Shown: positions 1 through 64,000 of the stretch, one piece after another
Numbering within the stretch: position 1 is the stretch's first letter
How the letters are laid out: each line of letters starts with the position of its first letter
Virus record (IMG/VR): IMGVR_UViG_3300042484_003756
Span: 1 to 64,000 of that record
Strand: one strand, 5' to 3'
DNA from: a virus
DNA: 64,000 bases
The notes under the pieces: generated by a model
What the model was told of the DNA's origin: nothing
The model's database searches: none
The model's input: the letters and a program-made list of their open reading frames with translations, nothing else
Position numbers and translations under genes: made by a program

Positions 1-74
1 CCAGCCCACGATACTTCTTTAGTAGATAGAACGTCCCAGGCTGTTGCAGATTCGATAATTTTTGAGTACCACAT
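1..74 (-). CDS. 5' end of a hypothetical protein, cut by the left window edge
   Basis: The minus strand from 74 reads ATG followed by 24 open codons to the edge of the window, starting MWYSKIIESATAWDVL. The N-terminus resembles that of the gene at 10828 (MWYKQVLSQFGG), a pattern of aromatic residues straight after the start. It is divergent from the head operon that begins at 249. Nothing more can be said about function. No clear Shine-Dalgarno sequence precedes the ATG. Confidence 0.5.
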   Translation of the reverse strand, partial: MWYSKIIESATAWDVLSTKEVSWA

Positions 75-139
75 ATGTTTTTTATTTTACAAATCTACTA
101 ATTTAACCTTTGGAATATATTTTTGAAATTCTCGTATTA

Positions 140-145
140 TATAAT
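140..145 (+). promoter_or_regulatory. Putative -10 box TATAAT in the divergent intergenic region
   Basis: An exact TATAAT lies in the AT-rich gap between the minus-strand gene ending at 74 and the head operon. No -35 hexamer sits at 16-18 bp spacing. Transcription would begin near 152, just before the hairpin at 157-197. It may serve the head operon through that hairpin or make a very short RNA. Confidence 0.35.
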
Positions 146-156
146 TATGTTCCACA

Positions 157-197
157 AAAACCTCTAAGACATTTCAAGCACGTCTAGAGGTTTTATT
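157..197 (+). terminator. Hairpin with T-rich tail ahead of the head operon
   Basis: The arms AAAACCTCTAAGAC and GTCTAGAGGTTTT pair with one bulged A and are followed by TATTTATTT. It looks like an intrinsic terminator, but lies only a few bases after a possible promoter and about 50 bases before the first head gene. It may end a transcript from outside or act as an attenuator. Confidence 0.6.
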
Positions 198-248
198 TAT
201 TTAAGTCCTTTTACGATGGGAATCAAAAATCTAAGGGAGATAAGAGAA

Positions 249-962
249 GTGTCTGAAAATAACACAAATGACATGATTTACAACTGGCGCAATGAATTAA
301 GTTCACATAAAGATGGTGTTCTCGTTGTCGCAAATAATCAAGCACAAAAATATAAAAATCAAGGTTTCGATAAGTCAGAAGTTGTAGAATTACTCGCAGC
401 TGATAATTTTGATTTAGACGTTGCTAATAGAGTTGCTTCTAAGTTGTTTGACACTGCTGAAGAAGTAAAACAAAATACTGCTGTTGAAGTTGCTGTTGTT
501 CCTACAAGATATTCCGATTGCGCTCCTGTAATTGAACGATCTTTAACAAAATTATCTGCCAAAGAATTCGTAAAGAGACTTTGCACTGGTCCTCATTCAG
601 TTGTAAAAACTGATGAAAAAGGATTAGGATTTTGGATGAGAATTACTGAAGCTGCTAAAGAGACTGCTGCAGGTAAAAGCCATTTACATGCATCCTTAAG
701 GCCATATATTGAGGAAACTCTCCTTAATAATGTTCTCTTAGCACAATCTCAAGAAGCTCAAATCAAGACTGCTTCAAAGACAAAATATGTTGTTTCTATG
801 AAGAAGGGATCCGCTGAAGTTGATTTATCAAATGCAACATCTTCAAGCGAAAAATTTATTGGTGGAAATTACGTTGATTTTGGACTGGCTGATGAATTTA
901 TGGTTAAGGCTGCTGATACAGTTTCCCCATACCAGAGATTGAAAAGAGCTTTGAAAGACTAA
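249..962 (+). CDS. Hypothetical protein, first gene of the head/packaging operon
   Basis: I chose the GTG at 249 because AGGGAGA sits 8 bases upstream. The in-frame ATG at 216 has no ribosome binding site and would add 11 residues. The 237-aa product is soluble, without membrane segments or a recognised domain. It contains QIKTASKTKYVV and MVKAADTV, examples of the K-T-A-S-type motif that recurs in this phage's head proteins. It is followed by a strong terminator, so it forms its own short transcription unit ahead of the terminase genes. Function unknown; an internal or structural head protein is a guess from position. Confidence 0.7.
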   Translation: MSENNTNDMIYNWRNELSSHKDGVLVVANNQAQKYKNQGFDKSEVVELLAADNFDLDVANRVASKLFDTAEEVKQNTAVEVAVVPTRYSDCAPVIERSLTKLSAKEFVKRLCTGPHSVVKTDEKGLGFWMRITEAAKETAAGKSHLHASLRPYIEETLLNNVLLAQSQEAQIKTASKTKYVVSMKKGSAEVDLSNATSSSEKFIGGNYVDFGLADEFMVKAADTVSPYQRLKRALKD

Positions 963-981
963 CCTATATCCTGAAAGAATA

Positions 982-1009
982 AACAAGCCGCATTTATGCG
1001 GCTTGTTTT
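982..1009 (+). terminator. Intrinsic terminator
   Basis: AACAAGCCGCA and TGCGGCTTGTT form an 11-bp GC-rich stem with a short loop, followed by TTT. It separates the first gene from the terminase operon. The stem is symmetric enough to work on either strand. Confidence 0.85.
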
Positions 1010-1027
1010 GCTTGTATAACTAAAGAA

Positions 1028-1708
1028 ATGGAATCGAAAAAAGAAACTGTTGATGCTCTTATTGTTCCTGACGAAGGCCCTAAGAAACCATCAAGAATGT
1101 TCAGGGATTTGAAAGAAGGCGATAAACCTTTAATGCCTCTTCCCCCTGACAATATGAATGATATATCTTATCCTCAATTTATGGAACCGAGATGCGCAAT
1201 TTGCACTTCTCCTTTTCGAGATTTGGTAGAACACGTTTATTTAGATAGTGGAAAGAAAAATCAATCAGTAATTAGATTTTTCTTACAGTATTTTGATGCA
1301 CAGATGAACTGGATGCAGATTAATACCCACATGGAACAACATTGTGATTTCAAAAAAATCTCAACTTCCGGACTTAAAAATTACGAGCAAAGAGAAGAAC
1401 TTATTGCTCCTTGGATTTTTCGTGAACATCAATTAGCCCTTACTGCTTTACTCGTTGAACTTGATGATGTTCGTGGAATTGACTGCTCTAAAAATAATGA
1501 TATGAAACTGAAAAGAGCAGCAATGGTAGAAAAATTAATCTCTAAAATCTTACAATTAAAAGAAGCAAGAGATAATCAAGGAATTTACTCTATAAATATT
1601 TTTGAAATTTTAGCTGCCCTTCACGAAAAGATGGATAGTGAAAATGATAAAAGAATTATTAGGGATGAAATTGTGAATCTACGCAATAAGATTCAACAAG
1701 ACAATTAA
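1028..1708 (+). CDS. Putative small terminase-like DNA-binding protein with zinc/HTH motif
   Basis: 226 aa. Residues 56-106 carry C56-x2-C59 followed by H101-x3-H105, with helices between that look like a helix-turn-helix. This resembles the short Cys2-HTH-His2 module common in phage DNA-binding proteins (CxxC, then a helical core, then HxxxH). The stop codon overlaps the terminase large subunit start as TAATG, so the two are translationally coupled. A DNA-binding protein directly upstream of the large subunit is the usual place for a small terminase subunit. The C-terminal half is helical and charged. The family is not certain; the assignment rests on position and motif. Confidence 0.5.
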   Translation: MESKKETVDALIVPDEGPKKPSRMFRDLKEGDKPLMPLPPDNMNDISYPQFMEPRCAICTSPFRDLVEHVYLDSGKKNQSVIRFFLQYFDAQMNWMQINTHMEQHCDFKKISTSGLKNYEQREELIAPWIFREHQLALTALLVELDDVRGIDCSKNNDMKLKRAAMVEKLISKILQLKEARDNQGIYSINIFEILAALHEKMDSENDKRIIRDEIVNLRNKIQQDN

Positions 1709-3819
1709 TGAGAAAACCTACTCCCGTAAAACAATCTCCTAACGAATTAAGAAATCAATTATTACAGCAAGCCAATTCAGTAACACAATTATTCAAAGAC
1801 ACAGAATATGCTGAAGAGTTTGTTGATGAAATTGCTCCTGCTACAAGACAAGAAGTAGCTCCACCACCAAAACCCCCTAAAGATAGATTTAATCCTGATC
1901 AAATTGTAGATATCATTACATTTATAGAACATCCTTATTTTTGTAATTTAAAACCCTATCCTTGGCAAAAATTAATTCTAAAATGCTTTTATATGGGACA
2001 AGAAGGCAATACTAATCTTGTAATAAATGAATCAGACAATAAAGAAGACTGCAAAGGTTGTGTTTGGAATTATGTTCAAAAAAATGAAAATAATTTTTTA
2101 AAAGCCAGATCAGAAGGAAAACAGTTTAAAACAATTTTCAATGTTGTAAATTCCCCTTGCCTACAGTGTAAACGTCTTGATAATGAAGTTAGAGAAGAAA
2201 GATACAGATATGCCAAAGAAGAAGCAACAAACCCTGATGCTGAAAGACAAGTCATAGTATTAGAAACAAGACCAATTATTGATGGTTTTCAAAGTGAAAA
2301 TGATTTACTTTATTCAGAAGAATTTGATCCAAAGCTTCGTATGCAAGTTCAAGAAAAATGTACTAAAAGATATAAGTTTGAAGAATTAGTTTTAGTACTT
2401 GGTAGACGTTCAGGAAAATCGTTCCTTGTGTCTGCTATGGCTCTTTATGAATTGTATAGATTGATTTCTATGGGCCATCCTCAAGCAAGATACGGCTTAA
2501 TGGAGTTTGATGAAGTTGTTCTTCTAAATGTTGCTCGTAACGAAGAACAGGCTAAAAAAGCAATCTTCTCTAAGATTAAGCAAACTGTTCTAGCTTCTCC
2601 ATTTTTTGCACCCTATATTGGCAAAGATACTGAGCTTGAAATGCGATTCTACACTGAACACGATAGAGAAGAGAATGTAAGAAGAAAAGCAGATAATATC
2701 AATCTTTTTGCAGGTTCTTTGGTATTACGATGTGGTTCTAGCAATGCATCAGGTCTTGTTGGTCTTACTTGCTGGACTATCATTATGGACGAAGTTGCAG
2801 CTATGGCAGGTGATAATCCTGACTCTGGTGTTGACTATGCTCTTTATGATGATCTAAAACCATCTCTTGCTACATTTGGTAAAGATGGCAAAATGATGCT
2901 TCTTTCCAACCCTAAAGGTCCACTTGGTTTGCTTTATGATTTACACGAGAATAGGCAAGAAGATCCTACTACTCTTGTGATGAGACTTCCTACTTGGCTT
3001 ACCAATCCTAATATTGATAAAGAATGGTTAGATAGTCAGAAGAAAAAAGATCCTCAAGAATTTCAAATGCAGTACGGAGCTGAATTTGGAGCTTCTTCAT
3101 CAGATCCAATGTTTAATTCCGAAGACGTAGACAGGATGTTTGCTTCTATGTCTATGGTGAAAAGAAAAGAAATGGCAGAAGGTCATTTTGATTATTTTTG
3201 TCATTTAGATCCAGCTAGAACTTCAGACTATTACGCTCTTGTAATTGCTCATACTGAAAACATGTATGGTCATATTGGTCCTGACTTTCAACCACTTAAA
3301 AGAGTTGTGATTGATCATGTCCATTTTTGGAATCCTAGAACAAAAAATCAACCTGTTAAAGAAAGTGAAGTTGAAGACTATGTTATCAACTTACACGCTA
3401 AATTTAAATTTAAACAAGTTTCTATTGATCAATGGAATTCACAGTCATCTTTAATAAAACTGCAATCTATGAGAATTCCAATTGTAGAAAGACAATTCAA
3501 CAAAGAATATAAAGAAAAGATATATACAGAATTATCACAATTAATCAGAGATGATCGAATTGATATTTATGATTTACCTGGTGGAGAATATAGAGATTTA
3601 GACAATAAAATTATATCTTTAAATGAAGTTCAAGAAGCAAAAATTCAATTTTTATTTTTACAAAAGAAATGGAAAGGTAAAAGATATTACATTGAAGCTT
3701 TATCGGGATATAAAGATGACATTTGTGATGCGGTGGCTGCTGTATGTTATGAATGTCTTACATCTAAAATTATGGTTAGATTGCCAAGATCAAAAATGGT
3801 CAATTTAAACAGAAGATAA
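1708..3819 (+). CDS. terL: Terminase large subunit (DNA packaging ATPase/nuclease)
   Basis: 703 aa. The N-terminal ATPase has a Walker A motif GRRSGKS at 232-238 and a Walker B IIMDE with D361/E362. The C-terminal RNase H-like nuclease has acidic residues at D501 (HLDPARTS), D574 (SIDQW) and D670/D671/D674 (DDICDAV). This is the standard motor that translocates DNA into the prohead and cuts it. An N-terminal insertion carries C115-x2-C118 and C151-x2-C154, a predicted zinc site that I do not know as usual for large terminases. The gene starts at the TAATG overlap with the upstream gene. Confidence 0.95.
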   Translation: MRKPTPVKQSPNELRNQLLQQANSVTQLFKDTEYAEEFVDEIAPATRQEVAPPPKPPKDRFNPDQIVDIITFIEHPYFCNLKPYPWQKLILKCFYMGQEGNTNLVINESDNKEDCKGCVWNYVQKNENNFLKARSEGKQFKTIFNVVNSPCLQCKRLDNEVREERYRYAKEEATNPDAERQVIVLETRPIIDGFQSENDLLYSEEFDPKLRMQVQEKCTKRYKFEELVLVLGRRSGKSFLVSAMALYELYRLISMGHPQARYGLMEFDEVVLLNVARNEEQAKKAIFSKIKQTVLASPFFAPYIGKDTELEMRFYTEHDREENVRRKADNINLFAGSLVLRCGSSNASGLVGLTCWTIIMDEVAAMAGDNPDSGVDYALYDDLKPSLATFGKDGKMMLLSNPKGPLGLLYDLHENRQEDPTTLVMRLPTWLTNPNIDKEWLDSQKKKDPQEFQMQYGAEFGASSSDPMFNSEDVDRMFASMSMVKRKEMAEGHFDYFCHLDPARTSDYYALVIAHTENMYGHIGPDFQPLKRVVIDHVHFWNPRTKNQPVKESEVEDYVINLHAKFKFKQVSIDQWNSQSSLIKLQSMRIPIVERQFNKEYKEKIYTELSQLIRDDRIDIYDLPGGEYRDLDNKIISLNEVQEAKIQFLFLQKKWKGKRYYIEALSGYKDDICDAVAAVCYECLTSKIMVRLPRSKMVNLNRR

Positions 3820-3853
3820 AGGTAATTATTTTCATTTATAAGAACAATTCATT

Positions 3854-4846
3854 ATGTCTAACAATATCAGAACAGCTCAATTTGGTGGTGTAGGCGGAGG
3901 GGGAAATGGTGCTCCTTTCCAGCCTGGAAGTAGCCCTATTGGTCGTGGTGGTGGAAATCGTGGTGGACACGAAATAAATCTTTACGTAGATGAAGATGCT
4001 GGTTTTGATAAATTATTAAGAAAAACACACATTGAGCCTGATAATCGTGATGTCAATATGGAGTCTAGACTTACTCCTCAGCACAAAAACTATGAAGAAT
4101 TAATTCCATATGAATTAACTTCAGAAGAAAGAATGAGAGCAAAATTTAGAGCTCAACTTCATAATTATAAAAAATCTTTAGAAAATGCTGCTGATACTTT
4201 AATGAAAAACAGTCCAGCCTATATCAAAGAGCATTATCGCCCTAAAGATGAACATATGATGACTATGGAACAATCTTTAGAAAATCGTCATAAATATAAT
4301 AAAGATTTTAAGTATCCAAGAGAAGAATACAAAGATCCTGATAAAGCTTCTAGATTGCATTTTTCTATTTCTGACAAAGCCATAAATCGTATTGCTGAAG
4401 ATTATGCAATCAGAAGAAGAAATAGAATTACTGATGAATATCCTGAAGATAGAAATGAATTTGATGAGGCACAATTTACTCGTCCATCTTTAGGAAAAAC
4501 ACCTGTATTAGAATTCGGTGAAGAACTTGATAATTATATAACAAGTTTGATGACCGTAAACACTCCTGACCATGATGGCTTTCAAGAATATGGTCTAAAA
4601 GATACTATTCTTTCCTATCCAGATCCAGATGGTAAAGCAAACGTTCATGCTCCAAAAGATATAGCGCCCAAATCAGAAACATTAAAAGAATCAAATCCAT
4701 TTATGACTACAGAGCAGGCATTGAATCCTGAACAAAAAGACACAACATACGCAAACTACATCGATCCGACAAATAGAGAGGATAAGGGCGTAGAAGAAGT
4801 TTACGATGGTTCAGCATTTTATGGAATCAGCGGACATAGTTTTTAA
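3854..4846 (+). CDS. Hypothetical head-operon protein with Gly-rich N-terminus
   Basis: 330 aa. The first 35 residues are rich in glycine and proline and probably disordered; the rest is charged and mostly helical with many Tyr, Glu and Asp residues. There is no membrane segment and no domain I recognise. No Shine-Dalgarno sequence is close to the ATG. Instead the leader has AAGGTAATT and TATAAGAACAA, which recurs before the next gene. It lies between the terminase and portal genes, so a minor virion or head-assembly role is likely, but this is inferred only from position. Confidence 0.75.
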   Translation: MSNNIRTAQFGGVGGGGNGAPFQPGSSPIGRGGGNRGGHEINLYVDEDAGFDKLLRKTHIEPDNRDVNMESRLTPQHKNYEELIPYELTSEERMRAKFRAQLHNYKKSLENAADTLMKNSPAYIKEHYRPKDEHMMTMEQSLENRHKYNKDFKYPREEYKDPDKASRLHFSISDKAINRIAEDYAIRRRNRITDEYPEDRNEFDEAQFTRPSLGKTPVLEFGEELDNYITSLMTVNTPDHDGFQEYGLKDTILSYPDPDGKANVHAPKDIAPKSETLKESNPFMTTEQALNPEQKDTTYANYIDPTNREDKGVEEVYDGSAFYGISGHSF

Positions 4847-4880
4847 AGGTCATTTAAAGATTATTTAATAAGAACAAATT

Positions 4881-5339
4881 ATGAACGCAACTTCTTTACA
4901 AACAATTATCAAGATCTGTTCAAAACTAGACAAAAAAGGCCATTACTCCAAGGCTGATAATTTGTTTGAGAAAATTGCTCAATATTATCCACAACAATCA
5001 GTTACTCAATCACCAAATGTTTCTTTAGTTCCTTATGAAGAAATTGAAGAAGAAACAAAACAAAACGATTATTGGCGTCAAAAAATCAACCCAAGAAAAA
5101 TTCCAAAAGAATATTTTGATTTGGGAGGAGAAGCTGATGGTCCAAATATAGAAGGATTATTGCATGGTCCAGACAATGTTCCTGGTCCTGCCTATATAGA
5201 TCCAGGCAATCCAGCATCAAGTCCTTCTATGGCAATTCACAGTGGAGAAGATTTGTGCGATAAATTTTCCTGGGAAGAAACATACGAGAAGAATGTTGAT
5301 GAAGGAAATGCTTGGAAAAATAGAATACCAAATAGATAA
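4881..5339 (+). CDS. Hypothetical protein with short N-terminal helical hairpin
   Basis: 152 aa. The first 35 residues (LQTIIKICSKLDKKGHYSKA and following) look like a small helical hairpin of the type 'helix, KKG turn, helix'. The remainder is polar, proline-rich and probably extended. The ATG follows a leader motif shared with the preceding gene (AAGGT...ATAAGAACAA). No family recognised. Confidence 0.7.
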   Translation: MNATSLQTIIKICSKLDKKGHYSKADNLFEKIAQYYPQQSVTQSPNVSLVPYEEIEEETKQNDYWRQKINPRKIPKEYFDLGGEADGPNIEGLLHGPDNVPGPAYIDPGNPASSPSMAIHSGEDLCDKFSWEETYEKNVDEGNAWKNRIPNR

Positions 5340-5350
5340 GGAATAAAATT

Positions 5351-5842
5351 ATGCCAATACCAATTAAACCAGTTCATTCATTAGATTTGCATGCTGAATT
5401 ATTCGACGGACCATCAATGGAAAGCCTCGGACTTTCTGACATTCAAATTCAACTTCTTGGCGTTTCACAAACTCCTAGAAAAGCAGAAGCAGCAAAGCTT
5501 AGTGATAGATATTTAACTATGCTTAAGTCTATTGACTCAAATACAGATGTTTTAGTGACTGCTGCAAGCTATGTTGCTTTGCATAAAGATAGCAACGTTT
5601 GTGGTGTTCCAACTGAAATTTCAGACAATGATCTTTTAGCTATGAAAACTGCTGGATTACTTACAGGATACGGTAGATCTGTAGAATTAACTGAAAGAGC
5701 CAAATTAGCATTACGTGATCATTATTTAAGCATAGACAATGTTAATGAATTTAGAAAACAAAGAACAAAAGATAGATTTGATCTTGATGAAGCTAGAAAT
5801 GTTAAAGCTTCTTCAAACAAATTTAGAAAAGTAGGTTCATGA
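5351..5842 (+). CDS. Hypothetical protein, possible winged-helix fold
   Basis: 163 aa, preceded by AAGGA at good spacing. Residues about 95-125 (DNDLLAMKTAGLLTGYGRSV and ELTERAKLALRDHYL) have the pattern of a winged-helix domain: a helix, a turn, a recognition helix, a strand, then a terminal helix. The C-terminal 30 residues are basic and polar. It ends in TGA, and the same reading frame stays open beyond this stop into the next gene. DNA binding is possible but not shown. Confidence 0.7.
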   Translation: MPIPIKPVHSLDLHAELFDGPSMESLGLSDIQIQLLGVSQTPRKAEAAKLSDRYLTMLKSIDSNTDVLVTAASYVALHKDSNVCGVPTEISDNDLLAMKTAGLLTGYGRSVELTERAKLALRDHYLSIDNVNEFRKQRTKDRFDLDEARNVKASSNKFRKVGS

Positions 5843-5920
5843 CTCACTAGTAAAGAATTCCGTGATGAATTCGATGTTAGATTTGTAGCTAACAATGACA
5901 AGCTACGAACTAAAGGTTTA

Positions 5921-6223
5921 ATGAATGCTGAGCCTTTAGATGAATATGAAGTAGTTTACTTTGAATTTGATTATCCAGACAGCTATTCATTTTGGAATAA
6001 AAATGTTTCTTTCCCGCTTTCTTTAGCTTTTTTAGATAAAAATCATAAGATTGTGGACATCAAAGATATGGAAGCTGATGATCCAAAGTCAGTTGGTCCA
6101 GATTCTAACAGTGTTGTATTTGTTGTAGAAGCAAATAAAGGATTGTTCAAAAAATTAGGCATCAGTGTTGGAGATAAATTGTTTTTGAAGGGCAAGAAAG
6201 TAATTTTCAGTAAAAAAACATAA
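5921..6223 (+). CDS. Small hypothetical protein; true start uncertain
   Basis: 100 aa from the ATG at 5921, acidic, probably a small beta-rich domain ('SVGDKLFLKGKK' near the C-terminus). No ribosome binding site precedes 5921. The frame is open back to 5843 and the extra 26 residues (SKEFRDEFDVRFVANN and following) look coding. An ATG at 5839, overlapping the previous stop as ATGA, lies in a different frame and meets TAG after three codons. A 4-base duplication in ACTCACTAG would explain this. The gene may therefore be longer, frameshifted or misread. Function unknown. Confidence 0.6.
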   Translation: MNAEPLDEYEVVYFEFDYPDSYSFWNKNVSFPLSLAFLDKNHKIVDIKDMEADDPKSVGPDSNSVVFVVEANKGLFKKLGISVGDKLFLKGKKVIFSKKT

Positions 6224-6301
6224 ATGGATGCATTAAAGGAATTTGAGCATTGAATTTAGAAATTTTCTTAATGTATTTTTTCTTGAGGAGAAAAATTAAT
6301 T

Positions 6302-7390
6302 ATGGCAGATAGAATTTTCCCAAACAGATTTCAAGAAGACCCTCTTGATTCTGACTTGGTTTTCCAAGGAATTGATTGGGACAACTTTAACCAAAGATTA
6401 GCCGAAGCCAAAGAGGGTAAAGAGACCAAAGGTCTCGAAGAACTTTTTAATGCTATTGGTGATAAAGAAGTAGATAGATTGCAAGCAAAATCTGGCACTA
6501 TGTATGCTGGAGATGAAGAAGATGCTGAAGCTATGTCTGAAGACATGGAAGATGGCGCAATGTATCATAATTCAACCAAAATGGCCAAGAAAGGTATTCC
6601 ACCTGGTTTAGCTAAGTGGATGGAAGAGAATGGCAAAGGTAAGAAGAAGTCTAAAGATTCTGATGATGAAGATGATGAAGATCATGAAGATCATGAAGAT
6701 CATGAAGACCACGAAGATGACGAAGATGATGCAAAGGGTCCTATGAAGAGAAAAGGTCCTAAAGGCAAGTCTGAAAAGAAAGCTTACCATTTTAACCATG
6801 CATCACAATTATCAGCTGAAGCTGTAGAAGCTGCTGTAGCTGCTGGTGATGAAGATCTTAAAGATGCTATCCTTGCTGCTCGTCATGACAGAAGAGTAAG
6901 ATTAGCTGGCAAAATTGAGCGCCAAGTTCAAGCCAACAAAGAAACTAATGTTAAGCTTGCACAAAGAAGAGCTTACAGAGAAGCATTAGTTCAAAAAGTA
7001 GCTGCAAATATGGAAGTTGAAAAAGAAGCAGCTATGGAAAAAGAATGTGGAGCAAAGTCAGACATGAAAGAAGCTAAAGCATTCTCATCTGCTGCTAGAA
7101 AAGCATTTGCTGCTAAAGCTCTTGCCGAAGGTTTTCCAATCGAATATGTAAATGCTAGATTAGGCGAAACATCAGCTCCTGCAGTTGATAAGTTGTCCAA
7201 TATCAAGGACGTTCTTGCTTCTGGTCTTGAAACTAATGTCAAAGTTGCTGCAGCATCTTCAATGATCAAAGTTGCAACACTTTCAGACGCAGACTATTCC
7301 AGAATCGTTGATTACTGGAAGAATGAACTCGGCTATGGTGATCAAGAGTGGATTGATGCACTCTTTACCAAGAAATACGACAAGAAATAA
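6302..7390 (+). CDS. Acidic hypothetical protein with EDH tandem repeats, scaffold-like
   Basis: 362 aa with a strong GAGGAG-type ribosome binding site. Residues about 70-150 are very acidic and include tandem Glu-Asp-His repeats. A Lys/Pro/Gly-rich linker follows, then an alanine-rich helical domain. The C-terminal part includes NVKVAAASSMIKVAT, another K-x-A-[AS] motif. The composition (highly charged, low complexity, helical, strong RBS) fits an abundant scaffold or internal head protein, but there is no family match I can name. It is followed by a long hairpin at 7401-7442. Confidence 0.7.
   Translation: MADRIFPNRFQEDPLDSDLVFQGIDWDNFNQRLAEAKEGKETKGLEELFNAIGDKEVDRLQAKSGTMYAGDEEDAEAMSEDMEDGAMYHNSTKMAKKGIPPGLAKWMEENGKGKKKSKDSDDEDDEDHEDHEDHEDHEDDEDDAKGPMKRKGPKGKSEKKAYHFNHASQLSAEAVEAAVAAGDEDLKDAILAARHDRRVRLAGKIERQVQANKETNVKLAQRRAYREALVQKVAANMEVEKEAAMEKECGAKSDMKEAKAFSSAARKAFAAKALAEGFPIEYVNARLGETSAPAVDKLSNIKDVLASGLETNVKVAAASSMIKVATLSDADYSRIVDYWKNELGYGDQEWIDALFTKKYDKK
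6668..6730 (+). repeat. Seven tandem 9-bp repeats encoding Glu-Asp-His/Asp
   Basis: The unit GAAGATCAT and close variants (GAAGATGAT, GAAGACCAC, GAAGATGAC) are repeated seven times head to tail within the 6302 gene. They encode ED followed by D, H, H, H, H, D, D. Copy number at such repeats often varies by slippage. The acidic and histidine residues could bind divalent metals. Confidence 0.9.
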
Positions 7391-7400
7391 TTACATTCCT

Positions 7401-7442
7401 CAAGAAAAGTTGTCCCAGGGTGAAAGCTCTGGGACATTCTTG
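7401..7442 (+). promoter_or_regulatory. Two-part hairpin in an intergenic leader
   Basis: TGTCCCAG (7411-7418) pairs with CTGGGACA (7429-7436), and CAAGAA (7401-7406) pairs with TTCTTG (7437-7442) around it. No T-tract follows, so it is not a standard terminator. It lies between the end of the 6302 gene and the start of the 7469 gene. It may be an RNA-processing or stability element. Confidence 0.5.
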
Positions 7443-7468
7443 AAAAGTAAGATCAGGATAAAATAAAC

Positions 7469-8284
7469 ATGAGCAGATTTAGAAAAGTATCAGAAATCGA
7501 TAATATTCCAACATTTATGGAAAAGAGATTTATTGGCGCTCAAGTAGAAGTTGAAGAAGATCCATACGCTGAGTTAAAGAGAAATTCAACTGCAAACAGA
7601 CAATCAATTTCTAAACAAAATATTGGTTTCACAAAAGAAGCAAACAATATTAATAAGTCTTGGGAAAGAATTCAAGGTGCATCAACATATCAAGATTTGA
7701 GAGACACCACAACTGAAGATAGAATTCTTGCTCAAGATTTTGGTGCTATTAGAAGAGCTGGTTCACAATTTGATGATGGCGAAACTGCAAGAACTACTAC
7801 AAGTGGATTGAAAGCATTTTCTTCAGATGACTATATGAACGCAATGCTTTCTAGATCAGCATCAATTTTCAATCCAGACATGATTTCAATAACAGAAGAA
7901 TTCTTGAATTCTCAAGCTTCTACAAGTGAACAATCAATTATTGAAAATCAAAGAGCAAGAGAAGCAAAAACAACTCGCCATAAAGCTTGGGAAGAAAGCC
8001 AACTTAATAACTTAAGACAATCTTCTGTAGTTTCCTCAAGAGCACATTCAATCTTGAGAACATCTTCAGACAATGAATTCAATTCACAATTTGGAATGAT
8101 TGATCCATCTGCTCTGGACAATCGTGAAACCATGAGAATTGCTAATCAAGAGAAGAATAGAAACGATAGAATGGCTATCAAGAAAAATATCCAAAGTGAT
8201 ATGAACAGCAAATCTCAAATGAGAGCAAAAACTGTCAATGAAATTTATAATAGCATTGACATTAATTTTGATGATATTGATTAA
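7469..8284 (+). CDS. Hypothetical head-operon protein
   Basis: 271 aa, Ser/Asn/Arg-rich, strongly helical with heptad-like segments in the C-terminal half; no membrane segment or cysteine cluster. The weak site AGGATAAAATAAAC precedes the ATG. The stop overlaps the next start as TAATG. No domain recognised; probably virion-associated from context. Confidence 0.7.
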   Translation: MSRFRKVSEIDNIPTFMEKRFIGAQVEVEEDPYAELKRNSTANRQSISKQNIGFTKEANNINKSWERIQGASTYQDLRDTTTEDRILAQDFGAIRRAGSQFDDGETARTTTSGLKAFSSDDYMNAMLSRSASIFNPDMISITEEFLNSQASTSEQSIIENQRAREAKTTRHKAWEESQLNNLRQSSVVSSRAHSILRTSSDNEFNSQFGMIDPSALDNRETMRIANQEKNRNDRMAIKKNIQSDMNSKSQMRAKTVNEIYNSIDINFDDID

Positions 8285-9183
8285 TGAATAAACTGTCTCA
8301 AACTGAACCACCTCAACAATCTGGCCCAGCTATGGCTTCAAATCCAGCAAATGGGATTAACAATATTCCTTTAAATGGTGAAAATATTGAAGGTGTAACT
8401 AAAGATGAAATGAGACAGTTGATTAAAAAAATCAAAGCTAGTGATGGTAATTTTAGTGAACTTTCAAATGAAGTTACCCTTACAGCTGACAAAGTGCAAG
8501 ATAATGATTTACGTCATCAATTAGATAAATTATCTAAAGCACTTTTAATGTCAAATAATAATGAAACAAGAACAAAAGATCCAATTACTAAAGAATTAGA
8601 TCCAAGCTATTCTGATATAGCAAATAAGATTGAAGAAACTTATTTAGTCGAGGCTAAGAACGTGTACAACAATTCAAAAACAGCACAGGTCAAAAAGAAA
8701 AAGAAAACTAGAGGCAATCCATTCCGTGTTTTAATGGGCAAGGTTGGAAAATTACTTGATCATGGTGTCGATAAAAATGATATTGTTAGATACATTTCTA
8801 AACTTAAATATTGGAATAAAGAAACAATTGAACGAGCTGTAGATATTGTTAAAGAATATAACAAAAAATTAGAGCAAGGCAAAGACAAAGACGATGAAAC
8901 AAAAAAGAAAGCTAATACTGTTAATCTTTCTGAATCTGTCAAAATTGCTGCCTTAAATTATGATTCAAAACCTAATTTTGAAAAGAGATCAACACCTGAG
9001 TTAATTATGAGAGCTTGCTTCCTAATGGATTTACAAGACTATTCTAAAACAACTAAGCAAGGTGACTTTAAAGATGCTGCTGACAAAAAAGGAGTTTCTG
9101 AAGAACTCAAGCAAATTAGAACAGCTCTCACAAATAGAGGTTTTGATAAAGAAGAATTATCAAACTTAGGACTGGGTAAATAA
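8284..9183 (+). CDS. Hypothetical head-operon protein, helical and basic
   Basis: 299 aa, with a Pro/Asn-rich disordered first 40 residues, a lysine-rich centre containing the run KKKKKTRGNPFRVLMGKVGK, and a helical C-terminus. 'SVKIAALNYDSK' repeats the K-x-A motif seen in other head proteins. It is coupled to the upstream gene by a TAATG overlap. The basic centre could contact DNA. Function unknown. Confidence 0.7.
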   Translation: MNKLSQTEPPQQSGPAMASNPANGINNIPLNGENIEGVTKDEMRQLIKKIKASDGNFSELSNEVTLTADKVQDNDLRHQLDKLSKALLMSNNNETRTKDPITKELDPSYSDIANKIEETYLVEAKNVYNNSKTAQVKKKKKTRGNPFRVLMGKVGKLLDHGVDKNDIVRYISKLKYWNKETIERAVDIVKEYNKKLEQGKDKDDETKKKANTVNLSESVKIAALNYDSKPNFEKRSTPELIMRACFLMDLQDYSKTTKQGDFKDAADKKGVSEELKQIRTALTNRGFDKEELSNLGLGK

Positions 9184-9185
9184 TT

Positions 9186-10838
9186 ATGGACAAGGGATAT
9201 AAAATCAAAGCTACATACGAAACTCACGATCCTAAAAAAATTCAAGATATTATGGACAAAAAACCATTGGTCGGTGGCAATGGATTACTTAGCATGCTTC
9301 AAGACACTTTGTCAGGTATTGGAGAAGGGGATTCTATGCCAATGTCTTCCCCATTTCATGTTTTAGGTATGGATGATTTCGGAGATGATCCCGTTATTTC
9401 TGCCTTTAAGAATATGGGCGGACCACAACATATTATGAAGATAGTAGCTCTTCCAAAAGAAGAAGCACATCATCATTTGCATAAAGCATTAAATACATTA
9501 AACAACATAAGACTTGCTGAAGAAAGAAATACTCTTCGCTATGCTTATATGGCTATTCAAAATTTTATCAACAAAAACAATGAAGCGGCTAAAATGGAAA
9601 GAGTTGCTTACAAGAATAATAGTCAATCTTCAGGCTATTGGCAAATTGAAGCTATTAAAGCTATTGATAAGCTAAATAAATTTGCTTCTAATAACAAAAT
9701 TAGTAAATTAAACAGTGCAAGAAATATTGTACTTTCAGGCAATAAAGATAAATCCATAAAAGTTGCAAATTTTATGCATAATTGGTACTCAGAAATAACT
9801 CCTAAAGAAAATAGAAGAGTTGCATATACTACTCTTTCAACACAAGCAAATGAACCATATTTGCTGTGTCCTAAAGGAAAATTTCAAGGCTATAAAGCTC
9901 CAGTGCCTATGGAAGTTTCAAAATGTCGTGAAAATTGTATTGACTCAAGAGTTGATAAAGACGGACAAGTAACTTGTGCATATCAAGATTGGTTAAAAGT
10001 CGCATTCCAATCTCATGATGAAGTAATGGCCAGATTAGATGTTCATAAGCATCCTGACAACGAAGCTAATGCTCTTGAACTTAAAGAAGGTGAAAGATCC
10101 AAGAAACTTACCGAAGGTGAGATTGGATTTGAAGCTAGATTTGACAACTCAGATAGAGGCGCAAATAAAATCAGAGGCAAGCAAAATGTCGATGATTCAA
10201 TGGAAAAACAATTGTCAGATGCCAAACAATCAAGCTATGGGCATCAACAAGGTGAAAAACCAGTCATGCGCCCTAAGCAAGCTCAATCTGATTCTTTAAA
10301 AACTATTGATTCTCAACTTCCAAGAAAAGAACAAAAGGGCAGTGAATATCTTGAAGCTTTGTTGAGAAAATTAAATGGTAAAGAATCAGTAGCTGACGAA
10401 GCAATGGAAGAACAACTTGACTCTGATGGACTTTATACTCATCGTGGTGAAATGGAAAAATCTTATGCTGACCAATTAAATGTTAAAAGCAAAGATCCCA
10501 TTAATTACAGAGATGAGTTAAATAAAAATTTCGATGAGCCAAAGAATTCTATTATTCATCAATTAGATAAAACTGCATCAAAGAAAGAACTCAACCAAGA
10601 ACAAATTCTTAACAGCACAAGAAAAAAGAATGTTGTTGATACTCCTAAAGATAATCAATTAGAAGACAAAAGAGAAAACAAGAAGATCAAAGTCAATATT
10701 GAAACTTTATTAAATGATGAAGATGATGACAGTTTTGGTCATCAATTTTCAGATGATGATCTCAAGAAATTTGCTGAAGAACTTGGCTTAGACTACATCA
10801 TGGAATCTAAAAGAGAAGAATACGACGATGTGGTATAA
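9186..10838 (+). CDS. Hypothetical virion-associated protein with Cys4 knuckle
   Basis: 550 aa. A central segment at about residues 225-262 has four cysteines in the order LLCPKG, SKCRENC and VTCAYQDW, a plausible zinc or iron-sulfur knuckle. The second half is highly charged and disordered, ending in an acidic stretch, with 'LDKTASKKEL' as another K-T-A-S motif. The ATG is two bases after the previous stop. The gene end overlaps the next start by 11 bases. I do not recognise a family. Confidence 0.7.
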   Translation: MDKGYKIKATYETHDPKKIQDIMDKKPLVGGNGLLSMLQDTLSGIGEGDSMPMSSPFHVLGMDDFGDDPVISAFKNMGGPQHIMKIVALPKEEAHHHLHKALNTLNNIRLAEERNTLRYAYMAIQNFINKNNEAAKMERVAYKNNSQSSGYWQIEAIKAIDKLNKFASNNKISKLNSARNIVLSGNKDKSIKVANFMHNWYSEITPKENRRVAYTTLSTQANEPYLLCPKGKFQGYKAPVPMEVSKCRENCIDSRVDKDGQVTCAYQDWLKVAFQSHDEVMARLDVHKHPDNEANALELKEGERSKKLTEGEIGFEARFDNSDRGANKIRGKQNVDDSMEKQLSDAKQSSYGHQQGEKPVMRPKQAQSDSLKTIDSQLPRKEQKGSEYLEALLRKLNGKESVADEAMEEQLDSDGLYTHRGEMEKSYADQLNVKSKDPINYRDELNKNFDEPKNSIIHQLDKTASKKELNQEQILNSTRKKNVVDTPKDNQLEDKRENKKIKVNIETLLNDEDDDSFGHQFSDDDLKKFAEELGLDYIMESKREEYDDVV

Positions 10839-11373
10839 ACAAGTTTTGTCCCAATTTGGCGGTGGTGTCATTAGCCCAGGACAAAATGAGTCAAAAGATA
10901 CGGTAGATAGTCAGTCTGGTTTCGGAATTGATGGCATAAGTGATGTAGATAATCAACCAGCTGGACTCTATGATGAACTTTCTGGAATTCTAGAAAAAAT
11001 GGGTAAGAGTCTAGATGAATATTACCGCATGAATCAAGAACAACAAAAAGAAATCTGGAATCTTTTAGTCGAACGTCCTCATAGAATGAATATGGATAAT
11101 AATGGACAGTATATTATTTCTCCTCAATCTGCATCTACTGAAGCTAGAAGACACTCTCCATTTCATGAGAATCCAGAAGATACACCATTAGAAACTCAAC
11201 TTAGAGGCTCGCAACAAGAAAACAATAACAGAGATCCTCAAAGCATGGCTTCAACTGAAAAAGGAAATAGTTTTCAACATTTCAAGAATGGTGAAGGTTA
11301 TTATCAAGCGTCTAAAGGCAAACAAGATCCAATTCTTTTCGGCAACAAACCTTCTAATCAAACTTGGTATTAA
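10828..11373 (+). CDS. Hypothetical protein upstream of portal
   Basis: 181 aa, starting MWYKQVLSQFGGG. It has a short helical segment at about 48-82 and is otherwise polar and likely disordered. It overlaps the preceding gene by 11 bases, so it is translationally coupled. The transcription unit appears to end before the promoter-like box at 11394. Function unknown. Confidence 0.65.
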   Translation: MWYKQVLSQFGGGVISPGQNESKDTVDSQSGFGIDGISDVDNQPAGLYDELSGILEKMGKSLDEYYRMNQEQQKEIWNLLVERPHRMNMDNNGQYIISPQSASTEARRHSPFHENPEDTPLETQLRGSQQENNNRDPQSMASTEKGNSFQHFKNGEGYYQASKGKQDPILFGNKPSNQTWY

Positions 11374-11392
11374 GTTATATATTTTTAGAACG

Positions 11393-11399
11393 GTATAAT
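11393..11399 (+). promoter_or_regulatory. GTATAAT promoter box for the portal gene, leaderless arrangement
   Basis: GTATAAT lies seven bases before the portal ATG at 11407, so transcription would start at or next to the start codon. There is no Shine-Dalgarno sequence. A weak -35 (TTAAGT at 11371) has 17-bp spacing. The same box and spacing precede genes at 21523, 22266, 30776(-) and 30836. Confidence 0.6.
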
Positions 11400-11406
11400 A
11401 CATGTT

Positions 11407-13761
11407 ATGGCAAATAGAACATCATTGGCTTCTGCTATTCGAACAGCAGCAACACAAGTATCAGGAGCATCATCACCCACTGCAACTGTAGACAGAAATT
11501 ATGCAAGCAGCAGAATTGGTCTAGGATTAGGTCCAAGCGTAACAAGAACTGCAAGCGTCAATACAGTTACTACAGCTCCTAACTTCTATTCACCATTTCT
11601 TACTCCATCATCTTTTCAAATCCCAAATGCTCGTCGTGAAGTTTATCTTTGGGCAAACTGGTGGAGAAACAATGAGCCAAAAATTGCTGCAGCCATCAAT
11701 TTTTACACTAACTATCCTTTTTCTGGATGGAAGTTAGAGTGTTCTTCTTCTTATGTAAAAGATTATTTTGAAAAGCTAGTAGAATCACTTAATTTTCAAA
11801 AATGGCTACCAGAAATTTCTAAAACATATCACTTGTTAGGTGATTCCTTTGTTCTCCTTTCATTAGATTGTCCACATTGCCATGGTTCTAACTGGGATGA
11901 AGACAAAAATCAAGAATGTCAACATGATGGTGCTACTTGGAAGTCAATTTCTATACTTAATCCTGATTCTGTAATTAAGAGTCCAGGTATGATTGATCAA
12001 CCTGGAAGTTATGCATATCGTCCATCTGCAGAAGAAATTAGAATTGTCAATGAACGACATCCTAAAGAAATTTATGATTCTATTCCTGACAATATTAAAA
12101 AAATGATTGTTCAGGGTAATCCAATTAAACTGAACACTATATCTATTCACCATTTCAAATATGGATCAAATCCTTGGGAAGATTATGGAATTTCTATGAT
12201 CAGACCATTGTTCCCAATTCTGACATACAAAGACAAATTAAGACAAGCTCAATATATGATTGCTGAGCGTCTTATCTTACCAATCAAGGTTGTAAAAATT
12301 GGTAGTGATACAAGACCAGCATCTCAAGAAGATATTGATAATGTCCAAGATGAGTTAGCATCTATTGCTAATGATCCTAACTTAACACTTGTTACTCACC
12401 ACAACTTTGATCTCGAGTGGTATGGAGCTACTGGAAAAATTCATCCTCTTACTGGTGAATTTGAATTAATTGAGCAAGAAATCCTCGATGGTGTTATGTT
12501 GAACAAAGCACTTTTGAATGGTGAGGGACCAACATACGGTAATGCCCAAGTTGGACTTCTTGCAATGGCTCAAAGATTAGAGACATTTAGAAGAGAAGTT
12601 GCACACTGGATTGAACAAAATGTCTTTATGCCAGTTGCAAAATGGAATGGTTTTGTAATCGAAGGTGAAAGAGGACAGGACGAAATAGTCTATCCTAAAA
12701 TCAAATTTGACGATCTTCAATTACGTGATGACACTGGTAAATTGCAAATGCTTGTCACTGCAAATCAAAATGGAGTTATTTCAAATGTTTCTCTTATTGA
12801 AGCTTTTGGTTTAGACTCAGACCAGGAAATTGAAAGATTGAGATTTGAACAAGGTGCAAACTTTGTAAATGATCAAAGCTTTGGCACTCCAAATGTTTCA
12901 TTAAGTTTCCAAAGTGGTGGCGTAACTGGACAAGGCTTTGCGGCTTCGTCTCCAGATATGTCTGGTGCAGGTATGGCTCCTCCACCTGCTGACTTATCTG
13001 TTGGTGGTGGGGCGCCTCCTGCAGCTCCAGCTCCAGCTGGTGCTCCTGCTCCTACTGCAGATGTAATGAACAGATTTTACAAAGTTGCTAGCTCAACCAT
13101 TAATGAAATTTATATGGAAAGAATTGAAGCAAAGAATTCTGGAGTAAGAACTGCAAGCAAGAAAATTAAATCTGCAGCACATGAAGGTTTCTTAAAATCA
13201 CTAACACCAGTAACAGGTAGAGGTTCTTTGGGTCCTTTACCAGATGAATATGATGGATTGTATGGTCAATTACAATCCCCCTTTATTGGTGGAGATAATT
13301 CACATCCATTGAACAACTATGCATTAGAACAAATTCATCAATTCGCTTCTAATGAAAATGAATCAATCAAAAAATACGCAAAAAAGAAAGTAGACATTTC
13401 TCAACAACCTAAAATGTTTACTAATTTGGAAAAGAAACTTTATGGATTGACTATGTCTTTAAATATGCCTTTTCCGCTTTACGCTCAGTATTCTGCTGGT
13501 CCAGCAATGGATTATCAATTAGATGCTGCAATTCCTAATCTTAAGATTGGCATTGAAGCTGATGGTGAAATTTGGCACAATAATCCAGACAAAATCGCTA
13601 AAGACAAGCGTAGAGATTCTGAATTAGCTGCTAATGGTTGGATTATAATTAGATTTACTGACAAAGAAATTAATGATCACCCACAAGATTGTTTGAATGT
13701 TTTAATTAAAGTAATTAAGAAGCGAACAGGTATGGGTGAGGGTAATTCTGAATATCTATAA
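11407..13761 (+). CDS. Portal protein with fused C-terminal DUF559/Vsr-like nuclease domain
   Basis: 784 aa. Residues about 60-500 have portal-like features: an N-terminal LWANWWRNNEPKIAAAINFY segment, a mixed alpha/beta body and a long helical stem region, between terminase and protease as expected. A zinc-knuckle insertion C155-x2-C158...C171-x-H173 interrupts it. A Pro/Ala/Gly linker at about 520-555 leads to a C-terminal domain at 670-775 matching the DUF559/Vsr restriction-endonuclease fold: YQLD with D706, E717-A-D-G, DKRRDSEL, then GWIIIRF. This would be a PD-(D/E)xK nuclease with its core residues intact. Portal assignment rests mainly on context and size; the nuclease domain is clear from the motif. 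Confidence 0.8.
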   Translation: MANRTSLASAIRTAATQVSGASSPTATVDRNYASSRIGLGLGPSVTRTASVNTVTTAPNFYSPFLTPSSFQIPNARREVYLWANWWRNNEPKIAAAINFYTNYPFSGWKLECSSSYVKDYFEKLVESLNFQKWLPEISKTYHLLGDSFVLLSLDCPHCHGSNWDEDKNQECQHDGATWKSISILNPDSVIKSPGMIDQPGSYAYRPSAEEIRIVNERHPKEIYDSIPDNIKKMIVQGNPIKLNTISIHHFKYGSNPWEDYGISMIRPLFPILTYKDKLRQAQYMIAERLILPIKVVKIGSDTRPASQEDIDNVQDELASIANDPNLTLVTHHNFDLEWYGATGKIHPLTGEFELIEQEILDGVMLNKALLNGEGPTYGNAQVGLLAMAQRLETFRREVAHWIEQNVFMPVAKWNGFVIEGERGQDEIVYPKIKFDDLQLRDDTGKLQMLVTANQNGVISNVSLIEAFGLDSDQEIERLRFEQGANFVNDQSFGTPNVSLSFQSGGVTGQGFAASSPDMSGAGMAPPPADLSVGGGAPPAAPAPAGAPAPTADVMNRFYKVASSTINEIYMERIEAKNSGVRTASKKIKSAAHEGFLKSLTPVTGRGSLGPLPDEYDGLYGQLQSPFIGGDNSHPLNNYALEQIHQFASNENESIKKYAKKKVDISQQPKMFTNLEKKLYGLTMSLNMPFPLYAQYSAGPAMDYQLDAAIPNLKIGIEADGEIWHNNPDKIAKDKRRDSELAANGWIIIRFTDKEINDHPQDCLNVLIKVIKKRTGMGEGNSEYL

Positions 13762-13787
13762 TTACCAAATCGTTTGTCACTGTACAA

Positions 13788-13818
13788 TAAACCCGTCGAT
13801 TTCGACGGGTTTAAATTT
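13788..13818 (+). terminator. Intrinsic terminator after portal
   Basis: TAAACCCGTCGA pairs perfectly with TCGACGGGTTTA around a TT loop and is followed by AATTTT. It ends the portal unit. A weak TTGAAA-N17-GATAAC at 13835-13863 downstream could start the next one. Confidence 0.85.
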
Positions 13819-13886
13819 TACAGGTTTTAATAGGTTGAAAATAGAAGAAATCCTATTGATAACTTCATTTTTTAAGGATTGAATAT

Positions 13887-16800
13887 ATGTACAAGGTTGC
13901 AAAAGGAGGGGCTATTACTATAAATAGCTTCCTCAACGAAAATGACCGAAATATAGCTAGAGATTATATCATAAAGACTGCTTCTTCAAATATGCGAGAA
14001 GCTGCAAAGATTGGTCTTCAATCACTCTATGCTGATCCAAAAGAAGTACTCGAAAAATACAAAGATTTCGACATTGTTAAAGAAATGCAAGCTCGTAAAG
14101 GTGCAAAACTTTTATGGGTAAGAGCTAGAGCAATTGACGCTGATGTCGTAAATGCTAATGGAGACTTGTTTTCAAAAGAAGAACTTCTCAAGGAAGTTGA
14201 AATCAAAGGTCAAAAAATCCCGTCATATAAAACATTTGAAGGTGTGCCAATTTACACAAACCACAAAAATGATGATATTGAACAAGCTAAGGGTATGGTT
14301 GTTTATGCAGAATGGGATGAAAAGGAAGATTGTGTATATTGTACTTTCTTTGTAGATGAAGAAGCTTATCCTGATATTGCTAGAAATATTCGTACTGGTG
14401 TAATTCATGATGTCTCCATGGGTGCAAGTGTTGAATGGGGTGTTTGTTCAATTTGTGGAAATAAAGCATACACTGAAAAAGATTACTGTGAACACCTTAA
14501 AAAGTACAAAGGAAAAACACATCCTGAGTCTGGCAAAAAATCATATGAAAAGAACTACGGCGTAAAGTTTATTGAATTAAGCTGCGTAGGAGATGGTGCT
14601 TTTGAATCTTGTGAAATTCAAGAAATTTATGATGTTGATGATGTTTTAGATGCTGCAATGAATTTAGAAAAGAAAGCAAATGAGCTTTCTTCAAATATTG
14701 TTTTAGCACTTCACGAAACATCATCTATTCCTCAACATAGAGCAGAATACGAAAACTGCCTAAGTGTAGCAAATTTCACAGCGAAAACTGCAGTTAGATT
14801 AGCACAACAAGCTGGAACTCTTGTTGGTGGACCTTTACTGGCTGGAGCAGGAGCGAATCAAAACTCAACCGTTTCTGCAGTATTGACAGCTCTTGGTATT
14901 GATCCAGCATCAGGATTGAATATTCTTGACTTAATCAATTTATCATTAAACTTTTTGGAAGTTGCTGTGATGAATATGTTTGCTAGAAAAGATAATGTTG
15001 ATTTAGGACACGTTGGAAAAATCACTAAATCCATGGCAGAACTTCAATCTACTATGCAAGACATGATTGACGATGGTGTTGACGTTGGTAGTGGGCAAAG
15101 ACCACAACAAATCAATCAACCTCAAAATATGCAACAAGGACAAGCACCACAAGCTTCTCCAATGAATGCCAATATTGGTTTGGCAAATTATGCACCAACT
15201 GAATCTGTAGGAAAAGTGATGGACCTTACACTTCCTGGAGATCAAGACAATCAAGTTGGAGGCGGTGTTGCGTTAGCCTCTAGCGTTCACAATTTGGTGT
15301 GGGCTTCAAGAGATGGCAAGAGAGAAGTTTTTGCTAGCTCTCAAAACAGTTCATCTTCCAATAAAATTTTGAACTTGACTAAAAATATTTTAGATTTAAA
15401 AAATAATTTAAATAACAATTCTCAAGTACAAATAAGTATTGATAGTGTCATTAGAATTGCTAATGAAAGAAGCAAAAATATAAAAACAAATACGCCTTTC
15501 ATGGCGGGGAGCAGAAATCAAATGGATCACTTTGCAAAGATTGCATCAGAGCAAAGAAAAAAACTTGCTGCTGCAGTTACAATCGATTTTAAAGTCGAGG
15601 ATAATGCAGGTAATAGAGTTGTTCTTTCTACTGATGGTTCAATCACAGGTTACACAAATGGAAAAAGAACTGCTTGGGTACCTATCCTTAATGAAAACCA
15701 ACTTGGTTTAATGGAAAACGGACAAGGAACAAGAGTTGCTGCTGAATTACTCAAGGACTATTCACAATTTGTCAAGACTGCTTTACTTGATGTCAAAGAG
15801 AGACTCGATGACAGAGAAAGCCAACTTGATGAAGTAAGAAATGGTGAGTCATATGATAACTTGGCCACTGGTGTCAAGAGCAAGAATACTGGTGTAGATC
15901 AAAACGTTCGTGAATTACAACTCAAATCAAAGCAAACTGGTGCAAGCCAAGATGCTGTAAGAGAAATTCTTCTTGGTGATGCTGGACTTTATGGAAGAAG
16001 AGTAAAAGACGAAGAAGTTTGCAAGTCCTTAACTGAATTGGTAGATGAAGTAACTCATGGTGTTCCTACTGAAGTTTTAGAAAAGCAATTAGCTTGTTGC
16101 CGTGCAGAGGGTAGTGCAAGTGCTCACGAAATTATGGCAGCTACAATTAATGCATTAGGCAAGGCTGTTATTTCTTCACTAGAAACTCCTAAAACAATTG
16201 TTAGAATTGCACAAACATTAACTGAAGAACCAATGCTTCCTGAAATGATTGGAACTGCTGCTGCTGGTACTGATATGGAAGCAGATAAGGCAGAAAAGGC
16301 TGATTTCTTTGGTGGAAATGCTGAGCCAGAAAATTCAGTTTCTGCTGTTATTAAGCAATTAGGCGCTGCTGTAACTTCTGAAATTACTGCTCAAGATCTT
16401 GCTGATGCACTTTCAGTTGCAGTTGAAGAAGGCGAAATGACCAAAGAAGGCGTTTCAAGAATTGCTGAACTTCTTATGGGTCAAGCATCTGTTCCTGAAG
16501 AAGGATTAGATGTTGAAACTGCACCTTCAAAAAATGAAGAGTTAAAGTCTGCACTTATGTCAGCCTTAGATTCTGATGCTGATCTTATTTCTAAAGACGA
16601 TCTGAAGTCTGCAATTTCTGCAATGGCAATGTCTTCAAAAGAAACCGGGACAACTCCTGATGAAGTAGTTGACTCTGTTGAAGCAATGCCTGAAAAACAA
16701 TTAATGGCTGCTATTGATAGAGCCAAAACTGCTACAGCTACTGACGGAAGATTGAGAGCTAGGGCTAGAAGAGAGTTTTGGGGTGTTAAGACTGCTTCTA

Positions 16801-18026
16801 CAAAAAACATTTCTGATAATGTTATCGGATGGTTGGCAGACTATTCCACAAATTTTGGTATTAGCACTAGAAGAATTGCCAAGGCTGCAAAAAGACTCTG
16901 TGAAGAATTTGAAGTTGCAGAAAAGTTAGTTGCCAAAGCGGTTGCTGCAGCTGAAAGAACTGCTGGAATGACTGTTACTCAAAGTAAGTCAGAATGCATC
17001 AGATTTATTTGCAGAGCTGAAGATTTAGATGGTATGCAACCTGGTGATTCCAATTTCGATGATTCATTCAAACAAAAAGCAATTGAAGTTCTTCAAGGAC
17101 ATGGATTCCAAGTTGATCCAGGAACATTCTCTTTCACAGACTTGATTGTTTCAGAAAATGGTGATGTTACTGCTACAGTTTCGACATCTACATCAAAAGC
17201 ATTCAAAGCTGACGAACTAGAAGGTGAACTTCAAGCTGAAGAACCAGCTGAAATGCCTGTAGTAATGACTGAAGGTGCAAGAATAGCTAGAAAGAACAGA
17301 AGAGACAATATTTTAGCTAAATACGCACAAGCTGCACCTGGCATGGGCGCTCCTGCTCCTGTTGGTCCAGCTGCTGGTCCTGTTGATCCAGGTTTAGGTG
17401 CTGGTCCAGCTGCTGCAGGTGGTGATTTAGGAATTTCATCACTTACTGGTGGTCCAGACATGAACGAAGCTGGTGATATGGACGCAATGTCTGAACCAGG
17501 TGAAAAGAAACCGTGGGGATCTGTCTGCCCAGTTTGTGGTGCAGATGATGTAAACATTTCTGAATCAAATGCTGACTGCCAAAGCTGTGGTACTACATAC
17601 AAGATCCTTCAACAAATTGAATTAATTTCAATGGGTGACAAGGGCAAATCTTCACCAGAAGAAGAACCTATGGGACTTGGTCCAGACACTGGGTTAGGTA
17701 TGGCAACTGCACCTACAGAAATGCCTGCTGCTAATCCTGCAGCTCCAGGTATGGGACCAGTAGCATCTGATATCAAAACAATGATCAGATTATCAGCTAC
17801 AGTTGATTCTGACGTGTATTTGAAAACTGCATTACCAACCTTTGATAGAACAAAAGAATCAATGCTTCCTGTCGGTATGGTTTGTCCATCTTGCGGAGAT
17901 AGACAAGCTCATAAAGTCAAAAGTAATACATTCTGCTACAAATGTGGAAATTATTCAAGAACCACAGTACAAGCTTCTAAGAAGGATCCATCAAAACTTG
18001 ATGTATCAATTACTTGGATTGATTAG
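13887..18026 (+). CDS. Prohead serine protease fused to a very long scaffold-like C-terminus
   Basis: 1379 aa, preceded by AAGGA. Residues 75-250 match the herpesvirus-assemblin-like prohead protease family: NANGDLFSKEEL, a catalytic His in IYTNHKND (H126), and a catalytic Ser in VIHDVSMGAS (S177), then a zinc insert C187-x2-C190...C201-x-H203. The following ~1,100 residues are unusual: alanine-rich helices, Pro/Gly linkers and two zinc ribbons starting at C1214 (CPVCG...CQSCG) and C1333 (CPSCG...CYKCG). Several K-T-A-S-type sites occur in the tail. The layout recalls herpesvirus UL26, where protease and scaffold are one polypeptide cut by itself. Protease assignment is strong; the scaffold role is inferred. 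Confidence 0.85.
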   Translation: MYKVAKGGAITINSFLNENDRNIARDYIIKTASSNMREAAKIGLQSLYADPKEVLEKYKDFDIVKEMQARKGAKLLWVRARAIDADVVNANGDLFSKEELLKEVEIKGQKIPSYKTFEGVPIYTNHKNDDIEQAKGMVVYAEWDEKEDCVYCTFFVDEEAYPDIARNIRTGVIHDVSMGASVEWGVCSICGNKAYTEKDYCEHLKKYKGKTHPESGKKSYEKNYGVKFIELSCVGDGAFESCEIQEIYDVDDVLDAAMNLEKKANELSSNIVLALHETSSIPQHRAEYENCLSVANFTAKTAVRLAQQAGTLVGGPLLAGAGANQNSTVSAVLTALGIDPASGLNILDLINLSLNFLEVAVMNMFARKDNVDLGHVGKITKSMAELQSTMQDMIDDGVDVGSGQRPQQINQPQNMQQGQAPQASPMNANIGLANYAPTESVGKVMDLTLPGDQDNQVGGGVALASSVHNLVWASRDGKREVFASSQNSSSSNKILNLTKNILDLKNNLNNNSQVQISIDSVIRIANERSKNIKTNTPFMAGSRNQMDHFAKIASEQRKKLAAAVTIDFKVEDNAGNRVVLSTDGSITGYTNGKRTAWVPILNENQLGLMENGQGTRVAAELLKDYSQFVKTALLDVKERLDDRESQLDEVRNGESYDNLATGVKSKNTGVDQNVRELQLKSKQTGASQDAVREILLGDAGLYGRRVKDEEVCKSLTELVDEVTHGVPTEVLEKQLACCRAEGSASAHEIMAATINALGKAVISSLETPKTIVRIAQTLTEEPMLPEMIGTAAAGTDMEADKAEKADFFGGNAEPENSVSAVIKQLGAAVTSEITAQDLADALSVAVEEGEMTKEGVSRIAELLMGQASVPEEGLDVETAPSKNEELKSALMSALDSDADLISKDDLKSAISAMAMSSKETGTTPDEVVDSVEAMPEKQLMAAIDRAKTATATDGRLRARARREFWGVKTASTKNISDNVIGWLADYSTNFGISTRRIAKAAKRLCEEFEVAEKLVAKAVAAAERTAGMTVTQSKSECIRFICRAEDLDGMQPGDSNFDDSFKQKAIEVLQGHGFQVDPGTFSFTDLIVSENGDVTATVSTSTSKAFKADELEGELQAEEPAEMPVVMTEGARIARKNRRDNILAKYAQAAPGMGAPAPVGPAAGPVDPGLGAGPAAAGGDLGISSLTGGPDMNEAGDMDAMSEPGEKKPWGSVCPVCGADDVNISESNADCQSCGTTYKILQQIELISMGDKGKSSPEEEPMGLGPDTGLGMATAPTEMPAANPAAPGMGPVASDIKTMIRLSATVDSDVYLKTALPTFDRTKESMLPVGMVCPSCGDRQAHKVKSNTFCYKCGNYSRTTVQASKKDPSKLDVSITWID

Positions 18027-18031
18027 TATGC

Positions 18032-18064
18032 ATATTAGTGAGGGATTTATTCCCTCACTAATAT
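18032..18064 (+). terminator. Long perfect hairpin after the protease gene
   Basis: ATATTAGTGAGGGA pairs with TCCCTCACTAATAT, a 14-bp perfect stem with a TTTAT loop. The plus-strand downstream sequence is CTTAAAAAAA, not a T-tract, so termination may be weak or the element may protect the mRNA end. The rest of the 152-base gap is AT-rich, with AAGGGAAG as RBS for the next gene. Confidence 0.6.
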
Positions 18065-18178
18065 CTTAAAAAAAGGTGTAAAAACAATTTATCTAGAAAT
18101 TAAAAAAAAGTTAACAAATAACTATTTTATAGATTCTTTGATAAAAGATTTTATTTTATTAAGGGAAGCAGCATAAAA

Positions 18179-19882
18179 ATGAATAAAAATTCGAATAAAG
18201 CCAATCAGGTGAGATTTGCAGCAATGAGATTAGCTGAAATTAATGCAACTGATAAAGAAGATCTTATGAACTGCGCTTCTGACATGCAAAAAACAGCATC
18301 ATTGGAAACAAACGAAGCTGTTTTAGTAGCAAAAGCAATTAGAGCTAAGTATCTTCCAAACATTGCAAGACAAGCTGGTCTTGATGTTTCAAATTTAGAC
18401 CTTGATAATGGCAAAGAGACTGTTGACTTCGCAAACGATGAATCTGACGATGATGAAGACGATATGGAATTTCATCACTTTGAGAGTGATGATAATTCAG
18501 ATGATGTAGAAGACGATGACATGTCTGATGAAGACATGGATGACGAAGACGAAGTAGAAGATAGTGATGATGTCGCCACTTTTGAGATTGAAGTTCCCGC
18601 TGATATGGTTGACCAAGCACAAAAAGCTGTGCAAAAGGCGCTAGATAATCTTCTTGGCGGAGATGATGATTCTGATGAAGATGATGATGAAGATGTCACT
18701 CATTTTAACGATGATGATGATATGGATTCCGAAGATGAATCAGATGATGACGAAGACAATGAAAACCAATTTATGAAAAAAAGCAACGAGGTTAGATCAA
18801 TGACTAAACAAGCATTGGCTGAGCGCAAGGCACAGAGAGAGGCTCTCTTGAGAAGAGCAGAAAGAGAAGAAATTCTCAAGAAGATTGCTTCAGAAGAAGA
18901 GAATTATCCAGCATCAGCCTCATTTAAGTATAACGAAGATATGGTTGACATGAAGGGTGAAGTTGAATACCCAAGCATGACAATGGAAGGCGGTGAGGGT
19001 AACTCACTCAAGGAACAAAATCCAACATGGGCTGAACAAAAAGTTCCTACAATGAATCCAGGTTCATTGGAATTTCCTTCAGTCACAAAACCTAGTAAAT
19101 TTGAAGGTTCTGGCGATGGCTCTTTAGAGTACACCGTTGATTGGGATCATTTAGAAAATCCTTCTGAAGGATTAGAAGATGTTGATCATCCTCATATTCC
19201 AACCCAAATGCCTTCTATGCCACACAAGACCACCAAAACAGTTGCCGCTTCAAAGGAAGAAGATCATGAAGTTGAGTGTACCTCATGTGGTAAATCAATG
19301 AGAATGACCGAAGCAGCTATGAATGATGAAACAACTAGATGTGCAAATAAAGATTGTCCAACAAATGCTGAATCAAAAAATGAAGAAGATGAGGATGAGG
19401 ATGTCAAGGAAGCTCAAACAGTAAGTGTCCCTGATGTCAATAACAAATTAATAGGCGTTGGAAATGCTCAAAAGCAAATGAAAGGTCTTCAAGAAAACAT
19501 TAAAAACACTGGTGAACAATTATCGCAAAACGCATCTCTTGACTTAGCAAGAATCAAAACTTCCTATAGCTGTGCTACTAAATTAGCATTAGCTGGAATT
19601 ATTACTTCTGAGGAAGTTGATTCATATGCTGAACAAATGATCAATGATGGTCTTAAGTCTGATTCAATGATCAGACAAACCAAACTCTTACTTAAATCGG
19701 CACAATCTTCAACTGAAAGAGTTGTTGCAGCTGCTGCTGAAAGAATGAGTACTAGAACCGCTTCTACACTAGGCGTATCTACATCTCCTGCACTAAGTGG
19801 TGGATTATCCAACAACAGTGCAGCTCTTGACATCCAGGGTGCTCTTAAGGGTACTTGGACAATGCCAAAAATCGAGGACTAA
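18179..19882 (+). CDS. Acidic protein with Cys4 zinc finger, likely scaffold or internal head protein
   Basis: 567 aa with AAGGGAAG upstream. Residues about 85-200 are extremely acidic, with long Asp/Glu/Ser runs. A Cys4 site (VECTSCGKSM and TRCANKDCPTN) lies near residues 363-400. The C-terminal 110 residues are helical and include RIKTSYS and TRTAST, variants of the K/R-T-A-S motif. N-terminal MQKTASLET is another. The gene lies between the protease and the capsid genes, where scaffold or core proteins are usually found. The family is not recognised. Confidence 0.7.
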   Translation: MNKNSNKANQVRFAAMRLAEINATDKEDLMNCASDMQKTASLETNEAVLVAKAIRAKYLPNIARQAGLDVSNLDLDNGKETVDFANDESDDDEDDMEFHHFESDDNSDDVEDDDMSDEDMDDEDEVEDSDDVATFEIEVPADMVDQAQKAVQKALDNLLGGDDDSDEDDDEDVTHFNDDDDMDSEDESDDDEDNENQFMKKSNEVRSMTKQALAERKAQREALLRRAEREEILKKIASEEENYPASASFKYNEDMVDMKGEVEYPSMTMEGGEGNSLKEQNPTWAEQKVPTMNPGSLEFPSVTKPSKFEGSGDGSLEYTVDWDHLENPSEGLEDVDHPHIPTQMPSMPHKTTKTVAASKEEDHEVECTSCGKSMRMTEAAMNDETTRCANKDCPTNAESKNEEDEDEDVKEAQTVSVPDVNNKLIGVGNAQKQMKGLQENIKNTGEQLSQNASLDLARIKTSYSCATKLALAGIITSEEVDSYAEQMINDGLKSDSMIRQTKLLLKSAQSSTERVVAAAAERMSTRTASTLGVSTSPALSGGLSNNSAALDIQGALKGTWTMPKIED

Positions 19883-19914
19883 TTTCCTCATCAAATAATT
19901 AGGAGAAATAAACA

Positions 19915-20568
19915 ATGGCTATTCGTGCATTAAACACACTCGTAGTTGCTAACTACAACACAGCTGCTTCTGGCTCATGGCTTGCAGGCGATGCTCTTTT
20001 CCTTCAATCTGACGGAACTGTTGCAGCTGCATATAGATCAGCTACAGGTTTTACAACACTTCAACAACAATTAGGTAAGTTTGTCGGATTCTCTGCAGAT
20101 GATACTGCAAGAACTGGCAACACTATGATTCTTGCAGATCCAGTTGGATCTTCTTACACTGATGCATCAGGTGTTCTTCAAGCTAACAACAACGGCTTCT
20201 ACGTTGTTTCAAAGAGAGCAATTGGTGACTTCTTGGCTGAAAACGTCAACGGTGTTACTAACCCAACTGCTGGTTCTTCAGGATATGAAGGCCCAAGAAG
20301 AGGCGTAGGCGTTTTCAATACACCAGGCGCACAATTTATTACTGATAGATTTGCATCCGTTGCATCCACTAACATTACTACTGACGGCGTTGCTGCTGGA
20401 TGGACCCCTGCTGTAGGCGATCTTCTTACAGTTGCAGCTGGTTCAGCTAATGCTGGTAAGATTGTTAAATTAGGCACAGTTGGTACAGACGGCGTTATCA
20501 TTGGTAGAGTTGATTCTTATGACTCTGCTGCTGGCCTTCTTTACTTCACACAACTTAGTGGCGTCTAA
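19915..20568 (+). CDS. Putative capsid decoration or head-stabilisation protein
   Basis: 217 aa with a strong RBS (AGGAGAAATAAACA). It is rich in Ala, Gly, Thr, Ser and Val, has no cysteine, and reads as a beta-rich compact protein. Alternating glycine turns (SDGTVAAAYRS, AGKIVKLGTVGTDG) fit a small barrel or trimeric decoration protein. It sits immediately upstream of the capsid gene, 33 bases from its start, a common place for decoration proteins. The role is inferred from position and composition. Confidence 0.55.
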   Translation: MAIRALNTLVVANYNTAASGSWLAGDALFLQSDGTVAAAYRSATGFTTLQQQLGKFVGFSADDTARTGNTMILADPVGSSYTDASGVLQANNNGFYVVSKRAIGDFLAENVNGVTNPTAGSSGYEGPRRGVGVFNTPGAQFITDRFASVASTNITTDGVAAGWTPAVGDLLTVAAGSANAGKIVKLGTVGTDGVIIGRVDSYDSAAGLLYFTQLSGV

Positions 20569-20601
20569 TCGGTAAAGAATTTTTAAAGGAGAATTATTCA
20601 A

Positions 20602-21456
20602 ATGTCAATGATTAAGAGAAACACAAATGAGCAAAGAGAATCCATTATTGCAATGGCTCTCGAGACTCCAGAGGGACGCACAGCTCTTGCACAAGCAATG
20701 GTTGAGCCAATCAAGACTTCCCTCATGTACCAAGCCATCGGACGCAAGCTTTTGATGGTTGATGAGCTCCCACAAGGCGCTCTTGCTCGCTACGAGAGAG
20801 ACGTTGCTGTAAAGTCATACGTCATTCCTAAGCGTGGTGCTGTTCCAACAGCTGAGGTTGAGGCTGAAGAGCTTCTCGTTCCTACAGTTGAATTAGCTGC
20901 ACACCCACAAATTAGATTGAACGAAATCCGCCAAAGAAGATTCTATATTGTCGATAGAGCTCAAGTCCGTGCTAAGGACTCCCTCCAAAGACAAGAAGAT
21001 ACTGAAGTCTTCAAGGTCATCAATGCTGGTGTTCCAACTGATCAAGCAATCTCCGTTTCTGGTACTCTTCAACCAGAGAACATCAACCTTGCGTTGACTC
21101 TCATCGAAGAGCACGAGTTAATCGGTGCTAAGGTTGTTCTTCACCCACAAAGATACAAGGATATCAGAAACTGGGGTAAGGAATTCTTCGATGAGGCAAC
21201 TCAAAGAGACATCCTTATGACTGGTCTCTACGGACATATTTATTCCGCAGACATCCACGTTTCCACAATGGTTCCTAAGAACAGTGTCTACGTTCTCGCT
21301 CCTGCCCAATTCGTTGGTGCAATGCCAGTTCGCCAAGACATCACTGTCCTCCCAGCAGACGATCCAAAGAGACTTAGACTCGGATGGGTTGTTTACGAAG
21401 AGCTCGGTTTTGCTCTTATTAATGATTATGCTGTTTCAAGAATTACCGTAAGCTAA
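20602..21456 (+). CDS. Major capsid protein (HK97 fold)
   Basis: 284 aa with a near-perfect RBS (AAAGGAG). The pattern fits an HK97-type capsid protein: an N-terminal helix, an E-loop region with VKSYVIPKRGAVPTAEVEAE, a long spine helix, and a C-terminal P-domain strand set (LYGHIYSADIHVSTMVP, SVYVLAPAQFVGAMPV). It is short for the family, so most of the shell is probably one compact subunit. Codon choice differs from its neighbours: many C-ending and GAG/AAG codons, consistent with very high expression. A strong terminator follows. Assignment is from context and fold pattern. Confidence 0.85.
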   Translation: MSMIKRNTNEQRESIIAMALETPEGRTALAQAMVEPIKTSLMYQAIGRKLLMVDELPQGALARYERDVAVKSYVIPKRGAVPTAEVEAEELLVPTVELAAHPQIRLNEIRQRRFYIVDRAQVRAKDSLQRQEDTEVFKVINAGVPTDQAISVSGTLQPENINLALTLIEEHELIGAKVVLHPQRYKDIRNWGKEFFDEATQRDILMTGLYGHIYSADIHVSTMVPKNSVYVLAPAQFVGAMPVRQDITVLPADDPKRLRLGWVVYEELGFALINDYAVSRITVS

Positions 21457-21471
21457 TTCTAAACTAGTCAC

Positions 21472-21508
21472 AAAAAAGGCCTCTTCTTCGGAAGGGGTCT
21501 TTTTTTTA
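21472..21508 (+). terminator. Strong intrinsic terminator after the capsid gene
   Basis: AAAAAAGGCCTCTTC pairs with GAAGGGGTCTTTTTTT around a stable UUCG tetraloop closed by C-G, followed by a T-tract. It closes the head operon and separates it from the sugar island. Confidence 0.93.
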
Positions 21509-21509
21509 G

Positions 21510-21516
21510 GTATAAT
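21510..21516 (+). promoter_or_regulatory. GTATAAT promoter box, leaderless arrangement
   Basis: GTATAAT is six bases before the ATG at 21523. The place for a -35 is occupied by the terminator stem and has no match. Transcription would start at the start codon. Confidence 0.65.
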
Positions 21517-21522
21517 AGATTT

Positions 21523-22218
21523 ATGATAACTCATAAATCTATTAGAAATTTTACTAAGCCTAGAACATTTGTTGATTTGTACATTGAGGAATTAAAAGAA
21601 AGTAAGCCTAATCTTTCTGTAATTGATGTTGGCGGTGGAATCAACTCTTGGTGTAAGCATACTACTCACGTTGTAGATATTTTTGTCGATCCTGGTAGTA
21701 AGGAAGAGTTTGTTCAGACTCACCCGGATAGAATTTTCTTTGATTTTGATATTACTCAAAGAGACAATTGGAAAGAAGTATTAGACTACGTTGCTGAAAA
21801 TGGCAAATTTGATTATGCTATTTGTACTCACACTCTTGAAGATATTTCAAATCCATCTTTAGTTTGCGATATGCTTCAAAAAATTGCCAAAAGAGGCTTT
21901 GTTTCCGTCCCTTCAAAGTATGCTGAATATTTACGCTTTGAACAATGGTACGGAGTAAAAGGCTATCGAGGATTTTTTCATCACAAGTGGATTTATTCTC
22001 TCAAGGATAATGTTTTCAGAGGTTTTGAGAAAGCAAGTTATTGGGAACATTTAAACGATACACGTATTGATAAGCCACAAGGTCATTTTACAGAAATTGG
22101 ATTTATGTGGGAAGATAGTTTTGAATATAAGTTCTATCATTGTGGCGAAGTAATTGGATGCCATACTGAACCAAAATATCCATTAATTTTTGAAACAGAT
22201 GATTTGCCTATAAATTAA
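21523..22218 (+). CDS. SAM-dependent methyltransferase-like protein
   Basis: 231 aa. VIDVGGGINSW near residues 38-48 fits the glycine-rich motif I of class I methyltransferases, and FDYAICTHTLEDISNP followed by IAKRGFVSVPSKYAE fits the motif IV/post-motif segment. It is the first gene of the sugar island and is flanked by its own promoter box and terminator, so it is transcribed alone. A small-molecule or sugar methyltransferase is likely; the acceptor cannot be told. Confidence 0.7.
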   Translation: MITHKSIRNFTKPRTFVDLYIEELKESKPNLSVIDVGGGINSWCKHTTHVVDIFVDPGSKEEFVQTHPDRIFFDFDITQRDNWKEVLDYVAENGKFDYAICTHTLEDISNPSLVCDMLQKIAKRGFVSVPSKYAEYLRFEQWYGVKGYRGFFHHKWIYSLKDNVFRGFEKASYWEHLNDTRIDKPQGHFTEIGFMWEDSFEYKFYHCGEVIGCHTEPKYPLIFETDDLPIN

Positions 22219-22220
22219 TT

Positions 22221-22246
22221 AAAAGGAGCTGAAAAGCTCCTTTTTT
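22221..22246 (+). terminator. Intrinsic terminator with GAAA loop
   Basis: AAAAGGAGCT pairs with AGCTCCTTTT around a GAAA tetraloop, then TT. It ends the methyltransferase transcript just before the next promoter box. Confidence 0.93.
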
Positions 22247-22252
22247 ATTTGG

Positions 22253-22259
22253 GTATAAT
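22253..22259 (+). promoter_or_regulatory. GTATAAT promoter box, leaderless arrangement
   Basis: GTATAAT lies six bases before the ATG at 22266 (GTATAAT-TATAAT-ATG). The -35 position falls inside the terminator hairpin, with no match. No ribosome binding site lies between the box and the ATG. Confidence 0.65.
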
Positions 22260-22265
22260 TATAAT

Positions 22266-23576
22266 ATGACAAAAGAAGAACTGCTTAAATTAGTTGAAAA
22301 TTATGTTAAAAATGAACCTAATAAAAATTGGAGACCAGGAAAAGATCATGTACATTATGCTGGTCCTTATTTTGATCACAATGAAATAGTCAGATCTGTA
22401 TCAACTCTTTTAGATGGTTGGTTAGTATTGGGATCAGAAGCATATAAAGCTGAAAAAAAATTAGCATCATTATTTGGTAAAAATCATGCTTTATTGACTA
22501 ACTCTGGTAGCAGTTCAAATCTTCTAATGATGTCTGCTCTTAAGTCAAAAAGATATTTAAATTTGCCAGAAGGAACAAAAGTACTTACTCCTATAGCTGG
22601 TTTTCCCACTACAATAAATCCAATTTTTCAATGTGGATTTAAGCCTGTATTTGTTGATATTTCTTTAGATGGATTAAATTTAAATCTTGATGACGTTGAA
22701 GCTACATTGCAAGCTGATCCAGAAATTAAAATTATTACATTTGCCCACGTATTAGGTAATCCTCCTGATATGTATAGACTTATGGATATTATTGATCATT
22801 ATGGATTGATTTTATTGGAGGATTGTTGTGATGCTTTGGGGTCATTATTCGATGGCAATCCTTTGGGTAGCTTTGGCACTATGGCTTCTTGTTCTTTTTA
22901 TCCTGCTCATCATATTACTTGTGGAGAAGGCGGATTAGTTGTTTGTAATGATGACAACTTGGAAAAAGTAATTCGTTCTTTCAGAGATTGGGGACGTGGA
23001 TGTTTTTGTATTGGCAAACAAAATATCACTGAATGTGGAGCTTGTAATCAAAGATTTTCAGAATGGCTACCAAGTATGCCAGGAGAAGTTTTTGACCATA
23101 AATATGTTTACGAAGAAATTGGTTATAATCTTAAACCAATTGAAGTTCAAGCTAGTATGCTTCTTACTCAGATTGATAAGCTTTCTGAAATTAAAAGATT
23201 GCGACAAAGAAATCATAAATTATTATCAGAAATATTCCGAAAATATGAAGAACATTTTGTTCTTCCTATAGCTCAAAAAAATTCTGATGTTAACTGGTTT
23301 GCTTTTCCTGTTACAATTAAAGATAATGCGCCTTTTAAAAGAAGCGATATATGTCAATACTTAGAATCAAAGAAAATTCAAACTAGGCCATATTTCGCTG
23401 GTAATATATTGATGCAACCAGCCTACAGTCATTTAGTTGGAGACATGGATCTAAATGATTTTCCAGTTGCTAAAAAAGTAACAACTGATACATTCTTTTT
23501 AGGAACATCACCCGTTATAACTGAAGAGCAGATTGAGTATATAGGAGTTATCATAGATGGATTTTTCAAAAAATGA
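22266..23576 (+). CDS. rfbH-like: RfbH/E1-like CDP-6-deoxyhexulose 3-dehydratase (PLP and iron-sulfur)
   Basis: 436 aa, near the RfbH length of about 437. It has the DegT/DnrJ/EryC1/StrS fold (NSGSSSNLL, EDCCDALGS), but the PLP lysine position in SFYPAHHITCGEGG is His215, as in the E1 3-dehydratase. C188, C246, C248 and C257 (C-x57-C-x1-C-x8-C), with C260 nearby, resemble the E1 [2Fe-2S] motif C-x57-C-x1-C-x7-C. E1 removes the C3 hydroxyl from CDP-4-keto-6-deoxyglucose with a partner reductase (E3), which I do not see in the window. The gene overlaps the next by 20 bases. Dehydratase rather than aminotransferase is well supported; the nucleotide carrier is inferred. Confidence 0.9.
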   Translation: MTKEELLKLVENYVKNEPNKNWRPGKDHVHYAGPYFDHNEIVRSVSTLLDGWLVLGSEAYKAEKKLASLFGKNHALLTNSGSSSNLLMMSALKSKRYLNLPEGTKVLTPIAGFPTTINPIFQCGFKPVFVDISLDGLNLNLDDVEATLQADPEIKIITFAHVLGNPPDMYRLMDIIDHYGLILLEDCCDALGSLFDGNPLGSFGTMASCSFYPAHHITCGEGGLVVCNDDNLEKVIRSFRDWGRGCFCIGKQNITECGACNQRFSEWLPSMPGEVFDHKYVYEEIGYNLKPIEVQASMLLTQIDKLSEIKRLRQRNHKLLSEIFRKYEEHFVLPIAQKNSDVNWFAFPVTIKDNAPFKRSDICQYLESKKIQTRPYFAGNILMQPAYSHLVGDMDLNDFPVAKKVTTDTFFLGTSPVITEEQIEYIGVIIDGFFKK

Positions 23577-24282
23577 TTTAAGTAAAATTTACAACTTAGA
23601 TCCAGTAGATATTGGTGGTCAATCTCAAAAGAATCAAGATTTTTTTATTGATTATATTTTTAAATGTATAGAATTAAAAAATAAATTTTTTGTTGAATTT
23701 GGAGCAATTGATGGTGTGACTTTAAGTAATACATTTCTTTTGAGGACTGAAAAAGAATGGAATGGCTTATTATTAGATGGACTGTATGAAAACGCTTCTA
23801 TTAATTTACATAAAAGATTTATCACTAGAGAAAACATTATTTCTTTATTTGAAGAATTTAATGTACCTTATGATTTAGATTTTTTGTCAGTTGATGTTGA
23901 TGGTATGGATTTTCACATTTTAAAAGAAATTTTATCAAAGTATAAACCTGCTTTGATACAAGTAGAAACTAATTTGAGATTTAATCCAGATCAAAGCTAT
24001 GTTCTCAATTATGACCCTACTTGGTACTGGGATAATAGATCTTGGTATGGTGCAAGTCCATTAGCATATAAGAAAATGGCAGCAGAGTTTGACTATGTGC
24101 CACTAATAATGGTTTTTGATGATTTGTTTTTAATTAGAAAAGATTTAGTAAATGATGATATTATAAATAAACCTTGGATTGAAATTCAACCCAAGGCTAA
24201 TAAAGTAATATACAATACTCATGTTGGCAGAGTTGGTGTTCCTCAATACTACATGGATAAAAATAAATTTTCAGAATATTAA
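23557..24282 (+). CDS. FkbM-type methyltransferase
   Basis: 241 aa. FFVEFGAIDGVTLSNT fits the SAM-binding motif I of FkbM-family methyltransferases, and DLDFLSVDVDGMDFHIL fits the later family motif. These enzymes usually O-methylate sugars or polyketides. It overlaps the RfbH-like gene by 20 bases, so the two are coupled. Its stop codon shares TTAA with the convergent gene on the other strand. Confidence 0.8.
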   Translation: MDFSKNDLSKIYNLDPVDIGGQSQKNQDFFIDYIFKCIELKNKFFVEFGAIDGVTLSNTFLLRTEKEWNGLLLDGLYENASINLHKRFITRENIISLFEEFNVPYDLDFLSVDVDGMDFHILKEILSKYKPALIQVETNLRFNPDQSYVLNYDPTWYWDNRSWYGASPLAYKKMAAEFDYVPLIMVFDDLFLIRKDLVNDDIINKPWIEIQPKANKVIYNTHVGRVGVPQYYMDKNKFSEY

Positions 24283-24569
24283 AACGGTATTTTACCCCTT
24301 AGTATATCCAAAAGCATCATCCAGTCACTTATCTTGGCCTTGACAGGGTCCTTAAAAGCGGCTGGTTGATTTTTTTCAAAGAAATAATGACCACTCCAAG
24401 CAAATGGATATACAACTAATGGAGTCAAAATAAGAAACCAATAATATCCAAAATACAAACAACAGACTATCCAAAGAATTGTCATAAATTGACCTAAAAC
24501 GTGCAATCTTCGGCAAATTTTATTTGTATGAAGTGTAAGATACATTTGATAATATTCTTTCATATTCAT
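24279..24569 (-). CDS. DUF962/Mpo1-like membrane protein
   Basis: 96 aa from the ATG at 24569, which overlaps the preceding stop as ATGA with AGGGAG upstream. The longer reading from 24611 would overlap the kinase by 46 bases. It matches the DUF962/Mpo1 pattern: HTNKICRRLHVLGQ, two membrane segments (WIVCCLYFGYYWFLILTPLV), then YPFAWSGHYFFEKNQPAAF and a DP...D end. Yeast Mpo1 is an iron-dependent dioxygenase of 2-hydroxy fatty acids, with conserved histidines as ligands. A lipid-modifying role next to LPS-type sugar genes is plausible, but not shown. Confidence 0.8.
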   Translation of the reverse strand: MNMKEYYQMYLTLHTNKICRRLHVLGQFMTILWIVCCLYFGYYWFLILTPLVVYPFAWSGHYFFEKNQPAAFKDPVKAKISDWMMLLDILRGKIPF

Positions 24570-25336
24570 ATTGTGCATACTCCCTTTTTTTGTACTACAA
24601 TTGTTGCGCAATACTGAGCAAATTTGATAGCTTTTATAATTTCTTTTGAAGCTACATACTCACACACTAAGCCAGATATAAATGTATCACCAGCACCAGA
24701 AACATCTTTAATATTTACTTTTTCTACTGGATACAAAATATTTTTATATTCGCAGCCTTCATCTGATCTTGTAATGATCATTTGATCATAAATTCCAATT
24801 TCATCTATAGTATGTTTAGTTCTATCGTATTCAACATGGTTTATTTTTATGAACGAAACATATTTACACCATTCTCCTAGAATCTTTTTTGTGTCTAGAA
24901 AAATATTAAAATTATATTTTGAAATTTCATCTATATCTTCTTCAGTTAAGAATCCTTTGCAATAATCACTAATGATTATTGCATCGTAATGCATTCCTAG
25001 ATAACAATTGTTTTTGATGCCTTCTAAAATACTTCTTTCAATTCTTGAAGCTTTATCATTATTATCAACACGTAAAAGTAATGTGTTAGTACGCTCATCA
25101 ATAAAACGTTCTTTATGAATAGATTCTTTTTGAGTAATTAGATCAGCTGCAACTCCTATAGCCTCAATATTTTTTTGAACATTTAGTGCCATTCCACCAT
25201 TTGTAATTTTTCTAAGTGGATTGAAAACTGGAGCTGGACCTTCAGGAGCTAGTCTTAATGTTTGTCCATAAGTAAAAACATCAAAACAAGAATCTCCTAT
25301 GATAAGTACTTTTATATCTTTGTAACTTTTTTTCAT
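24566..25336 (-). CDS. PfkB-family sugar kinase, HldE N-domain-like
   Basis: 256 aa. VLIIGDSCFDVFTYGQT and RLAPEGPAPVFNP match the RfaE/HldE heptose-7-phosphate kinase N-terminus, and DVSGAGDTFISG is the PfkB anion-hole and catalytic-base motif. It is about 60 residues shorter than the usual HldE kinase domain, with the cytidylyltransferase domain absent. It would phosphorylate a sugar or sugar phosphate at C1 for nucleotide activation. GmhA, GmhB and HldD homologues are not obvious here. It is the fifth enzyme in a minus-strand run from 29272. Confidence 0.85.
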   Translation of the reverse strand: MKKSYKDIKVLIIGDSCFDVFTYGQTLRLAPEGPAPVFNPLRKITNGGMALNVQKNIEAIGVAADLITQKESIHKERFIDERTNTLLLRVDNNDKASRIERSILEGIKNNCYLGMHYDAIIISDYCKGFLTEEDIDEISKYNFNIFLDTKKILGEWCKYVSFIKINHVEYDRTKHTIDEIGIYDQMIITRSDEGCEYKNILYPVEKVNIKDVSGAGDTFISGLVCEYVASKEIIKAIKFAQYCATIVVQKKGVCTI

Positions 25337-25399
25337 AACAGTTATTTATTTCTTATAAAGCTATAGTTAGATTGGAATTGCATGTAGTAAATTATCAAC

Positions 25400-26569
25400 C
25401 TAATAGTTTAACACCTCGAGCAACTTAATAATTTTTTCTTTCACAAGCCCAGGATAATTTCCAATATACCAAGAGAAGTTATGAATATGTTCAATATTAG
25501 GATAGTTTGAAAAATCATTATAGACAGACTTGAAAAAAGGCTGTCTCATTTGATTTCCACCACCAGACAATCCTCTTCTAAACTCTATGCCATTATTTTT
25601 AAGTTGTCTTTCCAAATCATTTCTTTTTGTAAAGTCTGATTCTTTTAAAATTACAATAAAAGCATAATTACAATTTCCCTCAGTATTTAAGGCAATATGA
25701 TATTTTGTAGGATCTAAATTTGATATAAATAGATCAAAATTTTCTCTTCTTTCTTGATTTTTATTATCAAGCTTAGGAAGTTGAGAAAGTCCTATAACAG
25801 CGTTGATTTCTGTGCTTCTAAAATTATGAGCTGGTCTAAGAAAAATAAAGTCTGGATTAAGATCAGGATTATCCATAGCAATAGAAATTTTCATAGTATC
25901 GCTTGTCATCTCTCTAGTCATACCATGAGATCTTAGAGCACGACAAACTTGATAAAATTCCCAATCATTTGTAGATATCATGCCACCTTCAATAGTAGAC
26001 ATGTGGTGCGCAAAATAAAAACTAAAATTGCTAGCAAAACCAAAATTCCCAACTTTACGTCCTTGGAAAGTTGTTCCATGAGACTCACAAACATCTTCAA
26101 TTAGTAAAATGTTATTATCTTTACATATTTTCAAAAGATCATTAGTTAGACCATTTATACCTAAAACGTGAGTAAGGAATATTGCTTTTGTATTGGGATT
26201 GATAGCAGATTTTAATTTCTCAATATCAAATGAAAGATTTGTTAAGTTTACATCAACAAATACTAATTTATGTCCAGCAAAAAGGACTGAAGAAATATCT
26301 GAAATCCAAGTAAGGGGTGGAACAATAATTTCTCCTTCACCTACTAAATGAGCTAAAGCAAGCATTGTTAATTCATTTGCAGAAGCTCCAGAGTTGACAA
26401 ATAAATTATATTTTGTACCAAGCCATTCACCCCAAGCATTTTCAAATTCAACAACTTTTGGTCCATTTGTTAATTTTGGAATTTTATCTTGTGACAAAAA
26501 ATCTATAACAGAATTGATGTCTTCTCTGTCTATATTGTCATTCATTAATGGTAAGAAAAATTTATCCAT
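25400..26569 (-). CDS. ColD-like PLP-dependent sugar 3-dehydratase
   Basis: 389 aa, matching the size of ColD (388 aa). DegT/DnrJ fold motifs are present (FVNSGASANEL, EDVCESHGT), but the PLP lysine is replaced: SFYFAHHMSTIEGGM has H188, the same residue number as the catalytic His188 of E. coli ColD. ColD converts GDP-4-keto-6-deoxymannose to the 3-deoxy sugar without an iron-sulfur cluster. No cysteine cluster is seen here. It follows the TPP-enzyme pair, one base after its stop. The substrate could be a different nucleotide sugar. Confidence 0.88.
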   Translation of the reverse strand: MDKFFLPLMNDNIDREDINSVIDFLSQDKIPKLTNGPKVVEFENAWGEWLGTKYNLFVNSGASANELTMLALAHLVGEGEIIVPPLTWISDISSVLFAGHKLVFVDVNLTNLSFDIEKLKSAINPNTKAIFLTHVLGINGLTNDLLKICKDNNILLIEDVCESHGTTFQGRKVGNFGFASNFSFYFAHHMSTIEGGMISTNDWEFYQVCRALRSHGMTREMTSDTMKISIAMDNPDLNPDFIFLRPAHNFRSTEINAVIGLSQLPKLDNKNQERRENFDLFISNLDPTKYHIALNTEGNCNYAFIVILKESDFTKRNDLERQLKNNGIEFRRGLSGGGNQMRQPFFKSVYNDFSNYPNIEHIHNFSWYIGNYPGLVKEKIIKLLEVLNY

Positions 26570-26570
26570 T

Positions 26571-27107
26571 TTATTTCTCGTTGTAGTAATCGCCCCATTC
26601 TACTAGGACTGTAGGTCTATTGTCAGTGCGTAAATATGCATATTTGTATGCTTCAAAGATTTGATCAGCATCGTCCAATCTTATTATATCTATAAAATCA
26701 CACATTGCTCTAAATCCACCTGTAAAGTCTGCAATGTGTTGATGTTGAGGATGTAATGGTCTTTGAGAACCAATAGAAGTTCTGATAATAATTTTTGGCT
26801 TATATCCACCATGGGACATAAGTTTAATTTTATCTACATGGTTGACAAGTTGATTTGCAGCTAGTAAAAGAAAATTCCATCTAGGGTATAGAGAAATAGG
26901 TACTGTGCCATTAAGTGCCAAACCTAACGTCACACCCATTTGCATATCTTCATTAACTGGCATTTCTAGCAACTTTGATTTTTCAATATTGGTCAAAGTA
27001 TTTGTCATAGCTGTACCCGGATATTCGACAGCTTGGCCAATAAAAATTGTATCCTGCTGTTCTCCAAGCCATTCCATAGATTTTTTTAATTCATCAAAAT
27101 ATTTCAT
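26571..27107 (-). CDS. TPP enzyme Pyr-domain subunit (E1 beta/transketolase C-half like), short
   Basis: 178 aa. VNEDMQMGVTLGLALNG carries the glutamate that activates the aminopyrimidine of TPP, and YPRWNFLLLAANQLVNHVDK and RTSIGSQRPLHPQHQHIAD match the E1 beta/transketolase Pyr domain. The C-terminal transketolase domain (about 130 residues) is missing. It starts at the TAATG overlap with the partner subunit at 27107. The two together would form a minimal alpha/beta enzyme transferring a 2-carbon or acyl unit. Confidence 0.85.
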   Translation of the reverse strand: MKYFDELKKSMEWLGEQQDTIFIGQAVEYPGTAMTNTLTNIEKSKLLEMPVNEDMQMGVTLGLALNGTVPISLYPRWNFLLLAANQLVNHVDKIKLMSHGGYKPKIIIRTSIGSQRPLHPQHQHIADFTGGFRAMCDFIDIIRLDDADQIFEAYKYAYLRTDNRPTVLVEWGDYYNEK

Positions 27108-27712
27108 TAAAATTGAATCCTCTTTCCAGCTCCAGCGTGAGGATAAATTGACTCATACTGATAATAAATAACTTTCTCTCTTGGTTGTTGAAAAAATAAA
27201 ACTTCAGAATTCCAAACTTTTCTTGTTTCTGTGCAAACAGATTTGTTATTGTCTTCAACAATAAAAGTTATAGGCAAGTTATGATTGACTGCATATTTCC
27301 AGTTTTCAAAAAATGCACCAGTTTCAGAAGCCATATCTCCCACAAAACACCAAACATGACCTGATTCATTTTTGATTTTTTTATCTACAGCAACTCCTAC
27401 TGATATAGGAATACTACCAGTAACAATTGCTGAAGAATAGATATTAAACTCAGGATAACATAAAGTAATTGAATTACCATCTAAAATATCTTGACGTAAC
27501 CTATCTTTAGGAACCCCTTTTAATAAACACTGATAATGTGATCTCCAAGTACAAAATATCCAATCTTCATCTTTAATTTTTTCGAAAATCTCAATAATTT
27601 TTGCTTCATTGCCTGAATACAAATGAATAGGAGCTTTTATGATTCCATTATTGAAACATTCTCCAATTTCTGTTTCAAAATCTATCAAATCTTGCTTGCT
27701 GTATTTAGTCAT
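27107..27712 (-). CDS. TPP enzyme PP-domain subunit (E1 alpha-like), short
   Basis: 201 aa. The TPP/Mg motif GDMASETGAFFENW...VEDNN corresponds to the GD-x(24-28)-N motif of E1 alpha and transketolase N-halves. VTGSIPISVGVAVDKK is the preceding conserved segment. Normal E1 alpha subunits are about 330 aa, so this is a shortened form. The pair is followed by the ColD-like dehydratase and the kinase, suggesting that the 2-carbon chemistry acts on or before the deoxysugar. A TATAAT-type box about 30 bases upstream (minus strand near 27746) and AGAGGC as RBS may start the unit. Confidence 0.85.
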   Translation of the reverse strand: MTKYSKQDLIDFETEIGECFNNGIIKAPIHLYSGNEAKIIEIFEKIKDEDWIFCTWRSHYQCLLKGVPKDRLRQDILDGNSITLCYPEFNIYSSAIVTGSIPISVGVAVDKKIKNESGHVWCFVGDMASETGAFFENWKYAVNHNLPITFIVEDNNKSVCTETRKVWNSEVLFFQQPREKVIYYQYESIYPHAGAGKRIQF

Positions 27713-27751
27713 ATAAAAATGCCTCTAATATTTATTTAATATTATAACTTA

Positions 27752-29272
27752 TTATCTTTCCAACTTTACTAATAGCATTTTTTCAATTGATTCAACAGCT
27801 CTTGGTCCATAAATGCTTTGGATTTTATCTTTAAAGCTCTGGTTCGAGTGATATTCATGAAAAGCATCATCTCTGAATTTTAAAATTTGATCTCTCGATA
27901 AATTTTCATGAATAACAGGTAAAGTTTTCTTTCCTAAAAAAGAATATTCTTCATATTCCTTAGGTAGTATTGAATTATTATCATAAGCCTCTTTATAAAT
28001 TTTACTACCAGGTAAAGCGATTGCAGGATATCCATTCCATCCACAAGTATTAAGTTTTTTTGAAAAATCTAAAGTTTCTTGCATTGTCTCCAAACTATCA
28101 CCAGGAAGACCAAAAATATAATTTGCCATAACTTGAATACCAGAGTCTTCAACTTGCTTTACGACTTTTTCAATATCTACATCTTCAAATTTGCCTTTAG
28201 TTACCTCTAATCTTACAGTTTTGTTGGCACTCTCGATTCCAAGAGCTAGCCATTTGATTCCAGCTGATTTGACTAAACTCAAAATCTCAGGATTTCTTAC
28301 AGTATCAATTCTGGAATATGCCCACATTCTAAACTCAGCGCCCATTCCAGATTCTGTAATCAAACTGCAAAGAGGTTCGTAATATTTTTTATTAAGTAAA
28401 AACATTTCATCTGTAATTTTGATTGTTCTTACTCCTAAGTCATAAAGTTTTTGAAACTCTTTAAAAATAAATTCTGGAGACCAAAATCTCATTTTTGAAT
28501 AATTGCTAGCAACACCAATTTCTTCATTATCATTTCTGTTTATAATATTAATCATACAAAATGAGCAGCCAAATTGACAGCCTAATGAAGTTTGAATTGC
28601 AGCATAAGGCGACCTGTTCTCATCAATGTACTCAGCATGCCAATATGGTGATCGATATAAATCTAAAGGCTTTTCTTTAAATGGAAGTAAGTCCCAAGCG
28701 TATCCTGGTAGATCTGTATCCATTTTTTCGTTTGGTACTATTTGTTCTGGATCATTAAAAATAATTTCTCCATCTTTTCGCCAAGCTATACCTTTAATAT
28801 CTTCTAAGTTTTCAAGATTGATATCTGTCTTCAAAATGTTTCTTAATGCATAAACACCTTCATTCATAAAAATAAAATCAATAGATTTCTCTTCAGTCAA
28901 AGTCTTTTTAGGCAGTGCTTGAACATAGGAGCCAACATATGAAATAGGTGTTTTTAATCCAGAATTTTTGATATATTCAGAAAATTTGACAGAATCAGTC
29001 ATTGATACTGTGCCAGAATTGACATTTTGACCATAAACAACAAAACATATCAACCTTGGATTTTTTTGTTCAATTCTTTTTAATCCTTCTTCAAAAGATA
29101 AATTTTCTGCATTCATATCGAGAATTGCAACTTTATAATCTACTGAACGGCAAGATTGAGCTAAAAGCAATGACCAAGTTGGAGGCTCAATAGCAGCTAA
29201 ATTATTAGCCAAACTTTGATAAACTATGTTAGATCCACCTGGATTTACAAACAAAACGTCTAAATTATTCAT
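27752..29272 (-). CDS. B12-binding-type radical SAM enzyme
   Basis: 506 aa. Residues about 1-180 look like a cobalamin-binding Rossmann domain (VLFVNPGG, PTWSLLLAQSC, YVGSYVQALPKKT), although I do not see a clear DxHxxG motif. The radical SAM domain has SLGCQFGCSFCMI, a CxxxCxxC cluster motif, near residues 226-238. Such enzymes often methylate unactivated carbons or rearrange carbon skeletons. A role in branching or methylating the island's sugar is an inference from context. The 164-base AT-rich gap upstream (29273-29436) probably holds the promoter (TATAAA near 29288 on the minus strand). Confidence 0.85.
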   Translation of the reverse strand: MNNLDVLFVNPGGSNIVYQSLANNLAAIEPPTWSLLLAQSCRSVDYKVAILDMNAENLSFEEGLKRIEQKNPRLICFVVYGQNVNSGTVSMTDSVKFSEYIKNSGLKTPISYVGSYVQALPKKTLTEEKSIDFIFMNEGVYALRNILKTDINLENLEDIKGIAWRKDGEIIFNDPEQIVPNEKMDTDLPGYAWDLLPFKEKPLDLYRSPYWHAEYIDENRSPYAAIQTSLGCQFGCSFCMINIINRNDNEEIGVASNYSKMRFWSPEFIFKEFQKLYDLGVRTIKITDEMFLLNKKYYEPLCSLITESGMGAEFRMWAYSRIDTVRNPEILSLVKSAGIKWLALGIESANKTVRLEVTKGKFEDVDIEKVVKQVEDSGIQVMANYIFGLPGDSLETMQETLDFSKKLNTCGWNGYPAIALPGSKIYKEAYDNNSILPKEYEEYSFLGKKTLPVIHENLSRDQILKFRDDAFHEYHSNQSFKDKIQSIYGPRAVESIEKMLLVKLER

Positions 29273-29436
29273 ATATTTTTATCTTTTATAATTAAATTTT
29301 TATTAAGCATCTAATGTAAATAAAAATGTAATGTACTCTATTTTACGTTGCATTTTTGTAATTTGAAATTTTATGATTTATTCATTCAAAAAACATTTTT
29401 TATAAGTTATCAATTGAATCAAATTATCATTTTTTC

Positions 29437-30378
29437 TTAAAGATTAGTAAAATCTTTATTCTTGAAATTTGATATCATCTTATAAGCACTCAATAATTCT
29501 TGAATTCCAGCGTCTAAAGAATAATCGCAGAACCATCCTGTTTTTTCAAGTTTTTCATTAGAAACAATATAATTTCTCTTATCGAAATCTTCCTTGAATT
29601 GTTCTTCAATGATTACCAAATTTGGAACATATTCCTTGATTTTCTGAGCAAGTTGAAGCTTAGACATATTTGCAGAAGTAAGACCAACATTAAATGAATT
29701 ATTGTTGCAAGTCTGGTAATTTTCAATTAAATGGACAAATGCCTTAGCAACGTCTCTCACATGAACATAGTTTCTAAGAAAATGTGATTCAAATAAAACT
29801 AAAAACTCATCAGTAAAAGCCCTGTAAGTAAAATCATTAACGAGTAAATCCATTCTTTGACGATATGAAACTCCAAACACTGTAGCAAGTCTAAGAGAAA
29901 TTCCATTACCAGAATCTAGAACTGCTTTTTCTGCATCACACTTCGTTTGTGCATATAATGAAAGTGGATTGAATGGACTTTCTTCAGTGATGATAGTGTC
30001 TGAACTGCCATATTGAGAATTTGTGTTTGGAACAAGAAGTTTTTGACTGCTTCTCATATAAGCAATAATGTCGTCAATTTGTTGATAATTTATAGCTACT
30101 GTTAGATCTGGATCTTTTTTACAAGCTGGCATACCAACAATTGCTGCTAAAGGAATGATAATGTCATTAGCTTCCACAAGATCTGACAAGAGTTGATAAT
30201 CACGTACATCACCAACTACAAGTTTGAAGTTTTTATTATGGCAAAATGAAGTCAACGAAAGTTGCTTGTAAACAAGACTGTCTAAAACAGTAACTTGATA
30301 TCCTTTAGATAAAAGAACTTCTGTTAATGTAGATCCAAGATATCCAGCTCCACCAGTAATTAGCACCTTCTCTATCAC
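29437..30378 (-). CDS. NAD-dependent sugar epimerase/dehydratase (extended SDR)
   Basis: 313 aa from a GTG at 30378 that overlaps the previous stop as GTGA. ITGGAGYLGS is the NAD-binding GxxGxxG motif; the catalytic pair is YAQTK (Y-x3-K); DVAKAFVHL is typical of sugar SDRs. It resembles UDP-hexose 4-epimerase and related enzymes. The exact substrate cannot be told. It is the second gene of a minus-strand unit started by a promoter box at 30783-30789. Confidence 0.85.
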   Translation of the reverse strand: MIEKVLITGGAGYLGSTLTEVLLSKGYQVTVLDSLVYKQLSLTSFCHNKNFKLVVGDVRDYQLLSDLVEANDIIIPLAAIVGMPACKKDPDLTVAINYQQIDDIIAYMRSSQKLLVPNTNSQYGSSDTIITEESPFNPLSLYAQTKCDAEKAVLDSGNGISLRLATVFGVSYRQRMDLLVNDFTYRAFTDEFLVLFESHFLRNYVHVRDVAKAFVHLIENYQTCNNNSFNVGLTSANMSKLQLAQKIKEYVPNLVIIEEQFKEDFDKRNYIVSNEKLEKTGWFCDYSLDAGIQELLSAYKMISNFKNKDFTNL

Positions 30379-30776
30379 CAGCTAATCTCCCAATCTTTAA
30401 AATCTGCGGCTAAACAATCAATCTTGTAATCTTTTCTACCACCAACTACTTCTTGAATTTTATTTTTAGCTGTATTTCTAATACCATTCAAGCCGTGAGT
30501 TAACTCAAGGCTGTTTCCTTCTTTGATGCCTTTTCTATAGTTAGATTCATTTTGCCATATATGCAGATTCATTTGTGCTAAAACTACAATAGCTCTAATA
30601 GTTTCAGCATCAATTTTGTTTTTATTCTCATCTAAAAGAAATTGTATGTCGTGGATAATGTCTTTTATTTCTTGAGCATAAGCCTCTTTATTATCTACAA
30701 TAAAAACTTCTTTAAGTTGAATTATTGAAAGGCGATCAATGAGCTCAGAAAGTGTAGGTAAGTATTTTCTAGACAT
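30375..30776 (-). CDS. Small helical protein, sugar-cluster associated
   Basis: 133 aa, helical. The N-terminal LPTLSELIDRLSIIQLKEVF recalls the LIDRLSI segment of DUF4254-type proteins, but this match is tentative. The ATG lies exactly six bases after a minus-strand GTATAAT box, so the message would be leaderless. It is coupled by a 4-base overlap to the epimerase that follows. Function unknown. Confidence 0.65.
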   Translation of the reverse strand: MSRKYLPTLSELIDRLSIIQLKEVFIVDNKEAYAQEIKDIIHDIQFLLDENKNKIDAETIRAIVVLAQMNLHIWQNESNYRKGIKEGNSLELTHGLNGIRNTAKNKIQEVVGGRKDYKIDCLAADFKDWEISW

Positions 30777-30782
30777 AATCTA

Positions 30783-30789
30783 ATTATAC
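30783..30789 (-). promoter_or_regulatory. GTATAAT promoter box for the minus-strand sugar unit
   Basis: On the minus strand, GTATAAT lies six bases before the ATG at 30776. A weak TTGATT lies 19 bp upstream. It is back-to-back with the plus-strand box at 30820, so the gap is a compact divergent promoter. Confidence 0.65.
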
Positions 30790-30819
30790 TTCGTTTTGAG
30801 CTTCGTAAATCAATGTAAT

Positions 30820-30826
30820 GTATAAT
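30820..30826 (+). promoter_or_regulatory. GTATAAT promoter box for the plus-strand sugar unit
   Basis: GTATAAT is nine bases before the ATG at 30836. It overlaps an upstream in-frame ATG at 30818, which is therefore unlikely to be used. A weak TTGAGC lies 19 bp upstream. Confidence 0.6.
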
Positions 30827-30835
30827 TACCTAAGT

Positions 30836-31801
30836 ATGATAAAAAATGTAGTATTATTCAACGACCACGGTATAGGTGATTTGATATGGTCAAGACATAT
30901 TGTGAATTATATTTTACCGCATTTACAAAAGCAAAATATCAGTTTGAGTTTCAATCATAAATACAATAAAAGTATATTAAATTTTAATGAAAATATTACA
31001 TTAGGTAGTTATCGTGATTGCATAAGTTTCATTTCTCCAATAAATGAGCAAAATATGTATCCAATTCATTGCCCTCATGCAAGTATTACTTATGAAAATT
31101 TTGTTTTTATAAACACTTGGCTTTTGTTTTCAAATTCATATTTGAGTGAACTTCGCAATTTAAACAACCCTGAAAACAATCCTGAAAATATGTCTGTAAA
31201 TTTAGTCAATTTTGATATTTTAGCTTTATTAGCAAATGATATTATAAATATTATAGAAAAAAAATGTAATATTTCTATTCCGAAAGCTACTGGAGATTTG
31301 TTATTTCCACATTGCAATAAGAACTTATGCAAAATAGATCAAATTGATAGGTTTTTTGAAAATCAAAAATTTTCTAATTATGTTTTAGTTTCAAATGGTG
31401 ATTCTAGAAGCGGTCAAACTGAAAATTTCAATGTTTATGAGTGGCTTGAACCTGTAATTCAAATGTATCCAGATTGTGGATTTATTTTTACTGAAAAAAT
31501 ACTTAAAACCAATTATAAAAATGTAATTACGACTTCTAACTTTCCAGCTAGGCAGTCACTAGATAATATTGAATATATGAGTACAAAATGCAAAGTACTT
31601 TTTACGAGATCTAGCGGTCCAGGTCATATATTTTTCAATAGAGATAATTGTTTTGATTCTAGCAAAACTATAATTGCATATACTAAACACAAAAACACAG
31701 CTTTTTTGTATGAAAAAGGTACTTGTAATTATATCTGGAGCAATATTTTTACTCAAGAAAATTTAGTTGAAAATTTTAAAAATGTTTTATCTGAAATATA
31801 A
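30836..31801 (+). CDS. GT-B/GT9-like glycosyltransferase
   Basis: 321 aa from the ATG at 30836. The upstream ATG at 30818 overlaps the promoter box and is rejected. FNDHGIGDLIWS near the N-terminus fits the 'G-GD' segment of heptosyltransferase-type (GT9) enzymes, and FTRSSGPGHIFF in the C-terminal half fits the donor-binding segment of such GT-B folds. It probably transfers the sugar product to an acceptor. Specificity is unknown. It is followed after nine bases by the RmlB-like gene. Confidence 0.6.
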   Translation: MIKNVVLFNDHGIGDLIWSRHIVNYILPHLQKQNISLSFNHKYNKSILNFNENITLGSYRDCISFISPINEQNMYPIHCPHASITYENFVFINTWLLFSNSYLSELRNLNNPENNPENMSVNLVNFDILALLANDIINIIEKKCNISIPKATGDLLFPHCNKNLCKIDQIDRFFENQKFSNYVLVSNGDSRSGQTENFNVYEWLEPVIQMYPDCGFIFTEKILKTNYKNVITTSNFPARQSLDNIEYMSTKCKVLFTRSSGPGHIFFNRDNCFDSSKTIIAYTKHKNTAFLYEKGTCNYIWSNIFTQENLVENFKNVLSEI

Positions 31802-31810
31802 GGAATAAAA

Positions 31811-32764
31811 ATGAAAATTGCATATGTGACAGGTTGCTTAGGTTTTATTGGAAGGCATGTTACTCAATGCCTTTTAGAAAAAGATTTTTATGTGTATGGT
31901 ATTGACAATTGCACTTACGCATCAGACCTGAGTTGCATTGAAATTTTTTCTTCTTATAAAAATTTTAAGTTTGAGAATAAAAATATTTGTGATATCAACA
32001 GATTAGTAGATTGTGATTATTTTATAAATATTGCTGCTGAAACTCATGTTGATAATTCTATTAGAGATAGTAAAATTTTTATTGATTCAAACATTTATGG
32101 AGTCCATAACATACTAGAGCTTCTTAAAGTTTATAAAAAAGAAGGCTATGTTGTTCCAAGATTAATTCATTTTAGCACTGACGAGGTATACGGAGATATA
32201 TCTGAAGGTGAACATTTTGAAACAGACATTCTAAAACCTAGCAATCCATATTCCGCTTCAAAAGCTTCTGCAGATCAACTTATAATTGCTTGGTCTAGAA
32301 CTTATGATATTCCATATAATATCATCAGACCTACAAATAATTATGGTATAGGTCAATACGTTGAAAAGTTGATTCCTAAAGCTTGTAAATTTATTGGATT
32401 AGGAAGAAAAATACCTCTTCATAATCAAGGTACTCCGATTCGTAATTGGTTACACGCAAAAGATACAGCCAGAGCTGTACTTTCTATTATTGATTCAGGT
32501 TTAGCTAATGAAATTTACAATGTAGCTGGTGGATTTGAACAATCAAACATAGAGACAGTTAAAAAAGTAATCAATACATATTATGGAAAAGAAATGCCAA
32601 ATTATGAAAATTTTGTAAATTTTGGAATTGAAAGACCTGGACAAGATGTCAGATATGCACTTAATGATGACAAGATTCGCAGCTTAGGATGGAGACCATT
32701 GTGCGTTTTTGATGATGAGATTGCTCATATAGTTGAATATTACAAAAACAACTTCATTTGGTAG
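31811..32764 (+). CDS. rmlB-like: dTDP-glucose 4,6-dehydratase-like (RmlB family)
   Basis: 317 aa with AAGGA upstream. VTGCLGFIGRHV (GxxGxxG) binds NAD. The 4,6-dehydratase signature STDEVYG places T123, D124 and E125 in the active site, with Y147 and K151 (YSASK). RPTNNYGIGQYVEKLIPK is a typical RmlB segment. It would make a 4-keto-6-deoxy nucleotide sugar, the kind of substrate needed by the two His-type 3-dehydratases. Whether the carrier is dTDP, CDP or GDP cannot be read from motifs. Confidence 0.9.
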   Translation: MKIAYVTGCLGFIGRHVTQCLLEKDFYVYGIDNCTYASDLSCIEIFSSYKNFKFENKNICDINRLVDCDYFINIAAETHVDNSIRDSKIFIDSNIYGVHNILELLKVYKKEGYVVPRLIHFSTDEVYGDISEGEHFETDILKPSNPYSASKASADQLIIAWSRTYDIPYNIIRPTNNYGIGQYVEKLIPKACKFIGLGRKIPLHNQGTPIRNWLHAKDTARAVLSIIDSGLANEIYNVAGGFEQSNIETVKKVINTYYGKEMPNYENFVNFGIERPGQDVRYALNDDKIRSLGWRPLCVFDDEIAHIVEYYKNNFIW

Positions 32765-32767
32765 AAT
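32761..32767 (+). promoter_or_regulatory. Variant promoter box GTAGAAT six bases before an ATG
   Basis: GTAGAAT-N6-ATG precedes the gene at 32774 and has the same spacing as the GTATAAT boxes, with one mismatch. It overlaps the end of the RmlB-like gene. It could be a weaker internal promoter of the same class. Confidence 0.35.
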
Positions 32768-32773
32768 ATATAT

Positions 32774-33574
32774 ATGAATAATAGAGAATTTGAATGTGTA
32801 AGAATTCTTACAGACTTGGTTGAAAATTATGGACTTGTTGGAATTAAAACAAGTTTTGAAGATGAAGGTGCAAGTTTCAATGAAGTTCTCAGACTTAAAG
32901 AAATTTGTAATCAATCAAAAACCAAAGTTACATTAAAGATTGGTGGTCCAGAAGCCATAAGAGACATCAAAGATTCTATGATAATTGGTGTAAAAGGCTT
33001 AGTGGCTCCAATGGTTGAGTCTGAATTTGGACTTACTAAATTTATTAATGCTGTAAATAACAATTTACCTGTTGAAGTTGTCAGTTCGTTGCAGCTTAAT
33101 GTAAATATTGAAACTATTACTGCTGTTTCAAATATTGATAAAATTTTATCCAACAAGCAAGCTGAGGCATTGTATGGAGTTACTCTTGGGAGAGTTGATT
33201 TAGTTTCATCAATGGGCCTTAATAGAAATTCTGTAAATTCTGAAGACATTTACAATATTGCACACAATGTTTTTGAAAAGACAAAAAAATTAGGCGCAAA
33301 AGCTTGTGTTGGCGGTGCTGTATCTATTGATTCTTTAGATTTCTTGAAAAAACTGCACTCTGAAAAATTACTAGACAAATTTGAAACCAGATACGCAATC
33401 TTTGATCCATCTATTACATTGAAAAACTTATCAAGAGCCCTATTTAAAGCTCAAATGCTTGAATATGAATGGCTTACTAATAAGATGGAATATTATCAAA
33501 ATCAAGCTAATCAAGATGAAACTAGACTGAAAATGATTCAGTCACGCATCAATCAGTCGGCATCTGAACTTTGA
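32774..33574 (+). CDS. HpcH/HpaI aldolase/citrate lyase family protein
   Basis: 266 aa. KIGGPEA, GLVAPMVESEFGL and GRVDLVSSMGLN match the metal-binding and substrate loops of HpcH/HpaI class II aldolases (Glu in PMVES, Asp in RVD). These catalyse pyruvate or 2-keto acid aldol reactions. The stop overlaps the TTG start of the next gene (TTGA). In context it may make or cleave a carbon-carbon bond in a keto sugar. Confidence 0.8.
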   Translation: MNNREFECVRILTDLVENYGLVGIKTSFEDEGASFNEVLRLKEICNQSKTKVTLKIGGPEAIRDIKDSMIIGVKGLVAPMVESEFGLTKFINAVNNNLPVEVVSSLQLNVNIETITAVSNIDKILSNKQAEALYGVTLGRVDLVSSMGLNRNSVNSEDIYNIAHNVFEKTKKLGAKACVGGAVSIDSLDFLKKLHSEKLLDKFETRYAIFDPSITLKNLSRALFKAQMLEYEWLTNKMEYYQNQANQDETRLKMIQSRINQSASEL

Positions 33575-34209
33575 GAGTACTTGTCACTGGTGGATCAAGA
33601 GGAATTGGTAAAGATATTTGTGACAAGTTTAAAAATGAAGGTCATGAAGTTATATCCCCATCTCGTGAAGAACTTGATTTATCTAAACCTTTTTTATTTA
33701 CTCCTGAAAAGATTGACATACTAGTAAATAATGCTGGAATCAATATAGTAGATTCTATCTTTGAAGGTGAGAATTACGAAGAATTAATGACAGTAAATTA
33801 TTTCTCGCCTTTAAGATTATTCAAGCTTTGTTTGCCTTATATGAAGAAGCAAAACTATGGAAGAATTATCAACATAGGAAGTGTTTGGATTGATTATGCA
33901 AAACCTGGAAGATCCTCATATAGTGCTAGTAAAAATGCCTTACACTCTCTTACAAAAGCTATAACTGCTGAGTATGGTACTTATAATATTTTGGCAAATA
34001 CTGTGTCTCCAGGGTTTTTTATTACAGATATGACTTTTAAAAATAATACAGAAGAAGATTTGAAAGATTTAAGAAGTAAAATTCCACTTGGTAGATTAGG
34101 ATATACAAATGAAGTTGCAGATTTAGTATATTTTTTGAGTATACAAAATTCATATATATCTGGGCAAAATATAGTTATAGATGGTGGTTACTCATGTACA
34201 GCCAAATAA
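33571..34209 (+). CDS. Short-chain dehydrogenase/reductase (FabG-like)
   Basis: 212 aa from a TTG start that overlaps the upstream TGA. VTGGSRGIGKDI binds NAD(P), LVNNAGIN is the SDR NNAG motif, IGSVW gives the catalytic serine and YSASKNALHSL gives Tyr and Lys. It would reduce or oxidise a keto intermediate. It overlaps the cyclase gene by 16 bases. Confidence 0.9.
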   Translation: MRVLVTGGSRGIGKDICDKFKNEGHEVISPSREELDLSKPFLFTPEKIDILVNNAGINIVDSIFEGENYEELMTVNYFSPLRLFKLCLPYMKKQNYGRIINIGSVWIDYAKPGRSSYSASKNALHSLTKAITAEYGTYNILANTVSPGFFITDMTFKNNTEEDLKDLRSKIPLGRLGYTNEVADLVYFLSIQNSYISGQNIVIDGGYSCTAK

Positions 34210-35240
34210 ATGTTAAATCAAAAATTAAAGATTATTCTGTAAATTTTGTAAGCTTAAGTGAGATACATAAACTAATTGGTGAAGATTATCATCTTGCAGT
34301 AGTTGACAAGAATGTTGCTAATTATTTTCCTAAATTTTATTTAGGTGATGTTATAGTTTTAGACACAGATGAAGACTTAAAATCATGGCGTGGTTTAGAA
34401 AAAATATTTGACGAATTTGCTGCAAAAAAAGTCAATACACAAACTAAACTCATAGTCATTGGTGGCGGAGTATTACAAGATGCAGTTGGTTTTTGCGCTT
34501 CTGTTTATTGTAGAGGTATTGAGTATTATCTAGTTCCAACAACATTACTTTCTCAGATAGATAGCTGTGTTGGTGGAAAAACTTCTATCAATTATGGTTC
34601 GAGAAAAAATATTCTAGGCACATTTTATCCTCCAAAAGAAATTCTTATTTGCGAAGATTGGCTTTACGGTTTAAATAAAGAAAACTTTTGTAGTGGATTG
34701 GGAGAACTCTTTAAGTTTGATATTTTAAGGAATAAAATTCAAGAATCAAAAGTTAATGAACTAATTTCTGGAAATGAAAATGTTTTGCATCACATTTATG
34801 AAAGTCTAAAATATAAAATTTCTATTTTAGAAATTGATGAGTTTGATAAAAAAGAAAGAAAATATCTAAATTTTGGACATACATTTGGACATGCATTAGA
34901 AATAACTTCAAATTATAAGTTATCGCATGGATATGCAGTTGTAATTGGTTGCTTGATAGCATTGAAAATTAGTGTAGATTTGTTTGATTACAATAAAGAA
35001 GACTTTACTTTAGCATTAAATTTGGCAAAAAATATATTAAAAAATACCATTAATATAGAAGAAAATTGGTTTGATTATGATTCACTAATGGAATGTGTAA
35101 AATCAGACAAGAAAAATACTGGCTGTTTAAATATGGTGCTTCTAAAAGACAATAATCCAGTAATTCAAAAAATTGATGATTATTCTATAATTAAAGAGGC
35201 ACTGGTAAATGTTTATGAAGCTCTCAGATTATGTAATTAA
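34194..35240 (+). CDS. 3-dehydroquinate synthase-like sugar phosphate cyclase
   Basis: 348 aa. VIGGGVLQDAVGF, VPTTLLSQIDSCVGGKT and GHTFGHALEI carry the NAD, phosphate and metal-binding features of the AroB fold. The product in this setting is unlikely to be dehydroquinate for aromatic synthesis, since no other shikimate genes are present. Related cyclases make carbocycles such as 2-deoxy-scyllo-inosose or valiolones. It overlaps both neighbours, so it belongs to the HpcH-SDR-cyclase-TPP unit. Confidence 0.88.
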   Translation: MYSQINVKSKIKDYSVNFVSLSEIHKLIGEDYHLAVVDKNVANYFPKFYLGDVIVLDTDEDLKSWRGLEKIFDEFAAKKVNTQTKLIVIGGGVLQDAVGFCASVYCRGIEYYLVPTTLLSQIDSCVGGKTSINYGSRKNILGTFYPPKEILICEDWLYGLNKENFCSGLGELFKFDILRNKIQESKVNELISGNENVLHHIYESLKYKISILEIDEFDKKERKYLNFGHTFGHALEITSNYKLSHGYAVVIGCLIALKISVDLFDYNKEDFTLALNLAKNILKNTINIEENWFDYDSLMECVKSDKKNTGCLNMVLLKDNNPVIQKIDDYSIIKEALVNVYEALRLCN

Positions 35241-36939
35241 ATTTCTTCACGATAACTATGACGTTGATACAATTTTCACTTTATCAGGTGGAGGATGTAT
35301 ACATTTAATAGATTCTCTTGGTAAATCAGAAGATGTAAATTACATAGCAACTCACCACGAACAAGCTGCAGCAATTGCAGCTGAGGGATATGCACGTAAG
35401 AAAAATAAACTTGGTGCCTGTCTTGTAACTTCTGGACCTGGCGGAACTAATGCTCTTACTGGAACTCTTTGCAGTTTTTTGGATTCAATACCAGTAATTG
35501 TAATAAGCGGACAAGTCAACAAACCATTAACAACAAATTTTACAAATCTTAATCTAAGACAACTTGGAGATCAAGAATTTGACATTGTAAAGACAGCTAA
35601 AACAATGACAAAATATGCTGTTCAAGTTAACAATCCTGACGAGATTAGATATCATTTAGAGAAAGCTTGTTATTTAGCAACAAATAAAAGACCTGGACCT
35701 GTTTGGGTAGATATTCCATTAGACGTACAATCTGCTCAAATTGATGTATCTAGCCTTAAGCCTTTTACACCAAGCCCATCTGATTACCAGACCAATGAAT
35801 ATGATTATGTTTCAATTATTGAAAGATGGAATAATTCAAAAAAACCATTATTAATTGTTGGTAACGGAGTAAGACTCTCTGGTGCCGTAGATTCTTTATT
35901 TGATTTATTAGATAAGACCAGCATACCTGTAATCACGGCTGTCAATGGAAATGATATTGTCAATGAATCTTATCCTTACTATTATGGTAGGTTTGGTACT
36001 CATGCTCAAATATGCGCAAATAAATTAATAAATGAAGCTGATTTTATCCTTTCTATTGGGTCAAGATTATATATAAGACAAATAGGATATAACTTTGATG
36101 ATTTTGGAAAAAATGCATATAAAGTAGCCGTAGACATTGATCAAAATGAACTAGATAAGCCTACTTTAAGACTTGATGAAAAGATTTGTGAAGATGCTAA
36201 AAAATTTATAAACAATTTGAATGAAGTTTTCATAAAAAAATGTTCTGAAGATTGGTTGCAGCATTGTGAAACATTTAAAACTTTAAAAGTCTTAGACAAG
36301 CATAGAGATAAAAAAGACTTTGTGAGCAACTATTATCTGATTGAAAAATTATCTCAAATTTTACCGCAAGATTATGACATTGTTACAAGTGACGGTTCTG
36401 CAAATGTAATTACTATGCAAGTGATCGAACTTAAAGACAATCAAAGACTTATAACTAATACTGGCTGTGCTCCAATGGGATATGGTTTACCCTGTGCTGT
36501 AGGAGTTGCTTCTACTGGTCAAAAAACATTGTGTATTGAAGGCGATGGTAGTTTACATTTAAATATCCATGAATTACAAACAATGATGCATAATAATCTT
36601 CCAATCAAATTATTATTGTTGAATAATGATGGATATTTGTCAATTAAAGTTACACAAAAAACTTTTTTCAATGGTCATTATGTTGCTTCAGAAAAATCTA
36701 GTGGAGTGTCTTTTCCTGATTTTAAAAAAATAGCAGATGCTTATAGTATTCCATATTTTGAAATTAAAACAAATAATGAAGTTGATAAAGTTTTAGATAA
36801 TTTTTTAAACTTTGAAGGGCCTTGTTTTTGCCAAGTATTTACCGATCCCAATGAAATTTTTGAACCTAGAGTAGTTGCAAAAATGGATGAAAATGGCAAG
36901 TTTATTCCAGGTCGATTATCCGAAGCTCAATGGAGTTAA
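35209..36939 (+). CDS. Acetolactate-synthase-like TPP enzyme (YerE/IolD-like)
   Basis: 576 aa; the start may be 35209 or the ATG at 35215. The TPP catalytic glutamate is E51 in THHEQAAAIAAEGYAR; SGPGGTNALTG and IEGDGSLHLNIHELQTM (GDG motif) match the AHAS family. Relatives include YerE, which adds a two-carbon acetyl branch to a CDP-4-keto-3,6-dideoxysugar, and IolD, which acts on an inositol dione. Both fit this island. It overlaps the cyclase gene by 26-32 bases and is followed by an SDR. Confidence 0.88.
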   Translation: MFMKLSDYVIKFLHDNYDVDTIFTLSGGGCIHLIDSLGKSEDVNYIATHHEQAAAIAAEGYARKKNKLGACLVTSGPGGTNALTGTLCSFLDSIPVIVISGQVNKPLTTNFTNLNLRQLGDQEFDIVKTAKTMTKYAVQVNNPDEIRYHLEKACYLATNKRPGPVWVDIPLDVQSAQIDVSSLKPFTPSPSDYQTNEYDYVSIIERWNNSKKPLLIVGNGVRLSGAVDSLFDLLDKTSIPVITAVNGNDIVNESYPYYYGRFGTHAQICANKLINEADFILSIGSRLYIRQIGYNFDDFGKNAYKVAVDIDQNELDKPTLRLDEKICEDAKKFINNLNEVFIKKCSEDWLQHCETFKTLKVLDKHRDKKDFVSNYYLIEKLSQILPQDYDIVTSDGSANVITMQVIELKDNQRLITNTGCAPMGYGLPCAVGVASTGQKTLCIEGDGSLHLNIHELQTMMHNNLPIKLLLLNNDGYLSIKVTQKTFFNGHYVASEKSSGVSFPDFKKIADAYSIPYFEIKTNNEVDKVLDNFLNFEGPCFCQVFTDPNEIFEPRVVAKMDENGKFIPGRLSEAQWS

Positions 36940-36940
36940 T

Positions 36941-37768
36941 ATGAAGAAAATTTTGATTACTGGTAGTAATGGATATGTTGCTAGAAATATAGCAAAAAAT
37001 TTATGTAATTATGATTTGACATTTACAGAAAGATCAAATTTAAACTTACTAGATCCTAAAACTGTAAAAAATTTTTTCAAATATAATTATTTTGATGTAG
37101 TAATACACACTGCAACTTCAGGTGGAAGCAGACTTGAAAAAGATAATTCAGATGTGTTTTTTGAAAATTGCATTATGCATCAAAATATTTTAGATAATGC
37201 CTCTTCATTTGATAAATATATATCTTTTGGGTCAGGAGCTGAATTAGACAGAAGATATGACATAGATCCTTCTGTAGATATTAAAAGTTCATTTCCGATT
37301 GATCCTTATGGTATGAGTAAAAATTTTATAGCAAAATCAGGTCTTTTATATCCAAATTTTCACAACATAAGGATATTTAATGTATTTAATGAAGATGAAT
37401 TGTCTACAAGAATGATAAAAGCAAATATAATTAATTACATAAATAAAAAACCAATAGTAATTCATCAAGACAAATGGATGGACTTTTTTTACATGAATGA
37501 TTTATGTGAAGTTTTAAAATTTGTTATTGATTCAAACTCACCACAAAAAATTATTAATTGTTCATATCAAGAAAAATACAAACTTAGTACAATAGCTGAA
37601 ATAATCAATCAATTATCTAATTACAAAGTTGATATTGTAATAGAAAGCAATTCTTTTGGTCTAAATTATTACGGTGATTACAATTTGCATTTATTTGATA
37701 TGGATTTATCTGGATTGCATTTAGGTATAACAAATACATACAATAAATTAAGGAATGAATTAAATTGA
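36941..37768 (+). CDS. NAD-dependent sugar reductase/epimerase (extended SDR)
   Basis: 275 aa from the ATG at 36941, with GGAG five bases upstream. The longer reading from 36875 overlaps the TPP gene and lacks a site. ITGSNGYVARNI binds NAD; YGMSK is the Tyr-Lys pair; MDFFYMNDLC is typical of sugar SDRs. It resembles RmlD and GDP-fucose synthase-type reductases. It may reduce the keto group left after the carboligation step. Its stop overlaps the next start (TTGA). Confidence 0.8.
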   Translation: MKKILITGSNGYVARNIAKNLCNYDLTFTERSNLNLLDPKTVKNFFKYNYFDVVIHTATSGGSRLEKDNSDVFFENCIMHQNILDNASSFDKYISFGSGAELDRRYDIDPSVDIKSSFPIDPYGMSKNFIAKSGLLYPNFHNIRIFNVFNEDELSTRMIKANIINYINKKPIVIHQDKWMDFFYMNDLCEVLKFVIDSNSPQKIINCSYQEKYKLSTIAEIINQLSNYKVDIVIESNSFGLNYYGDYNLHLFDMDLSGLHLGITNTYNKLRNELN

Positions 37769-38565
37769 AAAACCTATTAGTGAATTTTTCTGTTGGAGAT
37801 AAATGTATTGACTCATTAGAGGGGGATGTATTTCTAAATTCTCTATCAAAATTTAATACATTCGAAAAGGCTGTATTTGTAAGTAACGTAAGCCCAGCAA
37901 ATATTAAGAAGCTTGAGAAATATTTCGATATTGTAATTCCTAATAATGAAAATTTGTATACAAGTTATCTGGCATTATATAACTGGCTATCGGAACACGT
38001 TGATGAATATAAGTATGTAATGCATTCTGATTTAAGAGATGTTGTAATTCAAAAAGATCCTTTTAGTTTTTTTGAGTCAAATCCTGAAATCAATATGTTT
38101 TACTCTTTAGAAGGTATGAAAATAATTGAAAATGATTGTAACTTATGGTGGGAGCAAAATCTTAGAACAATTTTAAGATCACACAATGGTTCTTACGAAA
38201 ATGAGTATGTAATCAATGGCGGAATTTTTGGTGGAAAAATTGAGCATATGATAAACCATTGTTTGATGATGTTTTCAAACACTAATAGAAAATCTCAATT
38301 TTTAGTAATGGATCAACAGTTTTTAGGATACTTAAGTCAATATCTTAAGATGAATCCTAAAAATATGCTTTGTCACCCTTATAAAGATACTTTTGCTTGT
38401 ACTGGGGAAGCAATAAAGAGAGACAATGTTGAAGTTTATTTTGATGGAACTTATGTAACCAATAAGGACGGAGAACCTTATTGTATTTTTCATCAGTGGG
38501 ATAGAACTGAATTAGCAAAGCATTTTCAAAGTAAAGAATTAAACACCTTGCGATTCTCTCTCTAA
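37765..38565 (+). CDS. GT-A-like glycosyltransferase
   Basis: 266 aa from a TTG start overlapping the previous TGA. HSDLRDVV at about residues 89-96 fits a DxD-type metal motif, YVINGGIFGG and VMDQQFL fit the acceptor and catalytic segments of GT-A enzymes. It is the last plus-strand gene of the island and probably transfers the finished sugar. It overlaps the convergent tail gene by 27 bases. Confidence 0.65.
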   Translation: MKNLLVNFSVGDKCIDSLEGDVFLNSLSKFNTFEKAVFVSNVSPANIKKLEKYFDIVIPNNENLYTSYLALYNWLSEHVDEYKYVMHSDLRDVVIQKDPFSFFESNPEINMFYSLEGMKIIENDCNLWWEQNLRTILRSHNGSYENEYVINGGIFGGKIEHMINHCLMMFSNTNRKSQFLVMDQQFLGYLSQYLKMNPKNMLCHPYKDTFACTGEAIKRDNVEVYFDGTYVTNKDGEPYCIFHQWDRTELAKHFQSKELNTLRFSL

Positions 38566-39132
38566 ATCTATATCTAAGCTAGAAGCATTTTCAGGCTTTG
38601 CTTCATTTTTGGTTGCTATAATAAGCTGAATAGTTTCAAACTCTTTCATACTCAAATTTGAAAACTCTTCTTTACTCATAGAAACCAAACCTCGTGTCAT
38701 ATAATCAATTTCTACTACTAAAGGTGGCACGGGGTAGGTTTCAGTATCATTTGGATTATAATATTTTTTAGTAGCGATATAGTAAAAATTAGCTTCATCT
38801 GCATTCAAATATAGGTAGTTTTGATATTCAACCCATAATTTTTCAATTGTCTTGTGATCAATTGCATGAATCAATGATGATTCAAACTCAGGAATATAGT
38901 CTTTCTGAGTGTCTGTGTCATAAGCTCTCAAAATAGCAATATTAAGTATTTCACGTTTTTCAAATTCTGAATTCTGGTAAATAATATTATCTTTTTTTCT
39001 AAATGATTTAGCGTCAATTAATAATCCTTCTTTCCAGGTTATTTCACGGATAATAAACTTTACAGAATCAATATTGATAATGTGAACTTTATTCGATTTG
39101 TTTTTTTCGTAAAATTCAATAAATTCTTTCAT
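38539..39132 (-). CDS. Hypothetical tail protein, possible assembly chaperone
   Basis: 197 aa, mixed alpha/beta, acidic. VKFIIREITWKEGLLIDAKS and a helical end (LSMKEFETIQLIIATK) recall tail assembly chaperones, which sit near tube genes. This is a loose resemblance. It is the last gene of the minus-strand tail operon and overlaps the convergent glycosyltransferase. Start overlaps the previous stop as ATGA. Confidence 0.6.
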   Translation of the reverse strand: MKEFIEFYEKNKSNKVHIINIDSVKFIIREITWKEGLLIDAKSFRKKDNIIYQNSEFEKREILNIAILRAYDTDTQKDYIPEFESSLIHAIDHKTIEKLWVEYQNYLYLNADEANFYYIATKKYYNPNDTETYPVPPLVVEIDYMTRGLVSMSKEEFSNLSMKEFETIQLIIATKNEAKPENASSLDIDLERESQGV

Positions 39133-40379
39133 AGTAAAAATTCTGATACTCTGCTATTTAATAACCCGTTAAAAGCTGTAAACTCTGATAGTCTGACAGT
39201 GAACTTATACTCAATAAAATAACCATTACCTGGACTTATAGTAATAGTTGGCTGTTGCCAATCTACATTTTTCATAGTGTAAAAAAATACACTTCCAAAA
39301 TACATTGTAAGTGAAGATGCATTTGTATTTATAAAACTATAATTTTGAGGACTAAAGAGTTTTATTGTGCCTGTAACCCTTCTGCTGCTCAAAGAAGCAA
39401 ATCTTGGTCCAGCAACATCATAAAAATCTTTTAATATATTTCCCTTAGAAAAACCTGGATAAGTAAAAGTAAAATCTACAGATTGTTGTATGGACAATGA
39501 CATACTAACAATTTTATGAATTGGCATACTATTTGAACTGTAAGCGTTCTGAACAGTTTTAGCAAAATCTCTAAAAGCATTACTGCCTATAAAAACACCT
39601 GAACTAAATGCGCAGTCGGAAAGATTTATAGCTCTATATTTATCTTGAAAATTATTAGACTCAGCAGTATTAAATTGACCATCTTTTTCATTCAATGGCT
39701 TAATTTTTATGTAATTATTATTTAATAAAGGTCTATTTATAGTGACCCCATCAGGTGAAATTACAGATCTACCACCTACTAAAGAACATGAAATATCAAC
39801 ATCTCCTAATTGATCCATGCCGTCTACGCTAATGTTAAAAGAGCTTATAAAAGCTGGTCCAAAAGATTTATGCGTTGGAATGCTTGAGCAAAACAATAGA
39901 GGATACAAAGGTATTATCGATGCTCTGTAAATTACATTTTCTGCTGAATATTGTTGGTTAACATTTGTTGATAATATTGGACTAAAAGAAAAATTACCTG
40001 AATATTGATATTGATTAAAAACAGGATGATTCAATACTGACAAACCAGAAAAATTCTGTACTGGTGCATAAATACTTTCACCAGAATTATCTGTGAATGA
40101 TGAACAATATAATGGTTTGTAATCATTTGAAAATCTTTTGTAAAAAAAATTTCCAGATACGTGTGTGGCTCTGTTTGTCATATTTGCACTTAGCAAATAC
40201 AAGTCCCACAAATGAGACCTTGAACCTGTAATGTTTTTAGCTATCCTATACCCACCGAAATATTTAAACTGCTGATTATATAAATCTGTCTGAGTAAAAG
40301 GAGCCAGCTCACAAACATATATATTATGTCCTGAAGCTGGGTATATTCCATTTATGACATTATTTATAATATCTGGCAT
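39129..40379 (-). CDS. Tail-tube-like protein, paralogue of the 40766 gene
   Basis: 416 aa, beta-rich. The C-terminal part (SSRRVTGTIKLFSPQNYSF) parallels EGRKISGSITYTGPMKPW in the 498-aa protein, each followed by strands ending in a repeated 'Y-x-F-x-V' pattern. This suggests a related beta-barrel of the tail-tube type. It may be a minor tube, tip or distal tail component. No metal cluster and no signal peptide. Confidence 0.55.
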   Translation of the reverse strand: MPDIINNVINGIYPASGHNIYVCELAPFTQTDLYNQQFKYFGGYRIAKNITGSRSHLWDLYLLSANMTNRATHVSGNFFYKRFSNDYKPLYCSSFTDNSGESIYAPVQNFSGLSVLNHPVFNQYQYSGNFSFSPILSTNVNQQYSAENVIYRASIIPLYPLLFCSSIPTHKSFGPAFISSFNISVDGMDQLGDVDISCSLVGGRSVISPDGVTINRPLLNNNYIKIKPLNEKDGQFNTAESNNFQDKYRAINLSDCAFSSGVFIGSNAFRDFAKTVQNAYSSNSMPIHKIVSMSLSIQQSVDFTFTYPGFSKGNILKDFYDVAGPRFASLSSRRVTGTIKLFSPQNYSFINTNASSLTMYFGSVFFYTMKNVDWQQPTITISPGNGYFIEYKFTVRLSEFTAFNGLLNSRVSEFLL

Positions 40380-40766
40380 TTATTTTCCGCCTGTCATTTC
40401 TAACCATTTTTTGGATAGTGCTTTTACCAATTCATATCTCATCAAACCAACATTATGAGGATCTGGATAAAAGGTTTCCTCATTATCACCATCTTTAATC
40501 TTAATTACAGAAAAGAAACTAGTAATGATGTTTTTACAAAGTACTGAAGTTCTCAATAATGGATTACCTGTTACGGAATTGATGATAGTTGCGTCTTCAA
40601 TAATGCTTGACATATCAGCAAAATTTCTTCCTTTTACATCGCAACAAATTTCACATTTTCCATTAGGATCCATTTTGTAGCAAAGAACTTCTCCATCAGT
40701 GTTTTTAATAACATTGCAAGTGATTCTTAATTCAAATCTTTTTCCAGCGTCTACAAAAATACTCAT
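40380..40766 (-). CDS. Small hypothetical tail-operon protein
   Basis: 128 aa. It has five cysteines, including KCEICCD near residues 37-42, and a helical C-terminus. It lies between two tube-like genes and overlaps the upstream stop by one base (TAATG). No family recognised. Confidence 0.65.
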   Translation of the reverse strand: MSIFVDAGKRFELRITCNVIKNTDGEVLCYKMDPNGKCEICCDVKGRNFADMSSIIEDATIINSVTGNPLLRTSVLCKNIITSFFSVIKIKDGDNEETFYPDPHNVGLMRYELVKALSKKWLEMTGGK

Positions 40767-42262
40767 TAATAACTTCCTGTCGGTTTTAGTACTGGGTCAA
40801 ATGTATAGTTTTGAGTTGCTACTGAAAAATTTACTTTACTCTTCTGATAATTCATTTTAGAATGTTCTTGTGACTCGGTTGACCACACTACTTCAGGTAA
40901 CTCTAGTTTAATTGGTCCCATATCAAAAGTTATACCATCATTATTTATGCTACTTGGTCCAGATAAAAACTCAACCATTGCCCAAGGTTTCATAGGTCCA
41001 GTATAGGTAATTGATCCTGAAATTTTACGTCCTTCAGAATAATATCCATAAGGTAATGAATTCTTGAAAAAATTTAACTTTTTATCACTATTTTTGCTAT
41101 TTAAAGTAAATATTGGTTTCAAATTATTTTCAATGCTTATAGACATTTCAGTAACATATATACTATCCAATTGTGATTGTTGAAATCCTCTAAAAAGTTT
41201 AGAATCTAAAATGCCACCTAAGCCAAACAATCCATATTCTGGAGCACTTTTGTAAACTCTGACGTTATAACCATTAAGAATATAACTTGGTTTTTTCTTA
41301 AAATAATTTTCTACAATTGAGGTAAAATTGTTGAACATTTGTACTTGATAAGTTCTATCAACATTCAATACTTTTAATTCAATATTGGCAACTATTTGCT
41401 CTCCTGGAATAAAGCTTATTGTAAACTTGTCAACTAAACATCCACTTAATAAGCCTTGTTTTAAAGTAAATAATGAGAATGATGCTTCTTTTCCGTTAGA
41501 TTGTGGATAAGCAGAAATATAGGAAGTGTCTCTATTGAATCCGACATTAACTCCAGCACCAATGGTAAGCAATCTATCAGCTTTATTAATAGCAGTGACT
41601 GTTACCAAGTCATAACTTGTGTTTGTGTCGGATTTTATTTTTGCTTGAAAAGGTAAAGATAGTCCCATAAATTCGGAAATATTATCAATATAAAGCTGAC
41701 TTGTTCCAGCTGTTATGGTAGAAGCATTATCAGTTGTAAATCTACCTATAAATGAAGTTGGAGAACCTTTGAAAGCTTCAATGCAATAATCAAAAAAAGC
41801 AGCTAAAGAGAAATCTAAATATCCCCAGCTATCAACTTTGAAAGGATATGTAAAACTAACAACATATTCTTTTGGTCCTAATTGAAATGTATTTGGATTT
41901 ACCCCTTCACCTGCGTATCTTTGTCCAGCATCAGAATCTTGAGTTCCTTGCATATTAAAACTATCAATTGAAAATAAATAGTTCGTATTGATATTTGAAA
42001 ATGATAAATTGAAATCTGGATCTTCACCAAATTCTCTAGACAGTGCAAAAATATCAAAATATCCAGTTTCAAAAGCTGGCGCATATAAGTGTGAGCTAAA
42101 GTTGTTATAAGCTTCTTTATAGAGGTATTGTGATGGGAAATATTCTGAACTACCAATACTAGGAGCAATTACAGTTTGATCTACGGCAAATGCTTTAAAA
42201 TCTGATTTAAATGAACTGGCATCAATATTTTCTTTCATATCAAGCCTATGGGGTTGTTTCAA
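40766..42262 (-). CDS. Putative major tail (tube) protein
   Basis: 498 aa, beta-rich. A repeated pattern of strands, the KISGSITYTGP segment and the SIENNLKPIFTLNSKN stretch fit a tail-tube subunit with a long insertion. The length exceeds that of typical tube proteins (200-300 aa). The gene overlaps the end of the 816-aa protein by 17 bases. No sheath gene is seen, which fits a non-contractile tail. Identity is inferred from fold pattern and neighbours. Confidence 0.5.
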   Translation of the reverse strand: MKQPHRLDMKENIDASSFKSDFKAFAVDQTVIAPSIGSSEYFPSQYLYKEAYNNFSSHLYAPAFETGYFDIFALSREFGEDPDFNLSFSNINTNYLFSIDSFNMQGTQDSDAGQRYAGEGVNPNTFQLGPKEYVVSFTYPFKVDSWGYLDFSLAAFFDYCIEAFKGSPTSFIGRFTTDNASTITAGTSQLYIDNISEFMGLSLPFQAKIKSDTNTSYDLVTVTAINKADRLLTIGAGVNVGFNRDTSYISAYPQSNGKEASFSLFTLKQGLLSGCLVDKFTISFIPGEQIVANIELKVLNVDRTYQVQMFNNFTSIVENYFKKKPSYILNGYNVRVYKSAPEYGLFGLGGILDSKLFRGFQQSQLDSIYVTEMSISIENNLKPIFTLNSKNSDKKLNFFKNSLPYGYYSEGRKISGSITYTGPMKPWAMVEFLSGPSSINNDGITFDMGPIKLELPEVVWSTESQEHSKMNYQKSKVNFSVATQNYTFDPVLKPTGSY

Positions 42263-44696
42263 TAGTTATAAGATCGTAAATATCCCATAAAATTGGACCA
42301 TTGTTTATTCTTGTTACATCTGTTCCAGGTGTTACATAAGCGTCCAAAATTCTATCAAATACTTGTAAATCATTTCCTAATTCAAATCTTTGATTTCTTG
42401 CTGTGCCTTTTGGAACTGTAGTGGTAAGTGTTGTAGGCTCACCATTTTCACCATTCTGTGCAATAACTGTTACAACTAAATCGTTTTTAATTGTTTGATC
42501 ATCTGTTGTAGCAATTCCCGTTGTAGAACCATTGAAAATAATATTTGAAGAAGATAGATCATCTACGTAAGGAACATAAACTGATATTTTTCTAGATTCA
42601 AGTGAGACTCTATTTGTAAGCTTCATTCCACGTCTTAAAATTTCACCAGATATATTTCCGTCATCTAGGTATCCTCTAAACTTGTAATAAGCTGTTCCTC
42701 CAGTGCCAGTCCAAGAAGATCCACTATTTACAGATGTCAAACCTTGTCCAGAACTTCCTGAAATAACTCTAGTGTAAAGAGCTGTGGACCCTAAGCCAGT
42801 TGAAAAGTCTGACGGCTTGTTCAAAATCAACCAATAAGTAGTGCCTTGTAGAAGATTGGCTCCAGTGCTGAATTTTACAGTATATTCGTTTGTGCCCTGT
42901 AGAATATCTGAATTTCTTATAACTGAAGCGCTTGTGATCATTCCATTGGGCGTTGGTGTTGATCCAGTCGCAGAGTAAATTGATATAGATAAACCTGTTG
43001 TTCCAGATCCAGTAGATTGACCACCAGCAGAATATTTTAATTTAAGAGTAACTCCACCAACAAAACAATTTTCATTTGGTGTAATCTTAAACGCTGATAA
43101 TCCGTTTCTTAAAACTAAATCAGAATCATCAACTATTGAAGTCATTGTATTGTAAGATGGGTACTGAATTTCATTAATATTAGTAAGCTTTCTTTCAATC
43201 AAATCGCTACTCAATTGTGGTTTTTTGTAGACGTGATAGAAAAGTGGATTTGTTATACCAGCACCTGACCAATTTAATTCAACTAGATAATTACTTGTAG
43301 TGAAATTTGAAGAAACAAGATTGCTATATACCGGAATGCTTTCTACATATTCATCTGTCGAAATATTGTAAACAATTGTTGTTCCATAAATTTGAGTCCC
43401 AGATGACAATGAAGATATATAGTTAGAACAAGGAATAACTAAATTTGTAAATCCTGTTGCAGCTGCTGTATTATTACTTCCAATTGCGGCATTGTAAGTT
43501 ATTAGATCGCCTCTAAAAATAGCAAATGTGTGCTGAACGTCAGATCCTACAGTTTCGTAATAGGCTTTGGAGAAATTGTAAGGCAGTTCAAATCTTTCAA
43601 GTCCACTAAAAGATAAACCCTTAGAATAGAATTCTGTTTTTCTAAAAGGCTGCGTGGCTAACAATTCTCTATTAGTTTGACTTGAATTGAAAGATACAGT
43701 ACTTAGATATCTATAAACTGCAGATACTGTGTTTGAAACATAATCATTTGATTGATAAGCAGTTAGTGCTTCATTTGCGTTAGTGCAACTTTCAATAATT
43801 AAATTTTTATCGGCAGAGTCACCTAATATTTGATAAGTTGATATGTCTGTTGGCATATCAACAATAGTTCTTGTCAAGCCTGTACCTGAGTCTACTACTA
43901 CTGGATTTTCAGGATTTTTAACCATTACCTTACTTATAGGAATCCAGCTTTGAGGTAGTGGAGGAAAATAATCAAAATTATTTATATTTTCAGAAGTTTC
44001 TAAGACTGGAAAACCTGTAATAAATTTGACTCTTGGTTGAAATAAGAAAGTGACAGGATTATCAAGATAATAGGTGACAGGTAATGTTCCGAAAGAAGAC
44101 CCGTTATAGTATGAAGGATCAACTATCAATCCTGTCATATCATCTGTAGTATTTGAAAAAGTTATCAAATAGTTTCCAACAAATGCTTGAATAGGAAAGC
44201 CTAAATTCTTAGCAATTGTTGCATCTTTTACATACAAAATACTTGTTCCAGATAAACAAGTTGTGCTTACAGTTGTTGCCCAAGTTTGAGTTGCTTTTTT
44301 TACTTCAGAAATTGGTAAACCTAAAGTTACACCGTATTTATAACTTGCACCAAATCCACCTGAAGAATAATTTTTAGACCACTCTTTTTTTAACGGAATT
44401 TTTTGTGGTTGTAAATTAAATACGGATCCATTGTAAGCAACTTGTCCGCTTCTTACCGTTACATAATAAGGATCAAATGCAATGTCATAAGTTGTTTCGC
44501 ATCCTAAAGGAGCAGTTTCAAGAATACCAAAATATGGAGATCCATTATTTGCCATTGAAAGTAAATTATTTATTTCAAATATAGAAGAACCAGGAGTATC
44601 AATATCTCCAATGCCATAATTCAAAGCATCGTAAATATTACCTACTGTTTTTGTTAATTCAAGAACTATCTCTTCAACTTTTGATGATATTGCCAT
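42246..44696 (-). CDS. Large beta-rich tail protein, baseplate or fibre
   Basis: 816 aa. An N-terminal helical segment is followed by repeated beta domains with many Thr, Ser, Gly and Asn residues. A module at about 530-680 (SAFKITPN ... YWLIL ... YYKFRGYLDD) is also found in the 1567-aa protein. It is a candidate fibre or baseplate wedge. No catalytic motif. Confidence 0.65.
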   Translation of the reverse strand: MAISSKVEEIVLELTKTVGNIYDALNYGIGDIDTPGSSIFEINNLLSMANNGSPYFGILETAPLGCETTYDIAFDPYYVTVRSGQVAYNGSVFNLQPQKIPLKKEWSKNYSSGGFGASYKYGVTLGLPISEVKKATQTWATTVSTTCLSGTSILYVKDATIAKNLGFPIQAFVGNYLITFSNTTDDMTGLIVDPSYYNGSSFGTLPVTYYLDNPVTFLFQPRVKFITGFPVLETSENINNFDYFPPLPQSWIPISKVMVKNPENPVVVDSGTGLTRTIVDMPTDISTYQILGDSADKNLIIESCTNANEALTAYQSNDYVSNTVSAVYRYLSTVSFNSSQTNRELLATQPFRKTEFYSKGLSFSGLERFELPYNFSKAYYETVGSDVQHTFAIFRGDLITYNAAIGSNNTAAATGFTNLVIPCSNYISSLSSGTQIYGTTIVYNISTDEYVESIPVYSNLVSSNFTTSNYLVELNWSGAGITNPLFYHVYKKPQLSSDLIERKLTNINEIQYPSYNTMTSIVDDSDLVLRNGLSAFKITPNENCFVGGVTLKLKYSAGGQSTGSGTTGLSISIYSATGSTPTPNGMITSASVIRNSDILQGTNEYTVKFSTGANLLQGTTYWLILNKPSDFSTGLGSTALYTRVISGSSGQGLTSVNSGSSWTGTGGTAYYKFRGYLDDGNISGEILRRGMKLTNRVSLESRKISVYVPYVDDLSSSNIIFNGSTTGIATTDDQTIKNDLVVTVIAQNGENGEPTTLTTTVPKGTARNQRFELGNDLQVFDRILDAYVTPGTDVTRINNGPILWDIYDLITIETTP

Positions 44697-44697
44697 T

Positions 44698-45552
44698 TTA
44701 TATATTTATACTCAACTCTGATGATAGATAGGATAAAAGTCTGCTTGGTAAAAGTTGATTAGAATTTTGCCAATAAGATTTAAAATCTGGCTCCCAAGTT
44801 GAATTTCCTGCCCAATTTTCAATAATTTCTTTTGTTAAATTTTTCTGTGTATTATATTGTTCTGAAATTATTACATAATTTCTTATAATTGAACCAACTA
44901 CTATTTTAGAAATATTCTCTTCCGTATATCCAAAGTATCCTCTTGGTAATCTTTCATCTATAAGTTTGAAAAATACTCTAGAGTTTTTTATCGTCCCATC
45001 GTAATAAGAAACGTCTGCAATGAATTTATAAATTTCTAATTGATAAGTTTTATTTGTAGTAAAAGATAACTCTTGAGATGTTTTTATAATCTCTTCAGCA
45101 GTAGTAATATCTATGTCTTTACTTATAATAAGAGGACTACCGCTAGGGTCACTTTTTGGTCTTGCTAAAGAAAATGTAAGTTCTTCTCCCTCTGAACTAT
45201 CAGAGGTTAAAAATACTTTTCCAAATATGTAACCGTCTGACATTATGTCAAGATTTCCTAATATTTGTTGAATCGTATAACCTTGTTCGTTACCTGTAGG
45301 AAGTTCTATATTTGAAGTAGATAAAGCTGTCTTAACAAGTCCTTTGCCAAAACTTAAAACATCTAAAACCATATTGAAGTTTTGTGATTTTATAGCTGAT
45401 AATCCATACAATAACTGTAAATTTCGCTCAACTGTATTATTTGACAAAGCATATTCTTGAGAAGCTAAAGCAATATCTACAGTTTTTTCTGTTTGGTCTA
45501 AAGCAAGCACTAGATTATTCATTGTGATTGCTGACGCATAATTCATTGCCAT
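44698..45552 (-). CDS. Hypothetical tail-operon protein
   Basis: 284 aa with a helical N-terminus (about 110 residues) and a beta-rich C-terminal part. 'GKGLVKTALSTSN' is one of few K-T-A motifs in the tail operon. It lies between the two large beta-rich proteins. No family recognised. Confidence 0.65.
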   Translation of the reverse strand: MAMNYASAITMNNLVLALDQTEKTVDIALASQEYALSNNTVERNLQLLYGLSAIKSQNFNMVLDVLSFGKGLVKTALSTSNIELPTGNEQGYTIQQILGNLDIMSDGYIFGKVFLTSDSSEGEELTFSLARPKSDPSGSPLIISKDIDITTAEEIIKTSQELSFTTNKTYQLEIYKFIADVSYYDGTIKNSRVFFKLIDERLPRGYFGYTEENISKIVVGSIIRNYVIISEQYNTQKNLTKEIIENWAGNSTWEPDFKSYWQNSNQLLPSRLLSYLSSELSINI

Positions 45553-48500
45553 TATTTGTTCCTAATCACAATCTTGTCAGTAAGTGGAAATCCATAATAT
45601 TGATCATTGATTTCGTCTAAAGTTTTACCAACAACTAAATAAGAAAGTTTTTCTATTTTATTACTGTCAATCAAAATAGGACTTACTGATGAATCTTGAT
45701 AGAAAGAACTATCAACATCCTGCCAAGTTGTTGATCCAGTTTTCCTCCATTCCAATTTCAAGTTATGTATATTCTGATAATTATTAAATTGTAACTCTAA
45801 GGATATTGGTTGTGAGCTTCCAGTTGCTACATATGAAGTAGTGAAAGATGTTGAAGTTTTGTTTTTCCAATTACTGATATAAGGTTTTTCTTCATTATTG
45901 ATATATAACTTTATTCCGCCATTTGTAGTTACTTTAAAATCAAAAGTTGACCCTAATGAAGATTGAGTTGTAAAATCTCCAATTGCATATCCATTAAAAT
46001 AATTTGTTTGTCCTAGCCCACTAAAATTATCAAAGTTTATATTGTAATGAGCTGAAGTTATATTACTCATATCGTTACTATCTAATTCAAGATAATTCCA
46101 AGATGATTTGCTATACCATTGAGCTATCCATGTCGGAGATTTATCAAGTTTCACATAAGTTGTTTGCAATTGGTTATTGACAAAATACTTAAGATATAAG
46201 TGGATATCATTTGCTCTCTTGATGTATCTATTAAGATTATCTCCAAAATAGTGAGTATTTGCGGACCCTGAAAGATTGCTGCTAAGGTAGATTTTATAAT
46301 TATTATTTATTGAATCGTAAATCAAGTTTGTGATAGCTGTTCCACTAGTAATTACATTAGAAGTGACAGCAATTCCGACCATTACTGATGTATCAAAATT
46401 TTCTTCTGGTATGTAAAGAAGATTTGTCCCAGATGTTCCAGTAGCTCCAATTGCAGTTACTCTTGAAACAAATGATCTTGGATAAATATATAATTGAGAT
46501 GGAGTAAATAATTCTTGATTGTTTATTGACCAAAATTCATCTACATAATAATCCGTATTATTTGCTCTAGTTTTGTTAGGTTCAGGCAAAACTAAAGAAG
46601 AATTATTAAAGTCCCTATTGAAAGCTGCGTAAATTTCATCATCTAATCCATAAAAAATAACATATGGAGTGCCTGTAGAAGATGTCCAAGAATATCCATC
46701 ATAAAAAGCTATATTTGTTGCTGTTGGGGAAGCACTTTCTTGGATTTGCAATCTTAAATCGTATTTAATTACATAGTTTTGATTAGTGCTTGTTCCTGCG
46801 CTTTCTGAAATAGTCATTGAGGAAGATGAGCCAATAGATGCAATTTCATACCAAGTTGAAATATCACTATAACTAGAACTACCAAATCCTATAGAAGCAT
46901 ATTTTTGATATTTATTAAAATCAGCAGTTGTATTTTTTGATGGGTTGTAAAGTCCACTTACTGCTGTTCCACTTACACTTACTAATCCTAAAGTTTTGCT
47001 ATCATAATTTGGAGGATTAGTATTTGAATCAAATACAATCCAATATGTTCTGCTTTTTGTTAGTGAATAATTTACATAGAAGTAAACATCGTCAAGAATA
47101 TTTTTGATGCTTTTGTAAAAAACTTTTGAGCCTGTAATAAGTTTTGAATTAGGAAGACCATTTTTATTATCCCAAATACTACATTGAATATAAGCATCAG
47201 GATTATTACATACCGCTAAACTTTGCAATCTAATCTTTAATGACTTGATATTTTGATAATCATTTGGCGTTATCTTGAAAGCAAATCTGTTGTAATTAAC
47301 ACTCTTATATCCACCTTTTGTATCCTGGATAATGTTAGTTGCATCAATTATAGAAATTTGTTGTTTGAATACATTTTCTAAATTATTTATAGAAGTGTCA
47401 GAAGTCGAGTATCCAGCAATACTTATTAAGAAAGAATCAGATCTTAAATCTAATAAATTTTGAGCAGTGAAAGTTTTGAAATCTTTTTCTCCACCAGTGA
47501 CTTCATTATAGTTAGAAATCCAATGTATATTTTTGTTATATCTGTAGTTGGAAACAGTCATGCCAATTTCTTTAATGTTTGAAAATGTATTAGAAAATTG
47601 GCTAGAATCAGGCGTGTAAAAAGATTTTGTCAATTCATAATCACTAATTTTATCTTGTATTTCAGCTTCAGTAATATTAGGATTTGAAAGTTTAAGATTG
47701 CTTATAAAATCTGATTTGGTTTGTTTTGTTTGATCAACAGGCTGGACTTGCTTAGTTAATATTGCTCTACTCTCTCCCATTTGCATATTTGGAATGATCG
47801 CAGCACTACCAAATAGTCTATATTCTTCTATGGAATTGAAAGTGCCAGGAGAATTACTGGTTTTTTCTGTTTGTGATCCTTGTTTAAAATACCCAGAAGT
47901 GGATAAATTTTTCTTTTGTCTATTAGTATATTCGTCATCAGTGATAAAGAATTTTGATGAATTTAATTTTATATTTTTTATAAATTTATCACTAGAAGAA
48001 TTTTCAAAAACAATTGAAAATGAATAATCTTTAGTCAATCTATTTCCATTGTTTTCTTGGTCTAGCTCACCTTGTGTGTTAGAAAACTCTTGATAAAATT
48101 CAAATTCTGTATTATTTTCAAAATTTATATTTTTCAAAGTCATTCCATTTTCATCATATTTAAATGCTAATGTAGTGGGAGGTTTGGTAAGCCAAGATAT
48201 CATAGCATTTGCGCCTGTTTCTTGAACTTCAATATTGATAGGTTCTGTTTCTAATGGACTGTTTTTAACTCCGTAAAATTGATTATCTACTGTAGTTTTA
48301 TAATTTTCCTCAAGAGTCAAATAATTATCATTTATAATTGATAAAACTTGCCCATATAAAGACATACCATCAGAACTGTAAAGATAATCACCTTCAGTAA
48401 TTTCTGTAGTAAATTTAGACAAATTTCCAATAACTACATTATTTCCTGAAGAAATTGTAATTTTTCCAGAACCTTTAGTCGTTTGATAATTTGATTTTAA

Positions 48501-50255
48501 AGCTGGTGCAATTGGATATTTCAGCAAATTGTGCAAAAGTAAAGATTTTTTAAAACTATTATTTTTGACATCTGAATAACTACTAGTTCCATAAGATTTG
48601 AAATTAGTAAATGGGGCTATCAAATCTATTCCTAGTTTGTCGTAAATATTTTTGTATTCTTCACTTCTAGTAAAAGTTGTCATTGAAATAACTTCTTGCA
48701 AAGTATCATTTATCAAATCACTATCACCAATAGGAGAAATTGCAAAGTTATCTGCTTTTCTATCTATATGAATTATCGAAGCATTGTTTAGATTATATGT
48801 TGTAGCAGTCTTATTCTTAATTGTTCCTGAAGTTTTAAATGACGGGTATGAAAGAATTATTTTTGCAATAATATCGTAATCATTGTCAATTGGTGGATAG
48901 TTTTCAAAATCATACCAATCTACTGGCACTGATTCTTGAGGCATTGCTTTTCCAAAAAACAGATAAAAATCAATGTCTCCATTCTCATACTGATTTCCAG
49001 AAATAATATTTTTAGTAGCAATAATCACTGGAAGATATTCAAAGTTATTTAATGAAACATAATTTGCTAACGAGTTTGTATCTCCAGTTGCACTAAAAGT
49101 TTCAGGATATAAATATCTAAAAGGCTCTGTTGTTGTTATATAATCCCCATCAAAATATTTTTGGTTAGTTTTGCTTCTTGAAAAAAGATATACATTTGTA
49201 TCATTTACACCTGTTTTATCAAATGTAAGATAATTTTTTATATCTTTTTGTAAGTAAGTTTTTCTAGGGAAAATATTCCAAGTTGAATTTAGATTACTTG
49301 AATTAAAAGTAACAGCAGTTCCAGAAGTATATGTTGGGTATGTAGATAAAAAATTTACATCATGTGTGTCCCAATAGAATGCTAAATGATACCAATAATC
49401 TGCTGTCCAAGTAGATGGTGTTTTTACTTTGAACAAATAATGATCTTTAATTCTATCTGTTGACGAACCTATAGATGAAACTTCAGAAACATTGTAAGCA
49501 AGATAAGTTAAAGCTAATCCCGCCATACTTCCTCCTAAAGAGAAAGTTGATCCGATGCCTTGAGTTTTAAGAAATGTATGAGAAGCAATACCCAAATCTT
49601 TTGGAGTATTGGTATATGGATTTATAAATTGTGCGCTTTCAAAATAAGACTTTGGAATTATTATGTGCGCTTCATTATTAGAATCTGTTCCTGTATTTTT
49701 GACAGAAATCCATCTTGAAGAATTGAATAAGTTTACTCTTTGATAAATACTTCCATTCCATCTTACGGGATAGTCGTAATTAGTTCTTTCTGAACCATTA
49801 CTTGGCTCAGAATTTATGTTGTAAATTATGTAAGAAGTATTTGCATTTCCAGCTGCATTATATGGTGGTAAATAATACTGCCAAGCATTGTAGTCCCAAA
49901 CATCCCATCCTTCTGTGGCTGGAGGATTGTAATATTGAGGTGTCCAGTTGCCAGTATTTGCAAAGCTAGCAATTTTTGAGTCTACTGTATATTTACCACC
50001 TTGAAAACCAAAAGAAATATTGTCGTCAGAACCAAAAGTTTGGTAAGGTTTTGTAGTAAGCCCTTGCGGTGTAAGTCCAGCTAAATCATAGTCGTGAAAG
50101 ATTGTTGATCCTCTAAACTTAACGACAATTCTCTCATAATCCAAAAAATAACCGTGATTTAAAGACAAATTACCAATCAAATCTTTATAAGCATGTTTCG
50201 CTTTTCCGATTTGATTTATTATAAATTCAAGGCCTTTTTTGGATACGAGACTCAT
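45552..50255 (-). CDS. Very large tail fibre/adhesin-like protein with PA14-like domain
   Basis: 1567 aa. It is mostly beta structure with aromatic-rich segments typical of carbohydrate-binding modules. A module at about 988-1205 (FAFKITPN ... YWIVFDSN ... YVIFYGLDD) is shared with the 816-aa protein. Residues about 1418-1515 look like a PA14 domain: NGGIKLYINNEEK, then a strand set ending in LKLEWRK. PA14 domains often bind glycans. It may be the host-range or receptor-binding protein. Not confirmed by any family name. Confidence 0.7.
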   Translation of the reverse strand: MSLVSKKGLEFIINQIGKAKHAYKDLIGNLSLNHGYFLDYERIVVKFRGSTIFHDYDLAGLTPQGLTTKPYQTFGSDDNISFGFQGGKYTVDSKIASFANTGNWTPQYYNPPATEGWDVWDYNAWQYYLPPYNAAGNANTSYIIYNINSEPSNGSERTNYDYPVRWNGSIYQRVNLFNSSRWISVKNTGTDSNNEAHIIIPKSYFESAQFINPYTNTPKDLGIASHTFLKTQGIGSTFSLGGSMAGLALTYLAYNVSEVSSIGSSTDRIKDHYLFKVKTPSTWTADYWYHLAFYWDTHDVNFLSTYPTYTSGTAVTFNSSNLNSTWNIFPRKTYLQKDIKNYLTFDKTGVNDTNVYLFSRSKTNQKYFDGDYITTTEPFRYLYPETFSATGDTNSLANYVSLNNFEYLPVIIATKNIISGNQYENGDIDFYLFFGKAMPQESVPVDWYDFENYPPIDNDYDIIAKIILSYPSFKTSGTIKNKTATTYNLNNASIIHIDRKADNFAISPIGDSDLINDTLQEVISMTTFTRSEEYKNIYDKLGIDLIAPFTNFKSYGTSSYSDVKNNSFKKSLLLHNLLKYPIAPALKSNYQTTKGSGKITISSGNNVVIGNLSKFTTEITEGDYLYSSDGMSLYGQVLSIINDNYLTLEENYKTTVDNQFYGVKNSPLETEPINIEVQETGANAMISWLTKPPTTLAFKYDENGMTLKNINFENNTEFEFYQEFSNTQGELDQENNGNRLTKDYSFSIVFENSSSDKFIKNIKLNSSKFFITDDEYTNRQKKNLSTSGYFKQGSQTEKTSNSPGTFNSIEEYRLFGSAAIIPNMQMGESRAILTKQVQPVDQTKQTKSDFISNLKLSNPNITEAEIQDKISDYELTKSFYTPDSSQFSNTFSNIKEIGMTVSNYRYNKNIHWISNYNEVTGGEKDFKTFTAQNLLDLRSDSFLISIAGYSTSDTSINNLENVFKQQISIIDATNIIQDTKGGYKSVNYNRFAFKITPNDYQNIKSLKIRLQSLAVCNNPDAYIQCSIWDNKNGLPNSKLITGSKVFYKSIKNILDDVYFYVNYSLTKSRTYWIVFDSNTNPPNYDSKTLGLVSVSGTAVSGLYNPSKNTTADFNKYQKYASIGFGSSSYSDISTWYEIASIGSSSSMTISESAGTSTNQNYVIKYDLRLQIQESASPTATNIAFYDGYSWTSSTGTPYVIFYGLDDEIYAAFNRDFNNSSLVLPEPNKTRANNTDYYVDEFWSINNQELFTPSQLYIYPRSFVSRVTAIGATGTSGTNLLYIPEENFDTSVMVGIAVTSNVITSGTAITNLIYDSINNNYKIYLSSNLSGSANTHYFGDNLNRYIKRANDIHLYLKYFVNNQLQTTYVKLDKSPTWIAQWYSKSSWNYLELDSNDMSNITSAHYNINFDNFSGLGQTNYFNGYAIGDFTTQSSLGSTFDFKVTTNGGIKLYINNEEKPYISNWKNKTSTSFTTSYVATGSSQPISLELQFNNYQNIHNLKLEWRKTGSTTWQDVDSSFYQDSSVSPILIDSNKIEKLSYLVVGKTLDEINDQYYGFPLTDKIVIRNK

Positions 50256-50257
50256 TG

Positions 50258-51034
50258 TTAATATGCAGTTGTTGGTACATTATCTGGACCAAAATAAATT
50301 TGTCTGACTAATTCTTTAGCTGTTATTGTGATACTGCCACTTCTAAAAAGTTGTTTACCTGTAGCGTCATCTGAAGATTTTATATCATTGCAAAGCACAT
50401 CGTATAACATTCTGATAGGCTCAACACTATCTGCTTGCATTCTCAATATGTTATTTTTTGCTTTTGTTGATAAATTTGTTACAGTAGTTCCTACTCCAAC
50501 ATCGTTATACATTCTGATAAATGCTTCTGCTGCTTTTCCAGAATCAGGTAAAGTTGGTGCAGCAAGAGTAGCAGGATGTGTTTCTGACCAAAGAGTGTTG
50601 AACTCATTTGTAACAGTTGTAGCGTACGAACTCAAAATATTATTGTGATCTACTGTAAAGTGAGCTGGAGAAAGCGTAAATTTCTCGCAAATTGGACAAG
50701 TTTCAACTACCCAAATTCTTCTGTGTTTTCTTAATATTGATAAAATAATTCTAGTTGCTTCTTGGGTGACTCTTTCTGTAGTTTCAATATTATCAGCACC
50801 AACATTAACTTCAATATTAACATTATGCTCATATTCCTGTAATCCAAAAGAAATGTCTTTAAGCGGAGAACTTGCACCTTTGAAAACTATAGCTATTCCA
50901 TTAGGTCTTACTGCAGCTTCGCCAATATAAAATCCAGATACTGTGCGATCAAAAATTACCGCTTCACCTTTAGCATTTTTTGGCAACTCATGGAATAAGA
51001 TGCCTCTCAAGGTATCATAAACTCTTTCAAGCAT
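50258..51034 (-). CDS. Putative tail completion/terminator protein
   Basis: 258 aa. The N-terminal half resembles tail terminators: a helix, then GIAIVFKGASSPLKDISFG, LQEYEHNVNIEV and a helix of basic residues. It has a CPIC motif and a nearby AHFTVDH that could bind zinc. The C-terminal half is helical. It lies next to the head-tail connector gene, which supports the role. Confidence 0.55.
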   Translation of the reverse strand: MLERVYDTLRGILFHELPKNAKGEAVIFDRTVSGFYIGEAAVRPNGIAIVFKGASSPLKDISFGLQEYEHNVNIEVNVGADNIETTERVTQEATRIILSILRKHRRIWVVETCPICEKFTLSPAHFTVDHNNILSSYATTVTNEFNTLWSETHPATLAAPTLPDSGKAAEAFIRMYNDVGVGTTVTNLSTKAKNNILRMQADSVEPIRMLYDVLCNDIKSSDDATGKQLFRSGSITITAKELVRQIYFGPDNVPTTAY

Positions 51035-51043
51035 TTATTTCAC

Positions 51044-51538
51044 CTATTGACTTTGGCCTTTTGAACGTTTGCCTTCTGTCGGGTTGCTTACAACGCCTCT
51101 CAGTGTAGATCTAACAAATCTATCTCCACGAGTATTTCTCTGTCCAAATAGTCTAATTTCGCCATTTTGAATTCTAACAATTTCATTTTGAGCAAAATCA
51201 AACCTAACTTTTTGTGATTCAGAGTATTGTGGATCAGCTCCTTGAAGTGCTTGCATATAATACATTTGAGCTGACAATATCGCACAAATAACTGGTACTG
51301 GGTGAGGATAAGATACATCTCCCCCAATATTTATTTGCTTCAAAGGAACATCGTACATAGTAGCAAGATTAGCATCAATTTCCGCAGATGCCTGTTGAAT
51401 AAAAAAATCTAAATTAATATTTGATGCAGATTCAGGAGTAGGATTTCTAAAATTAGGGATTGGATTATCTCCCTCTGTTACGACATTCGGTGGAAGATAT
51501 TGCTTGACATCATTTGTTGTGCAGTAAGAACGTGGCAT
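51044..51538 (-). CDS. Head-tail connector-like protein (DUF1320/gp36-like)
   Basis: 164 aa. YCTTNDVKQYL, IQQASAEIDANLATMYDVPL and PHPVPVICAILSAQMYYM match the pattern of small helical adaptor proteins of the Mu gp36/DUF1320 type: a Y-x-T start, an 'A-x-x-I-D-x-x-L' helix and a hydrophobic helix. These form a ring below the portal. The start is one base before the PHP-like stop, a tight operon. Confidence 0.7.
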   Translation of the reverse strand: MPRSYCTTNDVKQYLPPNVVTEGDNPIPNFRNPTPESASNINLDFFIQQASAEIDANLATMYDVPLKQINIGGDVSYPHPVPVICAILSAQMYYMQALQGADPQYSESQKVRFDFAQNEIVRIQNGEIRLFGQRNTRGDRFVRSTLRGVVSNPTEGKRSKGQSQ

Positions 51539-52218
51539 TACACTACTCCTATTTGTGGTTTTAAATATTTGGGTGTAAAATCAACACCCTCATCACCTTG
51601 TAAAAATCCCATTTCTTGTGCTGTTTTTCTTTGCATCAAGGTAAAAACATTTGAATCATCTAATTCATTTGCTGATGTCGATCCTGAATTTACAAATCTT
51701 GGAAAATCAATGTCAACATCTCTATAGCCACCTGATTTTGCATTAAAAATTTCAACTCCGTCAGGGGCAAATTTACTTCCTTGCAATCTATTTAAGGTTA
51801 TGGCTAGTTTTGAGTTGACATTTGTAGCTAATACAAATCCATTGTTATCATGAACATAACCACAAACCTTATCGATTGAAAGATTCATTGGTACTGGTTT
51901 TAATAAATTGTAAATATACAATTCTTCTTTGCCAGAACAGTTATAAGTTTGCCCAGACACAACTACTAAATCCATTTGTTGTTGCTGGGCCATTTGTTTT
52001 GCTTTCAATCCTACGTAAGGTGCATCTGGAGAAAGAATTCCAACAATATCCAATCCATTAATGATTGCTGAAGTAAGAATTGATTTTATAGTTGAATTTA
52101 AGTAGTCTTCGTTTGAGAAAGCTTCTTCTTTGTCAATAAATACGCACAAATCAACTCTTAAGACATTTTTTCTAATGGCTGTGCATTCTTTTGCTATGTG
52201 ATACCAGGAGCGTTCCAT
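51538..52218 (-). CDS. Degenerate PHP-domain-like protein in the neck module
   Basis: 226 aa. The order of segments fits the PHP fold: VDLCVFIDKEEAFSNEDYL, ILTSAIINGLDIVGILSPDA, a helix, VVSGQTY, and CGYVHDNNGFVLATN. In active PHP enzymes the first and second segments carry D-x-H-x-H and T-D-H metal ligands. Here they read DLCVF and LSP, so the metal site is lost. It may be a structural reuse of the fold in the neck. The match is by pattern and moderately sure. Confidence 0.55.
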   Translation of the reverse strand: MERSWYHIAKECTAIRKNVLRVDLCVFIDKEEAFSNEDYLNSTIKSILTSAIINGLDIVGILSPDAPYVGLKAKQMAQQQQMDLVVVSGQTYNCSGKEELYIYNLLKPVPMNLSIDKVCGYVHDNNGFVLATNVNSKLAITLNRLQGSKFAPDGVEIFNAKSGGYRDVDIDFPRFVNSGSTSANELDDSNVFTLMQRKTAQEMGFLQGDEGVDFTPKYLKPQIGVV

Positions 52219-52252
52219 AATAAAGAAAATACTAGGTCTTGGCTCTTTTTAC

Positions 52253-52801
52253 CTATCTTTTCTTGCCGCAATCTGGACAGAACTTTTCCATTGCAGGAAA
52301 ACTGAATCCACACTCTGTGCAAAATTTTGGCATTTGAGCAGTACCGCATTCGAGACAGAACTTGGCATCTTTTGGAAGATTATACATACAGTCTTTGTTA
52401 GCGCAACTTTTGAACCACTGATTTTCAGCTTGCTTATGTTCAGTAGTCCCATCCATCTCGTCTAGTTCAGAAATCAAATCTGCAATATTGACTGTATTTG
52501 GAACTATTGGGCTCTTTTCCAAAATCCGAACTTCATTTGTTGGTTCTTCATGTTCAGATGTCTTCAGAATAGGTTGTTTTTCTGCCCATTTTTGAAATTC
52601 TGGACTGTCGAAAAGACTTTGCTTTGGTTCTGCACTAATATCACCAGATTCATCGATTTTTAGATCAATTTCTTGCTCTGACATTTCCATCTCATCCCCA
52701 AGCACTGTATGTCCAAATTTATTAACTTTTGGCTTGGGGAGATCTTCACGATGAGGGTTTGTAAATGAAGCTCGTAATACTTTGATCTGATCGTCGTCCA
52801 T
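52253..52801 (-). CDS. Protein with C-terminal double zinc ribbon
   Basis: 182 aa. The first 110 residues are acidic and disordered. The C-terminal 55 residues hold several paired cysteines: CANKDCMYN, FCLECGTA, FCTECGFS and FCPDCGKK. This is a double zinc ribbon (DZR) arrangement, used in protein-protein or nucleic acid contacts. It lies in the neck operon. Confidence 0.8.
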   Translation of the reverse strand: MDDDQIKVLRASFTNPHREDLPKPKVNKFGHTVLGDEMEMSEQEIDLKIDESGDISAEPKQSLFDSPEFQKWAEKQPILKTSEHEEPTNEVRILEKSPIVPNTVNIADLISELDEMDGTTEHKQAENQWFKSCANKDCMYNLPKDAKFCLECGTAQMPKFCTECGFSFPAMEKFCPDCGKKR

Positions 52802-52817
52802 AAACTAATTTTACAGA

Positions 52818-53234
52818 CTATTGTTTCTTTTTGTCGTCTCTTCTTTCATATTTGAAGCTAACTACTTCAAAAGAATTAGATTCTGACTCATTGCCTGCAG
52901 CAAACTCTTTTGCAGTGTCTGAATGACTTTCAATCGATTGCAATATTTTTGACATTAATTGTGTATCGGGAATTGGTCCATTATGCTTTGCTTTGATTTC
53001 CACTGCAAAGCTATGAATTGTTCCATCATCGTCTACAACGCTTACGCTTGGACGTGGCTTTGCAAATGTTTGGATATTTGGATTCATTCCAGTATCAATT
53101 GTTGAATCTTCAGTTTCCATAGGCTCATTTGCTCCAAGATCAAAAACTGCATCATTAATTTTGTCACCAAGCTCTGGATTAACTTGTGCTACTCTTGTTT
53201 TGATGTCATCTAAAACCCTTATTACTCTATTCAT
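52818..53234 (-). CDS. Hypothetical neck-operon protein
   Basis: 138 aa, acidic, with a short helix at the N-terminus (RVLDDIKTRVAQVN) and a small beta-rich section (VSVVDDDGTIHSFAVEIK). AAGGA is at good distance from the ATG. The 153-base AT-rich gap upstream (53235-53387) holds short inverted repeats, CCCATTAATAATGGG and TTGCTATAATAGCAA, without a T-tract. Function unknown. Confidence 0.65.
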   Translation of the reverse strand: MNRVIRVLDDIKTRVAQVNPELGDKINDAVFDLGANEPMETEDSTIDTGMNPNIQTFAKPRPSVSVVDDDGTIHSFAVEIKAKHNGPIPDTQLMSKILQSIESHSDTAKEFAAGNESESNSFEVVSFKYERRDDKKKQ

Positions 53235-53387
53235 TTTCTGTCCTTTTAGTTTTTCACTTTTTTACACCCATTAATAATGGGAATTAAGATTTAATATAAT
53301 TAAGTATATTAAAGATTATTAATTAAAGAAAATTTTAAAGATTTAAAATTCTTAATTAAATTGTTGCTATAATAGCAATCTAACAAA

Positions 53388-54497
53388 TTACCCACCAGTA
53401 CCAATATTCCATATATATCTGAAAAATCTACTTCTTCCTCCAGGCATATTAAATTCTGGTACAACAACTGATCTAATTCCAGGGTAGAAGGCAATTGGTA
53501 ATTTTTCTAATAGTTTTTCAAATTCTTCTTTGTACATAGTAGCTGATTGACGTAAATCATCAGTTATTTTTGCATCAGGATCTTCAATAAGTAATCTTCT
53601 TTGTCTGCTGGTCAAAGAAACTAGTAAACTTCTCAAGATGTAATATGCTGCTCCGTACACTAAAGCAGGATCATAAAAGTAAGGAGCTAGTGAAACTGTT
53701 GGATATTTACTTGCACCAGGTTGAGAATTTATAGCTTGCAAAGCCATGTACAAACTTGAATTCATATGGTCATTTGTAATCATTTTTATGCTGTACGAAA
53801 CTAATACATTATCGTAACTATGAATGTTTACTGGATCTCCATTCGCATCAATAAAATAGATATTTCCCATAAAATCATATTTCACCATCAATCCATTTGG
53901 ATAATTGTTTCCATTTGTATATTGAGATTCATATCCATCTCTATTTTTAATGATTGGATCAAATGTGGTATTTATTGTTGAGTAGATTGGAGTCGTTTCT
54001 GATAATTGAATTAATGGATCTCTGTCACCTTGATTTGATGGGCCACTAATTCTTATTTCTGGTTTTGGTACTGAATTCCAAAAAGGGAATGCAACTGAGC
54101 CAACGCTTCTATTTCTTCTAAAAATTACTTCTTCATCATAAATAGGAATGTTCAAAAGGTGCTCTAATTCGTATCTTAAACTACTTTTTACGAGCAATTC
54201 ATCTCCTAGCATTGGGGATGATGTATTGAGCACATTTCCATTAGTATCTACTTCTTGAATTCTGTAGTAGTCAGATGGAGATCCATTTGTGTCTACGCCT
54301 TCATTTGCAGGGAATGAAACTGTTGCAATAGTTGTGTATGTGCCTTCAAAATTAGAACTTTTTTGAATTTTGTAAAAGGCAACATTCTGAGTACCACTTC
54401 TTTCCCATTCAATAAAAATTCCTGGAAATGATGGTTGTGAGTTGTAATAAACTAAAGTATTGTTGTTAAATGATTGAGCCGAAAAATCGTTTGCCAT
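53388..54497 (-). CDS. Putative neck protein with N-terminal FN3-like domain
   Basis: 369 aa from the ATG at 54497, with GGAG five bases upstream; the longer reading from 54527 runs into the terminator. Residues about 15-100 look like a fibronectin type III fold: FIEWERSGTQNVAFYKIQKS and DYYRIQEVDTNGN. The C-terminal helical half is compact with YYILRSLLVSLTSRQRRLLI. It probably belongs to the neck or upper tail collar. No exact family. Confidence 0.6.
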   Translation of the reverse strand: MANDFSAQSFNNNTLVYYNSQPSFPGIFIEWERSGTQNVAFYKIQKSSNFEGTYTTIATVSFPANEGVDTNGSPSDYYRIQEVDTNGNVLNTSSPMLGDELLVKSSLRYELEHLLNIPIYDEEVIFRRNRSVGSVAFPFWNSVPKPEIRISGPSNQGDRDPLIQLSETTPIYSTINTTFDPIIKNRDGYESQYTNGNNYPNGLMVKYDFMGNIYFIDANGDPVNIHSYDNVLVSYSIKMITNDHMNSSLYMALQAINSQPGASKYPTVSLAPYFYDPALVYGAAYYILRSLLVSLTSRQRRLLIEDPDAKITDDLRQSATMYKEEFEKLLEKLPIAFYPGIRSVVVPEFNMPGGRSRFFRYIWNIGTGG

Positions 54498-54505
54498 ATT
54501 TACTC

Positions 54506-54544
54506 CAAAAAAATAAAGGCCATCCAACTGGATAGCCTTTATTC
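54506..54544 (-). terminator. Intrinsic terminator inside the minus-strand operon
   Basis: On the minus strand AATAAAGGCTATCC pairs with GGATGGCCTTTATT (one U-G pair) around AGTT and is followed by TTTTT. It sits between the 262-aa gene and the neck gene, 9 bases before the next start, so the downstream genes need readthrough or another promoter. Confidence 0.85.
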
Positions 54545-54561
54545 AGTCTAGATTAAATTTT

Positions 54562-55350
54562 CTAAACTCTTCTTATTGAGCCCTCTTCTCCACCGCCCAT
54601 ATCTGCCTCTAAATCAATTGCATCAGCGATAGAATCGTAGCCATCATCCTCTGGAGTATCAAGATAATTGAAATCTGCACCAGCTACTCTTCTATCTCGA
54701 TTGTAGTTAGTCATCTCAACTTCTCTAACGCTAGAGCCCTTTATTGCATCACTTGGTGGTTCTGCGACGAAAGCTCTACCTCTAGTTTCAACACCCGAGA
54801 CTGAACTATTTGCATCAAGATTTTTTTGCTGAGCTAATAGTTGATTAATAATTCCAGGATTTCGCTGAACTCTTTCTGCAAATTGTTCGACTGTAAGATC
54901 TTCACCCTGTAACTCTGATTGAGTTTGAGCAATATCTAAAGCCATTGCATAAGAAAGAGAATCATTTGCATATCCAGCAGTAGTTACATTGTTATCTTTA
55001 TTAGGGTATGCTTTTTCTGCATCAATGCTTTCTGCTTCAATTGTTTTTCCGTCTACATCTACAGTTCGAAGATTTTTATTGCTTTGCTGCTTAAGGAGTT
55101 CTTTCTTTCCTTTGATTGCTGCTTTCTCTTCAATAGAGTCAAATTGTTCAGGAGAAATTTTTCTCAATAATCCAAGTCTAATTGAATTTCTCAAATCTTT
55201 AGAAGCTTTGACAACTTTAGGATCTTCCCAAGTTAAGTCAATAGCTTGTAATGGACCAAAATTCAATCTAATATCACTTACATAATGTGGTCCAAGAGTG
55301 ACATTTTGTACGATAAATGATTCTGGCTCTTGATTTACACTTTCATTCAT
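54562..55350 (-). CDS. Hypothetical neck-operon protein
   Basis: 262 aa. Helical and acidic, with a Gln/Ala-rich central part and a disordered C-terminus ending in GGGEEGSIRRV. No motif recognised. It is followed by the terminator at 54506-54544, and lies just downstream of the ribbon gene. Confidence 0.65.
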   Translation of the reverse strand: MNESVNQEPESFIVQNVTLGPHYVSDIRLNFGPLQAIDLTWEDPKVVKASKDLRNSIRLGLLRKISPEQFDSIEEKAAIKGKKELLKQQSNKNLRTVDVDGKTIEAESIDAEKAYPNKDNNVTTAGYANDSLSYAMALDIAQTQSELQGEDLTVEQFAERVQRNPGIINQLLAQQKNLDANSSVSGVETRGRAFVAEPPSDAIKGSSVREVEMTNYNRDRRVAGADFNYLDTPEDDGYDSIADAIDLEADMGGGEEGSIRRV

Positions 55351-55354
55351 ATTT

Positions 55355-55699
55355 TTAATCCTTTTTATTAACTGGCAAAGATGTTATACCGTCCAAACCT
55401 TCTTTTCCTGTCCAATATTCATTTGATTTGGATTCTCTTGAATTTGGATCATAGGAATTTTTTCTAACATTTTTTTGATCTTTGACAAATTCAGTCATTT
55501 GTTTTCTTTTTGGTGTTGTGCCAAATTGTTTTTCTTTAGCTGTAAGGCCATCTTGAACTGTAAAACTATTAAAAACTCTTTTAGCTTCACCATTTCCACA
55601 AGGACAAGGAATTACAGCTTTATAATCACTATAAGAAAGAGATATTGTGAAAGTTTTAGGTTCAGTATTACATTCGCAAACGTATTCGTATCTAGGCAT
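55355..55699 (-). CDS. FmdB-family zinc ribbon protein
   Basis: 114 aa. MPRYEYVCECN and IPCPCGNGEAKRVF carry the two paired-cysteine motifs of the FmdB putative regulatory ribbon family. It opens the minus-strand neck/tail operon and is divergent from another ribbon gene at 55776. A regulatory or structural role is possible. The gap between them has no clear -35/-10 pair. Confidence 0.75.
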   Translation of the reverse strand: MPRYEYVCECNTEPKTFTISLSYSDYKAVIPCPCGNGEAKRVFNSFTVQDGLTAKEKQFGTTPKRKQMTEFVKDQKNVRKNSYDPNSRESKSNEYWTGKEGLDGITSLPVNKKD

Positions 55700-55775
55700 A
55701 TTTCGTTTTTGGAAAATTGATTTTAAAGGTATTTGTACAATATTTTTTGAAATCTTATTAAAGGAGTACTCTAAA

Positions 55776-55952
55776 ATGAGTTCAGAAATTACAGACGCAG
55801 GAACTACCCATCATATGTATTGTGTTAAGTGCAGAACTATGGTTATGGTTTCAGGTCCAAAGAAAATTGTTATGAAGAGCAGCAGACACGCACTTCAAGG
55901 CAAGTGTCCTCACTGTTCTACATCTACTTTTAAAATTACAAAAGCAGAATAA
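55776..55952 (+). CDS. Small zinc ribbon protein (DUF5679-like)
   Basis: 58 aa from the ATG at 55776, with AAAGGAG 9 bases upstream, which rejects the longer reading from 55647. YCVKCR (C16, C19) and KCPHCST (C44, C47), with the segment RHALQGKCP between, match the DUF5679 family closely. It heads the right-hand plus-strand operon. Function unknown. Confidence 0.8.
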   Translation: MSSEITDAGTTHHMYCVKCRTMVMVSGPKKIVMKSSRHALQGKCPHCSTSTFKITKAE

Positions 55953-55957
55953 TTCTT

Positions 55958-58621
55958 ATGAAATTTGTATTCAACGATAGTTTAGCAGCTTCCGTATCAG
56001 TTAATGAAACAGAATTGACTGATATTCGTTTTGTGCCTAGTGGCATTATTCTAGAGAAAAAAATTGTCACTTCTGCAACCATAAATAATATTGATGAATT
56101 ATATGATGCAGTTAAAGGTTTTAAAACAGAGGCAGAGTTAGAGAATTTTCTAAATACTAATTCTGAAGCTCAATCTTTGTTGAAAGATAACAAAAATCTT
56201 GTTAAATTTACAAGAAAAATGTCTGGAATGTTTGGTAAAAATACTACAAATTCTGGAAATGATCCAGTTTCAATGGCTACCAAAATTTTATCAGAGGGAG
56301 CAGAACAAGCTGGAGAACCTGGATCACGTTTTGCTCCTTATTTGTCATCTAAAGATCAGATTATAGCAAGATTAAAACCATTTATGGCTGATAAACAAAT
56401 TGGAGAGTTATTCTATAAGTTTGAAGAGGTAATCAAACTGCCTTTTACAGAAATTATAGGAATTTTAGAATATTGTATTCAGCAATCTAGAAGTTGTAAT
56501 GCTAAAGTAAAAGATCTTATTGATTTCTATGCTGACCACTATTCTCAGAAACGTCAAGGCGCTAATACAAAAAGAATTATTGAAACTGCTTGTGAGTATC
56601 AAAAATTAAATCCAACAGTAGACATATTCTCTGTTCTTAAAGACGCAGTAAACGGGAATCAACCAAAAGTTGGCCTTGGATATTTATCAAAAGATCCTGA
56701 TGCACAACTTGTTTTTGATAACTTAATAATGCTTTCACAAGCAAGTCTTCCAGAACAAGACGAAGAAATCAGAAGAAGATTCCAAGCAAGTAGGGACGCT
56801 TTACAAAACCAAGAACAAAAAGTAAATATGCAAAGAGCTATTTACGACATGATGAAAACTGAAGAAATGAATCGCCAGCTTTCTAGAATGATCAAAAGCC
56901 TTGGTACTACATTTGAGTTCTTACTAACTCAACCTATGTATAGAGCTTTGAAAGATATGTTTTATAATTTGAATGCTGGAAAAATATTGATGAATCAAAC
57001 ATCAAGCATTTTTACAGGTGATACATCTCCAGAAAACAGAAGAGTCAAACCTAATGAACAGCAAGCTGAAAATGAAAATGTATTCCCACAAATTCAAGAA
57101 TCAAAACAACCTTTCTCATTCAATCAATATAGTTTTCTAAAATTAGCAAGCCCTGAAGTTTCTAGACATATTTTTGCACAAACAGCTCCCGTAGCAACAC
57201 CAGAACAAAAAAAAGAAGCTCAAAGTGGATTGTCAAGGATTTTTCAATCATTAAAAGACGTAGCAAATAAACTTATTCAATCGATTAAAGATAAATTGTC
57301 GCAAACAGGTCAAGCTATAAATAATGCGTGGCAAAATATTATTGGAAAAATAGTTAATTTCTTTAAAGCTTTAGAAAATGCAGTCAAAAGTTTACTTAGT
57401 AAAATTGGTTCAAACTCCATAACTTTTGATAGTGTTGCAGAGGCATTTAGTGGAGTTATTGACATTTTAAAAGGTGGTAGTGGGTCAACAAATGCTTCAT
57501 CAATTAAAATTATTAAAACAGCACAAAGAGATCCTCAGCAAGGAACAACATACGCTGGTGGAAGCAAAAGTAATCAATTCATTTTAAATGGAATTGGATT
57601 GGCTACTCAAATGGGTACATTTATTCTTGGAGCACTTTTTGCTCCAAGATTTCTTGCTGTGATGGACTGGGGCTCCGTAGTCAATTCAATCCTACCTTTG
57701 ACTTCAATGTTTGTTGCAAATTTACAAGAATTTTTTTTACAAACAAATTTAGTTGGTAAAAATGCTCCTCAAAGCTCAATGTTTTTTGATCCAAAAACTG
57801 GAAAAATGACTCAACAAGGTTTGCAAATTATGGCAAACAATCAAGAAACAATGATTTCTTTAGGAATAGCTGATGAAGATGCTATGGCTTTGGGTAAATT
57901 TAGAGTTCAAAAACAAGAACTCATGTCTCAGTTATCAAAAAAAGAAAGTATTCTTGATCTTGCAGAAACGCAAACAGTTCAAACTGGTGGTGGCAATAAA
58001 GAAACCACTGTGGGCGATTTACCAGCTGATTTTCAAGTCAAAGTTAATGAATTTTTAAGTTTTTGTGAAAAAATTGAATTACAATTTAAAGCAGCCTTAA
58101 ATATTTTTAGATCTGCTATTACTTTCAATCAAACAAATTACAATGATGTACAGAAAACACAAGCTGAAGGCTTGTTAGCTGAATTTGAAAAAGACTTGAA
58201 AGAAGTTCAGGCTAAAATTTCAGAATGGTCCAGTCAGAAGAAAATAGCTGGACATCTAATGCGAAAAAGAATTTTACTGCAAAAATTAAAACCATTGCAA
58301 ACTCAATTAGACACAATGAAAAAATTGGGCATTCCAATGTCAAATATTATCGCTTCACCAAATGGAATTCTTGCTCAAGTTGGCAGAATTAGATATGAAG
58401 AGCAACAAGCATTAGATAAATTAAGAAACGAATATCAAGAAAAAATGCAACTCTTGAAGAACCCAGATATCATCGCTCCAATGATGAAATACCCAACTGA
58501 CACTGGAGTTACTAAATTGCCTGAGAGTCCAGATCAAACAGATTCAAATAGATCTCCTTTTGATGCTCCTGAAGATTCACAATTTAGTTCAAAAGAAGAA
58601 TTCAATACTGGAGCAATATAA
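55958..58621 (+). CDS. Large hypothetical virion protein with membrane-like segments
   Basis: 887 aa. Long helical parts; a hydrophobic region at about 541-590 with two segments (GTFILGALFAPRFLAVM and VVNSILPLTSMFVANL); a preceding amphipathic stretch rich in Lys/Ile (about 425-500); and a coiled-coil-like end. It carries KIIKTAQRD and FLKLASPEV. The mix of helices and hydrophobic segments recalls tape-measure or injection proteins. Not conclusive. The stop overlaps the next start (TAATG). Confidence 0.65.
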   Translation: MKFVFNDSLAASVSVNETELTDIRFVPSGIILEKKIVTSATINNIDELYDAVKGFKTEAELENFLNTNSEAQSLLKDNKNLVKFTRKMSGMFGKNTTNSGNDPVSMATKILSEGAEQAGEPGSRFAPYLSSKDQIIARLKPFMADKQIGELFYKFEEVIKLPFTEIIGILEYCIQQSRSCNAKVKDLIDFYADHYSQKRQGANTKRIIETACEYQKLNPTVDIFSVLKDAVNGNQPKVGLGYLSKDPDAQLVFDNLIMLSQASLPEQDEEIRRRFQASRDALQNQEQKVNMQRAIYDMMKTEEMNRQLSRMIKSLGTTFEFLLTQPMYRALKDMFYNLNAGKILMNQTSSIFTGDTSPENRRVKPNEQQAENENVFPQIQESKQPFSFNQYSFLKLASPEVSRHIFAQTAPVATPEQKKEAQSGLSRIFQSLKDVANKLIQSIKDKLSQTGQAINNAWQNIIGKIVNFFKALENAVKSLLSKIGSNSITFDSVAEAFSGVIDILKGGSGSTNASSIKIIKTAQRDPQQGTTYAGGSKSNQFILNGIGLATQMGTFILGALFAPRFLAVMDWGSVVNSILPLTSMFVANLQEFFLQTNLVGKNAPQSSMFFDPKTGKMTQQGLQIMANNQETMISLGIADEDAMALGKFRVQKQELMSQLSKKESILDLAETQTVQTGGGNKETTVGDLPADFQVKVNEFLSFCEKIELQFKAALNIFRSAITFNQTNYNDVQKTQAEGLLAEFEKDLKEVQAKISEWSSQKKIAGHLMRKRILLQKLKPLQTQLDTMKKLGIPMSNIIASPNGILAQVGRIRYEEQQALDKLRNEYQEKMQLLKNPDIIAPMMKYPTDTGVTKLPESPDQTDSNRSPFDAPEDSQFSSKEEFNTGAI

Positions 58622-59274
58622 TGTTTAGAAAAATTACATCTCAGATTGAAATTTATCCTGACTACACTCCAACTTTATCTAGATCTGATTTTGACAAAAA
58701 TGAATCAAAAATTGATTTAGAAATTAAGAATATTGAAAAAAAATATCCTTTAAATCAACAAATAGCAGTAAATGTTAACTTTAATAATAAAGAACAAAAT
58801 CTTGAAGATTATTTAAAATTATTAAAACAACAAAAAGCTGATATGGAAGAAAAGAAAAACGTTGGTGAAATGTATGATAATTCTTTATTTCAAAATATTG
58901 GTAGCAAAAATGTTGAGGTTTCTACTGAAGAAAGCCGTGAAAGGTTAAAAAAAGATATAGCTGCTCTTGAAAAACAGATTCAAGTAAGAGAACAAACATT
59001 AGCAGAAATTGACAATTATGTTGTTACTTTGCTTACTGGAGAAATAGCACAATTGAGTATTGCACATACTAATGCAAAGTTTATCAAAATTGCTAATCAA
59101 CCATCTGAAGAAGAAGTATTAGAACCTGTTGAAGATTATTTTGACAAACTTTATGATAATACTCCTGGTAGCCCAAATTACGGGAAGTTAATGACTCACC
59201 CTGAAAAGCACAGAAATGAATTATCAACAGAAGCGCAAGTTGAAAATTCAAAACCAAAGTTCAAAAAGAAATAA
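58621..59274 (+). CDS. Hypothetical coiled-coil protein
   Basis: 217 aa. Helical and charged, with heptad repeats at about 60-140, and a basic C-terminus. It overlaps the upstream gene by one base. No family recognised. Probably works with its neighbours in tail or virion assembly. Confidence 0.65.
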   Translation: MFRKITSQIEIYPDYTPTLSRSDFDKNESKIDLEIKNIEKKYPLNQQIAVNVNFNNKEQNLEDYLKLLKQQKADMEEKKNVGEMYDNSLFQNIGSKNVEVSTEESRERLKKDIAALEKQIQVREQTLAEIDNYVVTLLTGEIAQLSIAHTNAKFIKIANQPSEEEVLEPVEDYFDKLYDNTPGSPNYGKLMTHPEKHRNELSTEAQVENSKPKFKKK

Positions 59275-59293
59275 TCTTCTTTACAATTAATTT

Positions 59294-62200
59294 ATGTTAG
59301 ACATTGATTTTATCGAATATGATAAAATTTCAATTCATTCAGACGCATTTATTACGTCAGCTGAATTAAATTGTTATTTTCAGTATATACCGTCCACTAA
59401 AGCAATTTCTTATAATATCAAGAAAGAATTGCATACTGCTGGTACGACTGAAGATCCAGATGATTATAAAATTCCCGATGTTTCAAGTAAAATTCTTCCA
59501 AGAAAGCTTTACCGTATTAATCCATTTCATACTAATTATTCTGAAAATTTAGAATTAAATAAAGTAAATACTGACCCAGATATTATATATCCGACACAAA
59601 TAAAAGAGCGCAAAGAAAAAATAATTGATTACAGTTCTTTAGGACTGAACTCTGATCAAATTGAATTTATGCAAGCCCTTCAAAGTCTAAAATCTTTCAA
59701 AACAGATGACTCAATTAAACAATTAAATATTGAACAGTTTGAATCAGTTGATGAAAGAGTGATGAATGGATTTTTTCAACTATATCCAAGATTCATGGAG
59801 ATGCTTTCTACTGGGGTAAGTACTGGATCGTTCAATCAGTTCTTTGAAGATACAGAAACTTCAGAGTCTAATAATGAAAATCAAGCACTTATAAATGAGA
59901 ACATCAAAAGATTGGGTTTTAATCCAGGTGAAGTCACAGTAAAAAAAAAATTTGAAGTAAGACCAGGTAATGCTTTAAAAAATGAAGTCAACGCTTATCT
60001 TCAAGACATATCTCTCACAAACAATGAATCAAATAAATCATTTAGCGTGAGTAACAATTCTACTACAAATCTAAATCAAATAAATTTACAAAATAATAAT
60101 AAAATTGATTTACAAGTAAGATCATCTAAAACAGTTAACAACATAAGTACTGCTAACAATACTGATTTTAATTTTATCAACAATACTAATAGAACTGTCA
60201 ATCAACAAATAACTAATTTAAGTAAGTTTTCTGAAGCTACTAAGATTGATTTTGAAAATTTATATAAATCTTTTTTGAAAGATTTGAACATTACGCCTAA
60301 TATTGAAAATCAATTCTTTAAGATAATCAACCAGCATAGTAAAAACTTAAGTATTGAGTTTAACAGAATACTCAATCACTCTGAAAAAACTGTCTACGAA
60401 ACCAATCTTAAGAACTTATCAACTTCTTACAATTTTTATAGACATATTGAAAATAGATACAGAGAATTTATTCAAAACTTAAACTTCTTCAATGATACAG
60501 TCCAGCAAATTAAGCAAACTGAAATCAATCTTAAAAACACATATCAAAATATTCACAGACACAGTGTAACTCATAAAAATAACCATTTTAAAAATATTGT
60601 TAATCTTACTAAAAATATCAATTATGAATACACTGCAAATGATTATGAATTTCAGTATGCAGTTTTAAAAACAATTAAAAATAGTAATCAATATGTTGAG
60701 AACAAGATAACTAAAATCAAAAATGATTTAAATGTAGCTCAGCAAAATATTTCTTTTGTTCACCATAGAATGGTCCATATTCAAGAAAAGACAAATAATT
60801 ACGTAGCAAAAGAAATCAAAAATGTTTTGAACAACACTGAATATATTGACGAATACTCAAATATCATAGTTAACAAAATTAGCAACATATCCAACAATCA
60901 AACAGTAAGAGCTTTACTATCTTTAGTCACAAACGAAGAACAATTAAGAAATATTTACACAGTATTGAAGCAAAGTAATATCAATACTTCTAACATTAAA
61001 AATCTAGTTGATGTTTTAAATTATTCTAAAAATAATAATTTAGAAATTACTAAAGTATCAAGCTCTACAGTTGAAAATATTAAAAATCTTGTTAATGTTT
61101 CTAAAAATGTTGTTTCTTTTGATAACACTGAAAACCAGATACTTAATAAATTATCTTCATTAAATATCACTCAAGAACTAAAATCTTTTGTCAATTTATC
61201 AGAAAGTAAATCGTTCACTAGAATTGCGCAAAGTTACAAAAATATTTCAAATGTAATTGAAAACTTAAATACAACTTCAATAAATCCTAAATTGTCTTCA
61301 ATTCGTGTGGACCAAAAAAATGTTGAAAATTTCAATCAAATAATTAATAAATCTAATTTTGGATTTGTAGTAGAAAAACTGTCAAACTTTAATACAGAAA
61401 ATATTACAGAAAAAATTAATTTACTTAAAAACATCAACGTCACTCAAGATATTAAAAAAACAGAAAATTTAGTAAGAAAAGTTACTAGGCTGGCAAGATA
61501 CAACAACGTAAATCAAGTTACAGAAAATCTTGAAAATTTAATAACACAAGAAAACAATATAAGCACAACAGAATTCAAAACAGAAATTCAAAACTTAAAG
61601 AATTTAATAAATGTTTCAAAAAGTATAGATATTTCTAAAATTGATAATGTCAAGATTTCTCAAATTAGTTTAATATCTGAAAATATTGAAAAACTTTCTA
61701 AAATAAATCAAGTAAACAATTTGACAGAAGAACATATTGAAGTTGTTAAGAAGATTAGTCAACTGGAAAATGTTACACAGAAAAAAATCAATCAAGTTGA
61801 AAATATTATCAATCTTACAAATAAAACTGATTTATCTAATGTGAAATTATCATCTATAAATCAAATTACAGAAATTATTCAAAAGGTTTCTAATTTTGAA
61901 AATAAAGATTTATTGAATATTGTAAACTTGACAAAGACTGTGCAAGAAAGAAAAATCTACAATAGAATTTCCAATCTTATCAAAAATGTAGAAGTTCTGG
62001 ATACTGTCAATGTAACTCAAGAAACTGCTCAGAATATTTCTAAGATTTCCAATACTAATAATATCAATCAAATTACTAAAGATTTAAACTTAATTTCTCA
62101 AAATTACAGAGAATTTAAAACTAGCGTCCAACAAATAAATAAGATTTCACAAGTCAAAAATGTTGATCAAATAGTAAAGAATTTAAACTTTATAAACAAT

Positions 62201-63211
62201 GTTATCCAAGAAAATAATGTTGTAAATCGTGTAAGTAAAATAGATCAAAAAGACTTTATTACTGCCATCAATTTGAGTAAGAATTACATTCAATCTTTCA
62301 ACAGATTTGAAAGCAAGATAAGCAATATTTCTCAAAGACAAAAGATTAGAGAAACTTTACAAGATATCAATGTTACTAATAATGTCCAGAACAATTCTGT
62401 GTTGCAAGTTACTAACAAAACTCAAAAGGTCCAGCTTCAAGAATTTATTCATAATTTAAATTTATTAGAAACTGAGAAGAATACTACGATCTTAAATCGT
62501 TATAGTTTTGAAAGCAATAAAAAGAATATTTCTAACTTATTTTCTGAGTTAAACGTTACTCAACAAATCAAACAAGAGAAGAGAACTGAGCGTGAATTTG
62601 CCCGTATTTCCAAGCGTTTAGAAAAAATGAATAGAGAGACCATCAAGGTTCAGGGAAATTCATATAAAGTAGAACAAAATTTCTTTGATATGATGAATTT
62701 CTATAATGAGCAAAAAGTAACAAAGACAAGTAAAGATAGAAAAGTTAGTAATTTTATTCAGTTACTAGATGTCTTGAATATTCAAAAAACTACTAATGAA
62801 CGCAAAGTTACTCAAAAGATTCAAAAGATTGAGCAGACACAAAATCGCATTGTAAATAATACTTCTCAAATTAAAATTGATGTTTACAAAGAGAAGAAAG
62901 ATAATTATTACAAAGTAGATAATCGTCAAACTTTCACTACAAATAATTATCACCAAGAGAAAGAAGAGCAGAAAAAGACAGAAAAGATAGTTGAAAACAA
63001 AGTAGAAGAGTTGCTTGTCAAGAAAATTGAAAATGTAACAAATAATTTAGTGTCCAATGTCATCACTAAAAATGAATTCCACACTATTAAAAAAGAAATA
63101 ATCCAAGAAATTTACAACATAGAAATGAAGACAGAAGAACGAATCAAAGAGCTGCGTAAGGAAACCCAGCAGACTGTACAAACTATGTTAGATAGATTCC
63201 TGAGAAGTTAA
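59294..63211 (+). CDS. Giant helical repeat protein, tape-measure or fibre candidate
   Basis: 1305 aa. Residues 1-200 form a mixed domain; 250-310 is Asn-rich; then about 950 residues of Asn/Ile/Lys/Leu-rich helix with irregular repeats of roughly 30-45 residues ('NITEKINLLKNINVTQ', 'NVTQKKINQVENIINLTNK', 'NQITEIIQKVSNFENKD'). The C-terminus is a charged coiled coil (RIKELRKETQQTVQTML). A continuous helix of this length would span about 140 nm. That fits a tape measure or a long fibre. No catalytic motif. Confidence 0.65.
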   Translation: MLDIDFIEYDKISIHSDAFITSAELNCYFQYIPSTKAISYNIKKELHTAGTTEDPDDYKIPDVSSKILPRKLYRINPFHTNYSENLELNKVNTDPDIIYPTQIKERKEKIIDYSSLGLNSDQIEFMQALQSLKSFKTDDSIKQLNIEQFESVDERVMNGFFQLYPRFMEMLSTGVSTGSFNQFFEDTETSESNNENQALINENIKRLGFNPGEVTVKKKFEVRPGNALKNEVNAYLQDISLTNNESNKSFSVSNNSTTNLNQINLQNNNKIDLQVRSSKTVNNISTANNTDFNFINNTNRTVNQQITNLSKFSEATKIDFENLYKSFLKDLNITPNIENQFFKIINQHSKNLSIEFNRILNHSEKTVYETNLKNLSTSYNFYRHIENRYREFIQNLNFFNDTVQQIKQTEINLKNTYQNIHRHSVTHKNNHFKNIVNLTKNINYEYTANDYEFQYAVLKTIKNSNQYVENKITKIKNDLNVAQQNISFVHHRMVHIQEKTNNYVAKEIKNVLNNTEYIDEYSNIIVNKISNISNNQTVRALLSLVTNEEQLRNIYTVLKQSNINTSNIKNLVDVLNYSKNNNLEITKVSSSTVENIKNLVNVSKNVVSFDNTENQILNKLSSLNITQELKSFVNLSESKSFTRIAQSYKNISNVIENLNTTSINPKLSSIRVDQKNVENFNQIINKSNFGFVVEKLSNFNTENITEKINLLKNINVTQDIKKTENLVRKVTRLARYNNVNQVTENLENLITQENNISTTEFKTEIQNLKNLINVSKSIDISKIDNVKISQISLISENIEKLSKINQVNNLTEEHIEVVKKISQLENVTQKKINQVENIINLTNKTDLSNVKLSSINQITEIIQKVSNFENKDLLNIVNLTKTVQERKIYNRISNLIKNVEVLDTVNVTQETAQNISKISNTNNINQITKDLNLISQNYREFKTSVQQINKISQVKNVDQIVKNLNFINNVIQENNVVNRVSKIDQKDFITAINLSKNYIQSFNRFESKISNISQRQKIRETLQDINVTNNVQNNSVLQVTNKTQKVQLQEFIHNLNLLETEKNTTILNRYSFESNKKNISNLFSELNVTQQIKQEKRTEREFARISKRLEKMNRETIKVQGNSYKVEQNFFDMMNFYNEQKVTKTSKDRKVSNFIQLLDVLNIQKTTNERKVTQKIQKIEQTQNRIVNNTSQIKIDVYKEKKDNYYKVDNRQTFTTNNYHQEKEEQKKTEKIVENKVEELLVKKIENVTNNLVSNVITKNEFHTIKKEIIQEIYNIEMKTEERIKELRKETQQTVQTMLDRFLRS

Positions 63212-63214
63212 TAA

Positions 63215-64000
63215 ATGGCCACTTATAAAACAGACAGAGATAGAAATTATGGATTTGTAGGTAAATTCAAGTTTAACTATACTGTTAGGTTTGATGACCA
63301 AGGCGCAATCATTGATTTTGGAAGAGTTTCTGTATTGGCCGGGGCTTATATCATTTTTAGGCAAGGTTTAGAATTTACTGCAGAAATATCTATAGGCAGA
63401 GCGTTTCCAGGCTCTGTAGCAGATTCCATTTCAGATGGTGGCGGTTTCAATTGGTTTGGAGAAACCGCAGATAGATTTAAACTAACAATACCAATTTACA
63501 AGCTTGGAGACAATTTTGGCAATAAAATACCTCTTTTGTTTAAACTTAAAGGCACAGGAGTTGATTTACGAGGCTCATTTATTTTAGATGTTCAACCACC
63601 AAAAGATGAAAATATAGATAGTTTTTTTAATATAGGTGGATCAAATATTAATAATCTTGGAAAAAGATATTACAGAGATATATCTGGAACAGTTGAAGGA
63701 TATATTTATAAAGGCAACCCATTGCTAGAAATGGTTGAAATTCTTGAACACTATCCATTAAAAGAAAACAGAGTACCCAATACTTGTCAAACAACAAATC
63801 AAGTATGGAATCCAGAAGAACTCACAGAAAAAACTGTAAGACAATGGCCAAAATATACTACTTTAAATTGGTTTGAAACTATTGATTTTTCAAAAAAAGC
63901 AAGAGTTGGTATATACATTATTCACACTAAATCAAATGGACAAACAAGTAGATTTAGTAAGTTTCAAGATTATGCGCCAGATTCTTTTGAAAGAGTTTTT
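63215..64000 (+). CDS. Beta-rich hypothetical protein, truncated by the right window edge
   Basis: 262 open codons from the ATG at 63215, three bases after the previous stop, running off the window. It starts MATYKTDRDRNYGFVGKFKF. It is beta-rich with Gly/Asp/Asn turns, and contains the segment ISGTVEGYIYKGNPLLEMVE. Likely a tail or baseplate component. The complete length is unknown. Confidence 0.75.
   Translation, partial: MATYKTDRDRNYGFVGKFKFNYTVRFDDQGAIIDFGRVSVLAGAYIIFRQGLEFTAEISIGRAFPGSVADSISDGGGFNWFGETADRFKLTIPIYKLGDNFGNKIPLLFKLKGTGVDLRGSFILDVQPPKDENIDSFFNIGGSNINNLGKRYYRDISGTVEGYIYKGNPLLEMVEILEHYPLKENRVPNTCQTTNQVWNPEELTEKTVRQWPKYTTLNWFETIDFSKKARVGIYIIHTKSNGQTSRFSKFQDYAPDSFERVF

What the first reader, a model, noticed from the sequence alone, without database searches (positions are those of the whole stretch)
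21523..38565. 17-kb sugar-modification island between capsid and tail genes
Seen: about 16 enzyme genes in three strand blocks lie exactly between the capsid terminator and the convergent tail operon. They include two 3-dehydratases, a 4,6-dehydratase, two kinds of TPP enzyme, a cyclase, an aldolase, B12 radical SAM, a kinase, methyltransferases and glycosyltransferases. Inferred: they make and transfer an unusual deoxy, branched or cyclised sugar to the virion or to the host surface. I know of no described phage cluster with this set.
Basis: partly seen in the sequence, partly recalled or inferred. Interest (0 to 1): 0.85.

Follow-up and report, generated by a model that had tools for sequence, protein, structure and literature searches.

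The report
Swappable branched-sugar gene island in megaphages
Between its shell and tail genes, this giant bacterial virus, a relative of Bacillus phage G, carries a 17-kb set of sugar-making genes whose contents are swapped from one related virus to the next, probably so that each virus makes its own unusual branched sugar to coat its particle.

Summary
Nineteen intact genes in +/−/+ blocks lie between a strong terminator behind the major capsid gene and a convergent structural operon. The virus is a 72.8-kb fragment of a phage-G-like megaphage (capsid 48% identical to Bacillus phage G; relatives up to 479 kb). New here: the site is a hypervariable island. In seven relatives the flanking genes are nearly all kept, while 1 to 14 of the 19 island genes are; 22 islands hold 102 gene families. 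The 'acetolactate synthase' is a YerE-like thiamine carboligase (closest solved structure JanthE). In 14 of 15 copies it lies within three genes of a swappable enzyme that makes 4-hydroxy-2-oxo acids (HpcH, NeuB, DmpG, HMGL-like or PanB). With two 3-dehydratases that make deoxy-keto sugars, this points to combinatorial branched-chain sugars. The islands hold no polytopic membrane protein. Four O-antigen assembly families were absent from the 15 contigs searched, and the framework protein next to the tail folds like a protein or capsid glycosyltransferase. Virion decoration is therefore favoured over host-surface conversion, but unproven. Phage sugar clusters are known in cyanophages; the branched-sugar chemistry, swapping and capsid-tail site make this a new variant of a known kind.

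The parts
20602..21456 (+). major capsid protein, left flank (not part of the island)
   Evidence: phrog_2522 E 2.4e-68; 48% id to Bacillus phage G gp27
21472..21507 (+). intrinsic terminator between capsid gene and island
   Evidence: fold -20.2 kcal/mol, z -4.54, 0 of 200 shuffles as good
21523..22218 (+). methyltransferase (Methyltransf_23)
   Evidence: 33 bits, cut-off 27; in 7 of 22 islands
22266..23576 (+). RfbH-type NDP-4-keto-6-deoxyhexose 3-dehydratase
   Evidence: NF011936 440 bits over cut-off 423; 3bcx 322 bits; in 18 of 22 islands
23557..24282 (+). FkbM-like methyltransferase (weak)
   Evidence: 21.3 bits, cut-off 22.7; only in this island
24279..24569 (-). Mpo1-like small membrane protein (2-hydroxy fatty acid dioxygenase family); the listed ORF starts at 24611, the family match starts near the Met at 24569
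   Evidence: PF06127 102 bits, cut-off 24; in 15 of 22 islands
24566..25336 (-). PfkB-family sugar kinase, HldE-kinase-domain-like
   Evidence: PF00294 59 bits; TIGR02198 118 bits, below cut-off
25400..26569 (-). ColD-like NDP-4-keto-6-deoxyhexose 3-dehydratase
   Evidence: best PDB match 2gms ColD, 180 bits; FAHHMST motif
26571..27107 (-). TPP enzyme, beta-type half (transketolase pyrimidine domain)
   Evidence: PF02779 37 bits, cut-off 27
27107..27712 (-). TPP enzyme, alpha-type half (E1 dehydrogenase)
   Evidence: PF00676 55 bits, cut-off 22
27752..29272 (-). B12-binding radical SAM enzyme
   Evidence: PF04055 and PF02310 over cut-offs; CxxxCxxC motif at residue 232
29437..30378 (-). NAD-dependent sugar epimerase/dehydratase (framework gene Epi1)
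   Evidence: PF01370 118 bits; 88-92% identical in relatives
30375..30776 (-). 133-aa framework protein of unknown function
   Evidence: no family over cut-off; 81-83% identical in 6 relatives
30818..31801 (+).
   Evidence: no family; structure prediction failed, pLDDT 34
31811..32764 (+). RmlB-like NDP-glucose 4,6-dehydratase
   Evidence: TIGR01181 294 bits, cut-off 365; YSASK motif
32774..33574 (+). HpcH/HpaI-type aldolase, proposed 4-hydroxy-2-oxo-acid maker
   Evidence: PF03328 39 bits, cut-off 25
33571..34209 (+). short-chain dehydrogenase/reductase
   Evidence: PF00106 132 bits
34194..35240 (+). AroB-related sugar-phosphate cyclase (TIGR04425-like)
   Evidence: 304 bits, cut-off 400; AroB 245 bits; GGKTS and GHTFGHAL motifs
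35209..36939 (+). YerE-like ThDP carboligase
   Evidence: JanthE 8rph 398 bits; HHEQ and GDG motifs
36875..37768 (+). NAD-dependent epimerase/reductase (framework gene Epi2)
   Evidence: PF01370 70 bits
37765..38565 (+). GT-A-fold glycosyltransferase next to the tail operon (framework gene)
   Evidence: AF2 pLDDT 84.8; Foldseek glycogenin 8.7e-9, PBCV-1 capsid GT 1.9e-8; phrog_1579 glycosyltransferase 5.6e-5
38539..55699 (-). convergent structural (connector/tail-type) operon, right flank (not part of the island)
   Evidence: phrog_195 head-tail adaptor and Mu gp36 at 51044-51538; 13-15 of 15 genes kept in relatives

Best explanation
The island is a serotype-like locus that makes strain-specific deoxy and branched-chain sugars for the phage particle. 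Proposed path: (1) RmlB-like, RfbH and ColD-like enzymes turn host nucleotide-sugars into 4-keto-6-deoxy and 4-keto-3,6-dideoxy sugars. (2) A donor module makes a 4-hydroxy-2-oxo acid; here it is the HpcH aldolase with an SDR and an AroB-like cyclase. (3) The YerE-like ThDP enzyme decarboxylates a 2-oxo acid and joins the fragment to the keto sugar, giving a branched sugar; the split E1-type enzyme probably adds a C2 branch to a second keto sugar. (4) Epimerase/reductases, methyltransferases and the B12 radical SAM enzyme trim the product. (5) Soluble GT-A-type transferases, above all the conserved 266-aa protein next to the tail genes, attach it in the cytoplasm, most likely to virion proteins. 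Related phages swap donor modules and tailoring genes between conserved framework genes and so change the surface sugar. Shown: gene families, intact motifs, purifying selection, variability against conserved flanks, clustering of carboligase and donor genes, lack of the four assembly families tested. Inferred: substrates, products, order of steps, attachment to the virion, selective reason.
For: Family identity: RfbH over cut-off; ColD best PDB match; YerE-like best PDB match JanthE 8rph. Known chemistry: YerE adds an acyl unit to CDP-3,6-dideoxy-4-keto-glucose, ErwE prefers 4-hydroxy-2-oxo acids, split alphaKADH2 enzymes add C2 branches (PMC12247030). Coupling: 12 of 13 YerE-like copies lie within 3 genes of HpcH, NeuB, DmpG, HMGL-like or PanB, with 0 of 20,000 gene-order shuffles reaching this. 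Two copies found afterwards fit too (DmpF-DmpG in G004, NeuB in G025). Variability: flanks 15-17/17 and 13-15/15 kept against island 1-14/19 (G005's upstream is cut off by its contig); 102 families in 22 islands. Island exchange: in G008 several island genes are 85-88% identical while the tail median is 65%. Virion rather than envelope: no polytopic membrane protein in 321 island genes; no PF01943, PF02397 or PF00953 match and no PF04932 match over cut-off in 15 contigs, controls positive; GT fold near glycogenin and the PBCV-1 capsid GT; place between capsid and tail genes. Purifying selection. Precedent: mycobacteriophages glycosylate capsid and tail tube (PMC12363180).
Against: No proteomics, glycan data or cultured host. 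No CDP- or GDP-sugar supply genes and no E3-type reductase were identified in this island, so substrates must come from the host. Only a few soluble GTs are evident, one of them unrecognised. The Mpo1-like membrane protein does not fit a purely cytosolic pathway. The donor-family list was drawn up after looking at the maps, several islands share cassettes by descent, and one of 15 YerE-like copies (second copy in G007) has no donor gene nearby. An AroB-type cyclisation usually consumes the 2-oxo group, so how the cyclase feeds the carboligase is unclear. G020 (96% capsid identity) has a nearly empty site, so the sugar is dispensable in some phages. Other flippase families and ABC exporters were not searched.
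Confidence: 0.5

Rival explanations
1. Host-surface conversion. The phage makes the same unusual NDP-sugars but they enter the host's own LPS or capsule machinery during infection, changing the surface so that competing phages no longer adsorb.
For: This is the standing proposal for the polymorphic cyanophage sugar clusters (PMC7824862). YerE-like enzymes are known from bacterial LPS (PMC12247030). RfbH and ColD-type enzymes serve O-antigens. The phage need not carry a flippase if it uses the host's.
Against: No flippase, polymerase or initiating transferase in the contigs searched; no polytopic membrane protein in the islands; fixed place between capsid and tail genes in every contig that reaches both.
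Confidence: 0.28
2. Sugar decoration of phage DNA bases against restriction, as in T4-like glucosylation or RB69 arabinosylation (from general knowledge).
For: Phages do sugar-modify DNA; the locus makes NDP-sugars and has a GT-A-fold transferase.
Against: No thymidylate-synthase-family (hydroxymethylase) gene in 15 contigs, controls positive; the locus lies among virion genes; one phage would hardly need so many sugar-tailoring genes, nor swap them so often, for a base modification.
Confidence: 0.05
3. A small-molecule or signalling product (an antibiotic-like glycoside or cyclitol) made during infection, rather than a glycan.
For: Cyclase, B12 radical SAM and split TPP enzymes also occur in antibiotic-sugar pathways; one cyanophage cluster has been predicted to make a secondary metabolite (PMC7824862).
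Against: No polyketide or peptide core enzyme or exporter among the island families identified; a glycosyltransferase is a conserved framework gene next to the tail operon.
Confidence: 0.07
4. The YerE-like assignment is wrong in detail: the ALS-like and aldolase enzymes build an acyl or cyclitol side group that is attached as an ester or amide, not a carbon branch on the sugar.
For: The cyclase would use up a 2-oxo-3-deoxy acid, so the product may be a carbocycle rather than a carboligase donor; HpcH gave no PDB match.
Against: The closest solved structure is a ketone-accepting YerE-like enzyme, and the neighbour rule holds over five donor families.
Confidence: 0.1

Closest known systems
Cyanophage nucleotide-sugar / LPS-like clusters (Synechococcus phages RN05-S, S-CAM7; P-SSM2 cluster reviewed in PMC7824862)
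   Same: 10-20 gene phage clusters with RfbH/DegT dehydratase, epimerases, RmlC, FkbM and GTs; polymorphic between relatives
   Different: Not next to the capsid gene in the two regions read; annotation there shows no YerE-like enzyme, AroB-like cyclase, donor module or B12 radical SAM; different phage lineage
YerE / ErwE / JanthE branched-chain sugar pathways of bacteria (yersiniose, erwiniose)
   Same: Keto-deoxy sugar acceptor plus ThDP carboligase; ErwE uses 4-hydroxy-2-oxo acids, which the donor modules here would supply (PMC12247030)
   Different: Bacterial LPS loci; here phage-borne, with five kinds of donor enzyme and a second, split TPP enzyme
Bacterial cassettes with HpcH aldolase, TIGR04425-like cyclase and TPP enzyme (Granulicella, Rhodanobacteraceae, actinobacterial and other genomes, L018, L019, L023, L025-L028)
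   Same: Similar enzymes close together, 31-40% identical
   Different: Not all members present in each; product unknown; chromosomal
Megavirinae fibril glycosylation clusters (PMC10117803)
   Same: Large viruses make rare bacterial-like sugars for the particle surface in a clade-specific way, with clusters of 6 to 33 genes
   Different: Eukaryotic viruses; amino sugars; virion glycans shown chemically
Mycobacteriophage virion glycosylation (Che8, Corndog, Myrna; cited in PMC12363180)
   Same: Phage glycosyltransferases decorate capsid and tail tube
   Different: Rests on phage-encoded glycosyltransferases; no large sugar-synthesis island is described in the passages read
Bacillus phage G (Donellivirus)
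   Same: Closest isolated relative by capsid (48%)
   Different: No sugar genes annotated in the 20 kb behind its capsid gene

Membership tests
YerE-like ThDP carboligase (35209-36939) | Closest to YerE-like enzymes rather than acetolactate synthase | tested here: met
   JanthE 8rph 398 bits; the only other hit at the limit is an acetolactate synthase II entry, 252 bits
YerE-like ThDP carboligase (35209-36939) | ThDP motif and catalytic Glu | tested here: met
   HHEQ at residue 49 and GDG at residue 445
YerE-like ThDP carboligase (35209-36939) | Transfers an acyl unit to an NDP-keto sugar | not testable with these tools
   needs enzymology
RfbH 3-dehydratase (22266-23576) | NCBIfam equivalog cut-off | tested here: met
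   440.2 bits, cut-off 423
RfbH 3-dehydratase (22266-23576) | Active-site His in place of the aminotransferase Lys | tested here: met
   PAHHIT motif aligned to 3bcx
TIGR04425 cyclase (34194-35240) | Curated cut-off 400 bits | tested here: not met
   304 bits, though its best-scoring family; so 'related to', not a member
dTDP-glucose 4,6-dehydratase RmlB (31811-32764) | Curated cut-off 365 bits | tested here: not met
   294 bits, best-scoring family; nucleotide specificity open
HldE-type heptose kinase (24566-25336) | Curated cut-off 345 bits | tested here: not met
   118 bits; filed only as a PfkB-family kinase
alphaKADH2 sugar-branching enzyme (26571-27712) | Split alpha/beta E1-type ThDP enzyme | tested here: met
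   E1_dh and Transket_pyr on adjacent genes
alphaKADH2 sugar-branching enzyme (26571-27712) | Sequence closeness to aldgamycin or kibdelomycin enzymes | not tested
   no such sequences at hand
O-antigen / capsule locus (lipid-linked assembly) | Flippase, polymerase or initiating transferase | tested here: not met
   none in islands; PF01943, PF02397, PF00953 and PF04932 without a match over cut-off in 15 contigs
Virion glycosylation system | Glycan on capsid or tail protein | not testable with these tools
   needs purified virions
Phage-G-like megaphage | Homologous major capsid protein in a genome of hundreds of kb | tested here: met
   48% identity to phage G gp27; relatives of 300-479 kb

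The most novel reading that the evidence does not exclude
Phages have their own serotype system: a polymorphic locus between capsid and tail genes builds the virion coat sugar by combinatorial chemistry, a constant YerE-like carboligase being paired with interchangeable 4-hydroxy-2-oxo-acid makers (HpcH with cyclase, NeuB, DmpFG, HMGL-like, PanB), giving branched or carbocycle-bearing sugars not described before.
Probability: 0.4. Interest if true: 0.88.

Novelty: new variant of a known kind. Interest (0 to 1): 0.74.

Why it matters
If right, phage particles carry variable sugar coats comparable to bacterial serotypes. That would mean phages are under diversifying selection on their own surface, from other phages, host factors or grazers. 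The locus is also a natural combinatorial library for branched-sugar enzymology: one acceptor pathway and one carboligase family with five kinds of donor enzyme, each giving a testable product. Finally, it gives the phage-G-like megaphages a specific hypothesis for part of their genome variation.

Tried and rejected
Random or decaying insertion: rejected by intact motifs and dN/dS. True acetolactate synthase for branched amino acids: rejected by the JanthE match and context. DHQ synthase for the shikimate pathway: unlikely, TIGR04425 scores above AroB. Cyanophage membership: no psbA-family gene found and the capsid is phage-G-like. Methanotroph phage via pmoC: no hit, but the control was silent, so nothing follows. 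A pan-phage sugar site: distant relatives (MCP 72-90%) have other genes there. Structure of the 327-aa protein from a single sequence failed (pLDDT 34). PDB profile search with the 266-aa alignment gave nothing before folding. HpcH gave no PDB match. Literature on TIGR04425: none found. The host was not identified. Capsid identity alone is a poor measure of phage relatedness, because the capsid is far more conserved than its neighbours; I used all flanking genes instead.


Full report
WHAT WAS CHECKED. The window lies in a 72,759-base virus record. The interval 21523-38565 holds 19 genes in a +, a - and a + block. A strong intrinsic terminator (21472-21507, z -4.5) separates it from the major capsid gene. 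The last island gene overlaps by 27 nt the first gene of a convergent operon, which carries a head-tail adaptor match.

WHAT PHAGE IT IS. The capsid is 48% identical to Bacillus phage G gp27. A scan of viral contigs found 142 relatives, some on contigs of 300-479 kb. Phage G itself has no annotated sugar genes within 20 kb behind the capsid gene. The record is therefore a fragment of a phage-G-like megaphage. The host is unknown.

WHAT THE GENES ARE. Sixteen of 19 have Pfam matches. RfbH scores over its equivalog cut-off (440 against 423) and aligns along its whole length to the E1 dehydrase 3bcx. The second PLP enzyme is closest to ColD. The ALS-like enzyme is closest to 8rph, which PMC12188165 identifies as JanthE, a YerE-like enzyme that couples 2-oxo acids to ketones; the score is 398 bits against 252 for an acetolactate synthase entry. 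The cyclase is nearest to TIGR04425 but below its cut-off. The 266-aa protein next to the tail operon has no Pfam match but folds confidently (pLDDT 84.8, pTM 0.84) as a GT-A enzyme, with glycogenin and the PBCV-1 capsid glycosyltransferase among the best PDB matches. That is a fold resemblance, not a proof of protein specificity.

THE ISLAND IS HYPERVARIABLE. I fetched the same site from relatives and compared gene content. Flanking genes against the window: G006 17/17 upstream and 15/15 downstream; G007 16/17 and 15/15; G015 15/17 and 15/15; G008 17/17 and 15/15; G013 15/17 and 13/15; G018 15/17 and 14/15. Island genes kept: 13, 12, 8, 14, 5 and 1 of 19. The 22 islands examined hold 321 genes in 102 families, about half of them in one island only. 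About ten framework genes recur in fixed order and strand: RfbH; Mpo1-like, PfkB, ColD, TPP beta/alpha, Epi1 and the 133-aa gene; RmlB, YerE-like, Epi2 and the 266-aa GT. The rest is swapped. In G008 several island genes are 85-88% identical to the window's while the tail median is 65%, so cassettes have moved between lineages. Genes are under purifying selection. About half of the 22 islands are cut by contig ends, and the ORF caller was simple.

A COMBINATORIAL RULE. YerE-like enzymes take a 2-oxo acid; ErwE prefers 4-hydroxy-2-oxo acids (PMC12247030). In these islands 12 of 13 YerE-like copies lie within three genes of an enzyme of a family that makes such acids: HpcH/HpaI aldolase, NeuB, DmpG, an HMGL-like enzyme or ketopantoate hydroxymethyltransferase. 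None of 20,000 gene-order shuffles reached this (family calls and from reading the sequences). The rule was formed on these islands, so two YerE-like copies found later are the fairer test: G004 has DmpF-DmpG and G025 has NeuB beside the enzyme. Islands sharing a cassette by descent are not independent, but at least six different donor arrangements are. The gene was not found in G018, G020, G022, G026, G028 or G029, large contigs that lack this type of island. My reading: the island makes keto-deoxy sugars with RmlB, RfbH and ColD, and joins to them a carbon fragment chosen by the donor module. The split TPP pair is a likely second branching enzyme, because alphaKADH2 enzymes add C2 branches in antibiotic sugars.

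WHERE THE SUGAR GOES. No island protein is polytopic by hydropathy. Flippase PF01943 and initiating transferases PF02397 and PF00953 gave no match, and polymerase/ligase PF04932 none over cut-off, in 15 contigs, including seven of 300-479 kb; control genomes rang. Thymidylate-synthase-family genes, expected for hydroxymethyl-base glycosylation, are also missing. Soluble transfer to virion proteins is therefore the simplest reading, and mycobacteriophages set the precedent. Host-surface conversion, the standing proposal for cyanophages (PMC7824862), remains the main rival, because a phage can use the host's own assembly machinery.

KNOWN OR NEW. Phage sugar clusters are known: Synechococcus phages RN05-S and S-CAM7 have them. 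Sequence searches of 50,697 phage records found distant matches to single enzymes and no comparable YerE/cyclase/aldolase set. Part of the cassette has bacterial relatives (31-40%), and RmlB-HpcH-SDR-cyclase-YerE-Epi2 also occurs in three other viral contigs whose neighbouring genes differ where read (L007, L008, L014). I rate this a new variant of a known kind.

Noticed in passing
L049:12641-13813: The island of G018 encodes a RuBisCO-like protein (PF00016, E 6e-33) beside a HAD-nucleotidyltransferase fusion and, further on, a GHMP kinase; a RuBisCO-like protein in a phage sugar locus is unexpected.
   Followed up: partly
L031:10904-12112 and L046:11241-12383: LAGLIDADG-type homing-endonuclease-like genes (Pfam match for the first, judged by sequence for the second) sit directly behind the capsid gene in some relatives, at the left border of the island, and may help move it.
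   Followed up: no
L052 / L125 (record G020): A relative with 96% capsid identity has a nearly empty site (4.6 kb from capsid to the 816-aa tail-block gene), a natural sugar-minus comparator.
   Followed up: partly
window 24279-24569: A small Mpo1-like (2-hydroxy fatty acid dioxygenase family) membrane protein is one of the commonest framework genes (15 of 22 islands); its role in sugar making is unexplained.
   Followed up: no
window 30375-30776: A 133-aa protein of unknown function is a framework gene (81-83% identical in six relatives, with a nearly invariant C-terminal half).
   Followed up: partly
window 20602-21456: The capsid protein is 98-100% identical across phages whose neighbouring structural genes differ by 10-50%, an unusually conserved capsid.
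   Followed up: no
L044 and L049 (records G013, G018): Some islands carry a GHMP kinase and a HAD-nucleotidyltransferase fusion, a set resembling GDP-heptose synthesis, so heptose-based sugars may be an alternative product line.
   Followed up: no
L054:17708-20282 and L126:11649-14212: More distant relatives (G022, G024) carry, at the same site, a pair that by sequence looks like a polysaccharide pyruvyl transferase and a glycosyltransferase instead of the sugar island.
   Followed up: no

What the first reader, a model, noticed from the sequence alone, without database searches (positions are those of the whole stretch)
32774..38565. Overlapping HpcH aldolase, SDR, AroB-like cyclase, YerE-like TPP enzyme, SDR and glycosyltransferase
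Seen: six genes with overlapping starts and stops (TTGA, 16-base, about 30-base, TTGA), hence one coupled pathway. Known: AroB-fold cyclases make carbocycles, and AHAS-like enzymes include YerE (two-carbon sugar branching) and IolD (cyclitol dione). Inferred: a phage-encoded route to a cyclitol-type or branched residue that is then transferred by the last gene. I cannot name a known pathway with this set.
Basis: partly seen in the sequence, partly recalled or inferred. Interest (0 to 1): 0.8.

Follow-up and report, generated by a model that had tools for sequence, protein, structure and literature searches.

The report
Phage cassette building carbon-branched sugars
A bacteria-infecting virus from the environment carries a conserved set of enzyme genes that most likely builds an unusual sugar with a long carbon side branch, and viruses and bacteria swap one enzyme pair in that set for a phosphatase, which hints at what an uncharacterised relative of an aromatic-amino-acid pathway enzyme does.

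Summary
The six genes are real and lie where stated; four of five junctions overlap. They are a conserved module: HpcH-SDR1-AroB-TPP-SDR2, usually after a dehydratase, recurs in 39 of 58 viral loci found with HpcH. The TPP enzyme is YerE-like: its best solved relative is JanthE (8rph), far above acetolactate synthases. Bacteroidota carry the same genes beside RfbF-RfbG-RfbH. In both phages and bacteria SDR1+AroB alternates with a phosphatase-like gene. Best reading: HpcH (or NeuB) makes a phosphorylated 2-oxo-3-deoxy acid; AroB+SDR1 process its phosphate end where others use a phosphatase; the TPP enzyme adds the chain to a keto sugar as a long branch (erwiniose/caryophyllose type). Whether AroB deoxygenates or cyclises is open: all 16 DHQ-synthase active-site positions checked are kept. 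'Cyclitol' is unproven; 'YerE-like branching' is well supported. New variant of a known kind.

The parts
22266..23576 (+). RfbH-type NDP-4-keto-6-deoxyhexose 3-dehydrase; would make the 3,6-dideoxy-4-keto acceptor
   Evidence: NCBIfam NF011936 440.2 bits > cut-off 423; PAHH and GRGCFC/CGAC motifs, 61% to RfbH of phage locus L034
31811..32764 (+). dTDP-glucose 4,6-dehydratase-like SDR; would make the 4-keto-6-deoxy sugar
   Evidence: TIGR01181 293.9 bits (below cut-off 365.1), CDP type TIGR02622 only 56.5; relative at >=55% identity near HpcH in 48 of 56 viral loci
32774..33574 (+). HpcH/HpaI-fold protein; inferred pyruvate aldolase making a 2-oxo-3-deoxy acid
   Evidence: Pfam 39 bits > 25; model pLDDT 95.9 matches class II pyruvate aldolases; E113, D142, K55 invariant in 53 of 53 rows
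33571..34209 (+). SDR1, classical short-chain ketoreductase, fixed partner of the AroB-like gene
   Evidence: Pfam; S-Y-K triad in 39 of 39 rows; next to AroB in 10 of 10 Bacteroidota TIGR04425 loci
34194..35240 (+). AroB-like cyclase/phospholyase, nearest NCBIfam model TIGR04425
   Evidence: TIGR04425 304 bits (cut-off 400), aroB 245 (cut-off 305); 16 of 16 DHQS active-site positions kept
35209..36939 (+). YerE/JanthE-like ThDP carboligase
   Evidence: Pfam TPP N/M/C; best PDB 8rph 1e-138 versus AHAS 1e-93; Glu51 in 52 of 52 rows
36941..37768 (+). SDR2, extended SDR, inferred reductase of the branch ketone
   Evidence: Pfam Epimerase 2e-19; S, Y, K in 47, 47 and 46 of 48 rows; kept in both module types
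37765..38565 (+). putative glycosyltransferase, only in near relatives
   Evidence: PHROG 1579 6e-5; present in 4 of 56 viral loci; 5 viral relatives found

Best explanation
The genes are a phage-borne branched-sugar cassette. (1) Dehydratase (31811) and RfbH (22266) turn a host NDP-glucose into NDP-4-keto-3,6-dideoxyhexose (inferred from families; RfbH passes its cut-off, the dehydratase does not). (2) HpcH joins pyruvate to an aldehyde phosphate, giving a 2-oxo-3-deoxy-4-hydroxy acid phosphate (inferred; in one bacterial relative a NeuB-type enzyme stands in this place). If the AroB-like step is to work on it, the acid should be seven-carbon, so erythrose-4-phosphate is the likely aldehyde (inferred from AroB chemistry). 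(3) The phosphate end is dealt with in one of two exchangeable ways: a HAD-like phosphatase, or AroB+SDR1 (exchange of genes shown; chemistry inferred). My preferred reading of AroB+SDR1 is a phospholyase/deoxygenation: AroB oxidises and expels phosphate as DHQ synthase does, the ring-opened 6-keto-7-deoxy acid is reduced by SDR1, leaving a CH3-ended donor. (4) The YerE-like TPP enzyme decarboxylates the donor and adds the remaining acyl chain to C4 of the keto sugar. (5) SDR2 reduces the branch ketone. The product would be a caryophyllose- or erwiniose-type sugar, probably put on the virion or host surface. The confidence below is for the module reading (steps 1, 2, 4, 5 and the shared phosphate slot); given that, I put the deoxygenation reading of AroB+SDR1 at about 0.4, ring closure after ligation at 0.25, a DHQ-like acid at 0.2.
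For: TPP: best solved relative is JanthE, a YerE-like ketone-accepting carboligase; ErwE prefers 4-hydroxy-2-oxo acids, MMAR_2332 has a similar preference, JanthE also takes 4-hydroxy-2-oxovalerate (PMC12247030, PMC12188165 passages) - the kind of acid an HpcH aldolase makes. Bacteroidota loci with the module carry RfbF, RfbG and RfbH (above cut-offs in L085; by BLAST in others). Exchange: of 62 loci complete over this stretch, 45 have SDR1+AroB+TPP and 17 HAD+TPP (L057 is counted in the 45, see against). Swaps: Bacteroidota L085 vs L086 share RfbF 83, RfbG 77, RfbH 81, TPP 86, HpcH 83% but differ in SDR1-AroB vs HAD; phages L034 vs L023 share RfbH 95, dehydratase 89, HpcH 94, SDR2 87% but differ in HAD vs SDR1-AroB. 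The type changes at least 8 times on the HpcH tree (quick tree). L135 has TPP-SDR1-AroB with NeuB and its genome gave no HpcH match. Caryophyllose is 3,6-dideoxy-4-C-(1,3,4,5-tetrahydroxyhexyl)hexose (PMC5706390): C2' deoxy as from pyruvate, CH3 end as from 7-deoxygenation. K250/R264 (carboxylate binders of DHQ synthase, recalled) are kept in 38 of 38 module AroBs, which fits a substrate still bearing its carboxylate, i.e. before TPP.
Against: No product or activity is known for any gene here. HpcH has Lys55 where HpaI (recalled) has catalytic Arg70, and scores far below NCBIfam aldolase cut-offs. DHQ synthase normally cyclises; nothing in the residues says this one does not, and the NCBIfam name says 'cyclizing'. 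In phages the TPP changes with the type (49% identity L034 vs L023), so type A and B donors may differ more than at one end. L057 has a short HAD-like gene, NeuB, TPP and a divergent AroB together, so exclusivity is not absolute. The phage HAD-like gene has no Pfam match and rests on a DxDG motif and PHROG 1238, which is labelled phosphoheptose isomerase. RfbH at >=45% was near HpcH in only 33 of 56 viral loci. A Novosphingobium plasmid has HpcH with RfbF/RfbG but no YerE-like TPP near it. Four of ten Bacteroidota TIGR04425 loci have no TPP.
Confidence: 0.6

Rival explanations
1. Carbocycle after ligation: the TPP enzyme first attaches the phosphorylated chain; the AroB-like enzyme then closes it to a six-membered ring, and SDR1 reduces the ring ketone, giving a sugar carrying a cyclitol.
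For: All cyclase residues kept; SDR1 always with AroB (10 of 10); nearly the same TPP goes with HAD or AroB in Bacteroidota (86%), so the phosphate step could follow ligation.
Against: Closing the ring consumes the branch ketone, yet SDR2 stays 87% identical between a type-A and a type-B phage; carboxylate binders K250/R264 would have no carboxylate left to bind; AroB+SDR1 also occurs without TPP (L131-L134).
Confidence: 0.15
2. AroB-like makes a DHQ- or quinate-like cyclic acid (with SDR1) from the HpcH product, and the TPP enzyme separately makes a yersiniose-like acetyl branch from pyruvate; the two parts end in one glycan.
For: Full DHQ-synthase residue set; AroB+SDR1 with a canonical HpcH aldolase but no TPP in L132-L134; TPP type changes with AroB/HAD in phages.
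Against: HAD in the same slot would then leave a plain keto acid with nothing to use it; linkage with TPP in all 62 complete HpcH loci; the Lys197 state differs between TPP-linked cyclases and those without TPP.
Confidence: 0.12
3. An ordinary DHQ synthase carried by the phage to boost the host's shikimate pathway, next to unrelated sugar genes.
For: All 16 active-site positions as in four DHQ synthases taken as references.
Against: Below the AroB cut-off; the 42 phage/Bacteroidota sequences stand apart from the four reference DHQ synthases (99*, quick tree with long-branch warnings); bacterial relatives have a second AroB-type match (10 of 10); tight linkage to SDR1, HpcH and TPP.
Confidence: 0.06

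Closest known systems
YerE-like branched-sugar pathways (yersiniose, erwiniose, caryophyllose; enzymes YerE, ErwE, MMAR_2332, JanthE)
   Same: Same ThDP enzyme type; acceptor genes RfbF/G/H beside it in Bacteroidota; hydroxy-keto acid donors known for ErwE and MMAR_2332.
   Different: An AroB-like + SDR pair inside the module, exchangeable with a phosphatase-like gene; HpcH or NeuB as inferred keto-acid source; phage-borne with a dTDP-type dehydratase. The review PMC12247030 has no 'dehydroquinate' or 'phage' and no aldolase in this role (term search).
NCBIfam TIGR04425 'AroB-related putative sugar phosphate phospholyase (cyclizing)'
   Same: Best NCBIfam match of the window cyclase; Bacteroidota module member passes the cut-off (452 > 400).
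   Different: Window protein is below the cut-off (304); the family is a 'hypothetical equivalog' of unknown reaction.
3-dehydroquinate synthase (AroB)
   Same: Family fold and all 16 checked active-site positions.
   Different: Score below AroB cut-off, gene context, separate AroB-type gene in bacterial carriers of the module.
Class II pyruvate aldolases HpcH/HpaI, YfaU, SbnG
   Same: Fold (Z 18-19.5), Glu/Asp metal ligands aligned.
   Different: About 15% identity, Lys55 in place of the catalytic Arg (recalled numbering), far below aldolase cut-offs.

Membership tests
YerE-like ThDP carboligases | three-domain decarboxylase-superfamily ThDP enzyme | tested here: met
   Pfam TPP_enzyme N, M, C
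YerE-like ThDP carboligases | closer to a characterised YerE-like enzyme than to AHAS | tested here: met
   8rph (JanthE) 466 bits vs AHAS II 317 bits
YerE-like ThDP carboligases | linked to genes for an NDP-4-keto-(3,6-di)deoxyhexose | tested here: met
   RfbH in window above cut-off; RfbF/G/H in Bacteroidota; but RfbH near HpcH in only 33 of 56 viral loci
YerE-like ThDP carboligases | keto acid + ketone carboligation | not testable with these tools
   needs an enzyme assay
3-dehydroquinate synthase (TIGR01357) | curated score cut-off 305 | tested here: not met
   245.3 bits
3-dehydroquinate synthase (TIGR01357) | active-site residues | tested here: met
   16 of 16 positions in 38 of 38 module sequences, counting Asp for Glu at one position
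TIGR04425 | curated score cut-off 400 | tested here: not met
   window 304.1; Bacteroidota relative L085 451.9
HpcH/HpaI aldolase | Pfam gathering score 25 and TIM-barrel fold | tested here: met
   39 bits; Foldseek 7et9 1.2e-9, VIA Z 18.7
HpcH/HpaI aldolase | metal-binding Glu and Asp | tested here: met
   E113 and D142 align with the ESK and PAD segments of YfaU and are invariant in 53 of 53 rows
HpcH/HpaI aldolase | catalytic Arg (HpaI R70, recalled) | tested here: inconclusive
   Lys55 stands at the place by my reading of the motif; no residue-level structural alignment was available
RfbH 3-dehydrase | NF011936 cut-off 423; His for Lys; Cys cluster | tested here: met
   440.2 bits; PAHH, GRGCFC..CGAC
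dTDP-glucose 4,6-dehydratase (TIGR01181) | cut-off 365.1 | tested here: not met
   293.9 bits

The most novel reading that the evidence does not exclude
An AroB-family enzyme works outside aromatic and C7-cyclitol chemistry as the phosphate-removing, deoxygenating (or ring-closing) step on the carbon branch of a branched sugar, interchangeable with a phosphatase, and phages as well as Bacteroidota trade these cassettes to vary the end of the branch.
Probability: 0.4. Interest if true: 0.8.

Novelty: new variant of a known kind. Interest (0 to 1): 0.62.

Why it matters
It gives a testable role to TIGR04425, a curated family of unknown reaction, and suggests that the long keto-acid donors of YerE-like enzymes are made by an HpcH or NeuB step with a phosphate handled by phosphatase or AroB+SDR. 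It also shows phages carrying nearly the whole route to a carbon-branched sugar, which could mask virions or host surfaces, and offers a source of new C-C bond forming enzymes.

Tried and rejected
IolD-like reading of the TPP enzyme: not among the best 25 NCBIfam matches shown nor the 60 PDB rows shown; dropped. Phosphonate route (PEP mutase + phosphonopyruvate decarboxylase): considered from the barrel + TPP pairing, dropped because the HpcH profile found aldolases and the TPP is JanthE-like. Bradyrhizose link: genes unknown in PMC4743980 (passages), not testable here. Whether the M. marinum caryophyllose cluster holds an AroB- or HpcH-like gene: no answer in passages of PMC5706390, PMC4703794, PMC13354803, PMC12507525, PMC4403928, and no paper holds 'caryophyllose' with '3-dehydroquinate synthase'. 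PMC8657720 (one passage) only gives erwiniose as a 10-carbon branched sugar. HpcH relatives in named phages: none in 50,697 records. TPP relatives there are below 33% identity and, where annotated, are named acetolactate synthases. The glycosyltransferase model was too poor to search. VIA rows include pyruvate kinases at nearly the same Z as aldolases, so fold alone does not prove aldolase function. L071 and L072 (34% HpcH relatives) gave no HpcH match in my typing and were left out of type counts; L030, L033 and L064 are cut by contig ends. L067 has a fragmented HpcH and TPP and is counted as type B. The count put L087 and L088 aside because TPP lies over 4 kb away; one search counts them as type A. 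The trees are quick searches with long-branch warnings. Loci are not independent: 41 groups at 95% HpcH identity.
Full report
Observation. Overlap alone is common in this window (13 of 44 other co-directional neighbours). The window is part of a 72,759-base virus record with terminase, a portal domain and a major head protein at 20602-21456 (PHROG 2522, 2e-68). The sugar-type genes fill about 21.5-38.6 kb, straight after the head protein gene.

Conservation. The window cyclase found 13 viral loci, seven of which hold the block HpcH-SDR1-AroB-TPP-SDR2 in order (two of them, L003 and L004, look like copies). A profile of HpcH found 58 viral loci but only one genome, Arsenicibacter rosenii, with strict patterns. 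Typing these 58: 39 have SDR1+AroB+TPP, 14 have a small HAD-like gene + TPP, 2 have SDR1 before the contig ends, 1 ends in HpcH, 2 gave no HpcH match. Counting the window, Arsenicibacter and seven Bacteroidota loci, 45 are type A and 17 type B among 62 complete loci. None held both by my BLAST test, but L057 holds a short HAD-like gene that only PHROG 1238 shows, beside NeuB, TPP and a divergent AroB, so it is an exception. No HpcH relative was found in 50,697 named phage records.

Bacteria. HpcH is in 9 of 395 Bacteroidota genomes at 1e-10, one of them a weak match (G078, not followed beyond its short locus). Of the eight others, Arsenicibacter has HAD, TPP, HpcH and RfbF, RfbG, RfbH; five have TPP, SDR1, AroB, HpcH; two have TPP, HAD, HpcH. 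RfbF, RfbG and RfbH are all in L085, L086, L090 and L091; L088 is cut and shows none, L087 shows RfbF and RfbG but no RfbH, L089 starts in RfbH. In L085 all three pass curated cut-offs, and its cyclase passes TIGR04425. TIGR04425 itself gives a group of ten genomes at 398-452 bits, against 293 for the next; nine are over the cut-off, and each of the ten has a second match. Of these ten, five are the HpcH module, one (L135) has RfbG, RfbH, a flavin reductase, TPP, SDR1, AroB and NeuB in place of HpcH, and four have SDR1+AroB without TPP, next to a SIS-type protein (Pfam-tested in L134 only) and, in three, a canonical HpcH aldolase. SDR1 lies beside the cyclase in ten of ten.

What the enzymes are. 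TPP: best solved relative 8rph at 1e-138, next AHAS II at 1e-93. 8rph is JanthE, a YerE-like enzyme (PMC12188165, passages and abstract). The review PMC12247030 (passages) says ErwE prefers 4-hydroxy-2-oxo acids and adds a hydroxy-keto acid to CDP-4-keto-3,6-dideoxyglucose, and that MMAR_2332 (caryophyllose) has a similar donor preference. HpcH: model of high confidence, fold of class II pyruvate aldolases. Window gene 22266-23576 passes the RfbH cut-off. Cyclase: 16 of 16 active-site positions kept in all 38 module sequences, counting Asp for Glu at one. At Lys197 of DHQ synthase (recalled numbering), the cyclases in TPP clusters keep Lys (38 module rows and L135), while those in TPP-less Bacteroidota clusters (L131-L134) and in the other phage loci (L008, L009, L010, L014) have His.

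How it works. Two slots are exchangeable. In the keto-acid slot HpcH can be replaced by NeuB, which also makes 2-keto-3-deoxy acids (established for the NeuB family). In the phosphate slot SDR1+AroB can be replaced by a phosphatase-like gene, of HAD-IIA type in Bacteroidota L086 (121.9 > 100.2 bits), HAD_2 type in Arsenicibacter and a short PHROG-1238 type in phages. In Bacteroidota L085 and L086 the flanking genes are 77-86% identical and this slot differs; in phages L034 and L023 the flanks are 87-95% identical while the slot and the TPP differ. So AroB+SDR1 and the phosphatase most likely act on the same phosphorylated product. Since SDR2 is kept across types in that phage pair, the branch ketone probably survives in both, which speaks against ring closure onto that ketone. 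Since the carboxylate-binding pair is kept, AroB probably acts before the TPP enzyme removes the carboxylate. A DHQ-synthase reaction diverted from the final aldol step, followed by SDR1, would give a 3,7-dideoxy-heptulosonate; decarboxylative ligation and reduction would give the 1,3,4,5-tetrahydroxyhexyl branch of caryophyllose (structure in PMC5706390). This last chain is inference; I put it at 0.4 given the module reading. Against it: the DHQ synthase intermediate cyclises readily (recalled), and no caryophyllose cluster was checked for these genes.

Limits. No nucleotidyltransferase of Pfam PF00483 was found in the record (control 14 of 14), so the phage would depend on host NDP-glucose; its dehydratase looks dTDP-type while the bacterial clusters are CDP-type. 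RfbH was within 9 kb of HpcH in 33 of 56 viral loci, the dehydratase in 48. A Novosphingobium plasmid has HpcH (36%) beside RfbF and RfbG with no YerE-like TPP near it, only a 71-bit match about 550 kb away. An Ilyobacter relative (35%) sits in an unrelated operon with aconitate hydratase and a 2-hydroxyacid dehydrogenase, so the HpcH family is not confined to this pathway. A search for phage, acetolactate synthase, dehydroquinate synthase and auxiliary metabolic together gave 0 papers, and 'sugar phosphate phospholyase' gave 0; this covers only the open library.

Verdict. Not a chance cluster and probably not ordinary shikimate metabolism; a new variant of YerE-type branched-sugar biosynthesis, carried by phages and Bacteroidota, with the reaction of its AroB-like enzyme open and testable.

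Noticed in passing
window 25400-27712 (minus strand) with 27752-29272: A second ThDP enzyme, a split E1-alpha/E1-beta-like pair (TIGR03182 4e-26, PRK09212 2e-11), beside a DegT-family protein with His at the usual Lys place (FAHH) and a B12-binding radical SAM protein: perhaps a second sugar-branching or deoxygenation set; E1-alpha relatives also sit between dehydratase and HpcH in L032, L052 and L065.
   Followed up: partly
window 11407-13761: Mu-type portal protein match (9e-8) with a C-terminal DUF559/REase_MTES_1575 nuclease-like domain on one 784-aa ORF.
   Followed up: no
L057 10001-15539: Phage locus with HpcH, SDR1, short HAD-like protein, NeuB family protein (9e-40), TPP and divergent AroB in a row: a hybrid of the module variants.
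   Followed up: partly
L131-L134 (Bacteroidota) and L008, L009, L010, L014 (viral): AroB-like cyclases with His in place of DHQS Lys197; in Bacteroidota they sit in TPP-less clusters with SDR, SIS-type protein, Gfo/Idh-like and 2-hydroxyacid dehydrogenase-like genes and, in L134, a cytidylyltransferase: a second unexplained cyclase pathway.
   Followed up: partly
window 24279-24611 (minus): Mpo1-like (2-hydroxy fatty acid dioxygenase family) protein on a phage, Pfam 2e-29.
   Followed up: no
window 45552-50255, 42246-44696, 59294-63211: Very large ORFs (1567, 816, 1305 aa) with no PHROG match better than 1e-3.
   Followed up: no
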